NCBI GenBank assembly: GCA_017506865.1
Contig: JAFCMP010000445.1
Coordinates: 620,001-684,000, forward strand
Direction: 5' to 3'
Source: Tribonema minus
Taxonomy: Eukaryota; Sar; Xanthophyceae; Tribonematales; Tribonemataceae
Length of the DNA stretch: 64,000 nucleotides
The notes under the pieces are model-generated. The model was not told the DNA's origin. It was given only the letters and a program-made list of their open reading frames with translations, and made no database searches. The translations under genes and the position numbers were made by a program. Below, in pieces: positions 1 through 64,000 of this stretch (the first letter of the stretch is position 1; each line of letters starts with the position of its first letter).

Positions 1-2165
1 AACAGTTGATGCACTCGCGCGCTCACCCGCGGCGGCTCTCGCGTAAAAAATACATGTCGCCAATGTGTACTTTTTATTTATTCTCGCTCAGGGCGCGAAA
101 AAGCCCAGATGATTGGCATCTAGCTGTAAGGAATCTACATGTCGTATGACAGTCTGAAAGTGTCGCAACGACAACCACTCAAACGCCAATGTGTACCTTT
201 ACGCTTCTCAACGCATCGCGGTACTTCTACAAAAGCACCATTTTATATTACGACACGGAAGGCTTTCAAGCCCCCCTACCCCCGCTATGCAAAACAGGAT
301 CCAAATGCTCGTCTGCCACGGCAGGGCCAAGTCCAAATGAGATTGACCAATGTGCCTGCACTCATGAATTTGGCCTGCAAGCGGGTGCAGCCATGGTCCC
401 TAACGCTAATAGCCTGAGCACGCATGCCTGCACGCGTGAAGGGGTCGCAAATAGACCAGTTGTATCATACACATCTGGCCTAGATGAGCTGTAGGGTTCT
501 TCAAGTGGCTCTTGAGCAAGGCAGTGGCTAGCGAGGCATGGCGTGCCGACTACAAAATTGCACAAGGCAAAAAACCGCCGGCCGTTGTGTGAGCACGCTT
601 GTGTGAAAATGTTGGTGTGCCGCTTACGAACCACACTTGCTTCGAGCAGTAAACAAGGCGTTTGCTCTGGAGCGGTTGGGGCAACGCATGCCAGGACTTG
701 TGGCCGAGCCATATCCTTGTTCAGCTGAACTTGTGGCGCGAAAGGCTCGATCGGACTGCAATTTTTCAGCTCCCTGCGATCATCCCACATGCGCGTATTG
801 GCATGCGCCCACCCAATGCTGTCCACTCGACGCACAAAGCAACCACAAACGTCCAAACCGCCGTACAAACTTGGCATAGTCGTGTGGTGCATCTGGTACT
901 CTTGGTTTCGCACGTGTCATCGCAGTGTATCATCTCAGTCAAAATGGAATGAACGGACATGACCGCGGATGCAACGCACTAGCACTAGCATCAACCATAC
1001 ACAGAGCAACAACAAATGATCAAATCGCCGTGCAACACTGGCAGAGTCGTGTGGTGTATCTGCTATTCTTGGCTTCGCAGCAGTGGCGGCGGTGGCGGCG
1101 GCCGCTCAAAGGAGCGACTCACTTCGCGATGCGACACACTGCCGCAGCTGCAGCAGCAGTAGCGCGCGCCTCACCCGTACCGCTGAATATAACGACGTGT
1201 GACAAAGACAACGAACATAACGGCGCATTCAACATTGACGTGCGGAGGTGCTACTGCCCCCCTCCGCATATACTTCACCACCCTTCCCCCCCCCCTCCCC
1301 CCCCCCCTTCCCCCCTAAACCCCGACCCCCCCCTCTGTGCCGACTCTTCCCCCTATCCTTACGCGCAGAGTGTGCTGCGCGCGCCCCCCCCCCCCCCCCC
1401 AAACCCCAAAATCCCATCTGTGCTGCCCCCCTATGCTACCTACTCAGGGTGCCAAACCCCTCGCTGGACCGAATACGACCAAATAACAAACGGCACGCTG
1501 CACACGCATGCGCGGCGTGCAGTGCATGCCCGCCATGCGGAGATCCTGAAGAGGGCATCTCCCCCCCCCCCCCCCCCCCTCCCCCCCCCAACAGGCAGTC
1601 GTGGATTGATGCACACGACTCGCCAGTACACCCCCCCCCCCCCCTTCTGCAACCCTAGCAGATGTCATGAGTTCGTGCACACAATTCGCTGACCAACTGC
1701 GGGGGCTGGTCTGCTGCCGCCGAACACGCCAGCGTCGAACAGCAACAGGAAGGGCTCGAGGCAGTGTTCAGCATCCCAGCCCTAGGCACAGGGCCAGCAC
1801 CTCAAGCCCCAGCCCTGCAGCAGCGCGCCCAAAGAAACACATCACCTGGCAGTGCGGCGTCACGCACACCATCGTGGATACTGCCGAGCACTGCTGCTGC
1901 TGTCCCGCCGTCTCAGCGCTCAGCGCAACTGCGCGTTCTCCGGCGCCTCTGTCGCAGATAGCGGCGAGAGCGACAGAGGGAGTGTGCATGCGTCGCCGTG
2001 GCGACATTCGCGCGCGGCGCAGCGCCGCGTGGCCGATTTGCTCTGCACGCGGCGCATCCCCGCGACGCACCCCCTGCCCCCCCCCCTCCCCCCTCCCCTC
2101 TGTTGAGCGCCCCCCCCCCGCCACCACCCAGCCGCCAGCGCGAATTCAACCCATCCAATGCGCAT
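1..2165. other. Left-edge region without an assignable gene
   Basis: I cannot assign a gene here. The stretch holds a copy of the foldback repeat (66-192) and a diverged direct duplication of about 80 bp (833-911 and 1000-1080) that resembles the exon-edge echoes seen in the genes to the right. From about 1270 onward there are many C-homopolymer tracts on the + strand, for example near 1276-1320, 1383-1400, 1560-1640, 2080-2110. Such C runs precede acceptors of + strand genes elsewhere in the window, so part of a + strand gene may be present. The long open frames across the C runs are low-complexity and not convincing. Confidence 0.5.
66..192 (+). repeat. Foldback-type repeat, solo copy
   Basis: About 120 bp almost identical to 12973-13093, inside intron 5 of the acyl-CoA synthetase gene. 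Only a couple of differences are visible near the left end. The shared core contains CTCGCTCAGGGCGCG followed by AAAAGCCCAGATGA. Two further diverged copies, one of them inverted, lie at 12257-12445 and 12846-12970. Dispersal of near-identical copies about 13 kb apart suggests a small mobile or MITE-like element, but I see no transposase and no clear target-site duplication. Confidence 0.75.
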
Positions 2166-5100
2166 TCACCGGGGGGATGCTGCGCAGCGCCGCGGCCCGC
2201 AGCACGCACGCAGCGCTGTCCCGCAGCGCGTTGCGATTACACCACGTTTCGCGTGGAGTCCTGCTGCCGCGAGAGCATTCCCCCCCCCGCGCCGCCCCCC
2301 CCCGGGGCTGAATCTCCTCCAACACCCCCCCGCGCATGGAGTCCTCCGAGGAGGGGGACGCAGGGGGGGGGGGGGGCGCCGTGCGCGCGCGCGCGCGCCG
2401 CGGCGCTGCTGCTGCTGCGGGCGCCGCCTGAAGGCGAAGATGCCGACGCTGAGGTGCGCCAGGCACGCGAGGCCCGTCATGACGTACGCGAAATCGACAT
2501 CCACGTGCGACTGCGTGCCGCACTGGACCTGGAAGCTGTGAGGGCGGGGGGGGGGGGGGGCACAGGGGTTAGCTCAGCTCACGTGCGGCGGGGCGGGAGG
2601 GGAAGCGCAACGCTCCGCGTTGTGGCACCCGCGCGCGTGACGACACGCAGCCTTGGTGTGCGTGCACATCTGACGGCGCGCAAAGATCGCACGCTGGCCC
2701 CAACCCTAATGCTAGGACTGTGCAGCCGACGCCCGCTCGCCTGCTCTCGCACGCGCGCCGCGCTGCGCTGCCGCCGCCGCCGCCGCCCGCGACCGCAAAG
2801 CGCTCTCCCATCCCATCCCAACCCAACACTTACTCCAACCCTGGCCTCGAAAAGAGTGACGCCAGCCCCCGTAAGGGAGGACCTGTCATCGCGCTCACCT
2901 GCTCTCGTACACGCGCCGCACCGCGCCGCCGACGCCGCCCGCGACCGCAAAGTAGAAGCCCAGCAGGCCCGCCGCGCAGAACCACGCGCTCAGCGCGAGG
3001 CTCGCGCGGCACAGCGCGCCGAGCCAGCGCCCCCGCGCAGCCTCGCTCCGCAGCCCCCCCCCCCCAACCCCCCTTTCGCCCCCCCCCCAGCCCCCCCCCC
3101 CTCGCAAGGGGGTCCACTTGGGTGCCCGTCGCACCTCATGCGGCCGCCGCGGCGCGGAGAGCCCTCTGTGAAGGCTATCGGCGCGCGGTGCCGCACTGGA
3201 AGTTGCCGTAAAATTCTCGTGGCAGTGTTCGGCGGGGTTCCAGGGGAGGCCCCCCCCGGGCGCGTGGGGGGGGGTGTGGGGTTGCGGCGGCGCGCGCCGC
3301 TTGCGCCCGCACGGCGGCGTGGAGCACCACGACGGCGCGCGCTGCTGCTGCTGTTGCTGCCGCTGCTGCTGCTGCCGCGGCTGCTGCTGCTGCTGCTGCT
3401 GCTGGTGCACTTGCTGTGATTCGTGCCGCTGCTGCTGCTGTTGCAACTGCTGCTGCTGCTGCTGGAACAAATGTGTTGAGCACTGCTGGTCCTGCGTGCC
3501 GTGCTGCGGCGGCGGCAGCGGGTGCGCACCGTGGCACCGCTGCTGCTGCTGCTGCCGCTGCTGCGGGTCTGCGGCAGGCAGCGCCGGCAGCGGCGACGGC
3601 AGCAGCAGCAGCGGCGGCGCGGGCTGCAGCTCGAAAGACGCGGGCAGCGCATCCTCAGGGTATGGCGTGGGGGTTGCGGAGGGGTCCATGTAGGGGTCTT
3701 CAGGGGGGGGGGGGGCGCGGCTGCTCAGCGGCCGGCAGAGGAGCGCTGCCACCAGCACCAGCGCGGTGACGTTGAGGCACTGTGCGTGTGCAGTGGAGGG
3801 GGATTTGGGGGGGGAAGGGGGGATTGAGGGATGGCGCGCGTGCGTGCTGTGAGATGAATGCGTGGTTTTTAGCAAGGGAGAGCTGCGTCAATCCTGCCAT
3901 TCCTGACGTTACGGCATGACTGAGATCAACGCAGCATGGGCTGCGCTTGCGGGGAAAAACGTCATTCGCGCGTGCCTGGGCGCCCTGCCATGATTCGTGA
4001 ACCCGCATTCCACACGAGAGTGCAGCGCGCGCGCAACTCACCAGTCCCATGATGTGGCCCAGCCCGACCAAGCCCCCTAAACACCCCGTAGCAGCGCTCA
4101 GCTCGGACAGGGGGTAGCTCGGCTGCACGCCGTTCCCGCCAATGTTGGTCCGTGCCGCGCGCCACCCGACCCAGAAGCCGAGCGCGCGCACGGAGCTCTC
4201 CGAGGAGGGCTGCAGGTCGCGGCAGTCGACGTGCGCCGCAAAGTAGCCTGCGTGACAGTTACGGCAGCGCTTACGTCAGTTAATTACGTCATGGGTAACG
4301 CGTAGAGACGTGTGCGTAGCCGGCACGACACTTATGTCAATTCGCGCACGGAGCTCTCCGAGGAGGGCTGCAGGTCGCGGCAGTCCACGTGCGCCGCAAA
4401 GTAGCCTGCGCGGCAGTCGCGGCAGCAGTTACGTCAGTTACGTCATGGGTACAGCGCGGGGGCGTGATGCATAGCCGGCATGACAGTTACACCCAGAAGC
4501 CGAGCGCGTAGACGGAGCTCTCTCCGAGGAGGGCTGCAGGTCGCGGCAGTCAACGTGCGCCGCAAAGTAGCCTGCACGCGACCAGTTACGGTAGGAGTTA
4601 CGTCAGTTACGGCATGGATAACGCGCAGAGGCGTGATGCACGACAGATACGTCAGTTATAACGCAAGCGCGCACGGAGCTCTCCGAGGAGGGCTGCAGGT
4701 CGCGGCAGTCGACGTGCGCCGCAAAGTAGCCTGCGCGGCATTTGCGGCAGCAGTTACGTCAGTTATATCATGGGTAAAGCGCGGAGGCGTGATGCATAGC
4801 CGGCATGACAGTTTCACCCAGAAGCCGAGCGCGCGCACGGAGCTCTCCGAGGAGGGCTGCAGGTCCCTGCACACAACGTGCGCCGCAAAGTAGCCTGCGC
4901 GGCAGTTACTGCAGTTACGTCATGGGCAAAAGTGAGGACTTGAGCCCAATTAGCATCAGATGTTGCAAGACTCTTGTCGGGCCAAGAGTAGACGCGGAAC
5001 CTAAGTCGACCATTGGCAAGCTTACACTGAGTCGACCGTTGCGAATGAGCAATGACACATGATGCTGAGCGCTGCTGCATTCTGCAACTGCTTCGCGCAG

Positions 5101-5977
5101 CGATCGCAGGCTGCGAGTATGACCACCTCTCACCCATGTGTGGGCGGCGCTGAGGCAGATCGGGCTCACGCGGAGCACTGCTGGCGCGCAAAACAGTTAC
5201 CGCCGTAACCGCTTTGCAACCGGCATGGGACCGCCCGTGTGGCCGCTCCTCGCGCGCAGCAGCGGCGCTGAGGCAGAGCAGTCATACCAGCGCCAACTCG
5301 CGGGCGCATGCAGCGTTTGCCACTTGACCTCTTGCAGAGTCAACTTGCTTGCTTGCTGTGTGCACTGCTGTCGCGCAAAACTGTCACGCCGTAACTGGTT
5401 CACCATGCAAACATCCCCAGTGCTCACCCGCGTCGGTGGCGCTGAGGCACACCAAATTCATGCCGAGCACTGCTGCACGCGAAACTGCCGCGCCGTGGCC
5501 GCTTCATCACGCAAACCCCTCTCACCCCTCACGCCCGCGTGTGTGGCGTTGAGGCACACCACTTTCATACTGAGTGCTGTCACGTGAAACTGTCACCCCG
5601 TAACCGCTTCATCACACAAACCGCCTCTCCTACCCGCGTCAGTGGCGCTGAGGCACACCAGGGTCACGCCGAGCACTGCCAGCAGTGCTGCTGTCATGCG
5701 AAACTGTTACGCCGTAACCGCTTCATCACGCAAGCCTCTCTCACCCCTCGCACCCGCATCAGTAGCGCTGAGGCACACCAAATTCACGCTGAGCACTGCT
5801 GTAATGCAAAAGTGTCACGCCGTAACCGCTCTCACCCGCATCCGTGGCACTAAGGCACACCAGGTTCATGCAGAGCACGCCGAGCAGCAGCAGCGCCAGC
5901 AGTATCAGGAACGGGTACGCCTCGCCGCTGTCGCGATCTGCAGCGTCCGCGCGCGCGTGGCTGAAGTCCCGCAGCGG
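2166..5977 (-). CDS. Unidentified multi-pass membrane protein with poly-Gln tail (partial model)
   Basis: Family not recognised. Exons that join in phase are 5977-5836 (47 codons plus 1 nt), 4247-4042 (206 nt) and 3779-2899 (881 nt open frame), followed by 2535 to a stop at 2166-2168. Exon one carries a hydrophobic segment around YPFLILLALLLLGVLCMNLV. Exon two ends in a Gly-rich hydrophobic stretch (TGCLGGLVGLGHIMGL). The third opens with LNVTALVLVAALLC, continues Pro/Gln-rich with several runs of 5-8 Gln (about 3340-3575), and ends in a hydrophobic stretch (ALSAWFCAAGLLGFYFAVAG). The last has a helix around YVMTGLACLAHLSVGIFAF. The 881-nt exon may hide an intron near 3050-3250, where the reading frame crosses G/C homopolymers, and the tail after about 2430 is doubtful. 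The start and upstream exons were not found. It is transcribed away from the acyl-CoA synthetase gene. Confidence 0.4.
2726..2793 (-). repeat. 3'-edge echo of the 3779-2899 exon
   Basis: On the minus strand this repeats the end of the exon that finishes at 2899: a TTTGCGGTCGCGGGCGGC-like core, then a CGTGCGAGAGCAG end directly followed by a donor-like GCGAGC in place of GTGAGC. It lies downstream of the full exon, as all 3'-edge copies in this window do. Confidence 0.65.
3340..3575 (-). repeat. CAG/CTG trinucleotide-rich block coding poly-Gln
   Basis: Interrupted CTG repeats on the + strand, read as CAG codons on the minus strand. They give several runs of 5-8 glutamines separated by short His/Ser/Arg/Pro interruptions in the tail of the unidentified membrane protein. 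The opposite strand and other frames give poly-Ala, poly-Ser or poly-Cys open frames, which are shadows. Confidence 0.8.
4320..4895 (-). repeat. Four 5'-edge echoes of the 4247-4042 exon
   Basis: Four decayed copies of the exon's acceptor and first ~70 bases end at about 4405, 4571, 4730 and 4894, with a spacing of about 160 bp. Each retains the peptide YFAAHVDCRDLQPSSESS in recognisable form (the last is altered to AHVVCRDL), and most keep the ALGFWV segment before the similarity stops. All lie upstream of the intact exon in the sense of transcription. The intronic parts of the unit (TTACGTCAGTTACGTCATGG-like) are repeated too, so the unit spans the splice junction. Confidence 0.85.
5105..5835 (-). 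repeat. About six 3'-edge echoes of the 5977-5836 exon
   Basis: Tandem decayed copies with a spacing of roughly 110 bp, near 5115-5185, 5235-5310, 5425-5480, 5535-5590, 5630-5690 and 5745-5815. Each carries a version of the exon end (peptide NLVCLSATDAG) followed by a GTGAGAG-like donor on the minus strand. All are downstream of the intact exon. Confidence 0.8.
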
Positions 5978-8238
5978 CTGCACGCGGCGAAGCCATTGAC
6001 ACGGTTACACGTGGTGTGAGGGTTAGAGTTTGTGGTGAGGGTTAGCCCTTATTAAGCGGCTAAAGTATGACAAAGTACACCTCGCCGCCGCTGCGTCCGT
6101 GCGCGCATGGCTGAAGTCCCGCAGCGGCTGCGAGGTCACGGGGCAATGGAGTGAACGCCGATGATGTGCTGAGCGATAGACTTGGGATGAGGGCGCCGCG
6201 CGTGAAAGAGAGCGCGCACCTTGGGGGTAGGGCTAGGGTTAGCGTGTCGTTCGGTGGCCGTTCGGAAGCGACCGCCAGAATGTGGGCTGCTGCGGTGGCG
6301 CACGCGCAGCATGGCTCAGGGGGGGTGCCCGCCGTGACGTTTATGAACGTCGCAGCACGCGCGCCGCAACACCCGACGCAGCGCGGCTTTACCGTATGCG
6401 TGGTGTGTGCACGGAGCGGGTTGCGCCGCGGCGCGTCACGCGCGCAGTGAGACGGCTGCGCTGCGATTGCGACGTGGCAGGGCAACGGCAGTTACACAAC
6501 CGGAAACTGGCCATAGCTCTCTTCCGCTGCTGCTGCTGCTGCTGCCGTCGTGCAACCTGCTGACCAGCGCGAGCGGCAACGCCTGCGCTCACGCATGGCG
6601 GCGTATGTTTGCTTGTTCGCTGGTGACGACATCGCCAGCGTGCATAGCGTGGCCATCCGCGCGCGCGCCGTGATTGTGAGCAAACGCTGTGGCCGCTGCT
6701 GCTGCTGCAGTGTGACTGCCGAGCAGCGCATGTCGTATGTAACATACGGTATGTTCGCTGGCAGCTCAACCCCCAGCACTGCAGGATGCTGTACGTCAGC
6801 TGGCGGTGGCGGTGGCGGCGGCGGCCGACTTGACAGTGCAGCACACGCAATGTGAACCTTCTGCCGCAGCTGCTTGTGCAAAGGGACGCACATTCGCTTG
6901 TGCAAAGGGAACGCGCCCTTGAGCTGCAACGTCTTGTGCAGTGACTTGTGTGGATACTTTGGAGTCGCCTGCACCTGAGACGCAGTGGCGCCAGCTGCTG
7001 CTGGCGCTTTGCAGTCCAGCCAGGCCCCGCATGAAGTAACGGAAGTGCCATGGCAGCGTGCTCGCAGCACAGATGCTTGCGTCAGGAGGAGAGTCCCCGA
7101 GATGCATCAGAACGAATGGTGCGCACTGGTGGCGCAGCAGCACTGAGTACTCTAACAGGTACCAACAGACACACATGCATGTAGTGAGGCTGCTCTTGTC
7201 CTCAGGGCGTTGTGAGTTGACCTGGATGCTCGTGAGGGAACACATGATATCGCCCAGTCCGACACAGCTGCTCGTAGATGGTGCATTCTAATAGAGTGAC
7301 GAAGATTCAGAGAACGTGATCTCTGTTACCACGCTTGCATCAAACCCAATGGGGCAGCATCCATCTGAGCGCGGGCGAAAACAGCCAAGCCAAAGCCAAA
7401 AGCGGGGGTCCGCGAGCAGCCCACAGAGGCTGGCTCAGCTTCGAAGGCGATGGTAGCCTCATGATGTGTTAAGTACAATGCCTTGCTTGGTCTTACGCTA
7501 GCTGTGCTATGCAGTTGTTGACGAGAACGAAACAGTCAGGTGTCAAGGGGCATCAAAGCAGACGTTTGCCCCAAGCACTCTCTAAAGTTGTGCCAGCCAC
7601 ACACCAGGTAGCGAGTGGCTCCACAAAACGCAGCTGAGGACAGAGCTTGCATCCTCTCTGTACCAGCAAGACTGGTGGATAGGCACCGCGGGCGACTTGC
7701 CGCACATGAACGTCTCGAAGGCACTTTTGGGCAAACATCGCTCAGAACTGTACCTTGATGTCCAGCTTGCGCCTGGTTTCCCGTCCTCCTCGACCATGTT
7801 CGCCAGTCCCTTGATCTCCTTGCTGCTGCTCAACGGGCTTGCCAGTGCCTAGCTCCAGCTCCAGCTGCACATCAGCTTTGGGTGCTGTGTCCCTCATTTT
7901 CCCAAGCGGGCCTCTCAAAGGACAGCGTGCTACTCTGTGCGCCGCATGGCGGCAGGGCCGGGGAGTATTGATCCCCCACGACCACCTGCTGCTGCCAGTC
8001 ACTGTCTTTCTGCGCACCTACTCTACGTTACACGTCAAAGGAACACTTTGGGGCGGTCGATGGACAAAAAGTATTGCGCCGCGATCCCTACAGTTAGCGT
8101 TCGAGCTGTTTATGTCCGACCTACACCATCGAGGCCCCTGCGCCTTGAGCTACTCGTAAAGCGAGGCAGTGGCGATGTGCAGGGGGTTATGGTCTGCCGG
8201 CATCATGCCGCCGCCACATACTGCTGTGGCGATCCAAC
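5978..8238. other. Divergent intergenic region / unlocated 5' exons of the left gene
   Basis: This separates the minus-strand membrane protein gene from the plus-strand acyl-CoA synthetase gene, so promoters of both should lie here. I see no TATA-like element I would defend. It contains the echo at 6080-6130, short GCT/GGC trinucleotide runs (about 6525-6545, 6690-6710, 6800-6830), and TTAGGG-type fragments near 6020 and 6230. Upstream exons of the minus-strand gene probably lie here. The segment 8017-7770 (minus) reads with a plausible exon end at a GTACAG donor, but two frames look equally good, so I leave it uncalled. Confidence 0.4.
6080..6130 (-). repeat. 5'-edge echo of the 5977-5836 exon
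   Basis: On the minus strand this repeats the acceptor (CTCGCAG) and the first ~40 bases of the exon, peptide PLRDFSHARTDAAA. It lies upstream of the intact exon. Confidence 0.75.
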
Positions 8239-11200
8239 ATGCGCTACGAGAAAGAGAAGGTGCAGCATGACAAGGTGTACTCCGTCATCCTGCCGGGGAC
8301 AGAGACGCCGACAACCACAGCCATACACAGGGCGCCAGAGACACCAGACGCTCTGCTCGACAAAATACCTGGACACGATGGCATCACCACACTCGCAGAT
8401 GTGTTCGCCTATGCTGTGGCGACCTATCCAACTAACCCTCACCTGGGCCATATCGTTGCCACCGAGACGGGGGGGCAGGAGTTTGTCTGGCAGACGTATT
8501 CCGAGGTACTTCTGCTTTCCTTGAAGTACGGTTATCTGCTTCAGCGCCGCGTTGGCTGCAACGACCGTGCGGGACCTCGTCTGTCGTCTTCATCAACTCG
8601 ACTCACTGTCAGAAATCGTACACCTCAAGAGCCACGTAGCGGTGGGGTCGAGGTCGAGCCCCCCCTGTAACACAGACTTTCACAGGGCACGGAAGGTGGC
8701 ACTTGAATGATGACCCACGCACCAGCGATCGCTTTGCGGCTCGACGCCAATCAGCTGATGACATCATGCTGATTTTCTACAAAGATGATGTCTACTTCAA
8801 CTGTGAATTGTGTGACTGAAGGCCCCTTCCTTCTAACCTTTAGCAGATACAGGTGCATTGCCCAGCTGTATGGCAAAATACGCGTGCTAAGCTCATTGCG
8901 TATGACTGGCGTGTGCTGCCGGCGCAACATGCAGTCACCTTCCCGAAAATCCCACAAGAAACAACTCATGACAGCACGTGCTTGCCATCCGTCGCAGGTG
9001 CATGTACGCGCCGTGAACTTTGGCAAGGGGCTGGTCGCCAAGGACCTCATCCCCGTCGTCGATGGCATGAAGATGCTGGCAGTGCTCAGGTTATACTCAA
9101 CTTCAACTTCAAACTCAACCCTAACCATAGCCCAACCTGGACCCCTAACCCTGCTCTCTGGAGCCGTAGAAGTAGTTTTCATGGTCGGCGATGCCAAGCG
9201 CAAGCAGCAGTGCTCACAGTATCAATCTCGAGTCCGCCATCCCGACCGCACGTTGCCCCTGGCTCTACACGCGCATAGTTGAGTTCTGAACGGCCACAGA
9301 GCCGCCATCGCGACACTCCAACAGCTGGCTAGCTGAACATGTATCTGCTGTCCGGAGCGTGACATGTTCGTGAAATGTTGATTCCCCATGCTTGTAGCGC
9401 TGCATTTGCTGGCACAAACGCTTACTCTAGTACTATTTCTGAAGTATCTGGTGCTGCAGCTGAGCCCATTGTGCCCGTGTGCCGCGCGCTGTGGCGGTCG
9501 TTGCGCCGCCGCCGCCGCCGCCGGCGTCGCAACGCTGCGCCAGCCGCTGCGCGATGCATTTGCCGCCGCCGAGGATGCGCTAGGCAGTGCTGGTATGTCG
9601 CGCTGCGACCGCAGTCATGCGGCGTACTTGGTGCGGCGCGCGCATCTCGCACGCGGCGCGCTCGTGCACGCGGGCACGGCATTCTGCGCACTGCACGCAC
9701 GCGTGTGCCTTAGGGTTAGGGCTAGGCCCATCTTTATGTGTCAATTCGCCGCTTAGAAGTGTTTTGATTCTTTGTAATCCTGCATGTCAGGTAAGGAGTA
9801 GGGTTAGGGTTAGGGTTACAGACCGCACTCGCCCGGTCATCGTGCACGCCATAACACGCGCCCTTGTATGGAGGGGACAGGGTGCGGTTGCGCAGGGCGG
9901 GGCACGCGTACTTGAAGTTTTGCGGTGCGCTTATTTAAAGTTTTCAAGTCGGCGCGCACGCACCGCGCGCTCCGCTCCGTTCTCCCTTCTGCACACGACG
10001 CGCGTACTTTGCCGCTGACAGATGCGCAAATGGCGCACGCACAGTTGACTTTTTCTTGGTGACCGCGCGCGCAGTGGCAGTTTCGTTTTGTCACTTTGCA
10101 AGCGCGCAGCACACGCTCCTTTGCGCTGCCACCACCATCCAACGACACCGTCGTGTACTTCAAGGCAAGGTGATCATGTACCAATGTGAGCGTTGAGACT
10201 CTTTACGGCTGGACACGGAGACTGGTACATAGCAAGCTTTATGCAGCTTATCAGGGCTTTGCGCGCCCTGAGCATGAATCAATCGCAACGACCTAACAGC
10301 CGCCCCCCCCCCCCCCCCCTCCCCCCCCCGACCTGCGCCGCCATCTGCAATATTCAAATCAAGCAATCAAGAGCCCCTGACACACACAAGTGACGCCCCC
10401 CCTCCCCCCCCCCCGCGCCCCTCTGCGCGTGATGGGCGAGCCAAATGCGGTACATGCCTTTTTTGAAACAACCTCGGAGCTGATTATCTGGGCTCGTCTG
10501 CGCTCTGAGCAAGCATCAATTTAATGCAACTGACAAACACACGTGACGCCCCCCCCCCCTCCTCCCCCCCCCCCCGTCCCCTCTGCGCTTGCAGCAAGAA
10601 CCGCGCCGAGTGGGTGATAGGCGAGCAGGGCCTCATGATGCAGGGCGGCACCGCCGTACCGCTATACGACTCACTCGGGCCTGACGCGATCCGCTACGCG
10701 CTCAGTCAGACGCAGCTGAGCACTGTGCTGTGCTCGCGCGACGAGCTGCTGCGGGTGGTGGCGTGCGCCAACGGCTGCGCGTCGTTCAAGGTGACCGCGC
10801 GTCGACACGGCGCTGCCTGTGCCCTGCTGCCGCCCGGGCGCCCTCCCCTTTGCAGACGGTAACCGTGATCCATGCGCTTGAACCCGTGCAAATTCTACTG
10901 TGCCCGACGAGCCCAGCCCTGCGCACTTCGTCATGTGACTCTCCACTGACGGCGTGCGCATGGTGCCGCCCCTGCGATGCTCCCCTCTGCAGACAGTGGT
11001 CCCGATTATAGGTCCCAGCTGTTACAATGCGCCAACGAACCCTGCGCACTTCACCATGCGACGCTCCACTGACGGCGTATGCCGTGCTGCGTCCCGTGCT
11101 CCTCCCGTCTGCAGACCGTTATCCTGATGGACGAGCCAACGCCCAGGGACAGCGAAGAGGCCTCGGTGCAGGGGCTCAAGCTCTACAGCTTCACCGAGAT

Positions 11201-11801
11201 TGAGGACGCTGGCGCGCACTACGACGCCTCGCGCGACTGTGCAACGCCGCCGACGGGTGAGTCACAGTTGAAGTTTGATTGTCACTTAAAGTGTGACGCT
11301 CCACTGGTGGCAGCGAGGTGCTGTTGATGTGCTGTTACGGGGTGGGCACGAGTCGAGCAGCCGCGTGGTGCCGCCGACGCGTGTATCACATGTGAAGCTC
11401 ACCTGGCACGTGAAAGTTACCGCTACATGTGGCATATATTTATCAATCAATATTTGCAATTTTTAGAACTTAGTTGTTGAGGGGCTGTAAACATGTTTAT
11501 ACGGGGTAAGCTCGAGTCGCCCAGCCGTGTGGCTGTCGAAGGGGTGACTCACACTTGAAGTTCAATTGGCGGTGGAAGCTTCGACGCTCCACTGGTGGCA
11601 GTGCGCAATGGCTTGACCTTCTGGTAGGCACACGGGCGGCACTAATAGTGTATCCCAAAGTACATCATATATTTTGTGTTTAGAAATATGTTGCCTTATG
11701 CCCGCAAACCCCCTCCTCCCCCCCCCCCCCCCCCCCGCCGCCCTAGGCGACATGGCCGCGACCTTCTGCTGCACGAGCGGCACCACCAGCAGTACATCAC
11801 G

Positions 11802-11869
<68 letters not shown>

Positions 11870-14800
11870 CACACAATGTGTGTGTGTACTGACGTATGTC
11901 GCGCGACGCACCCCCCCCCCCTTCCCCGCCCCCATCTCAGGCGACATGGTCGCGACCTTCTGCTACACGAGCGGCACCACCGGCCTGCCCAAGGGCGCCA
12001 TGCTGACGCACCGCAACATGCTCTCCGCGCTGGCGTCCGCGGCGACGCGCGGCGTGGTGCTCTCGTCGAGCGATGTGCACCTGTCATACCTACCCCTGGC
12101 GCACGTGTTCGAACGGCAGGTATATGTGTGCGCGCTTTACCATAGCATAGTATGCATTGTGTGATACTGTATTAGGTACAAAGCGGTATACAGAAGTACT
12201 GTAACGCTACACATGGCGTACTCTGGCCGTGTCATGACACACATGGCAGAATCTAAGGGGGGGGGGCACATGGAGGAGGACGTAGTTGAGGATCCCGAGA
12301 TGCCATTTGGCGGCGGCGGCGTTTGAATGGTTATCGTTGAGACACTTTCAGAATGTCACACGACATGTAGATTCCGTGCAGCAAGCTTCAAGTTAGATGC
12401 CATTCATCTGGGCTTTTTCGCGCCCTGAGCGAGAACTAATAAGAAGTACTGTAATGAAGCTCTGTACACTTCTGACAAGGATGTAGACGCCGTGCTCTCG
12501 TCGAGCGATGTGCACCTGTTGTACCTACCCTTAGCGCACGTATTCGAGCGACAGGTATGTACGTACATGCGCACTGTACCAAAGCATTGACCAAGTAAGT
12601 GCTACACTGCAGAAGCTCATTCTGGCTCTCTAACACAGTACAGGCATAGAAAGTATGCTACAGCTACATAGGCGTCGTGCTCTCGTCGAGCGATGTGCAC
12701 CTGTCGTACCTACCCCTATCGCAAGTGTTTGAACGTCAGGTACGCATGCGCGCGTTATACCATAGCATACGCAAAACACCATTATACTGCAGAAGTACTG
12801 TGCTGTATCGCTAAGTACATGCTATGGTACATGTTGCCTGCCGCAATGTATTTTTTGTTGGTTCTCGCTCAGGGCGCGAAAAAGCCCAGATGAATGGCAT
12901 CTGCCTTGAAGCTTGCTGTACGGAATCTGCATGTCGTGTGACAGTCTGAAAGTGTCTCGACGACGACCACTCTGTACTTTTTATTAATTCTCGCTCAGGG
13001 CGCGAAAAAGCCCAGATGATTGGCATCTAGCTGTAAGGAATCTACATGTCGTATGACAGTCTGAAAGTGTCGCAACGACAACCACTCAAACGCCGCCGCC
13101 GCCAAATGGCATCTCGGGGTCCTCCCCTACGTCCTCCTCCATGTGCCCCCCCCCCCTGTACTATACTGCAGAAGTACTCTGCCATGGTAAATCTCTACAC
13201 AACAAACGTTGGAGTAAGGTACAGGCGTGGTGCCATCAACGAGCGATGTGCACAGTATGATATAGATGGGTGTCTTGAATCGATGGTGATCATTCACAAA
13301 TACCCAAATGTGCATTTTCCCACAGGTCCAGTACATGATCGGCGGTCGCTGCAGTACATGATCGGCGGTCGCTGCATATACATTGATTTGTTTCGATGCT
13401 TTTCCTGAGTCTCTTACCACAATCAGCGCCTCACGTCATGACTCATGACGTCACGCATCCATTCATTCATTCACCCATTCATTCATTCACTCATACTGCA
13501 GGCCCAGTACACGGTGATGCTGGGCGGCGGGCGCTGCATATGCACATCAGTACTTCAGAAGTATACTTCAAAATATTATAAACGTGTAGAAGTGTAAAAA
13601 TTCCTTGGTTGTTCTGGCGCCAGAATTCATGTCTTGAAACATGATGGTGATCAGTCACAAATACCCTAATGTGATTCGCAATATTCATTATTCCACAGGT
13701 CCAGTACATGGTCATGCTGGGCGGCGGGCGTTGCGGCTTCTACGCCGGCTCCGTGCTGACGCTCGGCGCGGACCTCAAGCTGCTGCGCCCCACGGTGTTT
13801 GTCTCCGTCCCACGCGTGCTCAACAAGGTGCGCACCGCTTTCGTACTTGGGCCAAGTCAGTGAGGAGGGGTGTGTGTTGTCCCGCTTCCCCAGCGCTCGA
13901 CGAGACGTGCACTGTTTCTTTCTTCATGCGTTCTCAGACGAAGCGTATTGCACCGAATCCTACAAGGAAAAAGGGGGGTGCATCACGCGCCAGCGTTCCC
14001 CACCAAAGCGCTCCGAAATGTTCAGTCTTCTGCACTTGGTATTGCCTTGTGACCCGGTAGGATTTGGGGTTAGGGTTTGCCGCTGCAGCGCTCTGCAAGG
14101 GCTCCGCATCCCATGCTTGGCATCCAACCCGCCTGCACCCCGTCAGGCGCTGTATCCCCTTTCATGCTGCCGTTGCCGTGACGCATGTCGCTCTACAGTT
14201 TGACACCCTGCGCGCATCATCGCTCTGATGCAGCTCCACGGCTCCGTCATGATGGCAGTGAGCAAGTCCGCGGTCGCGAGCACGCTCCTCAAGAGCAGCT
14301 TCCACTTCTTGTGAAGGTCATTCATCATTCATGCTGCTATGTTGCCGTGACAGCTCTGATGTACAACGCGCTCAGTTACCACCGAAATGCCCAGGCCTTG
14401 CCCCCTACCCCCCCCCTGCGCCCCCCATCCTACCCTCGAACCTTAACCCATTCCACCACTCACCCATGCGTATCATCGCTCCCGTGCAGCTCCACGGCTC
14501 CGTCATGATGGCGGCGAGCAAGTCCGCGGTCGCGAGCACGCTCGTCAAAGAGCGGCCTTCGCTGCTTCATGTTGTTGATCATTCATGCTGCTACGTTGTC
14601 GTGACAGCTCTGTACAAAGGCGCACAGTTTCACCAGACCCTGACCCTAAACCTAACCCTACCCCCAAACCAAGCCCCCCCTACCCCTAATCGTATCCCCC
14701 CCCCATTGCCCATCATAGCTCCGATGCAGCTGCACGGCTCCGTCACGATGGCGGCGAGCAAGTCCGCGGTCGCGAGCACGCTCCTCAAGAGCAGCCTCTG

Positions 14801-17800
14801 TGTCTGCAGGCTGTAATTATTTCATGCTGCTATGTTTCTATGGCAGCTCTATGTACAACGCGCTCAGTTTTGCCAAAGCGCCCAGCCCTTGCCCCCTCCC
14901 CCCCCTCCTCTCACGCGCGCGCGCATCATCGCTCCGGTGCAGCTCCACGGCTCCGTCATGATGGCGGCGAGCAAGTCCGCGGTCGCGGACATGCTTTTCA
15001 CCAACAGCGTCCACTTCTTTAGGGTGTTGAACATTCATGCTGCTATATTGCTATGGCAGCTCTGATGTGCAACGCGCTCACTTTCACCAAAATGCCCAGC
15101 CCTTCCCCCCTCCCCCCACCCCACCCTACCCCTTCCCCTACCCCTCAAACCCTTCATCGACGCCTTCGTTCATCCCCGCGCACATGCATCATCGCTCCGG
15201 TGCAGCTTCACGGCTCCGTCATGATGGCAGTGAGCAAGTCCGCGGTCGCGAGCACGCTCCTCAAGGGCAACCTCCAACTTTTGAGGTCATTCATCATTCA
15301 TGCTGCTGGTTGCCGCGACAGCTCTGATGTACAACGCGCTCAGTTACCACCGAAATGCCCAGGCCTTGCCCCCTGCCCCCCCCCTGCCCCCCCCATCCTA
15401 CCCTCGAACCTTAACCCATGCCACCACTCACCCATGCGCATCATCGCTCCGATGCAGCTCCACGGCTCCGTCATGATGGCAGCGAGCAAGTCCGCGGTTG
15501 CGAGCACGCTCCTCAAGAGCGGCCTGCGCGCCAAGATCAGCGCCATCAGGCACGGCCGCAGCGTCAACGCGCCACACTGGCTGTGGGACAGGCTCGTGTT
15601 CAAGAAGGTGGCGCGGAAGGTGGGCCTGGACAGGTGAGTCAAGTTGAAGTTGAAGCTGGTGTTGAAGTTAAATTTGAAGTATAAGTTGAGGCATGCGCCA
15701 AGATCAGCGCCATCAAGCACGGCCGCAGCGCGAACGCGCCGCACTGGCTGTGGGACAAGCTCGTCTTCAAGAAGGTGGCGCGGAAGGTGGGCCTGGACAG
15801 GTGAGAACTTCAAATTGCAGTGCAGGTTGAAGATGAGATTGATACTGACGTTGAAGTTGTGGCCTGCACGCCCCAAGATCAGTGCCGTCGAGCTGTGACG
15901 CTGAGCGCTGAGGATGCTGAGCGCCGTCTTGACCCCTTGATTGCGGAGAATGCGTGTGTGTGCGCTGCGGGTTGCGGTCCAGGTTAGAGAGAGAGCCGCT
16001 TTCAATCCATGTTTCATGCATTTCCCGTGGCCTTCGAACTGTTTGCGATTTAACTCCGCTTGTACCGCGCCTGCAAATTTCCATGCCTCAGTGTAAAATT
16101 GAGAAAATGTCAGACGTTGCCGGTCATCGTTGACTGATATACCGCGTTCCTGCCCCGGCGCGCGGCGGCGCTGCGTGCGTGAATCGTCACTCGCCGTCAA
16201 TGATGCCCGCTTTGCGCATCTCTCCAAAGGCAATTCAGACTGCCGCGCACTTTGATGTATTACCGCTGCAATGTCTTCTCATAAAAGTACTTCCAACTTT
16301 TCAACATTTATGTGGAAAACTTCAGACTGCCGCGCACTTTGATTTATTACCGCTGCAATGTCTTCTCATAAAAGTACTTCCAACTTTCAACATCTATGTG
16401 GACAAAGGAAGAAAAAAAAACTTGAGTCATCACCGCTGCAACGCGCTTTCTCATACTTCAGCTTCACCTGCGCGGTGACGCAGGTGCTGGCTGATCATCA
16501 CCGCGTCCGCGCCGATCCGCGACGACGTCAAGACCTTCCTGCGCGCGGCGTGCAGGTCAGTGCTCGTGTGCTCTCCGCACACGCATGACAGCAGCGCTCC
16601 GCAACAACGACAGTCGTCGTGAGCAGGGCGCGCAGCCGAGCGCGCTGCTGTGCGCGCGTGACAGCAGCACTCCGCGTGTAAAGGCAGTGCTCAGCGCGCA
16701 CAAGCGTCATTAGCTTCGACCTCAGCAGGCCGTCAAAGTGACAGTTTCTTGCCTTGCCGCCACGTTGCGGCGTACTCCGTGATTGCTGTTGAAGCCGCGT
16801 TCAGCAGCACCTTCAGCAGCACGCATCAGCAGCGCCAGCCAAAGCGTCCACGCGGCTAAGCACTGCGGCATGAGCCGCTGAGCGCGCAGCGCCCGCAGCG
16901 CGGCTGCGCTGCATGCGCAAAGACAAAACTATGGGCAAGGGGTAGGCTAGTGTATTTAATTCGATTTGTACGGGTCCATGGGCTTAGACAAGGCTAGTCT
17001 ACCCGCCAGCGCCATGTTATCGAGGGAACACGGCAAACTTTGTCATCTGAACCCCGCACTGCTGCTGCCCTCCTGCCTCGGCAAATTTTGTCATATAATC
17101 CCCGCCCCCCCCCCCCCCCCCCCCCCTCCCTCTCAGCTGCGCCGTCGTCGAGGGCTATGGCCAGAGTGAAACCGCCGCCGCGGGAACCGCCACGTGCTTC
17201 AGCGACACGTCCTCCGCCAACGTGGGCTCGCCGAGCGCGGCGTGCGAGGTGCGCGCGCGCATTGCAGAGTGTCACGCCTTGAGCTTATCATACTTTGAAG
17301 TATTTGAAGTTAAAGTAGGTGCTTCAGCAACACGTCCTCCGCCAACGTGGGCTCGCTGAGCGCGGTGTGCGAGGTACACGTTGCGGGGTGTCAAGCTTTG
17401 AATTCTTTAGACTTGACGTTGAAGTAGTTTCTTCAGCGATATGTCCTCCGCCAACGTGGGCTTACCGGTGCGCGTGCGTTGCGGGTTGTCACGCCTTATT
17501 TATTATACTTGAGGTTGAAGTAGTTTCTTCAGCGATACGTCCTCCGCCAACGTGGGCTCGCCGAGCGCGGCGTGCGAGGTGCGCGCGCGCATTGAGGGGC
17601 ATCACGCCTTGAGTTATCATTATTGAAGTTGAAGTAGGGTGCTTCTAGCGGCACGTCCTCCACCAACGTGGGCTCGACGAGCGCGGCGTGCGAGGGTGCC
17701 CGCACATTGCGGAGTGTCACGCCTTGAAGTTGTCAAACTCGGCGGCGGCGTTGATGTAGGCGTGCGCTGCTTGAGCTAAGGCACGGCTCGCTACCCGGGG

Positions 17801-20800
17801 ACGCGCAGCGTGCAGCGGCGGCCTCCACGGCGTCACATCGTGAAATGCCGTTTCCGTACAAGGGCTTGAAGTTGAAGTACGCGGCAGCCAAAGTGGGCTC
17901 ATTGAGCGCGGCGAGCAAGGGCGCGCGCGGCGGCCTCCGCGGCGTCATGTCGTGGAGCTTCTAAGAGAGTGTACGGGCTCCAAACTTTTGTACCTAATCA
18001 GTCTTCCCCAAACCATGCTGCGCCACTTTGATCGCCGCTGGAGCACGTCCTACATGCACCCATCAGCATGAGAGCACACTCCCTCTCATCAGTCGTCTGC
18101 CAAAGTCCCTCTGATCGGCTCTTCGCGCGCTCGCGTGCATCGTGAGAGCGCAGGTGATGCTGGAGGCAGTGCCCGACCTGGGGTACCTACCCAGCGACCA
18201 CCTGCACCAGGACGGCAACGCGACCGTGCAGTGCCTCGGCCGCGGCGAGATCTGCTTCAGAGGGCCGTGCATCTTCAAGGAGTACTTCAAGGTAACCGTT
18301 AGTTTGAGTAGTGCTGGGATCTTCAGTTCTGCTGCTGCTGGGCGCCCACATGGTGCCTGGGATAGTCGCCGATACCCGTCACAGGAAATGGCAATGTGAC
18401 TGTGTAGTGCCCGGGCTGTGGCAAGATCTGCTTCAGAGGGCCATGCAGCTTCAAGGAGTACTATCAGGTGAGCTTATAGTTCCTGGTACTGCTAAATGCA
18501 CGTGGTGTTTGCAATGATGGCCTTGCAGCATGTGTGCAGCGGCTCCCATGCAAACGGAACAGGGCATCAATGGCCTTCAGAGACTGGTCCCTCATCCTGC
18601 CCCTAAACCCACCTCTTGCACTACTCCAGCCCCAACCCTCACCCAAAGCTGCCGCTGCCGCTGCCGCTGTCGCTGCCGCTGCGCTGCCCTGTCGTGCCGG
18701 CGCCGACGCTTAATATGACTCTAGGTAGCACCCTAACCGCATTCCTACCCTTGACTTGAATTTCACCTGATCCGAACCCTCACCCTGACTCTAGGTTCAA
18801 CTGTAACCCTCACCCCACCCCTGATCCGAATCTAGCCCTCATCTAACTCTATCCGAATCTAACCTGACTCTAGGTACAACTCTAACCCTCACCCCACCTC
18901 TGACCCTAATGTAGCCCTATCCAATCCTTGACCCCAAATTCTAATTCCAACCCTAACCCTAACCCTAACCCTACAGATGCCCAAGGAGACGCGTGAGACC
19001 GTCGACGACGCGGGCTGGTGCCACACGGGCGACATTGGCATCTGGCTGCCGTCCGGGCAGCTGCGCATCGTTGACCGCAAGAAGAACATGTTCAAGCTCA
19101 GCCAGGGGGAGTACGTGGCGGCGGAGAGGGTGAGCGCTGCCGCGAGCTGCATGCCATCCTACCCCCTCCCCTCCCTTTGTGCACGATTTGCAATAACATC
19201 AGGACTGCAGCGTGTCGTACGCGCACGACAGCGGCGATGCGTACATACCATTCTGCCCCGAGCGTCGTGAGCGGCGGTTCTGACGGCGTCCGGGCTGCTG
19301 CGTGCCGTGCGCTCACGGTAGCAGAAAGCAGCGGCGGCACCGACAGAGAGCCTGCGCTGCGCTACGCTGCGCCTGAGATGGACGTAGGGTTAGGGTGAGG
19401 GTTAGGTTTGCACGTGCGGTGGCGGCGGTGGCAAATCACTGTCATATTGCTTGAGAGGTTAGGGTAACGGTTGGGGTCAGACGCGGTCAGCGAGGTGGCG
19501 CGCAGAAAGCCGCGAGTGGCCGCGGCTGTGCGTAAATCAATTGCTTCAAGTTAAAGTACAACACTCTTGTGCTCAGCGACTCATGCCCCGCAGCGCTGGA
19601 GATGGGCTGCAGCACCAGCCCTGCCTTACAACGGTTGCACGCGCAGTGCGGCAGTCACAAGCTGCAGATTTCTTCTGCAGAACGTGAAGCTGTGCTGCTG
19701 CACATTGAACTCCGCTGCTGTTGTTGCTGCTGCTGCTGCCTGCTTGCGCGCGCGCGTGCGCAGGTGGAGAGCGCGTACATAGAGAACCACAACATCCTAC
19801 AGGTCCTCGCATATGGCGACTCGCTGCAGAGGTGAGTCGAGAGTCGAGTCGCACTCTGACCCTCCCCCTAAACCCAATGCCCACCCCCAATTCTGTCCGT
19901 AACCCTGACCCCAACGTAATCGGAAGCGAAGCGTGGCGCGTGCGGTGGTTTGCGCGAAGCGACATTGATTGTTACTTCATGTTGTCTTTGATCTAAATTG
20001 ATAATGGTTTATTAGTATAGGGTGTCGAATCCTTTCCTAAAACCTTCGAGGGGAAGCGCAGCTGGTGCGCGCGCATCCATGCATTAGGGTTAGGGTATGG
20101 GCAGACCGTGCGCATGCTGTCTTCATGAAGCACTCGTTTTGGAATGCGTGTGTGGGTTGCAGCGTCGTGACAAAACCCTCTCGCCAGCTGGGGAGCGTCT
20201 CACTCGAAGAACAATACCAACAGCACAAACCCCCTCATCATCATTGCCCACCCGCTGCGCGCGTTCCACAGCTGCCTCGTGGGCGTCGTCGCACCGGACT
20301 TCAACTTCATGGCGACGTGCCTGCTGCCGTCGCTCGACCTGCCCGAGGACATGTCCCCGGAGGACATATGCGCGAGCGACGCCGTGAAGGCCGCGCTGCT
20401 CAGGAGCATGCAGGTACCGTATGCATAGGTATCTATCTATGCTAGCTCATCCAGGTACCGTATGTAAACCCTATGGTATGGACGTGTGCGCGAGCGACGC
20501 CGACAGCGCCGCGCTGGTCAGGAGCATGCAGGTACCGTATGTATACCTATGCCTGTGCATATGCTTGCAAGTGGCAATGTAGACATCCGTCGCCGTTTGC
20601 GGTCAGCCCAAACGCGAACCCGTCCGTTCAGCGCCAGCTCCAACTTCAATCCCGAGCGAACCCTTTACTACTCAGACGGCATGGTCACCGAGCTGCGTCA
20701 TGTCAGGAGCACGTCGTGCGAGCATTCAACGCACTCACTTCGGCATGATCAGCACTAATGTGAGCTTTGTTGACGCGCGCACGCCGCCGCCGCCGCCGCC

Positions 20801-20914
20801 GCCTTGTCATTTTTTCAATGGTTTTTGTTTTGACACACTCAAATATTCATCTTGATTCTTTTTCCTTTGAACTAAATATGTACTCGGTGCCACCGCCGCC
20901 ACCGCTGCCGCCGC

Positions 20915-20984
<70 letters not shown>

Positions 20985-21126
20985 CGCCGCTGCCGCCGCA
21001 GGCGACGGGCGCCGCGGAAGGCCTGCGCGGCTTCGAGCAGGTCAAGGCCCTTGTGCTAACCGCAGAGGGGTTCACAGACTAATTATCTTGATTATTTTTC
21101 ATTTGAACTGAATCTGTACTTGGTGC

Positions 21127-21159
<33 letters not shown>

Positions 21160-21295
21160 TGCCGCTGCAGGCGACGGGTGCCGCGGAAGGCCTGCGCGGC
21201 TTCGAGCAGGTCAAGGCCCTTGTGCTAACCGCAGAGGGGTTCACAGACTAATTATCTTGATTATTTTTTATTTGAACTGAATCTGTACTTGGTGC

Positions 21296-21328
<33 letters not shown>

Positions 21329-21644
21329 TGCCGCTGCAGGCGACGGGTGCCGCCGAAGGCCTGCGCGGCTTCGAGCAGGTCAAGGCCCTTGTGCTAACCG
21401 CAGAGGGGTGCACAGACTAATTATCTTGATTATTTTTCATTTGAACTGAATCTGTACTTGGTGCCACCGCCGCCGTCGCCGCCGCCGCCGCCGCCGCCGC
21501 CGCTGCCGCTGCAGGCGACGGGTGCCGCCGAAGGCCTGCGCGGCTTCGAGCAGGTCAAGGCCCTTGTGCTAACCGCAGAGGGGTTCGCAGACTAATTATC
21601 TTCATTATTGTTCATTTGAACTGAATCTGTACTTGGTGCCACCG

Positions 21645-21675
<31 letters not shown>

Positions 21676-21974
21676 CGCTGCAGGCGACGGGTGCCGCCGA
21701 AGGCCTGCGCGGCTTCGAGCAGGTCAAGGCCCTTGTGCTAACCGCAGAGGGGTGCACAGACCAATTATCTTGATTATTTTTCATTTGAACTGAATCTGTA
21801 CTTGGTGCCACCGCCGCCGCCGCCGCCGCCGCCGCCGCTGCCGCTGCAGGCGACGGGTGCTGCCGAAGGCCTGCGCGGCTTCGAGCAGGTCAAGGCCCTT
21901 GTGCTAACTGCAGAGGGGTTCACAGACTAATTATCTTGATTATTTTTCATTTGAACTGAATCTGTACTTGGTGC

Positions 21975-22013
<39 letters not shown>

Positions 22014-22207
22014 TGCCGCTGCAGGCGACGGGTGCCGCCGAAGGCCTGCGCGGCTTCGAGCAGGTCAAGGCCCTCGTCCTCACCGCGGAGGGCTTCACGG
22101 TGGACAACGGGCTCATGACGCCCACCTTCAAGCTGCGCAGGCACGAGATCAAGGCTGCCTACCGGGCGGAAATAGCGGCGGCTTATGCCTCTGTGGGGGG
22201 CGTGTAG
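8239..22207 (+). CDS. Long-chain acyl-CoA synthetase (AMP-forming), 14 exons
   Basis: Activates long-chain fatty acids with ATP and CoA. Exons: 8239-8505, 8998-9089, 10595-10790, 11115-11256, 11941-12119, 13699-13827, 15458-15633, 16484-16555, 17137-17248, 18154-18291, 18977-19129, 19764-19831, 20272-20413, 22025-22207. They sum to 2049 nt (682 aa), the usual family length, and every junction keeps phase. Landmarks: N-terminal PHLGH and FVWQTYSEV (about 71-90); [13 protein letters not shown] (about 120-132); P-loop [17 protein letters not shown] (240-256); [14 protein letters not shown] (about 322-335); [13 protein letters not shown]; adenylate motif GYGQSETAA (424-432) and [18 protein letters not shown] with Asp520; [18 protein letters not shown] (530-547); GDSLQSCLVGVV. 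No signal peptide, membrane helix or PTS1 C-terminus is visible. The start was chosen because the family's N-terminal block begins just after it (AAC-ATG). Nearly every intron carries echoes of the adjacent exons. Confidence 0.95.
10376..10594 (+). repeat. Tandem duplication at the acceptor of LACS exon 3
   Basis: The segment running from TGACACACACAAGTGACG through a C-homopolymer tract to CCCCTCTGCGC occurs at about 10378-10430 and again at about 10512-10594, just before exon 3. The first copy has lost the AG acceptor and diverges at the exon edge. It is the weakest of the echo arrays in this gene. Confidence 0.55.
10856..11020 (+). repeat. Two 5'-edge echoes of LACS exon 4
   Basis: Acceptor-plus-exon-start copies at 10856 and 10993, each preceded by CTCTGCAG or CTTTGCAG and starting ACGGTAACCGTGAT or ACAGTGGTCCCGAT. 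These match the exon start ACCGTTATCCTGATG at 11115. They lie upstream of the intact exon. Coding similarity dies after about 20 bases, whereas flanking intron (CTCCACTGACGGCGT) is repeated. Confidence 0.7.
11747..11800 (+). repeat. 5'-edge echo of LACS exon 5 (AMP-binding motif)
   Basis: A copy of the start of exon 5, with acceptor CCCTAG, reads [15 protein letters not shown]. This is the P-loop region with the key Tyr changed to Cys. Homology ends at the (CA)n tract that follows. The intact exon begins at 11941 with [15 protein letters not shown]. Confidence 0.85.
11804..11866 (+). repeat. (CA)n microsatellite
   Basis: An uninterrupted CA dinucleotide tract of about 63 bp in intron 4, directly at the broken end of the exon-5 echo. 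Confidence 0.95.
12257..12445 (-). repeat. Foldback repeat, inverted arm
   Basis: Reverse complement of the element at 12968-13165. It includes the outer part with GGAGGAGGACGTAG, the GGCGGCGGCG run, the ACACTTTCAGA segment and the GGGCTTTTTCGCGCCCTGAG core. With 12968-13165 it forms an imperfect inverted repeat with arms of about 190 bp separated by about 520 bp inside LACS intron 5, so the transcript could form a long hairpin. Confidence 0.75.
12487..12739 (+). repeat. Two 3'-edge echoes of LACS exon 5
   Basis: Copies at 12487-12554 and 12671-12739 of the last ~65 bases of exon 5 (peptide [20 protein letters not shown]). Each is followed by a good donor (GTATGT, GTACGC). Both lie downstream of the intact exon end at 12119. 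Changes such as SYLPLA to LYLPLA and LAHVFE to LSQVFE are mild, so these are young or conserved copies. Confidence 0.85.
12846..13165 (+). repeat. Foldback repeat, two direct copies
   Basis: Two consecutive copies of the element, 12846-12970 (diverged) and 12973-13093 (near identical to 66-192). The second is followed by the outer segment with CGCCGCCGCC and TCCTCCTCCATG that completes the right arm of the inverted repeat with 12257-12445. Confidence 0.75.
13326..13541 (+). repeat. 5'-edge echoes of LACS exon 6
   Basis: Copies of the exon-6 start (peptide [12 protein letters not shown], acceptor CACAG) occur at 13326-13377, where the 24-base piece is itself doubled ([21 protein letters not shown] reading), and at 13502-13541 ([12 protein letters not shown]). 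The intact exon starts at 13699. Confidence 0.8.
14215..15300 (+). repeat. Five 5'-edge echoes of LACS exon 7
   Basis: Copies of acceptor plus ~65 exon bases start at 14234, 14490, 14730, 14943 and 15206, with a spacing of 210-265 bp. The intact exon begins at 15458. Each reads [19 protein letters not shown] or a close variant, then diverges. The flanking intron (CATCATCGCTCCGGTGCAG before, TCATTCATGCTGCTATGTTG after, and C-rich tracts) is repeated as well, so the duplicated unit is mostly intron. Confidence 0.9.
15690..15801 (+). repeat. 3'-edge echo of LACS exon 7
   Basis: A copy of the last ~110 bases of exon 7 reads [20 protein letters not shown] and then [15 protein letters not shown], followed by GTGAGA. 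Against the intact exon (15458-15633) only three residues differ (R/K, V/A, R/K), so it is a recent duplicate. It has a donor but no acceptor. Confidence 0.9.
16225..16400 (+). repeat. Intron-internal tandem duplication, LACS intron 7
   Basis: A segment of about 80-90 bp containing CAGACTGCCGCGCACTTTGA and CGCTGCAATGTCTTCTCATA occurs twice, near 16237-16318 and 16323-16400, with few changes. No exon sequence is involved. Confidence 0.85.
17315..17925 (+). repeat. Four to five 3'-edge echoes of LACS exon 9
   Basis: Copies of the end of exon 9 ([18 protein letters not shown] plus donor) lie at 17319-17373, 17432-17468, 17527-17578 and 17639-17693, with a weaker one near 17876-17920. Spacing is about 105 bp and TTGAAGTTGAAGT-like motifs lie between units. 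All are downstream of the intact exon (17137-17248). Donors range from GTGCGC (intact-like) to GGTGCC (damaged). Confidence 0.85.
18385..18467 (+). repeat. 3'-edge echo of LACS exon 10
   Basis: A copy of the exon-10 end reads [16 protein letters not shown], followed by GTGAGC, with an in-frame stop earlier in the copy. It lies downstream of the intact exon 18154-18291. Confidence 0.85.
18940..18976 (+). repeat. Telomere-like (CCCTAA)n at the LACS exon 11 acceptor
   Basis: Tandem CCCTAA units end in CCCTACAG directly before exon 11. Each unit contains CTAAC, the branch-point consensus, and the C-rich remainder can serve as polypyrimidine tract. Similar short tracts, in either orientation, lie in many other introns. 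Confidence 0.85.
20475..20531 (+). repeat. 3'-edge echo of LACS exon 13
   Basis: A copy reading [16 protein letters not shown], followed by the same GTACCGTATG donor context as the intact exon (20272-20413, ending [16 protein letters not shown]). Confidence 0.85.
20885..22024 (+). repeat. Six tandem 5'-edge copies of LACS terminal exon with CCG microsatellites
   Basis: Units of 166-175 bp, each with an AT-rich segment (TTATCTTGATTATTTTTCAT), a (CCG)n run, an acceptor GCTGCAG and ~80 bases of exon 14. Exon copies start at 21002, 21171, 21340, 21515, 21684 and 21850; the intact exon starts at 22025. Each copy reads [20 protein letters not shown] then AEG, and most stop at TAA two codons later. 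The array units are very alike and share third-position differences from the real exon. Confidence 0.95.
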
Positions 22208-22997
22208 CCAGAGTTGAAGTAAGAGTTGAAGTTTGGGGCTCAGGGACATCCCTTGTTGATGATGAAGTTTGGTGCGCGGAAACGGTTGTACAGATGTGGG
22301 CATGCGGGGCAGTGTGTATGCATGCAATGTGTGCGAGGTGATCACAAGCAGTGTGTCATGATTGAAGATGGTGCAGCGGTGCGGTAGTGTGTGGCTTGAG
22401 GTCGAGAGCTGAGAAAGCACTGCACTGCAACAGCAGCGCTTTACGCTGCGGATGCGGTAGGCGAGGCAACATTTTACTACCCACGATTTGAATGTGAGAT
22501 GGTACATGACAATTCAAGAAGTAGGCATGTATGTTGCAGTAAAGGCACCTGCAGGTGCCAGCGTTTGAGTGCGTGCTTTTGTACACCTTTTCAGTCATCA
22601 ATACAAACTTCTTTCGAGTGGATGATGCTGGATTGTCATATCGTGCTCCTGCTTGGCACGCTGCAATCACCGAAAATATAACATCTTGAATATTGTCGAC
22701 ATGTACACCTCTATGAATCAATCACACTGAACACACAGCAGTCCGATGGACAGGATATTTCAACATCACATAGGGCATACTCAAGCAGACATTTGTAGAG
22801 TTTCAGTCACGGAAGTTCAGATATACTTCAAGTTGATATTCATCTCTTGCACTTGAAGAACGAACACAGAGTGTGATAAGATCTTCGAAGACATTTAAGT
22901 AATATTATTGGCAGCAGCAGTGGCCACGGCGCAGCATTGCAAGGTTATGAAGCCGCAAGATCGAGGCTGAACGTTGCTGAGGAGAGTTTGAGCAAGG
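22208..22997. other. LACS 3' flank / Nudix 5' flank
   Basis: About 790 bp between two co-oriented genes, less GC-rich than the genes. It starts with TTGAAGT motifs (22213-22235). I see no open frame or RNA gene that I would support. It should hold the LACS 3' UTR and the promoter of the Nudix gene. Confidence 0.6.
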
Positions 22998-25900
22998 ATG
23001 CGGCCATTTGATGCTCTGATCGTTGCGCGAATGCAAGCGCTGCTGGCAAAGCAGCCATTGCGGCTGCTGGCGAAAGAGCCCAGGTTCATGCCCCAAGCAC
23101 GCAGAGCGGCAGTGCTGGTGCCTTTGTGCAACGACATGGGTGTGCCGAGGTAAGACCGCACTTCAACCTCGGCGGCAATAAAACGCGCGCCATGCTGCTT
23201 GGTCCTGTTGGTGTCTGTTGGTGTCTGATGGTGTTTGTGCTTCATAAAAACCAGGGCTTGCCGTACTGAATCATGGCTCTCAGAGTGTCATGCTTTCAAT
23301 GTGAAGATTGCGTGTGTGCAGCATGTCGCTCTCGCTGGTTCGTTTGCCGTGCAGTCCGCTGACCGATGCTGCCACGGGCTGACTGATTCTCAGTGATTAG
23401 CGCGCAGCAGCAGCGCTCAGCACCAATCATGTTGCATCAACGGGCATCCCTTCACGTTGGTGTGTGCTTGGACCCGGCCCTCCTTGTTGCTACATCGTCG
23501 TTGAGAGGACCTGTCCTCATTGAGGTTTAGGCATGCAAGCGCACGCACCAACGCAGCGCTAATCCGCGCGTGTCGCGCAGTATCCTCTTCACCGTGCGGA
23601 CAGCCACCGTCCCCACGCACAAGGGCCAGGTGGCGTTTCCAGGGGGCCACATCAAGGCAGGCGAGGGCCCAGTGGACGCTGCGCTGCGAGAGACTGTGGA
23701 GGAAGTGGGGGAGGGGATTGGCGCTGTGCACATTGTCGGCCACTGCCAGACGGTGCCTGCAGGTGAGCAAACACACAAACTTTAACTTCTGCCGCATGCC
23801 CTCCCCGGGCCTTGGGGGCATGTCGCAGGGCAGAAGACTGTGGAGGGAGGGGGGGAGGGGATCGGCGCAGTGCACGTCGTCGGCAACTGCCAGTCGGTGC
23901 CTGCAGTGAGCAAACACTTGAACTTCAACTTCTGGCGCATGCCCTCCCCGGGCCTTGGGGGCATGTCGCAGGGCAGAAGACTGTGGAGGGAGGGGGGGAG
24001 GGGGTCGGCGCAGTGCACGTCGTCGGCAACTGCCAGTCGGTGCCTGCAGTGAGCAAACACTTGAACTTCAACTTCTGGCGCATGCTCCCGCCGATCCTCA
24101 GGCGTCGGGGGCACGTGGGGGCAGCCGCAGCATGACTGTGTGGGGGAAACAGTTGCGAGGCATGATTTATGAGTGGTGGTCGATACGTTCATTGCTGCCC
24201 CAGTCGAGGCATGCAAGCGGCTGTTACATGCAGTGTATGTATCGTCTATGGCCTCGTTATATGGTGGCGCACAAACACGACTCCAGTGGCAACTGGTGCA
24301 GCTTACGACAGCGTTCTCCACGACCTGTTTCATTGCGTGATGCAAAGCCGTGCCCATCCCGTACCTGCACAGCGATGGCAAAGCACACGATGCCAGTCGT
24401 TGCGGCGGATGCAGGCGCGGCCTGCAAGGGCGCTGCCAGCTATAGCTGCGCCAGCGACAGCGGTGCGGGCAGGTTCTCCCGTAAAACAGCCTGGTCGTGG
24501 CCTGCCGATGACGTTACATACTTCAGAATTGCATGAATATGGGAAGGGGGGGAGGAGGCATCCCACGCTGCCCCGCCTTGCAACGCGGCCTGACGCTGTT
24601 ACAAAGTTTTGTGTGCGGGAACAGCACAAACTTTAATCACAACTTCACGTTCAGTCACTGTAGCACGCCTGCCTTCAACTTCAAAGACCGCCTGCCGCGG
24701 CGCCCCACGCACGCGGCCCTCGCGACGCCCGCAGTTGGGGCACGCAGTTGCAGCTCACCCTCCCTCTTGTGCATCGAGCAGCTCCAACTTTAACAGTTGC
24801 CTGACGCTATACATACCCTTGTGTGCGCGTGGCTCTCGCGCACGCGCGCAGTCACGGGGACGCGCGTGACGCAGCTCAACTTCAATCACAATGTCAAATT
24901 CAGCAACTCACGGCAAGTTATATTTTTCAAAAAAAGTATTGCTTGTAATTCATGCGGCGCTCGCCCCTGTGCACGCAGTCACGGGGACGCGCGTGACGCC
25001 GGTTGTCGGGTGGGTCGAGCACGACCTGGACAAGGGGGGGGGGGGGGCGATCGCACCTACTATCTGAAGATATCCATTGCCGTGTGTGGGGTGTGGGCGG
25101 GGGGGGCATCCCACGCCGTGCCGCCTGGCAACGTTGCCTAACGCTATACAATCTCTTGTGCCGGAACAGCACAACTTCAAGCACAACTTCAAGCACAACT
25201 TCAAGTTCAGTAAATCTAGCACGATCGCCTTCAGCTTCAAGCATTGCCTGCCCCGCGGCTCTTGCGAATGCGCGCAGTCACGGGGACGCGCGTGACGCCG
25301 GTCGTGGGGTGGGTCGAGCGCGACGTGGGCAGGGGGGGGGGGGGGGGGTATCGTACCTACTGTCTGAATATATCCATTTCCATTGCCGTGTGCGTACTTC
25401 AAGCATCGCCTACCCCTGCTTGTGAACGCGCGCAGTCACGGGGACTCGCGTGACGCCGGTTGTGGGGTGGGTCGAGCGCGATGTGGACGGGTGCCGGCGG
25501 CTGGAGCTGTGCCCGGATGAAGTCGCGCACGCGTTCACCGTGCCTCTCGCGCACCTGCTGGACCCCGCCAACAGGTGTGCATATTCGCAAAGTCCAACTC
25601 TGCACAACTTCATTCCCTGACCCTAACCCCAACCCTGGCCATAACTTTGCCACAGTGAGTGTATGTGCGTGTGCACGTGTTCACCGTGCCGCTCGCGCAC
25701 CTGCTGGACCCCACCAACAGGTACGTATGCGTGCCCGCAAACTTGATTTACGCAGAGAGTTCAAATTGTAATCAGAGACCTCAATGTTGCCCAGCTATGC
25801 CGCAGTATGCAGTGTCAGAGAGCGCGTTCACCGTGCCGCTCGCACACCTGCTCGACCCCGCCAACAGGTGATGCGTGCACGCATACCGTGCCGGCAAACT

Positions 25901-27995
25901 TGAAGTTGAAGACTGACCATGTTGACCAGCCTGTGTCGCACTGTGCAGTGTCAGAGAGCGCGTTCACCGTGCCGCTTGCGCACCTGTTGGGCTCCGCCAA
26001 CAGCTGATGCGTGCGCGCGCGCGCCCCATGCAAACATCAAAATGTAGAACTTGAGGTTTCCGCGCACAAAGTGCGCTGCAGCGGTGTGTCAGCAGCGCGC
26101 GTTCGTTGTACGCTGGCGCACTCGCTGGTGCCGCCAACAGGCGCAGGTAGGCGGTGACGCGCGTACGCAAAGTTCAACTCTGCGCGACTTCGGTGACCAC
26201 ATTTTGCCACAGTGTGTGCGCGTGCACCGTCACCTGTGAGGCTGACATACCACAGCGCACACAAGTGAGCAGCGCCCTCCGCCGCATTGCCCGCCCCTTG
26301 TTGCCAAACGCTGGTGGCATCGTCACTGCTCAGCCTGCTGCGAGTACAGTCGTCACAGCCGGCAGTGCGTTTGGGCGTGTATTGACCAGTTCGTGCGGCC
26401 TCGTCGCAGCAGAGCGGCTCAGCAGCTGGGATTAGGGTTAGGATTGAGGATTAGGGTTAGAGTTAGAGTTAGGGTGAGGGTGAGCGCTCACTCATTACCC
26501 TTGCTCGAAGACATGTGACCAGCTGTGCCGACAGACTCATTGACGTACAACAGGCGGACGCGGCCAGTTAGACTTGAAGTTGACGTAGCACTGTAGTTGA
26601 AGTTGACCGTGTGCGCTCGTACCTCTTTGTATGCGACGCTCCGCTGCTTTGCAGGGGCATGGAGAGGCTGGGGGCGAGGGGCGACATGCCAGTGTTCATG
26701 GCGGATCCCCACAGGATATGGGGGCTCACCGGTGAGTAAGTGCATCAGGCATGGTGTGTACCTATGGCTCATGTTGTCGTCAGCAAACGTACTCACAGAT
26801 AGTTGTGCAAATTGATGCCAGCAAGCATTGTGAAAGCTCTAGAAGATTTGGGGGCTCACCGGTGAGTGAGTGCATCGCGGATGGTGTGTATGACCCACTG
26901 TATGATCAGCAAACGCACTCACAGGTGGTTGCGCAATCTAATGCCAGCAAGCAACGTGAACGCGCCAGCAGCGGGGGCGTGATCAGCCAGAGGGCTGCAA
27001 GAAGGCTACAGCCCTGAGCTGTGCACCAAACCCTACGTCTAAGGGCTAGTTGAGAGCGTTGCACCAAACCCTAGGTCTAGGGCTATGTTGTGCGCGTTGT
27101 CCGTGGAGTGCGTACATGCAGGCGGGCGCACGTCGAACAATCGCTGACGACGATGTTCGGCGGATGATGCGTGCAGTAGCGGCTGTGTGCCTGAAGTCGC
27201 GCGCCTGACTCTAACCCTAAGCCTATCCTAACCCTACGCTAACCCTACTCTAACCCTAACCTCAAGTGCAGGTTGCCGTCGCCTCCAACAACGTTAGGTC
27301 AACAGCATGTGGCGTGTGTGAGGCCTGCAACAGTGTACCGGCATTGCATTGCACTGTGGCACTCACATAATTATCAGTGCTGTAGGAATCAGCGTTGGGG
27401 TGCGCGTGAAATGAGGGCGAACCATGTTATTCTCGCTGTCACACCCCGCGCCCTCTTGACCCGCTGGAGTGTTCAAATCGTGTTCCAAAGTAAAGCCTGC
27501 TATTGGCGTCTGTCCCCGATCGCAGCGTTCATCACCGACATCGCGCTGCGCAACGCCGAGCACTGCTGCAGTGCTGCCAGTGCTGCAGTGCTGCCAGCGA
27601 AGCCGTTGTGCGCCGTCACATCCCGCACCCTCTTGAGCCGCCGCAGTGGTCAGATCACGGTCTCCTAATCCATTTCCTTTCACATGACCTTTTTAGTTCT
27701 TAGTACATGACAATCACATGAATGAAAAAAGCTTACAAAGCATGCGTACGCCTGCCTCCGGCGTCCGTCTCCGCGCGCAGCGTTCATCACTGACTGTGCG
27801 CTGTCACAGCCTGCGCCCACCTGCGCCGCAGTGTCTGAATCACGCACTTCCTTGTGTATGCCTGCTTCTGGTGTCCGTCCTTCGCACGCAGCATTTATCA
27901 CAGACGGCGTGCTGCGCAACGCCGTGGTGCCCGCGCTCGCTGCGCCGGACGCGCGCGACGACGGCGAGGAGGGCTCCGCGCTGAGCGCGCACTGA
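22998..27995 (+). CDS. Nudix hydrolase, CoA diphosphatase type (NUDT7/NUDT8-like)
   Basis: Predicted to cleave CoA or acyl-CoA to 3',5'-ADP and (acyl-)phosphopantetheine. Exons 22998-23149, 23581-23762, 25436-25574, 26655-26731 and 27892-27995 sum to 654 nt (217 aa), with phases matching at all four junctions. Exon 1 ends AAVLVPLCNDMGVP, and exon 2 continues SILFTVRTATVPTHKGQVAF then PGG, the NuCoA/UPF0035 signature. The Nudix box starts at Gly73: GHIKAGE, then REtvEEvG with Arg87, Glu88, Glu91, Glu92 and Gly94, so the metal-binding glutamates are present. Exon 3 has PDEVAHAFTVPLAHLLDP and exon 4 RIWGLTG, both typical of this subfamily. The C-terminus (SAH) is not a peroxisomal PTS1. It follows LACS on the same strand. 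The first in-frame ATG of exon 1 was taken as start and gives the normal family length. Confidence 0.9.
23826..24049 (+). repeat. Two 3'-edge echoes of Nudix exon 2
   Basis: Two copies, near 23826-23905 and 23969-24048 and almost identical to each other, of the exon-2 end (reading KTVEGGGEGIGAVHVVGNCQ then SVPA). Both end GCAGTGAGC where the real exon ends GCAGGTGAGC, a shared one-base loss at the donor. The flank CACTTGAACTTCAACTTCTG is repeated too. Confidence 0.9.
24850..25335 (+). repeat. Three 5'-edge echoes of Nudix exon 3
   Basis: Copies of acceptor CGCGCAG plus TCACGGGGACGCGCGTGACG start at 24853 (short), 24979 and 25278. The last two run on to read VTGTRVTPVVGWVEHDLD and VTGTRVTPVVGWVERDVG and then break into a G homopolymer. 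The intact exon starts at 25436. Confidence 0.9.
25670..26008 (+). repeat. Three 3'-edge echoes of Nudix exon 3
   Basis: Copies reading VFTVPLAHLLDPTNR (to 25721), SAFTVPLAHLLDPANR (to about 25867) and SAFTVPLAHLLGSANS (to about 26005), each with donor-like sequence (GTACGT, GTGATG, CTGATG). Decay increases with distance from the intact exon. Confidence 0.9.
26845..26880 (+). repeat. 3'-edge echo of Nudix exon 4
   Basis: A short copy of the exon-4 end: GATTTGGGGGCTCACCG, then GTGAGTGAGTGCATC, matching ATATGGGGGCTCACCG then GTGAGTAAGTGCATC at 26716-26746. Confidence 0.85.
27526..27800 (+). repeat. Two 5'-edge echoes of Nudix exon 5
   Basis: Acceptor CGCAG followed by CGTTCATCACCGACATCGCG at 27526 (peptide AFITDIALRNA) and by CGTTCATCACTGACTGTGCG at 27781. 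The intact exon 5 at 27892 reads AFITDGVLRNA. Both lie upstream. Confidence 0.85.
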
Positions 27996-29417
27996 TTGGC
28001 GCGTCACCGTTGAACATTGGGTACTTCAACTCCTGCGTTCGACGTTCCCCGCGGCGCTCGGCTCTTCCGGCGCGACGAGGAGGGGGCTCCACTCCGCTCT
28101 CAGTGCGCACTGGTGGCGCGGCGGCGCGTGTTGAGTGACTCACCACTCGTGAGTCAGAGGCCTCTGCAGTGCTCGTCCGGGGCGCGCGGAGGAGAGGGCT
28201 CCGCTCTTTGCACGCGCACTGATGGCACGTTGAGGCAGGGTGTGGGGTAGTGCGGCTCACATGCCTCAACAGCCTGTGCCCAGGGCGAGTCACTTGAAGT
28301 TGGCTTTAGCGGGGCTGGAAGGCAACTTCAAGATGATACCCTGGGGGGCGGCCGCAGTTGATGCAGTGTATGCCAGCTGCAGCTCCCCCCCTCCCCCGCC
28401 CACCCATCCTGTTAAGAGAGTGGTACAGTGGCTGGGAAAGCTCTCACCGGAGCAAACCTCAAGGAGGGCTTGCCTGAGCACTGCCTCACGTCGCAGCAGC
28501 ATGGCTCAGCAGCTGATCACGATCCAAGGTGCCTCAGCTCTCATGTCTTAGCAGTAGCGGCCGCTAGCACGAGCTTGCGTCTAGAGCTCTGTATGCAGTG
28601 GCACCTGCAGTGCGTCAACTTGCATATGCGCATGCCATGATGTGGTACATGCTGAAGGTTCGCTAGGAACTGGAACTGGCATTGGCTCCTTGTTGATACA
28701 TGCCGCTGTGTGTGTGTGTGCTGCGCATAGCACACAATACTCTGTTGCAAGCCTGCATGTGCCTGCCTGCGCGTACTAGTAGCTACGGTACGTGTACTAG
28801 TAGTTCGCCCGTGTAGAGCGCAAGTTCGCCAATCACATTTGAAAAGAGATGGTGATGAGAAACGTGAGGTGAGGTGGCATGGTGCATCATGTGTGTGTGT
28901 GTGTGTGTATGCGTGTGCTCATTGTTTGTGAGTGACTCTTGCTGCCGTCACGGGGCATGTGATCGCACACGCGAATCCATGATATCCCTCTGCTCATCAT
29001 CTGTACCTCGTTGCCCTGATCTCAAAATAATCGTACTACTAGGTCAGCGATTTGTCAAGGAACTGCACATGAAGTGAATGCATCGAGTAAAGGTCTGTGA
29101 TTCATGGCCGGTTCACTCTGAACATATTCTGATCCCGTGAGGTTTGATGCATCATTCTAATTTTGCAACTTTTTAAGATTATGGATGTACCTGTCCAACT
29201 ACATAGTGCATACAGTGTGTCGTGTCCTACAAGTTCTACTTCAACTTCGAAACTTCAAAGCGATCCCTGTGAGGAATCAAGACAAACAAACCAGCGAAAC
29301 AGTCGGAGCAGGCGAACCACCTTGATGGCACCATAGAGCCTACTGAGACTGTGCCCACCTGTTTTCGGTGAACAAGGCAGACCTTGCGCTTTCTTTGAAA
29401 GACCAGGCAAGCTTGCC
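27996..29417. other. Nudix-EMC5 intergenic region
   Basis: Besides the stop-end echoes it contains a (TG)n tract near 28889-28908 and becomes clearly less GC-rich after about 28,550. I see no supported gene. The EMC5 promoter should lie in the right part. Confidence 0.6.
28060..28235 (+). repeat. Two echoes of the stop-codon end of Nudix exon 5
   Basis: Copies near 28068-28130 and 28172-28232 repeat the end of the coding region and the start of the 3' flank (GAGGAGGGGGCTCC... GCGCACTGGTGGCGCG and GGAGAGGGCTCCGCTC... GCGCACTGATGGCACG), against GAGGAGGGCTCCGCG... GCGCACTGATTGGCGCG at 27964-28001. They show that echoes also form at an exon edge with no donor site. Confidence 0.75.
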
Positions 29418-32087
29418 ATGGTGAAGCTTGGCACTATTGTGGCGGGGCTGGGGCTGCTGGTGTTATTACACGCTGGATACTCAGCAGCGCATTACAGGCA
29501 AGTCATGCCATCTCTACTATGCACGTGATCTCGCATTTGCCACAAGCTCGAATCTGTGAAGTTTGCCTTAGCGTGGATCCCGCGCAAGTAAGTAATAACA
29601 GTAGAGCTCTGATCGATGCTGAGTTCAGAGTTTTGATCTAATAATCGATGGGTCAGAATGTCGGCTGTGTGCTTTCACATTGCCATCAAACGCGAGAAAC
29701 ACGTGCACTGCCGAGACTCAACTTGCATCTCGATAAGCTACAGGTGCAAGTGCTTGAGCACCATGGCTGAGAGTAGCATTGCAGCAACACACCCTGTGTC
29801 GAGCCGGTATGATGATTCACCGTCGCGTGTGTCAATCCCAAGTGAGCGCACTTGTGCGCTCAGCTAAACCATGCATGATACATGCGTAGGCGGAAATGCC
29901 AACGTTCCCGCTCATCATTTGGCACTGAGGAGGTGAAGGGCGCTTGACACCACGCACGATGTGCAGCACTGCGCCTCTGACATGGCTTGCCATCTGAAGT
30001 CCCTTGCGCTTGTGTTGTTGCATCGTTCCTGCACGTGGCTCACCATTTGAAGTCGCCTGATGTGTATTGAACACTGTTTGGACTATTTCAGAAGCCCCCC
30101 TCTCTGCAATTACCCAATGAGTGGCAGCCATGCGCAGCTGACAGCTTGCGCTTCTGTGTCACACGAACGTCATTTTTAACATAGTCTCCGGTGACTCTCC
30201 GTTCCGCCCGCAACCCGCAACTGTGTCAAATGACTTGAGGCAACCACCTGCTGTTCTGGGCACACAAACGTCACTCCATTCATGGCGCTCAAACAGTTTG
30301 TGATGCTACACGTTGCCCGCGACATGCTGCCGGTGTCATGTGACAACACGCCACCGTGTCAATCATCACTCTGTATATACGTACTATCAAATTGAAGTTG
30401 GTGACGCTACACCTCTCGCGCGACATGCCGCCATCTTGATGTGTTAATATAATAACGCACTCGACAACACGCCGCCATGTCGTTTCGTTTGACTTCAGGC
30501 AGTTTATCGTCGCCGCGGAAGGGGAAGCGGCGCCTGCAGAGGACGCACCGCCGGTGAGACAGGCTTGCTTCTACTTGATCACTAGTATGTTTCTACTGCA
30601 ATGGCAGTCTACTTGCAATCCTAGGGTTGGGGATCGGGTTAGGATTAGGGTAGGGTTAGGGTTAGCAGAGGACACGCCTCCGGTAAGCATCAATTGTCAA
30701 AATGTCATTTAATTACATGTGCTCGCTGGCACTTCATTCTCAACAATAGATGAATGCACATGGACTTGTCTTTATCATGATTCATGGCTCCAAGGGAGGC
30801 CGGGTGCCCTATGTGTTCCTAGGGTTCACTGCTGATAGCATGCAGCCTAGTTGGCGGACGCGACTCCGGTGAAGCAGGCTTGCCGCTAATCCATTACCAG
30901 TGTGTATCTACATACACGGCTGTCAAATTGCAATCCCAAGGATCGGGTTAGGGTTCGGGTTTGAACAACTTGATAAGGATTTAGTGGGGGGCAGCTCGTA
31001 TTTGGCGGATTCGCAAAAGTGACCGTCAGTGCGCATCGAGACGCTTTGCAGGTTCTGGTATGTAGGGCTTTTCTGCATGCTGAGCGCGAATCAATGGGAA
31101 GTGTGCGCATGCCTGTGAGCCGCATCGTATCCCCCTGCAAAGCGGCGCATTGCAACGGTGCAACCGCTACGTCCCACTCTGCCAGCATCTGTACATACCG
31201 TATTGTCTATGATGAAGCCCATGGGGCGACTTTTTTATAAATGAGTTTCCGAGCCCTCCTGAAATGATGCGCCACCCTTTTTATTTGCTCATGACAACGT
31301 GCCCCGCCCCCTTTTCTGCATATGCATATGCAGCATAACGTGCCCTCTGCGCATGCACACTCTGCAGGGATGATCCACTCAGTGACTTATTCGCTCTCAT
31401 ACAACAAGTCGCCCCTTGGGCTTAATTGTGGACAATACGGTACACGCATGTGTTTCTGCACTCCACCACACGAATGATGTTGCCGTGGAATGGCAGTGTG
31501 TGGAAACGCTCGCAAGTGCGCGTCGACAACGTCGCCTGAGTGTGTGCGGCGCACGTCGCAAGGCCCAGGTGCTCACTGCGCAGGCACCTTTCAGCGGGCA
31601 CATCCAATGTTCATGTTTAAATGGTCCAGCTTTTCACTGGCTGGCATTGATGTCTGTGTTGCCCATGCTGAGTGTGTTCATAGTCGTCGCTTGGCAAAAG
31701 CGTCGCCGCGCAATCAACGCAGCATCTGGCATGTTTTCCATCGCTGATCTGTACTACCTTCTTTGCCTCGTAGCACCCACCGGCCGCGAATGCAACTGCA
31801 ACCGCTCCCCCCCTCCCCCCCAACACGCTGCTTCTGACCCCCCCCCCCCCTTCTCCCCCCCCTCCCCCCCCCCTCAGCTGGATGCCGTAGTAGAGACAAT
31901 AGTGGGGTTCTTGCTCTGCGTAGCGGGGGTCGTCTCGGCCGCCGGTCAGATGCTCCCCGTGAGGGGGCCCGCAGGGGGGGGGCGGAGCGCTGACGCGCAC
32001 GAGGGCCTGCCCGGTTTCGCCGTCTTCAGTCACCGCGCGGTGCAGCTGCGACGGCGCACACAGGCACTAATAGCGGCAAAAAAGTAG
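29418..32087 (+). CDS. EMC5: ER membrane protein complex subunit 5 (EMC5/MMGT1-like)
   Basis: Small two-TM subunit of the EMC, which inserts tail-anchored and multi-pass proteins into the ER membrane. Exons 29418-29497, 30499-30553 and 31878-32087 sum to 345 nt (114 aa), in the size range of the family (roughly 105-135 aa). Residues 1-27 hold TM1 with the family start pattern: MVKLGTIVAGLGLLVLLHAG, then YSAAHYR (compare LxHAAxSAxxHR). After an acidic linker (AAEGEAAPAEDAPP) the second helix runs about 46-72 (LDAVVETIVGFLLCVAGVVS). The C-terminus ends near FAVFSHRAVQLRRRTQALIA. Intron 1 starts with GC, not GT (CAG then GCAAGT), a good GC-AG donor. It is co-oriented with the Nudix gene and convergent with the Tweety-like gene. 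Confidence 0.92.
30660..30875 (+). repeat. Two 3'-edge echoes of EMC5 exon 2
   Basis: GCAGAGGACACGCCTCCG followed by GTAAGC at 30665-30688, and TTGGCGGACGCGACTCCG followed by GTGAAG near 30851-30874, against GCAGAGGACGCACCGCCG followed by GTGAGA at the exon end (30553). The TTAGGG-like tract 30637-30664 abuts the first copy. Confidence 0.7.
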
Positions 32088-32220
32088 CAGAAAGCCCCCC
32101 CGGCTGAGACGGTGCACGGAGGTGCTGCGCGAGTGGGAGAAAAAAGTAGCAGAAACGCCCCCCCTCCCCCTTCCCCCCCCCCGGGGGGGTGCGGGCGGCA
32201 GAACGTGGCAGAAATGCAGC
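32075..32220 (+). repeat. Echoes of the EMC5 stop-codon end
   Basis: The sequence AAAAAAGTAGCAGAAA with the TAG stop occurs at the gene end (32079-32094) and again at 32138-32153. A weaker version (AACGTGGCAGAAATG) lies near 32203-32217. C runs follow the first two. Confidence 0.6.
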
Positions 32221-33889
32221 GGCGCGCCCGTTCTCCCCCCCTTGTACATGAATTGTGTGAGTTCCGCTGCACTGAGCTGATGGTGTGCTGTGTGAGCCGG
32301 TGCCTGTTCCCTGGTATTGAACTGTCACGCCGTCATGTTGTTGGCGTGAAGCATTTGTGCGTTCTGCAGCAGCGCATCAACTGGTGGCTGCGCCTGCAGC
32401 CGACCGAAGAGGCTCAAGCGTGCATGGTGTTCTTCAAGTTTGTTGCCCGCGATGATGGCCCCGTGCCGCCACTCAAGCTGCCTGTTGCCACAGTTCATGT
32501 GTTGCGCACTGCTGTTGGCGCATGCGCACACCACCACATGGACGACATAGTATGCCAGGCATTGCAAGATGTGTTGCCGTTGCAGCCGTTGGTTTGTGCT
32601 TTGACTTTGGCCAATTTGTCTTCTGTGTGCGCGCACTGGATCAAGCAGCGCGGTCATGAGACATCAGCTGCAGGCTCGGCGACACACGTGTCACAAAACA
32701 CGTCATGCTATCGACACACTGTGGGGACGGACATGATGCACTCACTGCCCTTCAGCAGCTTCACAGTCTGTGCAGTTGTCCGCTATGACAGTCTCATGCA
32801 TGCACAATGGCACTGGGAGGAGCCAACAGGTCAGTGCAAACGCTTTGACAAAATGAACAGTGCAGAGCAGAGCAGAGCAGCTGACAGGCGCAGAACTGTG
32901 CTCCCCTCTTCAGGTGACAACGTAAAATTTCAAAGCACCGCAAATCTTGTCCTCTCACTCTCACGGGGCGTCACTGTGTAACAAGTGGTACGTTGTGTAA
33001 GGGCACGGGCGCACACGAGCACTGCTGCTGCACGGGAAACTCAAAAAAAGAGGGGGGGGACAGACTGACGGCCCACTGCAGACACACAAAGCACCCCCGG
33101 TCGGGGGGGTGTCAGTAGCCCACTGCCCTCGACCAAGGGTTGCCGCGTAAACCGTACGAAAGATAATCCGTAAGAGGGAGGGGGGTCGAAACGACTAATG
33201 ATCGGGGGGGGGGGATAATGTACCCGGGTCGGGTCGGGAAGAAACAAATTCCGCCGGAGCTCCGCAGCCTACACCGCATGCCGCCGCCACCGCCGCTGCT
33301 GCCGCCGCCGCTGCCGCTGCCGCCACCGCCCGCCGCGCAGCGAGCGCGGCCATCCCACCAGGGTGCCGCCGCTGCAAACTGCGCGCGCGCGTTTGACGCG
33401 CGGCGCCGCCACATGCGCCGCCGCATATGGGCCGCAGCGCCCGCTTGCTGCGAAAGGGCCTTCACCAGGGTCGTACTTCACGTCACCCTTATGGGTTGAG
33501 CCGCCCTTCTTCCGTCGCAGCGTAAACTTTCTCGCAGCTGCCCCCACGGGGGGTTGATTTGCCCGCTGCCGGCGTGGGGGGCGGGGCGATTTCTCGCCCC
33601 CGCCAGCCCCCTGTAAAATGACACAAACCGGGCCCCTCTTTACCCTACCCCAGGCCCCCCCCGACTAAAATGACACGCAGAGCGCAGCGGCGGCGTGCGC
33701 ATGGCGCGTTGCTGCAGCCCCTGCGGGCCCGCCGCTCGGCGCCGAATTTGACGCTGCGCTGCTTCGCGCGACGGTGCTTGCGCGCACGCGGCGGCGACGC
33801 CGGCAGCAGCGCTCGACGACAGCGGCGGCGCGCCCCGCGTGGCCGAACCCCCCGAATGATCGTGTTGCTGAGAGGGGGAGCAGCAGCGC
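32088..33889. other. Convergent intergenic region between EMC5 and the first Tweety-like gene
   Basis: Both genes should end here. A + strand open frame (32112-32981, 289 codons) is the longest thing present. It opens inside C-rich low-complexity sequence, shows no recognisable domain, and has no upstream room apart from the EMC5 stop, so I do not call it. 33285-33345 is a CCG/CTG-rich block. TGTAA, the polyadenylation signal of some algae, occurs near 32979 and 32995 on the + strand, but this is only suggestive. Confidence 0.5.
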
Positions 33890-36800
33890 TCAGGAGGCGG
33901 ACGTCGCGGCGCCCTCGTTCGGCGACGAGTCTGTCGTCTCGTGGTCGTCGTCGCGCGGCGTCGGGTCCGCGACGGGCGCGATGGGCTGCGCGAGCAGCGG
34001 CAAAGGGGGAAGGGGGGTGGGTGGGGTGGGTTGAAAATCGCGTCGTCGTGTTTGACCAACAGGGGTTCGCGCGCGGGGAACACAGCAGTCAGATGCGGCG
34101 CACCAACGACACGAGCTGCGAGAGAGCATCGGTCGGCGCGCGGCGTCGCGGGGGGGGGGGGGGGGGGGGGGGGGGGGGAATCGCGCACAAGCAGTGGCAG
34201 GGGGGGGAACAGGAGGAAAGCTATTTCTGCTGGACCGGTGTGGGGGGGGGGGGGCTGAGAATCGCGCACAAGCAGTGGCAGTGGGGGGAACAAAAGGAAC
34301 GCTTTCACTGCTGAACCGCTGAGAAGATGTTCAAAGCAACGCTCTTGTTGGCAGCAATTACAGGGGGGGGGGGGTGAGAAGCGCGTCGGGTCTGACTGGC
34401 GGGGTTTGCAGGCAGGGAACACAACAGTCGGAAGCGGCGCATGCACGGCAAAAGCCTGCAACGGGTGGTCAACAGTTTTCTTCTCATGCCCTCACAACAC
34501 ACGCAGCCAAGACAAAAATCCTGCGCAGGGCGGCAGCGGCCATAAGAGCATTGAGTCGTGGCGGCACATGAAGACTCATGGATGGAAAAGGCGCGCAAGA
34601 GGGGGGGGGGGGGGACGCGCGATGCGTTCGATAATTGTCAAAAAATAATCCGATCGTCGATCGAAATCTTAATTCGTCCTCAATCATCCACCCTGACATC
34701 CGGTCGGAACACCTAGCACCGAATCACCCAACCACAACTCTGGTTGGAACCTCTAGAACCGAACGAAGACTCATCATGGAGTGAAGGCGTGCAGGAGGGG
34801 GAGGAAGCGATGCGTACCTCCGGCATGGGCTCACAAACCAACTCCCGACGGAAAAAAAGAAATGATGTGCGCCTTGACGCTGGGCGTCCTCAGTCATGCG
34901 GAGCAGCAGCGGTGGCCTTCAGCGTGTCGAATCGCGGCGACGCATGAAGACGCGTGAATGCAGTGAAGACGCGCACGAGGAAGGGGGAGGGGGGGGGGGG
35001 GGGGCACAATGCGTACCTCCGGCATGGGCTTGGGTTTCGGTGTCGCGAACGTCGAGAGCGGCATCTTGTCGGGCGTCGTCTGCGCCTGCGCGACGATGAG
35101 GCGCCACGCCAGGATCGCCAGCATGAGGCCCAGCGTCAGCAGGCCGAGGCCCGCCATCATGAAGCCCAGCGCAGCGTTGATGTCGCGGCAGCCCGTCTGC
35201 AGCGATGGCGAGAGGGAGACTCCTCGGTTAGTGGCGGCGGAGATAGAAATCACAGCTCAGCGGTATTTGAGCACTTTGCGTGGCGCTGGACGAGGCGAGA
35301 GCGGTGCGCGCTGTATAAGAAAAGGCGAGAGCAGGCCGAGGCCCACCATCACGGAGCCGAGCGCGGCATTGATGTCGCGGCAGCCCGTCTGCGGCAGCGG
35401 CGGGAATAGAGATGTTAAAGTATCACAGGTCAGCAGCGGACTTCATGCGTCTCGAGTGAGGCGAGGGCGCCGCCTGTGGCATCAGAAAGCGCGAGGGTAG
35501 GCTCAGCTGCCCGCTATCATGAAGCCGAGCGCGGCGCTGATGTCACGGCAGCCCGTCTGCAGCGGCGGCGGAGATAGAGATGTCACAGCTGAGCGGTATC
35601 TGAGCATTTTTTGTGGCGCTGGACGAGGCGAGAGCGGTGCGTGCTGCATCAGAAAAGGCGAGAGCAGGCCGAGGCCCGCCATCATGGAGTCGAGCGCGGC
35701 AGTGATGTCGCGGCAGCCCATCTGCAGCGGCGGGGACAGAGACATCAGGCTCAGTGCGCTTCAAGTGAGGCGAGGGCGACACCTGTGTGATCAGAAAGAA
35801 AGTGTGAGGGCAGGCTGCGCTGCCTGTGAGCATGAAGCCGAGCGCGGCGTTGACGTCGCGGCAGCCGGGGGCGAGCGAGGCGGCGACGTGCTTGAGCACT
35901 GCCATGCATTATTCCCTCAACTGGCATGTTATGCAGCTATCTCTAAATGTTTATCGTGTTGAAGCAGGCTGCGTTGACGTCGCGGCAGCCGGTCTGCGAC
36001 GGGCAGGCAGGGCGATACACAACCTGATGGGCTTTCCGGTGCTAGCAAAAAAAGGAGACGGCATTCGCGCGCAGAGGCCGATGATTATCTAGGGTCTGCG
36101 TCAAGGCCAGTGGTGTGGTTTGGATTGAGGGTTTCGGGTATTGTAACATGGCTCACGTCATAGACGATGTCAACATGTAGGGTTTGAGATCGTCAAGGCT
36201 GTTGGCATAGGTTGAAGGTGAGGTCTGGGTCTTGTAACATGGGCTCACGTCACTGAAGGCCACTGATGGTGCGGCAGCTGAAGTCCTCCCACGCTGCATG
36301 GTTCACTTCCAGCCAAGACACTTCTGTGCAAGTAAACAACTTTTGCACCAGACCTTGCCTCATAAACGAAACCGACGCAGAGGCCGCACATAGCGCGGCA
36401 GCTCAAGTCCTCGTGCGCCAGCGTGCCTCACTTCCAATCAAGGCACTTCTGGAAGCAAGAAGACTCTGCGGCAGCGCTCACCTCATAGACGGCGTCCACG
36501 TAGAGGCCTCGCCAACAATCAAGGCACTTCTAGAAGCGAGAGGACCCTGCAGCAGCGCTCAGCGCTCACCTCATAGACGGCGTCGACGTAGAGGCCGTTG
36601 ATGGTGCGGCAGCTGAAGTCCTCCTGCGCCTGCGTGGCGAGGGTGCTTGCGCGATAGCTGAGGCTGTTGAGCCGGTCCAGGCTGTCTCCGAGGGCCGCGA
36701 CGTTCGCGTTGCACACCGCCGCCACGAGGCGGTTCTAGGCGCACAAGAGAGAGGGAGTGCGCGCGGCCGCGGTTATGCATCGCTTGTCAATTGTATTTCA

Positions 36801-39800
36801 GTTGTCATTTCATTTGTCAGTGTTGTAAAAAAAAAAAAGTACAGTACACTTGAAATATACTCAACACTACTTTGAAGTGCATGTTCCTGGACCATTGTCT
36901 ACACGTATGCACACTCCCGCCACGAGGCGGTTCTGCGCACGCGGCAGAGAGAGCGAAGTCACGTTATGCAAAGCTCGTCAACAATCATTGCAGTCATCAT
37001 ACTTCTATAATACTTCAAGTACAATACAATTGAAGTATCGCAGCGCCACCGCGCGGCCGCAGGCAGGCAATGCTCGTCAATCATCATTTCAACCACCACA
37101 ATGGGCTTCCAGTACATAATCTAGAAGTATCACATGAATTTTCTCGTCAATCATCAGTTCAAGCCCATCAAGCATTTCAAGCTCGTCAACCATTACTTGG
37201 GTCATCATTTGCACTTCAAGTACAATACACTTGAAGCATCACATTGCTAGTCTATGCGGTGCGGCGGCACGGGTCTCGTCTGTTGTGTTAGTACTGCCAT
37301 AAGCATTGAACGAGCCAGTACACCATTGGTACAAGCATTAAATCTACATAGTCATGATGAGCACCACACCTAACCCTAACCCTAAACCGTATGCGTGCTG
37401 CCTCGTGCCGCCACGAAGGCGGTTCTAGGCGCACGACAGAAAAAAGCGCGCGGCTGTGGTTATGCAATGCTCGCCAACTGACCCTGACGCACCGCAACGG
37501 CTCTCGAATGGCGCGCCCAATGCTGCCGACGCTGCTGCTAGCACAGATGATGCATCACTCGACCTCAACGCACTGCGCTGGCGTTTGCTGGGGGGGCGTT
37601 GCACAAACTTCAACTTGAAGTGCCATGCGCAAGCCGTCGCGGCATTGCGCCTTCGCCCCTGCTGACAGCGCGTGGCATGGCTGTTTGCAATGAGGGCAAG
37701 GGTTTAGGGTTAGGTCAAGAATGGTAAGTAGAGTGGGCACTCACCCCGAATATCTTATCTGCCAACGGCGCGAGCGTTCCCATGGCTGTGACTAGCGCCT
37801 CCTGCCCCTGGGAGACGGCTGTGAAGAGGGGGTCGTCGCCTTGGCAGTTCTGTCGCGCAGCGCAACAACGTTCATTCATCTGATTAATTCATTCGTCATA
37901 TTCACATTAATTCATTGTTCAAAAAATTCATTCGTCGATTTGACGGTGTGAGACATTCATGCAGGGCACGGGCAGCACAGCAACAGCCTAGAAGGTAATG
38001 CGAGCAACTGCTGGCAGCACAGGATGAACATGTCTGAATGCGGGCCAGGTTCCCATTTGGGTTAGGGTTAGGGTAAGGCTAGGGACAGTTTCCGCCCACC
38101 TGAGGCGTAGAGGGACACGACAACTGCCACAGCACCATTTGCACCACGACAGCTGTGTCCACGTTGCTACAGTGTACCTGCCTACACAGCGTACACTCAC
38201 CACGTGGGAATACTCCGTAGATTAGGTACCTACCTGCCCCGCAGTACGCAGCGTGCTGAGCACTGACTGCAGCATACTTGCCCTACCGCTGACGCTATGC
38301 AAATATACACGCTCACCACCCAGAAGAGGCGGGGGGGGGGGATACACTACAGTCAGATGGGGGGTGTCTGGGGGGGGGGGGGGGGGGAATACTCCGTGAT
38401 TTATGGTACCTACCTGCCCCGCAGCAGCGTGATGAGCACTGACTGGAGCATACCTGCCCTACCAAACGCGCTATACATACATGCACTCACCACGTAGAAG
38501 AGACGGGGGGCCTTACACTACAGTATCAGATGGGGGGGTCTTGGAGGCGGGTATACTGTGTAATATATGGTACCTACCTGCCCCGCAGCAGCGTGCTGAG
38601 CACTGACTGGAGCATAAATGCCCTACCGCACGCACTATACATATATACACTCACCACGTAGAAGGCCACCACGGTGTTGCCGTCCGCGACCGCGACCGTG
38701 TTGGCGTCTGGGTCCTGCGCACGCCACCACCGCATGAGCACGGAAACGCGTCAACTTCAATTGGGCGCAGTGCGGAATCACGGAAACATTGAGCCGTTTA
38801 CCAGGAGGCGCAATGACTTCAATCGCGCACAGTGCCGAAACACGGGAAACGGTGGGCGGCTAGCCATGGGGATACCTACTCGCTGGCGTGCGTGATGTTA
38901 GAAGCAGAACACCAAAAACCTCAAAGTATGTGAGTATGCGGGCATCGCGGGAGCAGAACACCAAACACCTCAGAGTACGCGAGTATGCGAGCATCGCGGG
39001 AGCACAGAACCGCATACCGTTTGATGCAGCACAGCGCAGGACACAAAGCACCGCTACCCACAGGGATACCCGCGCTGACCTCCACAATATGCCTACAGTA
39101 TCACATTTAAAACGTGGACAGAAGTGTACAGTATTTAATTTGTGTGCGCGCGCCAAGAAAAAATAGAGGCCGCATTTTATTGGGTGCGCCCTTGTTTTAT
39201 TGGGTCAGGCGCAGCGCGGAAAAGCTGGGCCGCTGATTGCAAGGATACCTGCCGAACTGCGTGACACACCATTCTTGAGCGGTACTTCGAGGTATACAAA
39301 TGTTGCATTGAGGGACTGGAAAGTATGCATCATATGATCATGCACACCCCCCTGGACTGCATGACGTTTTCGACACGGTGGTGCTAGACGGTGACGAGCG
39401 CTGTGGCATGGAGCGCTGACGTTCAAACTCTAACCCTAACCCTTAACCTAACTTGACGTTCATGCCAGAATAGCAGGCTCTCCTAGGTCTGCAGCTGTCT
39501 GTTGCTACTGTGCAGGGTCTGACTGGCTATAGTCACGCGCTCATTGTCACCAGTGGCACTGACGCAGCCTCCAACATCGTCCCGCAAGCGCCAGACGACG
39601 GCTGCAGCCAAGCATGGCAACTGCTTCTCAACAGGTATGTACTACCCTGGTTGTAACCCTCACCCTAGTCCCCCATCACTCTGAGGTCCCTGTGCGCAAT
39701 GCCCACTTTGTGCGCACGCCATTATCGGCCTAACCCCAAGACCCGAGTGCAGAACAGCCGCCTTTGCAGCGAACTCGTGCGCGTCAACCCGGACACACAT

Positions 39801-42800
39801 GTTCTAGAAGAGCTCTTCACCAAGATCAGCGACATCGTGAAGCACTCATTTTACTGGCCAACTCTACAGAACATCGACGACGACTGGCTCATCGGCATCA
39901 CCATCCGATGAGTCACCGCTTTGTCAGATGCCTACGCAGAGCTCACCGCTGTTCTTGACTCCGCCGACAAACTCGCTCACGAGGCGACTACGGACAAGAT
40001 TTGAGCGTTCCGCAATCGACGCATGGCACGAACGACAGTCAGCGGAGTAGAAGGCGCTCTCGTCGTTAATGAGTTTGTCGCTCGAGTCGAGAACACAGCA
40101 GTGAGCTCTGCGTAGGCATCTAACAGTGCGCTGACTCAACGAATGGTGGTGCTGATAAGCCAGTCATTGTCGATGTTGCGTAGTGCTAGCCAGTGGGATA
40201 AATGCTTCATGATGTCGCTCATCTCAGTGAAGAGCTCTTCTGGCTCGTGTCGCATCGCGTGCGGTCGGCGTTGGTATCCGAAGCGCAACGAGAATCCGCT
40301 TGGGGTATGGAAGGAGACGCGCATGACCGCCGTGGCCAAGGCAAGTGTTGTTGATCGACGTGTTCCAACGTTTTGATCCCAGCGCGCGCGGGCGCTGCGC
40401 GAGATACTAGCCCAGGGCTGGGGCTAGGGGTGGGGTTTCGGTCTGCAGCGCGTGTCAGCGGCACGCAATTGGAAAGCGCCGCAAGGCGTAGTTGGGGTTA
40501 GCGTTAGGGTATCATTAGCGGGAAGCGCCGCAAGGCTTAGTTAGGGCGAGGGTGAGGGTTAGGACTGGGGTCAGGGTTAAACGGGGCTGGCGACCGTGCG
40601 CAGTCAGTCGCCGCCGCCCTCTAGGCTTCGGGCAAGGGTCAGGGCCCAGCAGGCTACGAGAGCAACCGCAGCAGGCGACACGGCAGAATCTGGAGCAGGG
40701 AATGGCCCATGTCCCAAAGAGGCGGCCCCAGGAGTCTGCCCGAGCACGTGCTGATCACTGCATTACCCCGGGTGATGCAGACATGAAGTTGGGGAATTTC
40801 AGAATCTCATGCCAGCCCCTCCATCGTCCCCAGTACAGCCACCTGACTGAACCGCGTTCCGAGCTTTGGCTGCTGGCTGCGCTTGCGGTGCGGGCTCGCG
40901 CCACCATTTGCATCGTTGCACATATCCCTGGGTAATCCAGTGATGGGCCGGACACCACTGCCGGACGGCACAGCTGCTCACCTGGAGTCAGGTCATTTAG
41001 TCTACCGCGTGCCGTGCGCATGCAAAGAGCGCGCATGCGGATGGAAATAATGAAGTACACTTGAAGGAAAAAAAAATCCGGAGACCTCAATCCTTGAAAT
41101 TTTGGAATTTCATGCCAGCCCCTGCGTGACCCGGTGATGAACTGCTAGACGGCGCAGCGGCTCACTCTGAATCAGGCCAGTCACCGCGCCGTGCGAACGC
41201 ACAGGGCGTAAGAGGGCGACTGTGAACGCTGCACGCACGCGAGCAGCGCACGCACGCGAGCAGCGCACGCACGGTGGAAGTACTGCACTAGGGCTCGCAG
41301 AGGTCACCGTCTGTGACAACCATGTGGCACTACTGCAACTAGGACTTGCCTGACAGAAGTCGCGCCCTATGGCAACTACGTGAAACTACTGCAACAGGGC
41401 TTGCCTGACAAAGGTCGCCTCCTGCGGCAACCACGTTTTTCTACTGCAACTAGGGCTTGACTGCAACTAGGGCTTGACTGCAACTAGGGCTTGCCTGACA
41501 GAAGTCGCCCCCCGCCATGGCGGAGCCGATGGCCGCTGTGAACAGCGCCCACATGAGGATCAGCGATGTCACCGTGACGGCGGTCAGCGCGCGCAGCGAG
41601 CAGCGCGCGGCGAACGTCCCGTCGCGCCGCTTGAAGATCGGTTTTCCTGGTGCGGGGGGGGGGAGGGGGGGGGCAAGGGGCGCAGTCACGTGAGGCAACG
41701 CGGCTGAAATGAGCTCCCAGATACCGAATAGAGAACCGTGACCACGCAGCGAGCAGCACGCGGCGAACGTCCCGTCGCGCCGCTTGAAGATGAGTTTCCC
41801 TGGTGCGGCGCGCCCGGGGGGGGGGGGGGGGGGGGGGGGGGCAAGGGGCACAGTCACGAGAGCTGCATTGCCACTCGTGCAATGGCTGCCAGCAATGCTG
41901 GCGCTGTTCGTGCCATGGCGGGACCGCACGGCCGCGGCGTCACGAAAGCAGGCCTCGTGGTTCATGTGCCTCGTAAAATGCAACTGTCTTCCGTCTGAAA
42001 TGCGACTGCATTCCGTCCTCGTCTCACCTTCAACTGCGTCACCATCTGGACTCAGCCTCAGTGTGTCATGGTTCTGATTTACTGATGGTCAAGTATTCAG
42101 GACAATTCGACTGATTACGCGAAGCTGCTTACTTGAGCTTCCGTTCCAAGGGCGCTCACCATGCCAGCGCGGTAAACCCTAACTCTCACTCCATAACCCT
42201 AGGTGTGACCGAGCTCTAGCCCTTGCCCTGAGCAAACACACACCTGATTGCCCCTGCTTGCCCCTTGTTGCTGAGCGAACGCGCACCTTTCAAGACAGTC
42301 AAGGATTTTTGCACCTTTTCTCTGAGCGAACGCGCACCTTTCAAGATGATGAGAATGGCGGTGGCCAGGTAGATGAGCATGCAGGCGCCGAAGATCGTGG
42401 CGACGACGGCAATCACGGGCAGCCGCCACGCCTGGCTGTCATCAATGCCGTCCGCGACGTTCTGCGTCTGCAGGGCGATGATAAGAGAGAGCGTGAGTGC
42501 ATGGGGGGGGGGGGGGGTTAAACAGCAGCAGCAGCAGCAGCAGTAGCACCTGTCTGGATTGTTTGTTGAAAGAGTGATGCGCTTGCGCACACGACCGCAT
42601 GGCGATTTGCCGCAGTATATCAGTGGTGAACTGTCTGCCTGTTGAGAAGAAACGCGCCTGGCTGGCGTCGATGCCGTCCGAGGCGTTCTGCGACTGCGCG
42701 ACGATGATGAGGGATGGCATGCGTGTGAGAGAGAGAGCATGTGGCGGGACGTCAGTGCCGTCACCACGCCCACGTACTTCAAATGCATCAAGAAAGTTCA

Positions 42801-45800
42801 ACAACCATCACCCAAGTCTGCGTGCCCTACAGCATTCCATCAGCACCACCATCCGGATGGCGTCGTTGAAGTTATTGGACGCCGCGAGCGCCGCCACCGC
42901 GTCCACGCACTTCAAGTTCAGTTCAACGCCAAAGTTCATCTGCAATCGATGACCTACATTCTGCGTCTCCAGTCGACAGCATTCCATAACACTCACCATC
43001 CGGATGGTGTCGCCACCGCATCTGCTCAGTTGTATTTTTTGTACTTCGGTTTTGAGGTGCAACAAGTGCAACAAGAAGTTGCATGACTGCTCTACTTGAT
43101 CCACGGCCCTCACCGTCCAGATGGCGTCGTTGAAGTTGTCGGACGCCGCGAGCGCTGCCACCGCGTCCCCGTACGTCAAATTTAAGTTTGAGTTCAATAC
43201 AAAATCCCATGAACATCACCCAAAATATGCAGCATTCTATCGCGCTCGCCATTCGGATGGCGTCGTTGAAGTGGTCGGACGCGGCGAGCGCAGCAACCCC
43301 GCCCGCGTGCTTTTTTGTTGAGCGCTTTTTGTACTCCACTTTATGAACAGGTGCAACAAGAAGTATACATTATACAGCCACTGTACTTGATCCACGGCCC
43401 TCACCATGCGGATGGCGTCGATGAAGTTGTCGGACGCCGCGAGCGCCGCCGCCGCGTCCACGCACTTCAATTTCAAGTTCAAGTTCAGCACCAAATTCCA
43501 CTCACGGTGCCCATGTACTTCACCTTTGAGGAAAGAGTTTTCACAAAAAAAAGTTCAGCAACCACTGCATACACTACAGCATTCCACAGAGCTCACCATC
43601 CGGATGGCGTCGTTGAAGTTGTCGGAGGCGACGAGCGCCGCCGCCGCGTCCGCAGCTGCTCCTCGACGGCCGCGCGGGGTTGCACAATCAAGTTCAAGTT
43701 CAACGACAATGTCACACGAATGCTACCCGAAATTCTGCGTGCACTGAGGCGTTCAATCACGCTCACCATGCGGATGGCGTCGTTGAAGTTGTCGGACGCA
43801 GCGAGCGCTGCCACCGCGTCCGCGTACGTCCGCAGTTGCTCCACGACGGCGGCGCGGTTCTTCGTCACCAGCCTCTTGCCCACGCGCTGCTTCGGCAGCG
43901 GCATCGGCAGCGGCAGCTTTGTGACGCACTTCTCACCCTCGTCCAGGATGGACTGCGCCACGGTCAGCGTCTGCGCCGCCGCGTCCGCCGCTGCGCACGG
44001 GCACGCATCGCATCGCATTGGAGCAGAGAAACGCGGGAGGTGTCAGCAGCGGCGCTGTGCATGCGGCGCGCGGCACGTGAGAAGCCGTTTCCCGGCGTGT
44101 AATGGCCATGACGTGGACAGCGTCTGCGCCGCCGCGTGCGCTGCTGCGCGGCCCGCTTATAGAGGCAAGGAGATGTTTGCATGAGACGTCGGAACGGGGT
44201 GCAGTACCGTCTTGTGCCTAATTAGGCCGGCCGGACCAACATTTGGCGCGTTTCGGGCTCCATTCCTAGTTACGCCCGGTGTTTTTTTCTGGCGTTCTCA
44301 ATTAGGCCTGATGGCACATTCGCCGCGTTGCCCTCATGGTTGCGTGGCCCTATTGTGTGCTCGCGCGGTTAAGTACATGAACCGGAACGCCATAGCAGGC
44401 AGGCAGATGCGAGTGCCATGCTCACGAGTGTCGTGATATTGATGTGCAGTCTGTTTGCAGCAGCCGCAGAATGATGGCCTTTCATCCCCGTTCACTACCG
44501 TTTCTCGACTTCGCAAAATCACCTTCACCTGGAAGTTCAATTTTGTGCCGAAACTGTTTCAGAAGAAGACGGCATCGCGCTCATGGATGGTCATCATGTG
44601 CTATTTTGGGGTGTTCCTGATGCTCTGTCCTATTGAGGCCTGGTGCTTTTTTCGCGTGATCCTGATTCAGTGTCTGAGTGCTTTTTTCGACGATACTTAA
44701 TGTTGGTCCGGTCGGCCGAATTAGGCACAAGACGGTATGTGCAGCGCTCGCTATGCAAGCGAGCCCTCGTCAGTCCATGGGACTTGCCACCGAGGTCTGG
44801 ATGGCAGCAGCACCGCTCGCGCTGCGCAGCGCAAAAAACGAGTCTGCGCCGCCGCGTCCGCTGCTGCGCGGCACACATCGCATGGGCAGCAAAGAGACGC
44901 GGGAGGCGTCCAGCAGCGGCGCGGCGCAGAGCACGTGCGGCACGCGGCAATCGTCAGCAGCGCTGCGCTGCACGATTGATTACCGCTGCTCGCTGCACAG
45001 TCGCGCACACGCGCTCGCGCAGCAGGCGCCGGCGCAGCGACGGAGCTCGCATCGCTGGAGCAGAGCACAGGGAGTGTTGAGCACTGCTTGCAGTCCGCGA
45101 TGCGCACGCGCATGCGCGCCCCTCCCGCTCGATCAAACTAGGCGCACCACTCGCTGCCATCATGCACGCGTTCCGGCGCAGCAGCTGCCGCGCGGCCGCA
45201 GCATCTTAGGTGCCAGGTGAGCGCGCTCCGCTAACCCTAACCTTAGCGCGTGCGCGCGCGCACAAAGCCTTCCGCTCTCCCGGTTGTTTGAGCTTGCGTG
45301 AGGAGCGTCGCTACCTGCATATAATCATTTATGGAGTCACTTCTCGGCAGCAACAATGCCGATCAGACGCAGTCACTCGCACGCCAGTGACCGCCATCAC
45401 CAGAGACTGGCAGCGCGGCGCAGTGCCTGGTGGTGATGATGCTCAACGCTTGTGCTCACCTTCTGCCGCAAGTTGTTGAGCTTGCGTGAGGAGCGTCGCC
45501 ACCTGCCCCGCGTCCTCCCCGGCGGACGTGACCTGCGGTTCGCCACACAGAGCGGTGACAAGCGGTTGCGCCCAGGGTGCGAAATGGGTCATTACAGATT
45601 AGTTACATGGGGCTTGCATGTCGGTAAGAAACGATGTTGAGACGTTGCGTGGTCATCATCAGTCACAGCTGACGCGCATCTTACAGGTTGTTGGCGAAAT
45701 AGATGGCAGCAGCTTTTGGGATCGGCTGACGTATGGTCGTCAGCAGTTGCATAGGCGCTGCCGCTTGCCCTGCGCCCTCCCCAGCACACATGGCCTGCGG

Positions 45801-48624
45801 TTGACCACACAGTGGTTACAAGCGGCTGCGGCTTAGGTTCGTTGCACAGCGGTTACAAGCGGTTGCGATTGGGGTGAGACAATGGCCATTACACATCGGC
45901 CATGTGGGGGTTGCACACTGGGAGGCCATCAGTCCAAGGACAGCAGTGAACGGGCATCAGTCAGACGACAATTAGGGCAGCAGCACTCGTCTAGCCATAC
46001 CATAGTACACACACACCATACCCGTACCCACACCAATACCATACCATACCATACCATACATACCTCGTCCTGGTGCGCCCTCTCATACACCGCTTGCCAC
46101 AGCCCAGAAAGCAGGGCAAAAAATGCTCGCCATCAGCCACAGCATTGCTCAACGCACGATGGGTGGCGGTGTCGTACATCGTCAATTCAAGACCGGTCGC
46201 TGCAATAGCCCTCATGAAGCTGTACTTCCAATGAGTTGACTCGCTCATACCGTTCATCCAACCATGCATTCATTCATTCACCCACGTGTGTTCATCTCGA
46301 CAGTGCACCGTCAACCCCCCCTTAAAAAAAAACGGTAGCCTCCATATGAATCCCGTCTGTCGCATGCAGTCACTCACTCATATCGTTCATCCATTCACTC
46401 ATTCACTCACGTGTGTATTCATCTCAACACTGCCGTAAACCGTCAACCCAAACCCCACCGCCGCGATGGCCCACATGAGCCCGAACACAATCGCCGCCCC
46501 CCCCGCGCCTGGCCTCTTGGCCTTGGTCGCGTGGCAGCAGTTCGCTGCGCATTGGTGCAAGAAAGGGGGGGGAGGCAGGCATTGAGATGAGCAATGTCGG
46601 CCTTAGTTGGCAATAGTGCAGCAAAACGCGTGTGTTGCAGATTGAGGTGGGCGCGAGCGACGTTCGGCAGCGCCGTGGAGTCACCAATCGCTGGGAGGGG
46701 CAGACAGGGGAGGGGGGGGGGGGGGGGGGGGGGACAGGCAGGCGTCGTCGCGTTGAGCACCAGTGCTGTAGTTTAGAACGGGCAGTTGTGCAACAGGCAC
46801 TCGATGAGCGTAGTCAATGGTGATGTCCGGGGGCGCAGTGCGCATTGCGCCCTTCGGGAGGCGGTCGAGCGGTCTGCTGCACTGCGGGCTTGCAGACTCT
46901 GACTCTGACCCTGACTCTAGCCGCACCCCGCAGAGCACGCGAGCGGCGCGAGACTGACGCTCGCCCTAGCCCTGAGCAGACACCAGCCTGCCCCGCTCTC
47001 ACTCCGAAACGTCTAAGCAGAAAGGCAGCGGCGGCATATCACGTCAGCAAAGCCCGTGGGCGCCGGGCATCCCCCAGGGGATGTGACACCGGCGTAACCC
47101 ACTAGCATCAGCGCTCAGCCAGCACACACGATGTCAGTGCTCAGTCAGAGCCTGTGACAGCGCACAGCTCAGCTCATTGAGGTTGTTGCGGAGATTGGGC
47201 CCTGCTGAGCGCTGACGTGCCCGCTCCAGGTGCATCCTAACCATTCAATGGTTGCTGCTGGCAAACACATGCACCAATCGTCTTGCTCCGATGTTCCTCC
47301 GGCGTCGAATCCAGTCAGCAAGCATCCTGGGGTGACTGGCGTTCCCGAGGTATGTACAGCTGCTGCGCTACCCTCGCCACCGGGCCTGCCGCCGCCCGCA
47401 TCCGCCGCAAACAAGCAAGCGCAAGCGCCAACAGCAGCAGATAACGCAGCGGCACTGACCCCGCCTGAGCACCACCCTGCCCTGACTGAGCCTTGGCGAA
47501 AGGTGGGCCTGTGGCAACGGACGCTGAACACATGCATCTCTATACACCAGTCGTGTACACTACTTCTAAACCCTAACCCTCACCCTAACCCTTGACTGCC
47601 GACTGCCTCAAACCATACCGTAGGCTGTTCGCATCTACAGTACACTGCGCGTACAGGTGGCACATGCGGCACAAACGGCAGGTATGGTCACCGCGCCCTC
47701 CAGTACCTCGACTCTCACTCCGACTCTCCCTCAACCATGTCTTTGACTCACACGAACCCCTCAACCCTAGACCTGGCCAGACCTCATCCAGCTGTGCAAG
47801 ACGTGCGCTGGCAGCGCAGGCAGGAGCACAGCAGCTTCAACTCAACGTTTATTCCTATGACAGCCAGAGTGTGGCCCGCCCGCGCGCCCAGCCGCACATC
47901 TTCAACTTCTGGATCCCACTTCAACTGTGGCCATGACAGTAGGTACCAATGCGGCCGTGGGGAGGGAGGCGCAGCACACAGCTGACCCTTCCAATCCCAG
48001 CTGCAACTTCAACTCTACAAGTTGAAGTTCATGCCCAGCGCGGAGCGTCGCCTCACCTCGCCGCCCGATGTACGCGTATGAGAGCGGCGCAAACAGCACG
48101 CACAGCACGCCGACGCCGGCGATGATGCCCATGCCCGTGATCCCCTCGAGCTCGCAGTCATCAATCGTCATGTTTAAGTCTGACCCTCCTACTACCCGTG
48201 AAGTGCATTTGTGACAACTTCAACTACTGGCCCTCAGGATTTTGTAGCAGTCTACTCCTACTACTGTTGGAGGTTATTGCGACTGCAACTTGAGCCCTTG
48301 CCCCCAACAAGGCTTTTTGGCTGACCTGCCCGCTGGTCAAGTTCAGTTGTGACTTTGTCTTGAAGTACAGGCCCAGCACGGAGCGTCTCACCTCGCCGCC
48401 CTATGTACGTGTACGCGAGCGGCGCGAAGAGCAGGCACAACATGCCGACGCCGGCGATGATGCCCATTCCCGTGATGAGCCCCTTCTCGTAGCTGTCGCT
48501 CGACTTGTCAAAGTCGTTGTCGCGCACCGCGCTGAAGAGCGCGTGGTTGCGGTCCGCGCTGCTCGACGGCGCGTACATTGGGGGTATGTAGGTTTCCGTG
48601 CCCGTCGGCACGAAGCCGTCCCAC
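33890..48624 (-). CDS. Tweety-like five-TM membrane protein, copy 1 (N-terminus missing)
   Basis: Exons in order of transcription: 48624-48392, 46544-46411, 45532-45460, 43990-43767, 42467-42338, 41646-41495, 38714-38655, 37849-37745, 36734-36570, 35196-35017, 33985-33890. Together 1552 nt, phases consistent, 516 residues plus a split first codon; one upstream exon is missing. Hydrophobic helices: GMGIIAGVGMLCLLFAPLAY (TM1); FGLMWAIAAVGFGLTVYG (TM2), preceded by CC and a basic stretch; VIAVVATIFGACMLIYLATA (TM3); VTVTSLILMWALFTAAIGSA (TM4); ALGFMMAGLGLLTLGLMLAI (TM5). Between TM2-TM3 and TM4-TM5 lie Cys-containing, predicted extracellular regions (GGDFCQDPDANT, EDFSCRTINGLY, TGCRDIN). The 2-2-1 spacing and length match Tweety/plant Tweety-like proteins; the name rests on topology, not residue-level proof. 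The C-tail is acidic (TPRDDDHETTDSSPNEG). The 41495 donor is GC. Confidence 0.65.
34066..34450 (-). repeat. Intron-internal duplications before the last exon, copy 1
   Basis: Two pairs of direct repeats: 34066-34110 with 34400-34446 (both contain GGGAACACA-CAGTC and GCGGCGCA), and 34179-34216 with 34258-34305 (ATCGCGCACAAGCAGTGGCA). G homopolymers on the + strand, that is C tracts in the transcript, separate them. Confidence 0.75.
34800..34835 (-). repeat. 3'-edge echo of the TM5 exon, copy 1
   Basis: CCCATGCCGGAG followed by GTACGCATCGC on the minus strand repeats the exon end at 35017 (CCCATGCCGGAG followed by GTACGCATTGT). Confidence 0.8.
35330..36005 (-). repeat. Five 5'-edge echoes of the TM5 exon, copy 1
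   Basis: Copies of the acceptor plus the exon start (TGCRDINAALGFMMAGLGLL) near 35340-35388, 35505-35563, 35675-35725, 35825-35868 and 35970-35995. They read, for example, TGCRDINAALGSVMVGLGLL, TGCRDISAALGFMIAG, MGCRDITAALDSMMAGLGLL and GCRDVNAALGFMLTG. All lie upstream of the intact exon (35196-35017) and weaken with distance. Confidence 0.9.
36240..36569 (-). repeat. 3'-edge echoes of the 36734-36570 exon
   Basis: Pieces of the exon end (peptide DFSCRTINGLYVDAVYE and donor) recur near 36260-36290, 36370-36415 and 36478-36512. The last retains the donor and AVYE codons (GCTCACCTCATAGACGGCGT on the + strand). A CAAGGCACTTCTGGAAGCGAG-type intron segment is repeated with them. Confidence 0.75.
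36910..37470 (-). repeat. 5'-edge echoes of the 36734-36570 exon
   Basis: CCACGAGGCGGTTCTGCGCA at 36920-36940 and CCACGAAGGCGGTTCTAGGC at 37411-37430 on the + strand repeat the exon start and acceptor at 36723-36740, together with the GTTATGCA-containing intron flank. Both lie upstream of the intact exon. Confidence 0.75.
38200..38654 (-). repeat. Three 3'-edge echoes of the 38714-38655 exon
   Basis: ACTCACCACGTAGAAG-like donor edges recur near 38203, 38312 and 38487, inside a unit of about 165-180 bp containing GGTACCTACCTGCCCCGCAG and GAGCACTGACTG (units near 38225, 38405 and 38569). All are downstream of the intact exon. Confidence 0.8.
39520..40010 (+). mobile_element. Degenerate Copia-gag-like fragment, + arm
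   Basis: Inside an intron of the Tweety-like gene, on the opposite strand. Pieces read SQAWQLLLNR (39600-39630) and then VLEELFTKISDIVKHSFYWP and IDDDWLIGITIR (39805-39910), followed after an in-frame TGA by VTALSDAYAELTAVLDSAD. The order W..L.., then the ELFTKISDIV-like helix, then IDDDWL resembles the UBN2/gag region of Ty1-Copia retrotransposons. It is short, broken, and has no protease, integrase or reverse transcriptase nearby. The family name is an inference from residue pattern only. Confidence 0.4.
40060..40339 (-). mobile_element. Degenerate Copia-gag-like fragment, - arm
   Basis: Inverted, diverged copy of the + arm. The minus strand reads EELFTEMSDIMKHLSHWLAL and IDNDWLISTTIR, then TGA, then VSALLDAYAELTAV. 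The two arms form an inverted repeat with a short centre. The TGA sits at the same codon in both, so it predates the duplication or was copied with it. Confidence 0.4.
40740..41215. repeat. Diverged direct duplication in the Tweety-like intron
   Basis: A segment with GGAATTTCA...TCATGCCAGCCCCT and, further on, CCGGTGATG/CCAGTGATG...GACGGC(A/G)CAGC(T/G)GCTCAC occurs at about 40795-41020 and again at 41100-41210. I see no coding edge in it. Confidence 0.6.
41280..41494 (-). repeat. 3'-edge echoes of the TM4 exon with GC donors
   Basis: CTTGCCTGACAGAAGTCGC-like edges recur near 41345, 41400 and (weaker) 41290 on the + strand, matching the exon edge at 41491-41508. On the minus strand each reads GACTTCTGTCAG (or a variant) followed by GCAAG, so the non-canonical GC donor was duplicated with the edge. 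The GGGCTTGACTGCAACTA motif is also tandemly repeated (41453-41490). Confidence 0.8.
41735..41812 (-). repeat. 5'-edge echo of the TM4 exon, copy 1
   Basis: GCGGCGAACGTCCCGTCGCG, CCGCTTGAAGAT and the acceptor flank TTTCCCTGGTGCGG repeat 41607-41655. The homologous stretch runs into a G homopolymer (41816-41842). Confidence 0.85.
42240..42337 (-). repeat. 3'-edge echo of the TM3 exon, copy 1
   Basis: GAGCGAACGCGCACCTTTCAAG at 42274-42295 repeats the intact donor edge at 42325-42345 (CTGAGCGAACGCGCACCTTT). A weaker one lies near 42230-42250. Confidence 0.8.
42655..42705 (-). repeat. 5'-edge echo of the TM3 exon, copy 1
   Basis: The minus strand reads acceptor GCGCAGTCGCAG, then QNASDGIDASQA, against TQNVADGIDDSQA at the start of the intact exon (42467). 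It lies upstream. Confidence 0.85.
42845..43675 (-). repeat. Six 3'-edge echoes of the 43990-43767 exon
   Basis: Copies of the exon end (AVAALAASDNFNDAIRM plus a GTGAG donor) lie near 42850-42915, 42993-43015 (short), 43112-43180, 43249-43310, 43402-43470 and 43599-43670. Minor changes are seen (AASDHFNDAIRM, AASDNFIDAIRM, AASDNFNDAIWT, AASNNFNDAIRM). Each unit carries CTTCAA/TTGAA-rich intron. All are downstream of the intact exon. Confidence 0.9.
44115..44950 (-). repeat. Two 5'-edge echoes of the 43990-43767 exon, split by a TIR element
   Basis: GTCTGCGCCGCCGCGTGCGC near 44124-44143 and GTCTGCGCCGCCGCGTCCGC near 44841-44860 repeat the exon start at 43967-43986. The second copy extends about 100 bp into the intron flank (CATCGCATGGGCAGCAAAGA... 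against CATCGCATTGGAGCAGAGAA). The 533-bp element at 44205-44737 sits between them. Confidence 0.8.
44205..44737. mobile_element. Terminal-inverted-repeat element, 533 bp, no transposase
   Basis: The left end 44205-44243 starts TACCGTCTTGTGCCTAATTA. The right end 44699-44737 is its reverse complement with 2 mismatches in 39 bp. If the terminal TA pairs are counted as target duplication, the element begins CCGTCTTG and is flanked by TA. The interior is less GC-rich than its surroundings. It contains an 81-codon + strand open frame (44455-44700) rich in hydrophobic residues, probably chance. It looks like a non-autonomous DNA transposon (MITE class); the superfamily is not determined. Confidence 0.75.
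45270..45320 (-). repeat. 3'-edge echo of the 45532-45460 exon
   Basis: TTGAGCTTGCGTGAGGAGCG, then TCGCTACCTGC, repeats 45476-45506 on the + strand (peptide VATLLTQAQQ on the minus strand). Here the donor side has decayed. Confidence 0.8.
45775..45895 (-). repeat. 5'-edge and flank echoes of the 45532-45460 exon
   Basis: GGCCTGCGGTTGACCACACA, then GTGGTTACAAGCGG (45790-45823), and TTCGTTGCACAGCGGTTACA... (45838-45870) repeat the acceptor region GACCTGCGGTTCGCCACACA, then GCGGTGACAAGCGG, at 45531-45565. Confidence 0.75.
46030..46065. repeat. (ATACC)n pentanucleotide microsatellite
   Basis: About five copies of CCATA/ATACC, within a longer stretch of CCATAC/CACACC-like simple sequence from about 46008. 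Confidence 0.85.
46264..46320 (-). repeat. 3'-edge echo of the TM2 exon, copy 1
   Basis: CACCCACGTGTGTTCATCTC, then GACAGTGCACCGTCAACCC, on the + strand repeats the intact exon edge at 46405-46449 (CACTCACGTGTGTATTCATC, then TCAACACTGCCGTAAACCG). It lies downstream. Confidence 0.8.
48035..48180 (-). repeat. 3'-edge echo of the TM1 exon, copy 1
   Basis: On the minus strand this reads GITGMGIIAGVGVLCVLFAP, then LSYAYIGRR, then GTGAGG. It is an almost full-length copy of TM1 with only a few conservative changes from the intact exon (GLITGMGIIAGVGMLCLLFA, then PLAYTYIGRR). No acceptor is evident before it. It could be an alternative 3' exon part, or a recent echo. Confidence 0.85.
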
Positions 48625-48684
48625 CTGACGGTGATGCGCGGCGGCGCGGGGGAAGAGGGGGGGGGGGGGGGTCAGTAGCTGTAG

Positions 48685-48850
48685 GAAACTGTCATTGCAC
48701 GAGTCACCCCAGCTGGCGGTGATGCGCGGCGGCGGCGCGCGGGGGGGGCGGGGGGGGGTGTTAATTGGTGTGTCAGTACCACGAGGAAAGCGCTTCTGTG
48801 GGAAACTGTCTTTAACGAGGCATCCCACCTAGCGGTCATGGGAGGCGGCG
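48685..48850 (-). repeat. Two 5'-edge echoes of the TM1 exon, copy 1
   Basis: The acceptor and exon start (GCATCACCGTCAG then GTGGGACGGC at 48624) recur as GCATCACCGCCAG then CTGGGGTGAC (about 48711) and ATGACCGCTAG then GTGGGATGCC (about 48826). Repeated flanks include GGAAACTGTC. G homopolymers on the + strand follow each. Confidence 0.8.
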
Positions 48851-51800
48851 GCGTGCCGAGGGGAGGGGTGTGGGGGGGTAGGGGGTCAGTAATTGTGAGA
48901 AACTGTCATGGCACGGACGCAGCGCCTCCGTAAGGCAGCTTTTGAACAGACACCAACAGGCTGCGCATCTAGATGTAGCTCCTGTTCTCTAGAGACAGCG
49001 TCAGGTGGCTTCCTCGGCAGGCTTACGGTTATCACATCACCAGACTTCAACGATCAAGCACGATTGGACTGCGCAAGGCGTTTGGCCACACGTGTCCGGC
49101 CATGTTGGGAAGTTGCTCCACCCCGTGAGCAGCAAACGGCAGGGCGATTACTATCAGTGTTCAATTACTGCGTCACGCCGCCAATGTCATCCCAAGGTGA
49201 GCTAGGGTGGTGAAGTCAGTCTCTGTGACAGTGCCGACTTACTGGTTGTATGGCAAAGCCGCAGCGCAGAATGCCGCGCGCACCAGCTGCAGATACGCGT
49301 GCGTGTGCCTCGGCTGGCACGCAGTCAAACGACCAGATGCCTGAGGCGATGCATCGGCACCGGCTATGCACGGCCAAACACACCCCAGGTCCCCCACAAT
49401 CAGGTCAAGGCGCTAGTTCAAACGCCTGCCTCATTATGCAACAACATCAGTTTGTCGGGTGGCGGCAACGCAAGCATCGGCGCATCCTGTCAGCACTGCT
49501 TCGCGCCGTCGTTCGTCGGTTACACGCAACTGTCCGCAACTGCCTGCCGCCAAATCTGATTCAGGTCATCGCGCACAGTTACGTAACTGCCTGCCGCCAA
49601 ATCTGATCACGTCATCGCGCACAGCCGCCTACGCCGCGTGTGCAAAAGCGCGGTATCAGGAGGCGGCGAGCGCCGGCAGCCGACGGCGGCACAGCTCAGT
49701 GCTCAGCTCCTGAGCGCATGGTCTTCGCCAGCGGCAGAGGAGAGTCACTCAGCGCGCCCAACCCTAACCTAAACCTACTCCTGACCCTAACCCTGAGCCG
49801 AGCCCGCGGTACTAAAAGGGTTGTGGCAGGGGCGGTGGTGACCTCTTGGGCGCTTGTCGGATGTGCGTGTCAGCGCTCAGCTCGGGCGCGACGTGTGGCT
49901 CACGCGTCGGCAGCAGCGGCAGGCCTCGGCCTCCGCCCGATCCCGACTCTGACGTCAACCGACCCAAGCCGCGGTCTTCCCGTCCCGACTCTGACGTCAG
50001 CCCCAACCCTAGCAGTGGTCGTAACACTGCAGCGAGTCCGCGGTCTGCGCGCACACAGGCTGCGTGCTGTGGCGACTGCCGCCTTGCCAGCAGCTCAGGT
50101 GTCAGCAGCACCAGCAGAGGCAAGCGAATCAGCGCGCGGCACCAGACCCGGATTGGGGTAGACGGGGGACGGCAGTACCCGTGGGTAGCAAGAGCTGTGG
50201 TGGAGTCGGGCTCTCAGTGAACAGTGGCTAGCTATGAGCATACGCAAAGAACTTCAAAAGGAGGCGTCGCAGGTGCACAGTGTCATGCTGCGCGTACGCT
50301 TCCGTTGTCCGCAAGCGCGACTCGTGAATGAGTCAGGGTAGAATCAGCGTGAGAGGCCGGTGTGCGGCAAGCTGCCGGCGTGTCCCCGCCTGAGGGCAGC
50401 GTGATGATGAGTGCACTTGAAGTTACGGAGTATGAAACTTCAAGTGTGGTTGCGCGCATCAGCTGCTGCAGCCCTCACGGAAGACCTGACAAAAATCATC
50501 TGACGCAGGTCTGATGTGGGGGCACATGGAGGCCAGAGCCATCAGAGTGATACAGGGATATGACCGGCCGGCGTTGTGAATGAATGAATGAGTGCATGAA
50601 TTAGTGGCTCTGTCATGACCACTGTTTCCGCCTGACCGCGTGCAGACTGGCTGATCACTCAAGAAGATTCATCAGACTCCTCCAATTCATGAACACATGC
50701 CGCAGGTGTTCATGGCCGCAGTTTGTACGGGCAACGCATGACCAGCAGAGGCAATGCCTGCTGCTTCCCGGACGGTTGGGGGTGAGAATTTACACTAGGT
50801 ATACTAGGCAGGGGACCAACAATAGAATGTAGCCATATTGCCTTCCTATGTGAGTGAGCCATGCAGACATAGGAGGGTCTATAGTGTATGTGCTCTCGGC
50901 AACAGCCCCCGTGACGTGCCCCAATGTGCTGCGATGGCTAGCAGGCATCGAGCTACATGGCAGGTGTTGAGCACTCCTGGTGACAAGGGCTTGTGCACAG
51001 GTTTGCGAGTCTGCACTGACTGAGGACATGACGATCAGAAACGCACTGGCATTCTGTTGATCGCTGTTGCGCTTGAGGTGGTGTTCAGATGAATAGAGCG
51101 CAACAAGGTTCTGACACCTCCAATCATTAGATCCTCTGTTGCGCCCTCGTCTCAGACCACGCAAGCTCTGCAATCTGCAGGCATCGATTTTAGTCGGCAC
51201 TGGGATGAAGGGCCTGCACGTACCTTTGGCACTCGAGAACACGTGTGATGTTCATCGTCACTGCAGCAAGCGCCTGCGCATTCCGTCAGCGGTGCTGCAG
51301 GTCATCGGCAATTGCTTGAGGTAGTATGTTTCACTTCGTGTAACTCTCGACAGCACCCGTATTCTAGCTCTGACTGACACATTGTGTCAACTATCTACTG
51401 TTGGGGCGATTGGAACTCTCATCACCATCACCACCACCCCACAGGCCCACCACTGTTCACCACCTGAATTGGTTGCATCTGCTGTACAGCACAAATCTAT
51501 AGATACTTTTGAGTTTGCCTGATGGTTGAGAGACGTAAGAGTTGGCCGTGGTAAGATTGAAAGCAGCGTTGAAATTCATCCAATGATGCTATATTGCTTC
51601 GCTGGTGGGAAAGTGGTGTGTCCACACAACACAGAGGTGCGACATTCCTCGGTCTTTCACTGCCCATCGACATGCCCTCGAGGTACACGAGGAACCAGAT
51701 GGAGGAGGTGGCATGGTCTTCCGTTGGCATTGCACACATTTCAAAGTTGACTGCATAGCTAGCATTCAACTTGCTTTCGTATGCGGAGGGCCAGTTACGT

Positions 51801-52106
51801 TACGTCGTGGGCGAAAAGTGCCGAAGACGTTTGATCATCGAGGAAGCTCCCGCCGTCGGCCTAGGCAACGGAGCTGACACTCCAATGTGAACATAAGCAT
51901 TCAGCGACTATTTGTGAGTATAGAGACCGCATCCACTGTGGTATTGCCATTTCATTTCGACCACAAATTATTATGTGCAGAAAAGCTCATCGAATCAGCG
52001 CAGGTGCTACTGGTGTCGCTGCAGCGACCACCACATGTGGTGGTGCAGAGGCTGACCGAGGGTTTGCAACACCTGTGTGAATAATAACTTTGAATAACAT
52101 TGATGA

Positions 52107-53424
52107 TTGCACCAGCCATCCGCATACGCCAGGCGCAATCACAGCTGTGCCAAGAAAGCCGAATGGATCACGAATCGGCAATCTCTGCCGATCCTGCACC
52201 CGCGCAGTGTCTTCGCTCGGATGACGGCCAGCCTCAAGGATCGAGCACCAATTTCGCTGACTTACCATCTGTCTGGAGCTGCTTGCACTGCCAAGGTGCG
52301 CGCCATGGCGCCGCGGCCGCTCGACACTTCGCACCCCTCGCTCGCCCAATCTCCACCCTGTCCGTTGCGTCTCAGCTTCGCCCACCGCCCTCGCCCTCCA
52401 GCTGGCACGTTGCCGCACGCCAATCGGTGTTGAATTGCAAGCCAGCCAGAGCGCCTCAGTGTACGGTGCTGCCTACACGCGATGTGGGGCGCAGCACTGT
52501 CCTTTCGCAAGCCTCGCCAAAGTTGAATTTTCGTGTTTGAATTTCAGTGATCGAGCATTGTACTACAGTACTGGTAAACCATTACGTTGCAGAGAGCAGT
52601 CAAGATTGAGAAGTGCTTCGGCAGCGCTAACGGTGGCGTCTGCTTCGAATGCCCACACAAGCAGGGCTCACCGCGCTGCCTGGACTCTCTATTTTTGTTG
52701 CGACACACCGTCAGCATCGTGGTTGGACGCCACAGTGGACACTCTCCCGGAAAACGTGAGCCTGGTCCACCGTATTCTCATCGAGAAGAGCGCCGGCCTC
52801 GTGGGTCCCCAGGCTATCGTGTGCGCCCAGGTATGGCCGTGCAATGCATCGGTACCTGTACGACATTGGTGATGTGGAGAGTCCACTGGAGACTGGGGTT
52901 GCGCCAGTCACCGGATGTGTTTAAGCCGTGAATGTCATGTCGCTGTTGACCCAACCCGCTCCCACATCGACCCAGCAGCTGCCTCTGCGGTGCCATGAGA
53001 AAGGGTGTGCCCCCTGAAACCTCCCACACACATGAGAAGGGTGCACCCACATGGTTGGCAGGTACAGTATTGCAGTAGTGGTCGGAGTCCGAGCCGCTCC
53101 GAAGCGGCAGCAGTGGCAGGCCGCGCTGCCACCCCGGCGGCGGGAAGTGCTACCAGATCAGTGACAGTCGCTGCAAACGGTGCAGCCCGTCCAGTGCTGG
53201 CCGACAATGGTGCAGCCAATCTGGCGATCGCGACACACGGCGCACCTGCACTTGCCAGTGGACCAGCGGCCGTGGCGGCAGCGGCACCAGCAGCAGCGGC
53301 AGCGCACAGCGCAAATACTAGGGGCACCACTAGCTGCCCTAGCGACAAGCCTTTGGGCAGCGCCAGCAGCACCAATGGCTGCCGGTCCGGGAGCTGTTGC
53401 GGGCGCTGGCAACACAGCTGCTCC

Positions 53425-53455
<31 letters not shown>

Positions 53456-54173
53456 AACAGGGACAGCGGCAGCAGGCGGCGTCTCAGTTGGTGCGACCGC
53501 AGTAGCGCCAACGGTGACGGCAGCGGCCAATGTGGCAGGCGCCGCAACTGCCTCAGCGGCAGCAACCAGCAGCACTACTGTAGCATCGGCGGCGGCAGGC
53601 CACAGCGGGCGGTCCGGCTGCTGCTTCAGCGCCTGCAGCAGCAGTGGGTGCTATGCATTCCCCCCCAGCAATGGTACAAGGCGCAGAGGCAACAGGAATG
53701 GTGCACCTGCTCCTCATGCAGACAATTGCCACAGCTGCCGCATACGTGCGTGCGGCAACAGGTGACAAGCTGGAACTTCTGCTGCCAGCAGCCCTATCGC
53801 CGCTGCAGCAGCAGCAGCCACCTGTGCAGCAACCGCCGCCCCCAGTTGTGTCGTCAGCGTCCCCTGCACAGCAACAGGCCAGGCAGCATCGGGAGGCACC
53901 GACGCCAGCCCCGCCGCCAGTACAGCAGCAGGAAGCATGTGGCGGGGGGCTGGAGCTGTGGCTGGAGCTGCAGATGCTGCGCATGATGGTGTACTTGATG
54001 TCATCGGTCTACAATGGCAGTGCAGCGAGAGATGCCTGGCCAAGAGTGCGCTTGCGGACACCGTCGACACCGTGCTAGTGCATATGGCGGAGGCGGATCT
54101 GCAACAGCTGGCGCAGGGCACGCAGCGCATGCAAGCACTTGCTCGATTCCAGTCGCAGCGCCACATGCACTAG
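52107..54173 (+). pseudogene. Possible decayed Ala/Gln-rich coding sequence
   Basis: Consecutive + strand pieces look protein-like but need frame changes: SLPILHPRSVFARMTASLKD (52180-52240), YSTGKPLRCREQ (52560-52600), NVSLVHRILIEKSAGLVGPQ (52755-52815), an Ala-rich block (53100-53620), GDKLELLLPAALSPLQQQQP (53760-53820), and VHMAEADLQQLAQGTQRMQA then LARFQSQRHMH and a stop at 54173. No family is recognised. It could be a dead mobile-element gag-like gene or an ordinary pseudogene. The CAG/GCN bias alone can make poly-Ala and poly-Gln frames, so confidence is low. Confidence 0.25.
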
Positions 54174-55998
54174 GAGCTCCATCAGCATGGCATTCCTCAA
54201 CGAGCCAATGAAGCCCACAACGGCCGCTTTTGATAGGATGCCTTGGCCGCCGGCTTTTAGGTGCGCCGTCGAAGTGGAGTGGCAAATGACACACTGCAGC
54301 CTGCGCGGGAAATGGCCGGCTGACACCCGCGCCTCAGTCGCGCACCACGCGTCAAGCCACACGGCACTATAGCGCACAACAGCGGCGAGCGGGCCACGCA
54401 GCGCCTCCTGCGGCAGTTCCTCAAAACACGGCTGTTTGACGAGGACTACTTGCACACCATTCCTGGCGTCTCCGGGGGGTTGCGGAATGGACATCGTGCT
54501 GCCTGCCGGCGCGACACAGTAGCTACCGCTCGCGGTGGACGTCAGATGCTTTGAGGCACAGGCGCAGTCGTGGGCAGCAAAGGCTGCAGCGGACCCCAAG
54601 CGGTGCTGCCACAATTAAAAGGCTGCGCCAACACACACCCAAACTTCGGTTCTGGTCTTGTCCCCCATGCGCCTCCCTTCCCCTTTTTATTAGAAAGTTT
54701 TCAGCCCCTGTGGGGGCTACATAGAGGGGGGTGCCGGGGACAACTTCTGCTCCCCCCTTGAACAAGTGAGTCGGCCGTCCCCAACTGTATGCGGCCTGGG
54801 CTGCTGCAATGGCGAGCAGTCAGGTATAGCAGCGGCTTCCGCACATTTGAAGTAGCGCTTTGCCTGGATGACACGACCCATGCCCATCCCCAGTGCCATG
54901 AGCTGCCATCAGAATGCACATGTCATGCCTGCTGTTCATCTTGTGGTGCTTGATGTGTGGACCAGTGGCATACTGTGGCGAGTGGGTGGCGGTGCCTGCC
55001 TGCTGTCATTTCATCATATGGTGCATTTGAAGAAAGGCACACATACAGCATGGTGAGGTTTAGAAACCTGGCATGGTTCAGGGCTTGCGCCGCACTGCCG
55101 GCAACAGGCAGCAAAGCAGCGGCCACAGCAATCGTGAACTTCGTCAGGAGCAACAGCAGCGTGGGCACAACCCGAGGCAATTCAGCGAACGCTGTCATGC
55201 GGCAGCAAGTCACCACGCGCAAAGACGGTATGTGCGGTGATGTTTCATTTGTGATGCACCAGGACGCAGGAACCGCCGCCGGCGCCTGCGCACCTCAACG
55301 AACGTGGCACGGCACAGGAAGGGGAGGCGTGTTACTACGCACACCATCGGACGGCCGCCCGGCAGCAGCGTACAGTTGCTTGACCAAGCACCCGCGCGGT
55401 GCATGCCCTCAGGTTGAGCGCTGGCAGCACGGCCACAGATGAGCGCTGCCACGGTGGCCTCACACCGGGTGTCCCGGCACGCCGCAGGAAGGGGGGGGGG
55501 GGCGCTGCTGCGCGAAACGCGCTGCGCGGCTCTCTCGCGACGGCCACGTGCGCGTAAACAACGACAGGGACGCGGCACGATTCGTCGCCCACCCCGCCAG
55601 AATAGAGGAAATATGACTGATGACACAAAGAAGGAGGAGCTGCGTCTGCTGCTGCTCGTGGGGGGGGAAGGGGGGGGGCGCGCATGGGCTGCAGCAGCAA
55701 AGCAGCAGCTCATATTTCTGAGCGGCATTGCTGCTGCTGCTGCTGCTGAGTCTGCAGCGGCCGCCACCAGCCAACTTTTCAGCTCTCGGCAGTGACACAG
55801 TGGGGGCCCCGGGGCACCACTGCCCTCCCCGCCCCCCCCCCCCCCCCTACATACACACACACACATGACGTCGCCGGTTCGCACAATTTCCCGGCTTCAT
55901 CGAGCACTTGACATGCCGAATACAGTCACAACCCTCAGAGGTTACCCGTGTCTGAGCCCCGCTTTTAATGGCTTATCGCCGGCTTCAGTGCTTGACGC

Positions 55999-58399
55999 TC
56001 AGAACGTGCCTGCAAAGGCTTTTGTAGGCGCGACGGTGGCGGCAGGGGCGGAGGGCTGCAAGGGGGGGGGGGCAAGCGGAAGAGGGGGGGGCAGGGGAAG
56101 AGCGGAGGGTGGGGGGGCGGAGGGGCACGGGACAGCAGTGAGCGTGGTCAATGGAAGCGAGGGGAGGGAATGCAGCAACAGCACACGCTCATGAGTCAAA
56201 TAGACTTTTGTCAAGCGGTGGTTGTGCCTGCGTGCTGAGAGCGCACCGACCATTACCCTCGGGCACGGCGCACGACAGACCCGCGGTGGGGGGTGGGGGG
56301 TGGGGGGGAGCACGGGACAGCATCGAGCATGGCCAACAGCGAGCGTGGTCAACAGAAGCGAGGGCCGAAAGCGCGCAGCTCAATCAAACGTCGTCTGCCG
56401 CCGCTCATCGAGCTAGCGCGCTGTGCGGCAGTGCACACATTACCGACGTCCACGGGTGTGCACTCGCGTGAGACGGCAGAGTGCTTCTAAGACGCAGCCC
56501 TGGGCATGGCAAACGGCACTCAGCGCTGAGCACTGGCGCCCCAGGACGAACACACACACACACACACATCCGAAAGCGATCCGTACGCGCACGCAGCCGT
56601 GCGGTATGTAGTACCTGTGGCGGCGCGGCCTTGGGCGTCGTGAACGTCACTCGACGCTGAGCACTGGCGCCACAGAGCAAACACACACAGACAGTCAACG
56701 CGATTTATACGCTCACACAACCGTACAGAAGTACTGTATGGAGTCTGCGTGGAGCTGGGTGGCCCTAAGACGGGTCTGTCTGTGGGGGGAGAGTCTTGTA
56801 GCTTTGTTCAGTATCCCTGCTAGTATGTGGGGGACAGTCGCTTGCGGGTGCTTTGTTGGGGGTGATGTGGGGGGCGGGGTGCGGCGTGCAAGCTTTGCAT
56901 GCTACACCCAAGAGTGAAAACAAGGCGACACACCTACAACATGGCATTTCCACAGCCACAAGTGGAATATAATAAAAGTACTGTACGGCAGTACCTGCGT
57001 CGCGGCCTTGGGTGTCGCGAACGTCATGCGCGGCTGCTTGTCGAGCGCGTTCTGCGCCTGCGCCGCGATGAAGCGCCACGTGAGGATGGCCAGCACGAGG
57101 CCGCTCGACAGCATGCCGAGGCCGAGCATCATCCACCCCAGCGCGTAGTTGATGTCGTGGCACCCCGTCTGCAGCGACGTGCGAGGTGGCATCGCGTTTG
57201 AGCGCATTGACGTATTTCAAGAGGCATCATCAAAGGGCCAGTGCACTGCGTGTGGCATCAGAAAGGCGAGTGCATGCCGAAGCCGAGCATCAGCCAGCCG
57301 AGCGCGTCGTGGCGACCAGACTGCAGCGGCAAGGAGAGAGACATCAAAGCGCAGCCGTCTTCGAGCAGTTGACGTGGCGTTGGACGAGGCGAGAGCAGTG
57401 CGGGCTGCGTCAGGAAGATAAGAACATGCCGAGATCGAAAATCATAGAAGTACAGCCATTCGCGTAGTTGATGTTGTGGCAGCCCGTCTGCAGCGGCGGG
57501 GGCAGAGACATTGCAACGTGGCGGTAGTCCAGAAGTTCACGCGGCATCGGACGAGGCGAGAGCGGTGCGTGCCGCGTCAGAAAAGGCAAGAGTGGCCGAG
57601 CATCATCCAGGGCAGCGCATAGTTAATGTCGTGGCTGCATGGGCCCTGCCAACGAGCAAAGTCACATTTGCTGTACTGCGTGGCAGCAGCGCGCGTGAGC
57701 AGGCCGAGGCCCAGCATCGACCAGCGCAGCGCGCGGTTGCCGCTGTTGTTGAGCGCTGTGGCTGAGGGCGGCATTCATCTCCAATTGAGGCACTTCTAGA
57801 AGCGAGAACGCCGCACACCAGCGCTCACCTGGTACACCGCGCTGACGTACAGGTTGATGGTGCGGCAGCTGAAGGCATTATCTCCAATTGAGGCACTTCT
57901 AGAAGCGAGAACGCCGCACACCAGCGCTCACCTGGTAGACCGTGCTGACGTACAGGCCGTTGATGGTGCGGCAGCCTTTAAAAGGCATTCATGTTCAATC
58001 AAGGCACTTGTGGAAGCGAGAAACGCTGCGCGCCAGTGCTGACCTGGTACACCGCGCTGACGTACAGGCCGTTGATGGTGCGGCAGCTGAAGTCCTCCTG
58101 CGCCTGCGTGGCGAGCTGATTCGCCGCGTAGCTGAGGTCGTTGAGTAGCTGCACCTGGGCCCCCACGGCGGCCGCGTTGCCGCCGCAGACCAGTGCATTC
58201 TGCGGCGCGCGGGAGGGGGAGGGGGGGACAGCAATTCTTAAGCAAGAAGACCCTATGAAGCTTTACTGTAACTTGAGACTGATTTCGGGCTATGCGCTTC
58301 TTGGTGACTCGCCATGAAACTTCAACATGGTACACGACGGCTGCGTTGCCGCCGCAGATTCTGCCCACCAGTGCATTCTGCGGCGCGTAGGAAGGAAAG

Positions 58400-58430
<31 letters not shown>

Positions 58431-61400
58431 AATCCTCAAGAAGGCGTACTGTTCTACTCTTTTGGTGACTTGCCATGCACTTCAACATGGTACACAACGG
58501 CCAGCGTTGCCGCTGCAGATTGTGCTCACCAGCGGCAGCTGCGCGGGGGGGGGGGGGGGGAGGGGCAATCCTCAAGCAGGTGCACTAGTCTACACTTGTC
58601 TTGATGACGTGCCATATAGGTACTTCAATTTAGTACACGATAATGTAATTCAGAGGTGACGGAAGTATGGGAGCAGGGCAACACAAAGCTGGCGCTACAC
58701 TCTGAATACGGTACTGGTGATGCAGCAAGTGTCAGGTGGGGGAGTGCGCGTCGTGTGCATCAGGAGATATGTGGCAACGCATACACCCCTGTGCGTTTAC
58801 CAGGTGTACATGCGTACATGCACATGGCCTGTGGGTAGACAACGCCCGCTGTCATTTTCTTGGGGGTACATGCATACACACACACACACACCTGTGGCAG
58901 GCAGTTACACAAGGACTTGAGGCAACGTACACACAGACCCAGTGACGAAAGTAGGCATGCAGGCATCGAGGCATGCGTGTGTACATATATGCGTACCCAG
59001 CAGCGTTACCTGCGCAGATCTCCCGATATCCACCCTGACCCGGGATACGAGCACAGTGCGGCACACCTTCAGTCTCCCCCCTCTACTTCTTCAACTGAAC
59101 AATCTACTTGGTTGACTGAGCAGGCAGATCTCAGCACTTCAATTTTAATTTGAAGATGCACAAACTTCAACAAAATATGTTGTGGTAGGCGCCAGCCATG
59201 TCACGTCACAGAAGCAACGCACGCGCTGCCGCGACTGAGTCGTCACTACACACCTGGCACTTCAAATTCAACTTCAAGATGCGCGGCGTCGGCAACACCA
59301 TGTCAGAAAGGCAATGCATGCACTTGACTGCGACAGAGCAGTGCGCACTGCCGCATTCGGCACTTCAAATGCAGTATGTGACGATACGGTGCTGTCGCCC
59401 TCACCCGCCATGCCAAAAGAGTGCACCCCGATTGGCAAACTTCAACTTTGACTTCAAGGCAGCGTACGCACCCCAAAGAGCGCGTCCGTGAACGGCACGA
59501 TCTTGCCCATGGCAGCGACCAGCAGCTGCTGCACATCTGCTATGGACCCAAAGATGGCGGAATTGCCTTGGCACTCCTGCGGCAGGGAAATGGAGCAGCG
59601 TGTGAACATCAGTTGAGCGGCTAGTAGGTTGTTGTGAAAACGAGCACAAAAAAAAGTAGAGCTCTAGGTGACAAGGTGTGGTCAGCCGCCAGTGCTTTCC
59701 ACTAGTACCCGTGGTCGCCGCTGCTGCAGCAAATAGGCCATGAGTCAAACAGTGCCACCATATCGTTATTATATTGTGAGGGGTGACGGCAATTTGCTGA
59801 GGGCTGTATGCTCTGCCCGCCAGAGATTGTGGCAACGCAACGGCCGCAGTTTTTGCGCAACAACGCTCGCCTACTAAGGTCAGAGTGAGGGCTAAGGACA
59901 TCCGCAGGTCTACGAGTAGAATCAGGGCGCAAAATGCCATGGAAGTAAAAATAAACAGGCCAGCCGTAACTAGGGAAGAGCGCCCCTTTGGATAGCACGC
60001 ATTACATCAACTGTTCATGAGATGTTGTGTCAACCACACGAGCACTGCAACGACAACTGCATAAGTAATATGACCATGTTTTTATATTGTACTTCTCAGA
60101 ACAAAAGTATTGCGCAGCACAATTTGAAGCTGAAACACGCAGACTGTTCGAAGTTGAACCGTGCAACCTGACGCACCATTTGATGCAGACAGTTCCAGCC
60201 CTCCCTGCCAGCGCTGCAAGGTGCAACGTGTTCCCAGCAGCTACTCAAGCATTGCATGGAGTGCCGTTGCTGGTGAACAACACAACGAACTGGGTGCCCG
60301 GCACACTCAGAGAGCTCGTGCACACAGGACGCTGCTGCTGTTTGTATCAGCGCAGGTGGTCGCGCCGCTTTCCACGTAACAACACAACCACGACATACTT
60401 GTCGGTCGCGTTTGCATTCAAGTCCTGCACGCGCACGGACGGCCACAGGAGGTGACACTCCACAATTCGAGTAGACTCACCACGTAGAACACGACCACTT
60501 CGTTGTTATCGGTGACCTCGATGGTGTTCGCGTCCGGGTCCTGCACGCACGCGCGTGGGGACAGACATCAAGAGGTGACACTCCACACTTCAAGTTGACA
60601 TCAAAGGGGGCTTTGAAGTCAGCGCTCAGCGCCCTCCGCATCACCGACTGAAGTGCTGCGCGGCCTCGCTCGCGCATAGTCTGCACCAACAGGGGGTCGT
60701 GATTGCGCACGGGTCGTGGTGCACATGGTACGCATACTTCAACTTCATCAAGTGGCACACGCGCAACACGCCGTCTGACCTGTTCGCGCAGCTTTAGAGC
60801 ACTGCAACGACGCGTCGCCGTGAGTGCCGTCGCACGCGCTGCCAGTTGCCTGGACCCGATTTCCCTGCATCACTCTACCAGTACACTGATTGGTGCTGCG
60901 TGAGACGTGATCTGACAACATGCGTGGCTTTTATGCCGGCCCTGCTCTGCTCGCCCTCAGGGCAGTGAAGCCCCCAAGCTCCACAGCAGTGCTAAGCACT
61001 GACATAGCGGAAGTCGCCGCTGGCCGGGACGCAGCCGACGGACGCCCGTTAAGCACACCTACCCACACAACCACATCATTGCTCAGCGCTCAGCGCTCAG
61101 CAGCGCTCGTTGCCGGGCAGAAACCGTCGTCGCCCGTGGCGGAGCCGAAGGGTCACACATGAAGTATCGTTCACGAGTCCTTGATGTACTTGGGTGTACA
61201 GTTACTGTACCCACAGATGTCATTGCTGCGCAGCACCTCTGTGCTCAGCTTCGCTTGCTCGCCTGGCAGAAGTCGCCGCCCGCCAAGGCGCAACACCATG
61301 AAGGCTGCAAAGTATTGATGAATCTCTGAAGTGCTCAACTGAAAGTTTCAAGCACTTGAGGCCCATACCTACTCACCCATGCCATCAAGTGCTTACAAAG

Positions 61401-63181
61401 AGTCAACAACGCTCAGTACGCAGCAGCGCTCACCTGGCAGAAGTCGCCGCCGGCCATGGCAGAACCTATCGACGCCGTGAAGATGATCCACATGGCGGAG
61501 AGCAGTATCACCGTGAGGCACACCAGGAGCCGCCGCGCGCACTTGGAGCGGCACGAGTCGGTGCCGCCCTTGAAGACGGGCACGCCTGCACACCGCTCAG
61601 CAAGTGGCGCATTTACTCAGAGTATGGTTCACACGAGTAATTTTTGGCCCTTGAAGATGGGGACGCCTGAGGCAGCAGGCGAAGTTTTCACTCATCATTC
61701 TGTCGCGTGATGATCTGTGTTGCTCAAAGGACAATGAGTTGCATCTCGATGGATTAAACCCAACTTGGTGCCGCCCTTGAAGGCGGGCACGCCAGCGCAT
61801 CGCTCAGCCAATGTGCTGCGACTGAACACAAGACACTTGGATGTCATTCGCTCAGTTTTGTTTTTCTTTGTTCTGGGAAAAAACCCTCGGCGAAGGATCG
61901 TACCCCAGTGCATGCAACCAAGTCGGTGCCGCGTTCAAGGCAGGGGCGAGTCCGCACGGCGCGCGCGATTAGCAGGTTTTGAATGCATTGGTCAACATTG
62001 GTGCTGGGCACTGCGCCACACATATCTGGTGTTACGCATCGATCGTGAAGCCGTTGATAGGTGGACACGTACCTAATCTGATGACGGTGACTGCTGCGAG
62101 CAAGTTGGAGAGCATGCAGACGCCCAGCAGCACCGATGCGGTGATGATGACAGGCAGGCGCCATGGGTAAGTAGGTAGCCCCAGCGATTGGTACACCTGC
62201 CTACCTGTTTTGATGACGATGACTGCAGCACCGCCATCACGGGCGGGCAGCATGGGTAGGTAGCCATACTGTAGCAGCCGATGCGACTACCTACCTTTTC
62301 TGATGACGATGACTGCTGCGAAGAGGCAGACGCGCATGCAGCACCGCCACAGCGATAATCACAGGCGGGCACCAAGGGTAAGTAAGTAAGCTCAGCGATC
62401 GATATACCTGCTTACCTTTTTTTATGACGAATAGTGCTGAGAAGAGGTAGAACAGCATGCAGACGCCCAGCGGCACCGAAGCGGTGATGATCACGGGCAG
62501 GCGCCATTGACAAGTAGGTAGCCCAGCGATTGATATACTTGCTCACCTTTTTTTATGACGATGAGTGCTGCGAAGAGGTAGAAGAGTATGCAGACGCCCA
62601 GCAGCACCGACACAGTGATGATGACAGGCAGGCGCCATGCCTGACTGTCGTCGATGCCGTCCGCCACGTTCTGCGACTGTTGGCAGCAATGCAGGGGGTG
62701 CGGCAGCAGCGGTGTCAGCAATGGGAGGCTTGCAACGGAGGAGGCTACAGGACAAAAGGAAGGGGGGCTCTCAGCCACGTTCCGCGACTGTTGGCGGCAA
62801 CGTAGGGGAGACGGGGCGGCAGCAGTGTCAGCAATGGGAGGCTTGCAGCGGAGCAGCCTACAGGACAGGAGGGGGGGGGGGGGGGTTGCAATGAAGCAGT
62901 CTACAGGAGAAGGGAGGGGGGGGGGGTGCAGTTGCTCGGCTTACACAAACACAAGGGCATGCTACATTGTAAGGCACGAGGGCGGCAACCCTAAGTGTAC
63001 AGCGTACTGTGGTTTGGAATGTGAGACGTTGTGTGTACTGTTTAGTGGTGGCGAACACACATGCAAATTCATGGTTTGTGAATCATGATCAGGAGTCATC
63101 GCTCATGTTGCGAAGGCGCGCAACACGGCCAGTGGCATCAGCAAGTGGAGGCTTGGAGCGCACGAAGCCTGACTTGGCGTC

Positions 63182-63214
<33 letters not shown>

Positions 63215-63758
63215 GGGCGCTTGTATGTACTCAATCTGCGCACACATGAGCTCGCTAGCGAGCAGCGTGCAAGCACGAACGAGACTTTGAGCCCAGCTCT
63301 AACCGTATAGAGTATTCCCGTTTTCCTTCTGAGACATTGCACCTCACACTGCACTCGCGCCCTTCAGCAACAGAGCTTTGGACTCACAACAGAGCATAAG
63401 ACTCACAATAGAATAGAGCATAAGAAATTGCATCGTCACGCACCATGCGGATCACATCGTCCACCGCTGCCGACTTTGCAACCCTTCAGCAACAGAACAT
63501 CAACTCCACAACAGAGCATCAAACCCAAAGCGACTGCATCATCGTCACGCACCACGCGGATCACGTCGTCCACCGCCGCCGAGTTCGCAAGCCCATTCAT
63601 GGCGTCAATGTACTTCTGCAGATCGCCAGTAACGAGGTCGGCCGGCGGCGTGGGCAGATCCGGTATGAGGCCTGGTAAAGGCAGGCCGTTGATGCACGCG
63701 ACGCCGCTGTCGATGACGGACTGCGCCACCCCGAGGGCCCTGGTGGTGAGGTCGGCGG
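55999..63758 (-). CDS. Tweety-like membrane protein, copy 2 (5' part beyond window)
   Basis: Visible exons in order of transcription: 63758-63553, 62676-62547, 61585-61434, 60540-60481, 59576-59472, 58199-58044, 57168-56995 and 56055-55999 (stop at 55999-56001). They total 1040 nt, 345 residues plus stop, and phases match throughout. The exons align one to one with copy 1. Four have exactly the same length (130, 152, 60 and 105 nt) and carry recognisable sequence: SQNVADGIDDSQAWRLPVI, IGSAMAGGDFCQ, DPDANTIEVTDNNEVVVFYV, AQEDFSCRTINGLYVSAVYQ, TGCHDINYALGWMMLGLGML. TM3, TM4 and TM5 are present. The TM1, TM2 and short linker exons of copy 1 have no counterpart before the right edge. The C-terminal exon (PSAPAATVAPTKAFAGTF) follows a long C tract and AG, and it differs completely from copy 1's acidic tail. 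The TM4 donor is GT here, GC in copy 1. Confidence 0.65.
56138..56390 (-). repeat. Intron-internal duplication near the last exon, copy 2
   Basis: GAGCGTGGTCAATGGAAGCG (56139-56158) recurs as GAGCGTGGTCAACAGAAGCG (56341-56360), each with a GGGGCACGGGACAGCA-like segment before it. Confidence 0.75.
56605..56665 (-). repeat. 3'-edge echo of the TM5 exon, copy 2
   Basis: The minus strand reads VTFTTPKAAPPQ then GTACTA, against MTFATPKAATQ then GTACTG at 56995. A CACTGGCGCCAC/CCAGGACGAACACACA flank is repeated between 56530 and 56690. Confidence 0.85.
57270..57745 (-). repeat. Four 5'-edge echoes of the TM5 exon, copy 2
   Basis: Copies of the acceptor and exon start, reading about SGRHDALGWLMLGFGM (57278-57324), TGCHNINYANG (57455-57491), HDINYALPWMMLG (57597-57637) and SGNRALRWSMLGLGLL (57695-57745). 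The intact exon reads TGCHDINYALGWMMLGLGML. All lie upstream. Confidence 0.85.
57785..57990 (-). repeat. Two 3'-edge echoes of the 58199-58044 exon
   Basis: CACCTGGTACACCGCGCTGA (57827-57846) and CACCTGGTAGACCGTGCTGA (57928-57947) on the + strand, each running on through GATGGTGCGGCAGC, repeat the exon end at 58041-58086. The flank TTGAGGCACTTCTAGAAGCG is repeated with them and also resembles that of copy 1. Confidence 0.9.
58340..58550 (-). repeat. Two 5'-edge echoes of the 58199-58044 exon
   Basis: CAGTGCATTCTGCGGCGCG with GCGTTGCCGCCGCAGA (58342-58388) and a weaker GCGTTGCCGCTGCAGA... CAGCGGCAGCTGCGCG (58503-58545) repeat 58174-58210. Long G runs on the + strand follow each. Confidence 0.85.
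61000..61290 (-). repeat. Three 3'-edge echoes of the TM4 exon, copy 2
   Basis: CTGGCAGAAGTCGCCGCCCG (61263-61282), GCGGAAGTCGCCGCTGGCCG (about 61007-61026) and GGGCAGAAACCGTCGTCGCC (about 61116-61135) repeat the exon edge at 61434-61455. GCTCAGCGCTCAGCAGCGCT-like flanks are repeated too. Confidence 0.8.
61640..61945 (-). repeat. Three 5'-edge echoes of the TM4 exon, copy 2
   Basis: CCCTTGAAGATGGGGACGCC (61649-61668), GCCGCCCTTGAAGGCGGGCA (61771-61790) and GTGCCGCGTTCAAGGCAGGG (about 61924-61943) repeat the exon start at 61561-61590 (GTGCCGCCCTTGAAGACGGG). All lie upstream. Confidence 0.8.
62060..62515 (-). repeat. Four 3'-edge echoes of the TM3 exon, copy 2
   Basis: Copies near 62065-62165, 62200-62240, 62295-62375 and 62412-62510 repeat the exon end (SVLLGVCILFYLFAALIVIK plus donor). 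The nearest still reads SVPLGVCMLFYLFSALFVIK and the farthest SVLLGVCMLSNLLAAVTVI. The flanks repeat GTAAGTAGGTAGCCCAGCGA. All are downstream. Confidence 0.9.
62765..62860 (-). repeat. 5'-edge and flank echoes of the TM3 exon, copy 2
   Basis: CCACGTTCCGCGACTGTTGG (62775-62794) repeats the acceptor edge CCACGTTCTGCGACTGTTGG at 62664-62683. The downstream flank (GGCAGCAGTGTCAGCAATGG) is repeated as well. Confidence 0.85.
63438..63482 (-). repeat. 3'-edge echo of the 63758-63553 exon
   Basis: CACCATGCGGATCACATCGT, then CCACCGCTGCCGACTT, repeats the exon edge at 63551-63590 (CACCACGCGGATCACGTCGT, then CCACCGCCGCCGAGTT). A flank with CAACAGA and GAGCATA/GAGCATC elements is repeated too. Confidence 0.85.
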
Positions 63759-63867
63759 CTGTTGCAGTTGAAGTTGTTAGGCGAGCGGAAATCGCAGGGG
63801 ACGGGTTTCAGCTCTTTCGATGCAACGAGTTTTCAGGCAATACTGAGAGCATGCAGTTGTCGAGGTG

Positions 63868-63935
63868 TCGATGACAGACTGCGCCACAGCGAGGGCGCAG
63901 GTGGTGAGGTCGGCGGCCGTCGAAGTTGAAGTAGG
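63868..63935 (-). repeat. 5'-edge echo of the 63758-63553 exon
   Basis: GATGACAGACTGCGCCACAG, then GGTGGTGAGGTCGGCGGC, then CGTCGAAGTTGAAGT, repeats 63714-63775. It lies upstream of the intact exon and shows that the transcript continues to the right. Confidence 0.85.
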
Positions 63936-64000
63936 ACAAAGCAGCGGAGCCGCACAGAACAAGGTGAGCTGGTTTGACGCAGTGAGTGAGGCTGGTTGCG

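Follow-up and report, generated by a model that had tools for sequence, protein, structure and literature searches.

The 64,000-nucleotide stretch of the Tribonema minus genome analysed here, which we call the window, raises the question of why partial copies of exon edges crowd the sequence around intact exons. A first-pass annotation had described more than 70 such copies by eye, at nearly every exon boundary of six genes, with fragments of 5′ edges lying only upstream of the intact exon and fragments of 3′ edges only downstream. Searching 42 predicted exons by blastn, with each exon ±40 bp as query against ±2.5 kb, we found 38 5′-edge copies, all upstream, and 37 3′-edge copies, all downstream, a total of 75 that bears out both the estimate and the polarity; at least one edge copy accompanies 24 of the 42 exons. 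The same search returned 11 intron-only matches and a set of exon-internal fragments, six nearer the 3′ edge and downstream, four nearer the 5′ edge and upstream, and one, of 25 bp at +1854, contrary to the polarity rule. The opposite strand gave 7 matches and the reversed sequence, over both strands, 6. Five genes are discernible in the window rather than six. The exons were predicted by a gene model trained on homology-defined exons, with strand and exons picked by eye, and outside the acyl-CoA synthetase gene they rest mainly on this small in-house predictor; a Pfam search with ten long open reading frames of the window gave no match. Protein matches point to ochrophyte stramenopiles as the source group; haptophytes, considered first because of an rbcL fragment, were set aside.

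The copies are distributed over both strands. In a minus-strand gene with a membrane-protein-like translation, exon 5836-5977 has one 5′-edge copy (6090-6131) and four 3′-edge copies (5743-5796, 5622-5685, 5524-5574 and 5423-5470). Also on the minus strand, exon 4042-4247 has four 5′-edge copies, transcript-upstream and 88-94% identical (4343-4440, 4496-4609, 4667-4765 and 4813-4922), and exon 2899-3100 has one 3′-edge copy (2740-2800). The acyl-CoA synthetase gene lies on the plus strand. Its exon 11941-12119 is preceded by a 5′-edge copy at 11720-11793 and followed by 3′-edge copies at 12492-12583 and 12671-12769; exon 13699-13827 has 5′-edge copies at 13307-13340 and 13499-13537; and exon 15458-15633 has five (14212-14299, 14450-14561, 14702-14796, 14921-14995 and 15186-15268), with a 3′-edge copy at 15695-15817. 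Downstream of exon 17137-17248 are 3′-edge copies at 17319-17407, 17527-17618, 17639-17727 and 17887-17930 and an exon-internal fragment at 17431-17480, and exon 20272-20413 has a 3′-edge copy at 20480-20545. The last exon found, 22025-22199, is preceded by seven 5′-edge copies in 20889-21923 with a period of about 169 bp. On the same strand, exon 23604-23762 of a Nudix gene has 3′-edge copies at 23835-23946 and 23978-24086 (period 143-144 bp), exon 25436-25574 has 5′-edge copies at 24842-24872, 24971-25031 and 25235-25324 and 3′-edge copies at 25673-25722, 25823-25870 and 25959-26006, and exon 26655-26731 has a 3′-edge copy at 26845-26890.

The remaining copies are on the minus strand. Exon 48392-48624 of Tweety-like gene D has a 3′-edge copy at 48025-48141, which overlaps predicted exon 48057-48185, itself taken as an echo. 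Single 5′-edge copies accompany exons 45460-45532 (45758-45830) and 42338-42467 (42655-42725). Exon 41495-41646 has a 5′-edge copy at 41760-41854 and 3′-edge copies at 41387-41425 and 41332-41367; exon 38655-38714 has 3′-edge copies at 38455-38500 and 38281-38326; exon 36570-36734 has two copies of each edge (5′, 36910-36956 and 37405-37461; 3′, 36442-36508 and 36358-36425); and exon 35017-35196 has four 5′-edge copies (35330-35395, 35510-35580, 35663-35742 and 35968-35997) and one 3′-edge copy (34795-34831). In Tweety-like gene A, exon 63553-63739 has a 5′-edge copy at 63866-63932 and a 3′-edge copy at 63431-63484. Exon 62547-62676 follows with a 5′-edge copy at 62776-62825 and 3′-edge copies at 62381-62507, 62282-62374 and 62170-62229; exon 61434-61585 with 5′-edge copies at 61647-61669 and 61767-61808 and 3′-edge copies at 61257-61289, 61087-61146 and 60995-61025; exon 58034-58199 with a 5′-edge copy at 58344-58407 and 3′-edge copies at 57884-57975 and 57778-57874; and exon 56995-57168 with a 5′-edge copy at 57461-57498 and a 3′-edge copy at 56613-56649.

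Two edge matches appeared to be exceptions, a 3′-edge match upstream involving predicted exon 48057-48185 and a whole-exon match involving predicted exon 15729-15800. Each of these predicted exons sits inside 3′-edge copies of the preceding exon; the former has a poor acceptor (score -1.4), and 116 of the 120 listed homologs are gap-free over 15633-16484 without the latter. The likeliest reading of both is that the predictor mistook echoes for exons. They were left out of the intron, array and later counts, as were 6892-6968, 8331-8505, 8998-9089 and 37745-37801, all as weak or as echoes.

Besides the five window genes, the analysis covered kinesin and dynein genes, with 84 exons set by Pfam matches after removal of the duplicate loci L029, L032 and L036. 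At least one same-strand match was found at 42 of these exons; the same-strand matches numbered 131, edge copies only in part, with 13 on the opposite strand and 21 in the reversed sequence over both strands. Because the Pfam match often stops far from the edge of a long exon, missing matches at long kinesin and dynein exons are weakly informative. Comparison of the kinesin exons with the other five kinesin loci gave 125 matches and is useless as a control, since the exons are paralogous. Junction-spanning copies, which by definition hold both exon and intron sequence and whose exon part the query design limits to at most 100 bp, numbered 132 (75 acceptor and 57 donor), at 73 of the 188 junctions of the window and the kinesin and dynein genes, and none lay on the wrong side. 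Since this count requires intron sequence in every copy, the first-pass wording that the repeat unit always takes in neighbouring intron is too strong. The polarity extends beyond the window. All 132 are head-to-tail, same-strand copies with regular spacing, as in tandem arrays, and opposite-strand matches stay near the reversed control. These results confirm that the exon-edge echoes are real, both inside the window and in other parts of the genome.

Arrays were analysed in 47 introns with 94 ends, 32 from the window and 15 homology-defined ones from kinesin genes, by per-intron comparison, self-blast of whole loci being too insensitive for coverage. One of the 47, 22199-23604, is an intergenic gap without an array, leaving 46 true introns, of which seven are array-free; a kinesin intron of 2,526 bp (contig C141) may conceal a small exon. 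An exon junction is touched by 54 of the 67 arrays (81%), where uniform placement expects 10.2 ± 2.8, and by 20 of 23 in the 15 kinesin introns alone; among the 13 arrays that lack such contact, some may adjoin unpredicted exons. Minisatellites are usually expected, though not by strict criterion, to lie independently of gene structure, and these arrays do not. They occupy 27 of 47 donor and 27 of 47 acceptor ends, and "nearly every boundary" was thus an overstatement: 54 of 94 intron ends bear an array by pairwise alignment and 61 by edge profiles. Local direct repeats take up 38.6% of intron bases (42.5% with edge profiles) against 3.7% in eleven slices outside gene models, so the first-pass proposal of a high duplication rate focused on exon edges stands as to the focus but is not supported if the rate is meant to be high everywhere. 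By distance from the junction, coverage is 0.40-0.48 within 500 bp and 0.07-0.17 at 800-1,200 bp, rising again to 0.32 in the last bin (>1,200 bp; 1,098 bases). The intron motif TTGAAGT/ACTTCAA, considered as a shared driver, was rejected because it is confined to 16-17 of the 47 introns.

The copies are spaced at a median of 155 bp (quartiles 120 and 181). Within edges, exon breakpoints differ by a median of 3 bp and 57% fall within 5 bp of each other (107 pairs); between edges, the median difference is 21 bp and 14% fall within 5 bp. Since copies at one edge tend to share their breakpoint, the likelier history is a single founder whose array later expanded, rather than repeated single duplications. 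Local tandem duplication over one boundary, as originally proposed, is supported, while the supposed repetition of single events is probably wrong in most cases. Divergence of the copies is 0.108 (acceptor) and 0.111 (donor) in the exon part and 0.195 and 0.197 in the intron part. The intron-to-exon ratio is 1.8, where a factor of two is expected if the copies evolve neutrally and constraint acts on the real exon alone; the copies thus decay at about the neutral rate.

The intact exon had been taken to be the copy in use, and in the one gene checked this fits the protein. Twelve acyl-CoA synthetase exons join to 560 aa without a stop, keeping the reading frame, and at 9 of the 11 joins at least 112 of the 120 listed homologs are gap-free; at most joins, nothing has been added to the protein. 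For the two Tweety-like paralogs, most neighbouring copies get a better score with their own exon than with that of the paralog, so many arrays at least postdate the gene duplication. Two copies match exons of both paralogs equally. Of four paralogous intron pairs, one still matches (17 matches), and some array sequence may therefore predate the gene duplication. Arrays recur at the same edges in the two paralogs.

Could tandem duplication strike introns uniformly, with edge copies merely recognisable for longer since the real exon does not decay? Such a process yields the polarity for free: a neutral simulation, in which tandem duplications fall at random but never break up the exon, placed 165 copies on the right side and 0 on the wrong side. 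Because random exon-preserving duplication always has this outcome, the polarity follows from geometry and adds no evidence of its own, which corrects the weight that the first-pass annotation gave to it. Polarity requires no special mechanism, and the anchoring is the non-trivial part. Uniform duplication would also predict the roughly twofold gap between intron and exon divergence, but the simulated fraction of arrays touching a junction was 0.28, 0.31 and 0.39 at repeat coverage of 0.19, 0.31 and 0.47, well short of the observed 81%. The bias remains when detection ignores exon bases (42 of 55 arrays, compared with 23-29% in simulations) and when copies at least 88% identical are considered by themselves (18 of 23, compared with 25-34%), and the sparse coverage outside gene models likewise speaks against it. 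Uniform duplication is disfavoured on these grounds, and we consider it quite improbable. Gene conversion or homology-driven expansion, neither of which formed part of the simulation, could favour arrays that retain a conserved master copy. Selection might instead retain copies for a role in splicing, as extra flanking acceptor or donor sites that aid exon recognition or as tuning decoys. The acceptor AG is intact in 70 of 75 copies, against 0.84 for AGs elsewhere in the copied exon; the last base of the acceptor is retained in 75 of 75 copies and the G of the donor GT in 98%; and the same edges have been hit again in the two paralogs. The conservation of decoy AGs, strong at first look, weakens against the AGs elsewhere in the copied exon (54 of 59 intact in a stricter set), donor GT does not exceed its control of 0.77-0.79 (GT in 40 of 57 copies and GC in 12 more; stricter set, GT in 24 of 37), and the copies as a whole diverge much as neutral decay predicts. 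The small surplus of intact AG would still allow some selection on the copies, an explanation that we regard as unlikely, and the mostly intact decoy AG and GT would fit tolerance of the copies through exon definition.

The arrays also invite comparison with known routes by which introns are made or spread, namely tandem duplication of AGGT-containing exon segments and introner transposons. Aureococcus and Florenciella are stramenopile algae. Both carry introners (PMC9860276), which, as that source describes them, resemble the present arrays in being a genome-wide process, known in algae, that adds intron sequence. They insert their own copies into many genes, whereas the arrays, in the loci examined, copy only the adjacent exon edge and hence are probably not one repeated element. 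Boundary-crossing duplication with intron gain has a precedent in the potato RdRp gene (Ma, Lan and Niu 2016, PMC4974935), where a tandem genomic duplication ran from the 3′ portion of an intron into the 5′ portion of the following exon, copying the acceptor, as here. In that account, it was a single event in one gene that gave rise to a new spliced intron and an insertion of exon sequence; the present arrays occupy over half of the intron ends, are often multi-copy and leave their partial copies within the intron. The Rogers model, as described in the same paper, likewise invokes local tandem duplication with splice-like sequence, but its exonic AGGT segment becomes the intron, whereas here the unit takes in pre-existing intron and the protein is unchanged where checked. 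With the arrays sitting at intron ends and the acyl-CoA synthetase gaining nothing at most joins, such a route is very improbable. Direct repeats at exon-intron borders reported by Rogers and Bendich in 2025 (PMC11782384) are, in the figures given there, 4-30 bp long (mean 11.4) and lie at both borders of an intron, unlike the arrays seen here, whose units measure about 155 bp and in which as many as seven copies were detected on a single side of an exon. Our literature search, conducted partly among the best of thousands of loose matches, found no account of a comparable system among the papers listed. Tandem repeats are well known for provoking assembly errors, and an assembly or sequencing artefact was considered for that reason; yet the copies are 69-100% identical, so that some differ by about 30%, and the pattern is found on many contigs and on both strands and prefers splice junctions, which leaves an artefact with a negligible chance of being the explanation.

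We lean towards the reading that, in this ochrophyte alga, exon-intron junctions act as hotspots at which short tandem duplications arise, later to expand and then decay. A founding event would copy about 155 bp, in most cases with 20-70 bp or so taken from the exon and the remainder from the intron. At a 5′ edge the sole complete exon would be the last copy and at a 3′ edge the first, so that partial copies necessarily fall outside the exon. Further exchange or slippage would expand the duplicate to as many as seven detected copies, which would tend to keep the founder's exon breakpoint and afterwards decay at about the neutral rate. Splicing would go on using the intact exon despite the copies, probably because a copy, having a single splice site instead of two, goes unrecognised as an exon. 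We infer that the anchoring is mutational in origin and that exon definition accounts for the tolerance of the arrays. Breaks or nicks tied to transcription, splicing or chromatin are our guess at what might make junctions hot; fill-in at DNA breaks is a known route to small tandem duplications (PMC8355091) and a possible one for the founding event, although the abstract of that study makes no tie to exon edges. More tentatively, splicing or the chromatin of spliced junctions may be coupled to a mutational process that keeps adding exon-edge copies to the neighbouring introns, which would then grow from both ends and consist largely of decayed exon edges.

With about 40% of the examined intron sequence in local direct repeats, in arrays mostly anchored at exon edges, the arrays provide a concrete local source of intron length. 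They are also natural splicing experiments, in which decoys with the flanks of the real site lie within a few hundred bases of it and apparently go unused, so that exon definition can be put to a direct test in an alga. Should junctions be genuine mutation hotspots, a link would exist between DNA damage or repair and splicing or transcription, and it would have left readable scars. If the process is indeed coupled to splicing or chromatin, the genes would hold a dated record of it, and the splicing machinery would have to work through dense, near-perfect decoys.

The window sits within a 1.97-Mb contig of a eukaryote genome assembly comprising 158 Mb in 554 contigs. Among the best 120 of 6,505 matches, a kinesin on another contig was closest to proteins of Choristocarpus (74% identity), Chrysoparadoxa (73%), Heterosigma (68%) and Phaeothamnion (65%), and the nearest proteins to one window gene came from Tribonema and Chrysoparadoxa (50%). 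We take all of these to be ochrophyte stramenopile algae, and the host is therefore placed in that group. The nuclear genome also carries a plastid rbcL fragment, presumably of red-lineage type, at 1501-1689 of locus L075 (contig C334), with a TGA near its start.

Five genes were predicted in the window with a small gene model, whose training set comprised 24,477 bases of kinesin and dynein exon sequence plus 15 kinesin introns: one of unknown family, a long-chain acyl-CoA synthetase (PF00501 by Pfam), a Nudix gene (PF00293 by Pfam) and two paralogous Tweety-like genes (PF04906) on the minus strand at 35017-48624 and 56995-63739, the second just below the curated family cut-off. The Tweety family is known from animals. 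Among the window genes, exon edges are best verified in the acyl-CoA synthetase: its 12 exons, spliced in silico, yield 560 residues with 0 stops, and 9 of 11 joins are gap-free within four residues in at least 112 of the 120 homologs listed, with the two weakest gap-free in 97 and 106 of 119. Long runs of C or G are dispersed over the window, at 1281-1400, 34150-34178, 58402-58430 and 63187-63217.

The first-pass annotation had claimed a strict polarity for partial copies of exon edges with their adjoining intron, the acceptor-side copies lying upstream of the intact exon and the donor-side copies downstream, and this was borne out. In the window, 75 edge copies follow the rule; two rows violate it, both of which we take for echoes mispredicted as exons. 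Among copies spanning a junction, 132/132 had the right polarity over 188 junctions, 65 in the window and 67 in a set of kinesin and dynein genes, whose exons came from homology rather than from the predictor, with the exact junction picked by splice-site score. Control searches of the opposite strand and of reversed sequence gave 13 and 21 matches against 131, 4 and 5 against 62 in a second test, and 7 and 6 in the test with window exons. When a unit spanning the acceptor is duplicated in tandem, the complete exon ends up after the final copy; with a donor-spanning unit it ends up before the first. The proposal that polarity results from boundary-spanning duplication with the exon kept whole was likewise upheld by simulation: introns subjected to random tandem duplications, substitutions, indels and deletions, with the rule that the exon remains whole, gave 165 edge copies, none wrong-sided. 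Since random duplication produces the right polarity every time, the polarity is evidence only for a tandem-duplication origin and retention of the intact exon.

In the 15 kinesin introns, 6,311 of 18,180 bp lie in local direct repeats, with 23 repeat pairs at the acceptor edge, 14 at the donor edge and 25 at neither, the last mostly within the same arrays. Across 47 introns (these 15 and 32 from the window, one being an intergenic gap), a junction is touched by 54 of 67 arrays, split evenly between donor and acceptor ends (27 each), against 10.2 (standard deviation 2.8) expected from uniform placement that lets an array overlap either exon by at most 60 bp. Repeat coverage declines with distance from the nearest junction, being 0.40-0.48 up to 500 bp, 0.27-0.33 between 500 and 800 bp and 0.07-0.17 between 800 and 1,200 bp; the innermost bin, 1,098 bases beyond 1,200 bp, has 0.32 and derives from long introns possibly hiding exons.

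Neutral simulations, run at three rates with 120 introns per rate and duplication units of 60-230 bp, placed 28-39% of arrays at junctions, compared with 81% observed. That copies next to a conserved exon simply stay recognisable for longer is an unlikely cause of the anchoring, which survives when exon bases are excluded from detection (42/55 arrays at junctions) and among pairs of at least 88% identity (18/23), against 23-34% in the simulated equivalents at two rates. A general abundance of tandem repeats in the genome is also unlikely: in 11 slices outside gene models, mean repeat coverage is 3.7%, with zero in 7, as opposed to 38.6% of intron bases. The slices count as non-genic only in the sense that no gene was accepted there, and three contain one weak predicted exon each. 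Duplication focused on exon edges, as suggested at first pass, is thus supported; a high rate everywhere is not.

Copies are spaced at a median of 155 bp (quartiles 120 and 181), with a median exon part of 42 bp for acceptors and 54 bp for donors. Copies of one edge tend towards a common exon breakpoint, which points to a single founding duplication followed by expansion; the earlier picture of repeated single duplications is therefore probably wrong for most edges, while its local tandem duplication is supported. For most copies in the Tweety-like paralogs, the alignment score is higher with the exon of the gene they lie in than with its counterpart in the other; two copies score the same with both, and the introns of one pair out of four can still be aligned between the genes. 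This own-exon preference indicates that many arrays, not necessarily all, formed de novo at corresponding edges after the gene duplication.

A break or nick close to a spliced junction could give rise to the founding duplication through fill-in or slippage during repair, and exchange between copies could then enlarge the array. Fill-in at DNA breaks is a known source of small tandem duplications (PMC8355091). Short telomere-like tracts of 9-29 bp, in either orientation (TTAGGG/CCCTAA), number 40 in 53,112 bp of introns from the window and loci L039-L044 elsewhere in the genome, against 2.0 in base-shuffled introns, 4 in 14,240 bp outside gene models and 1 in 24,477 bp of exon; window examples lie at 18949-18973, 19385-19406, 26432-26460, 38059-38074 and 47569-47592. 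Such tracts were inserted during double-strand break repair in primates and rodents (PMC7215372), and here they may hint at break-prone introns, short of proof. Words built on TTGAAGT/ACTTCAA are also over-represented in the same introns, each 7-base form occurring in 16-17 of 47 introns. The nearest published case found comes from potato, where a single duplication crosses an intron-exon boundary in one gene (PMC4974935); our literature search found nothing resembling a genome-wide, junction-anchored form of it. The ingredients are known, and the scale and anchoring appear new to us.

Acceptor copies diverge from the real sequence by 10.8% in the exon part and 19.5% in the intron part, and donor copies by 11.1% and 19.7% (base-table sums); a near-twofold difference is predicted when the real exon alone is under constraint and its copies are free to drift. 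The acceptor AG is intact in 70/75 copies, compared with 84% for other AGs in the copied exon of the same set, which is at most weak evidence for selection keeping it. The donor GT is intact in 40/57 copies, compared with 77-79% for other GTs, and 12 of the 17 without GT read GC. One kinesin intron on contig C180, placed by eye, apparently begins with GC. These figures indicate that the decoys are not visibly purged by selection. Real sites must be told from decoys by context, for which exon definition is the obvious candidate explanation.
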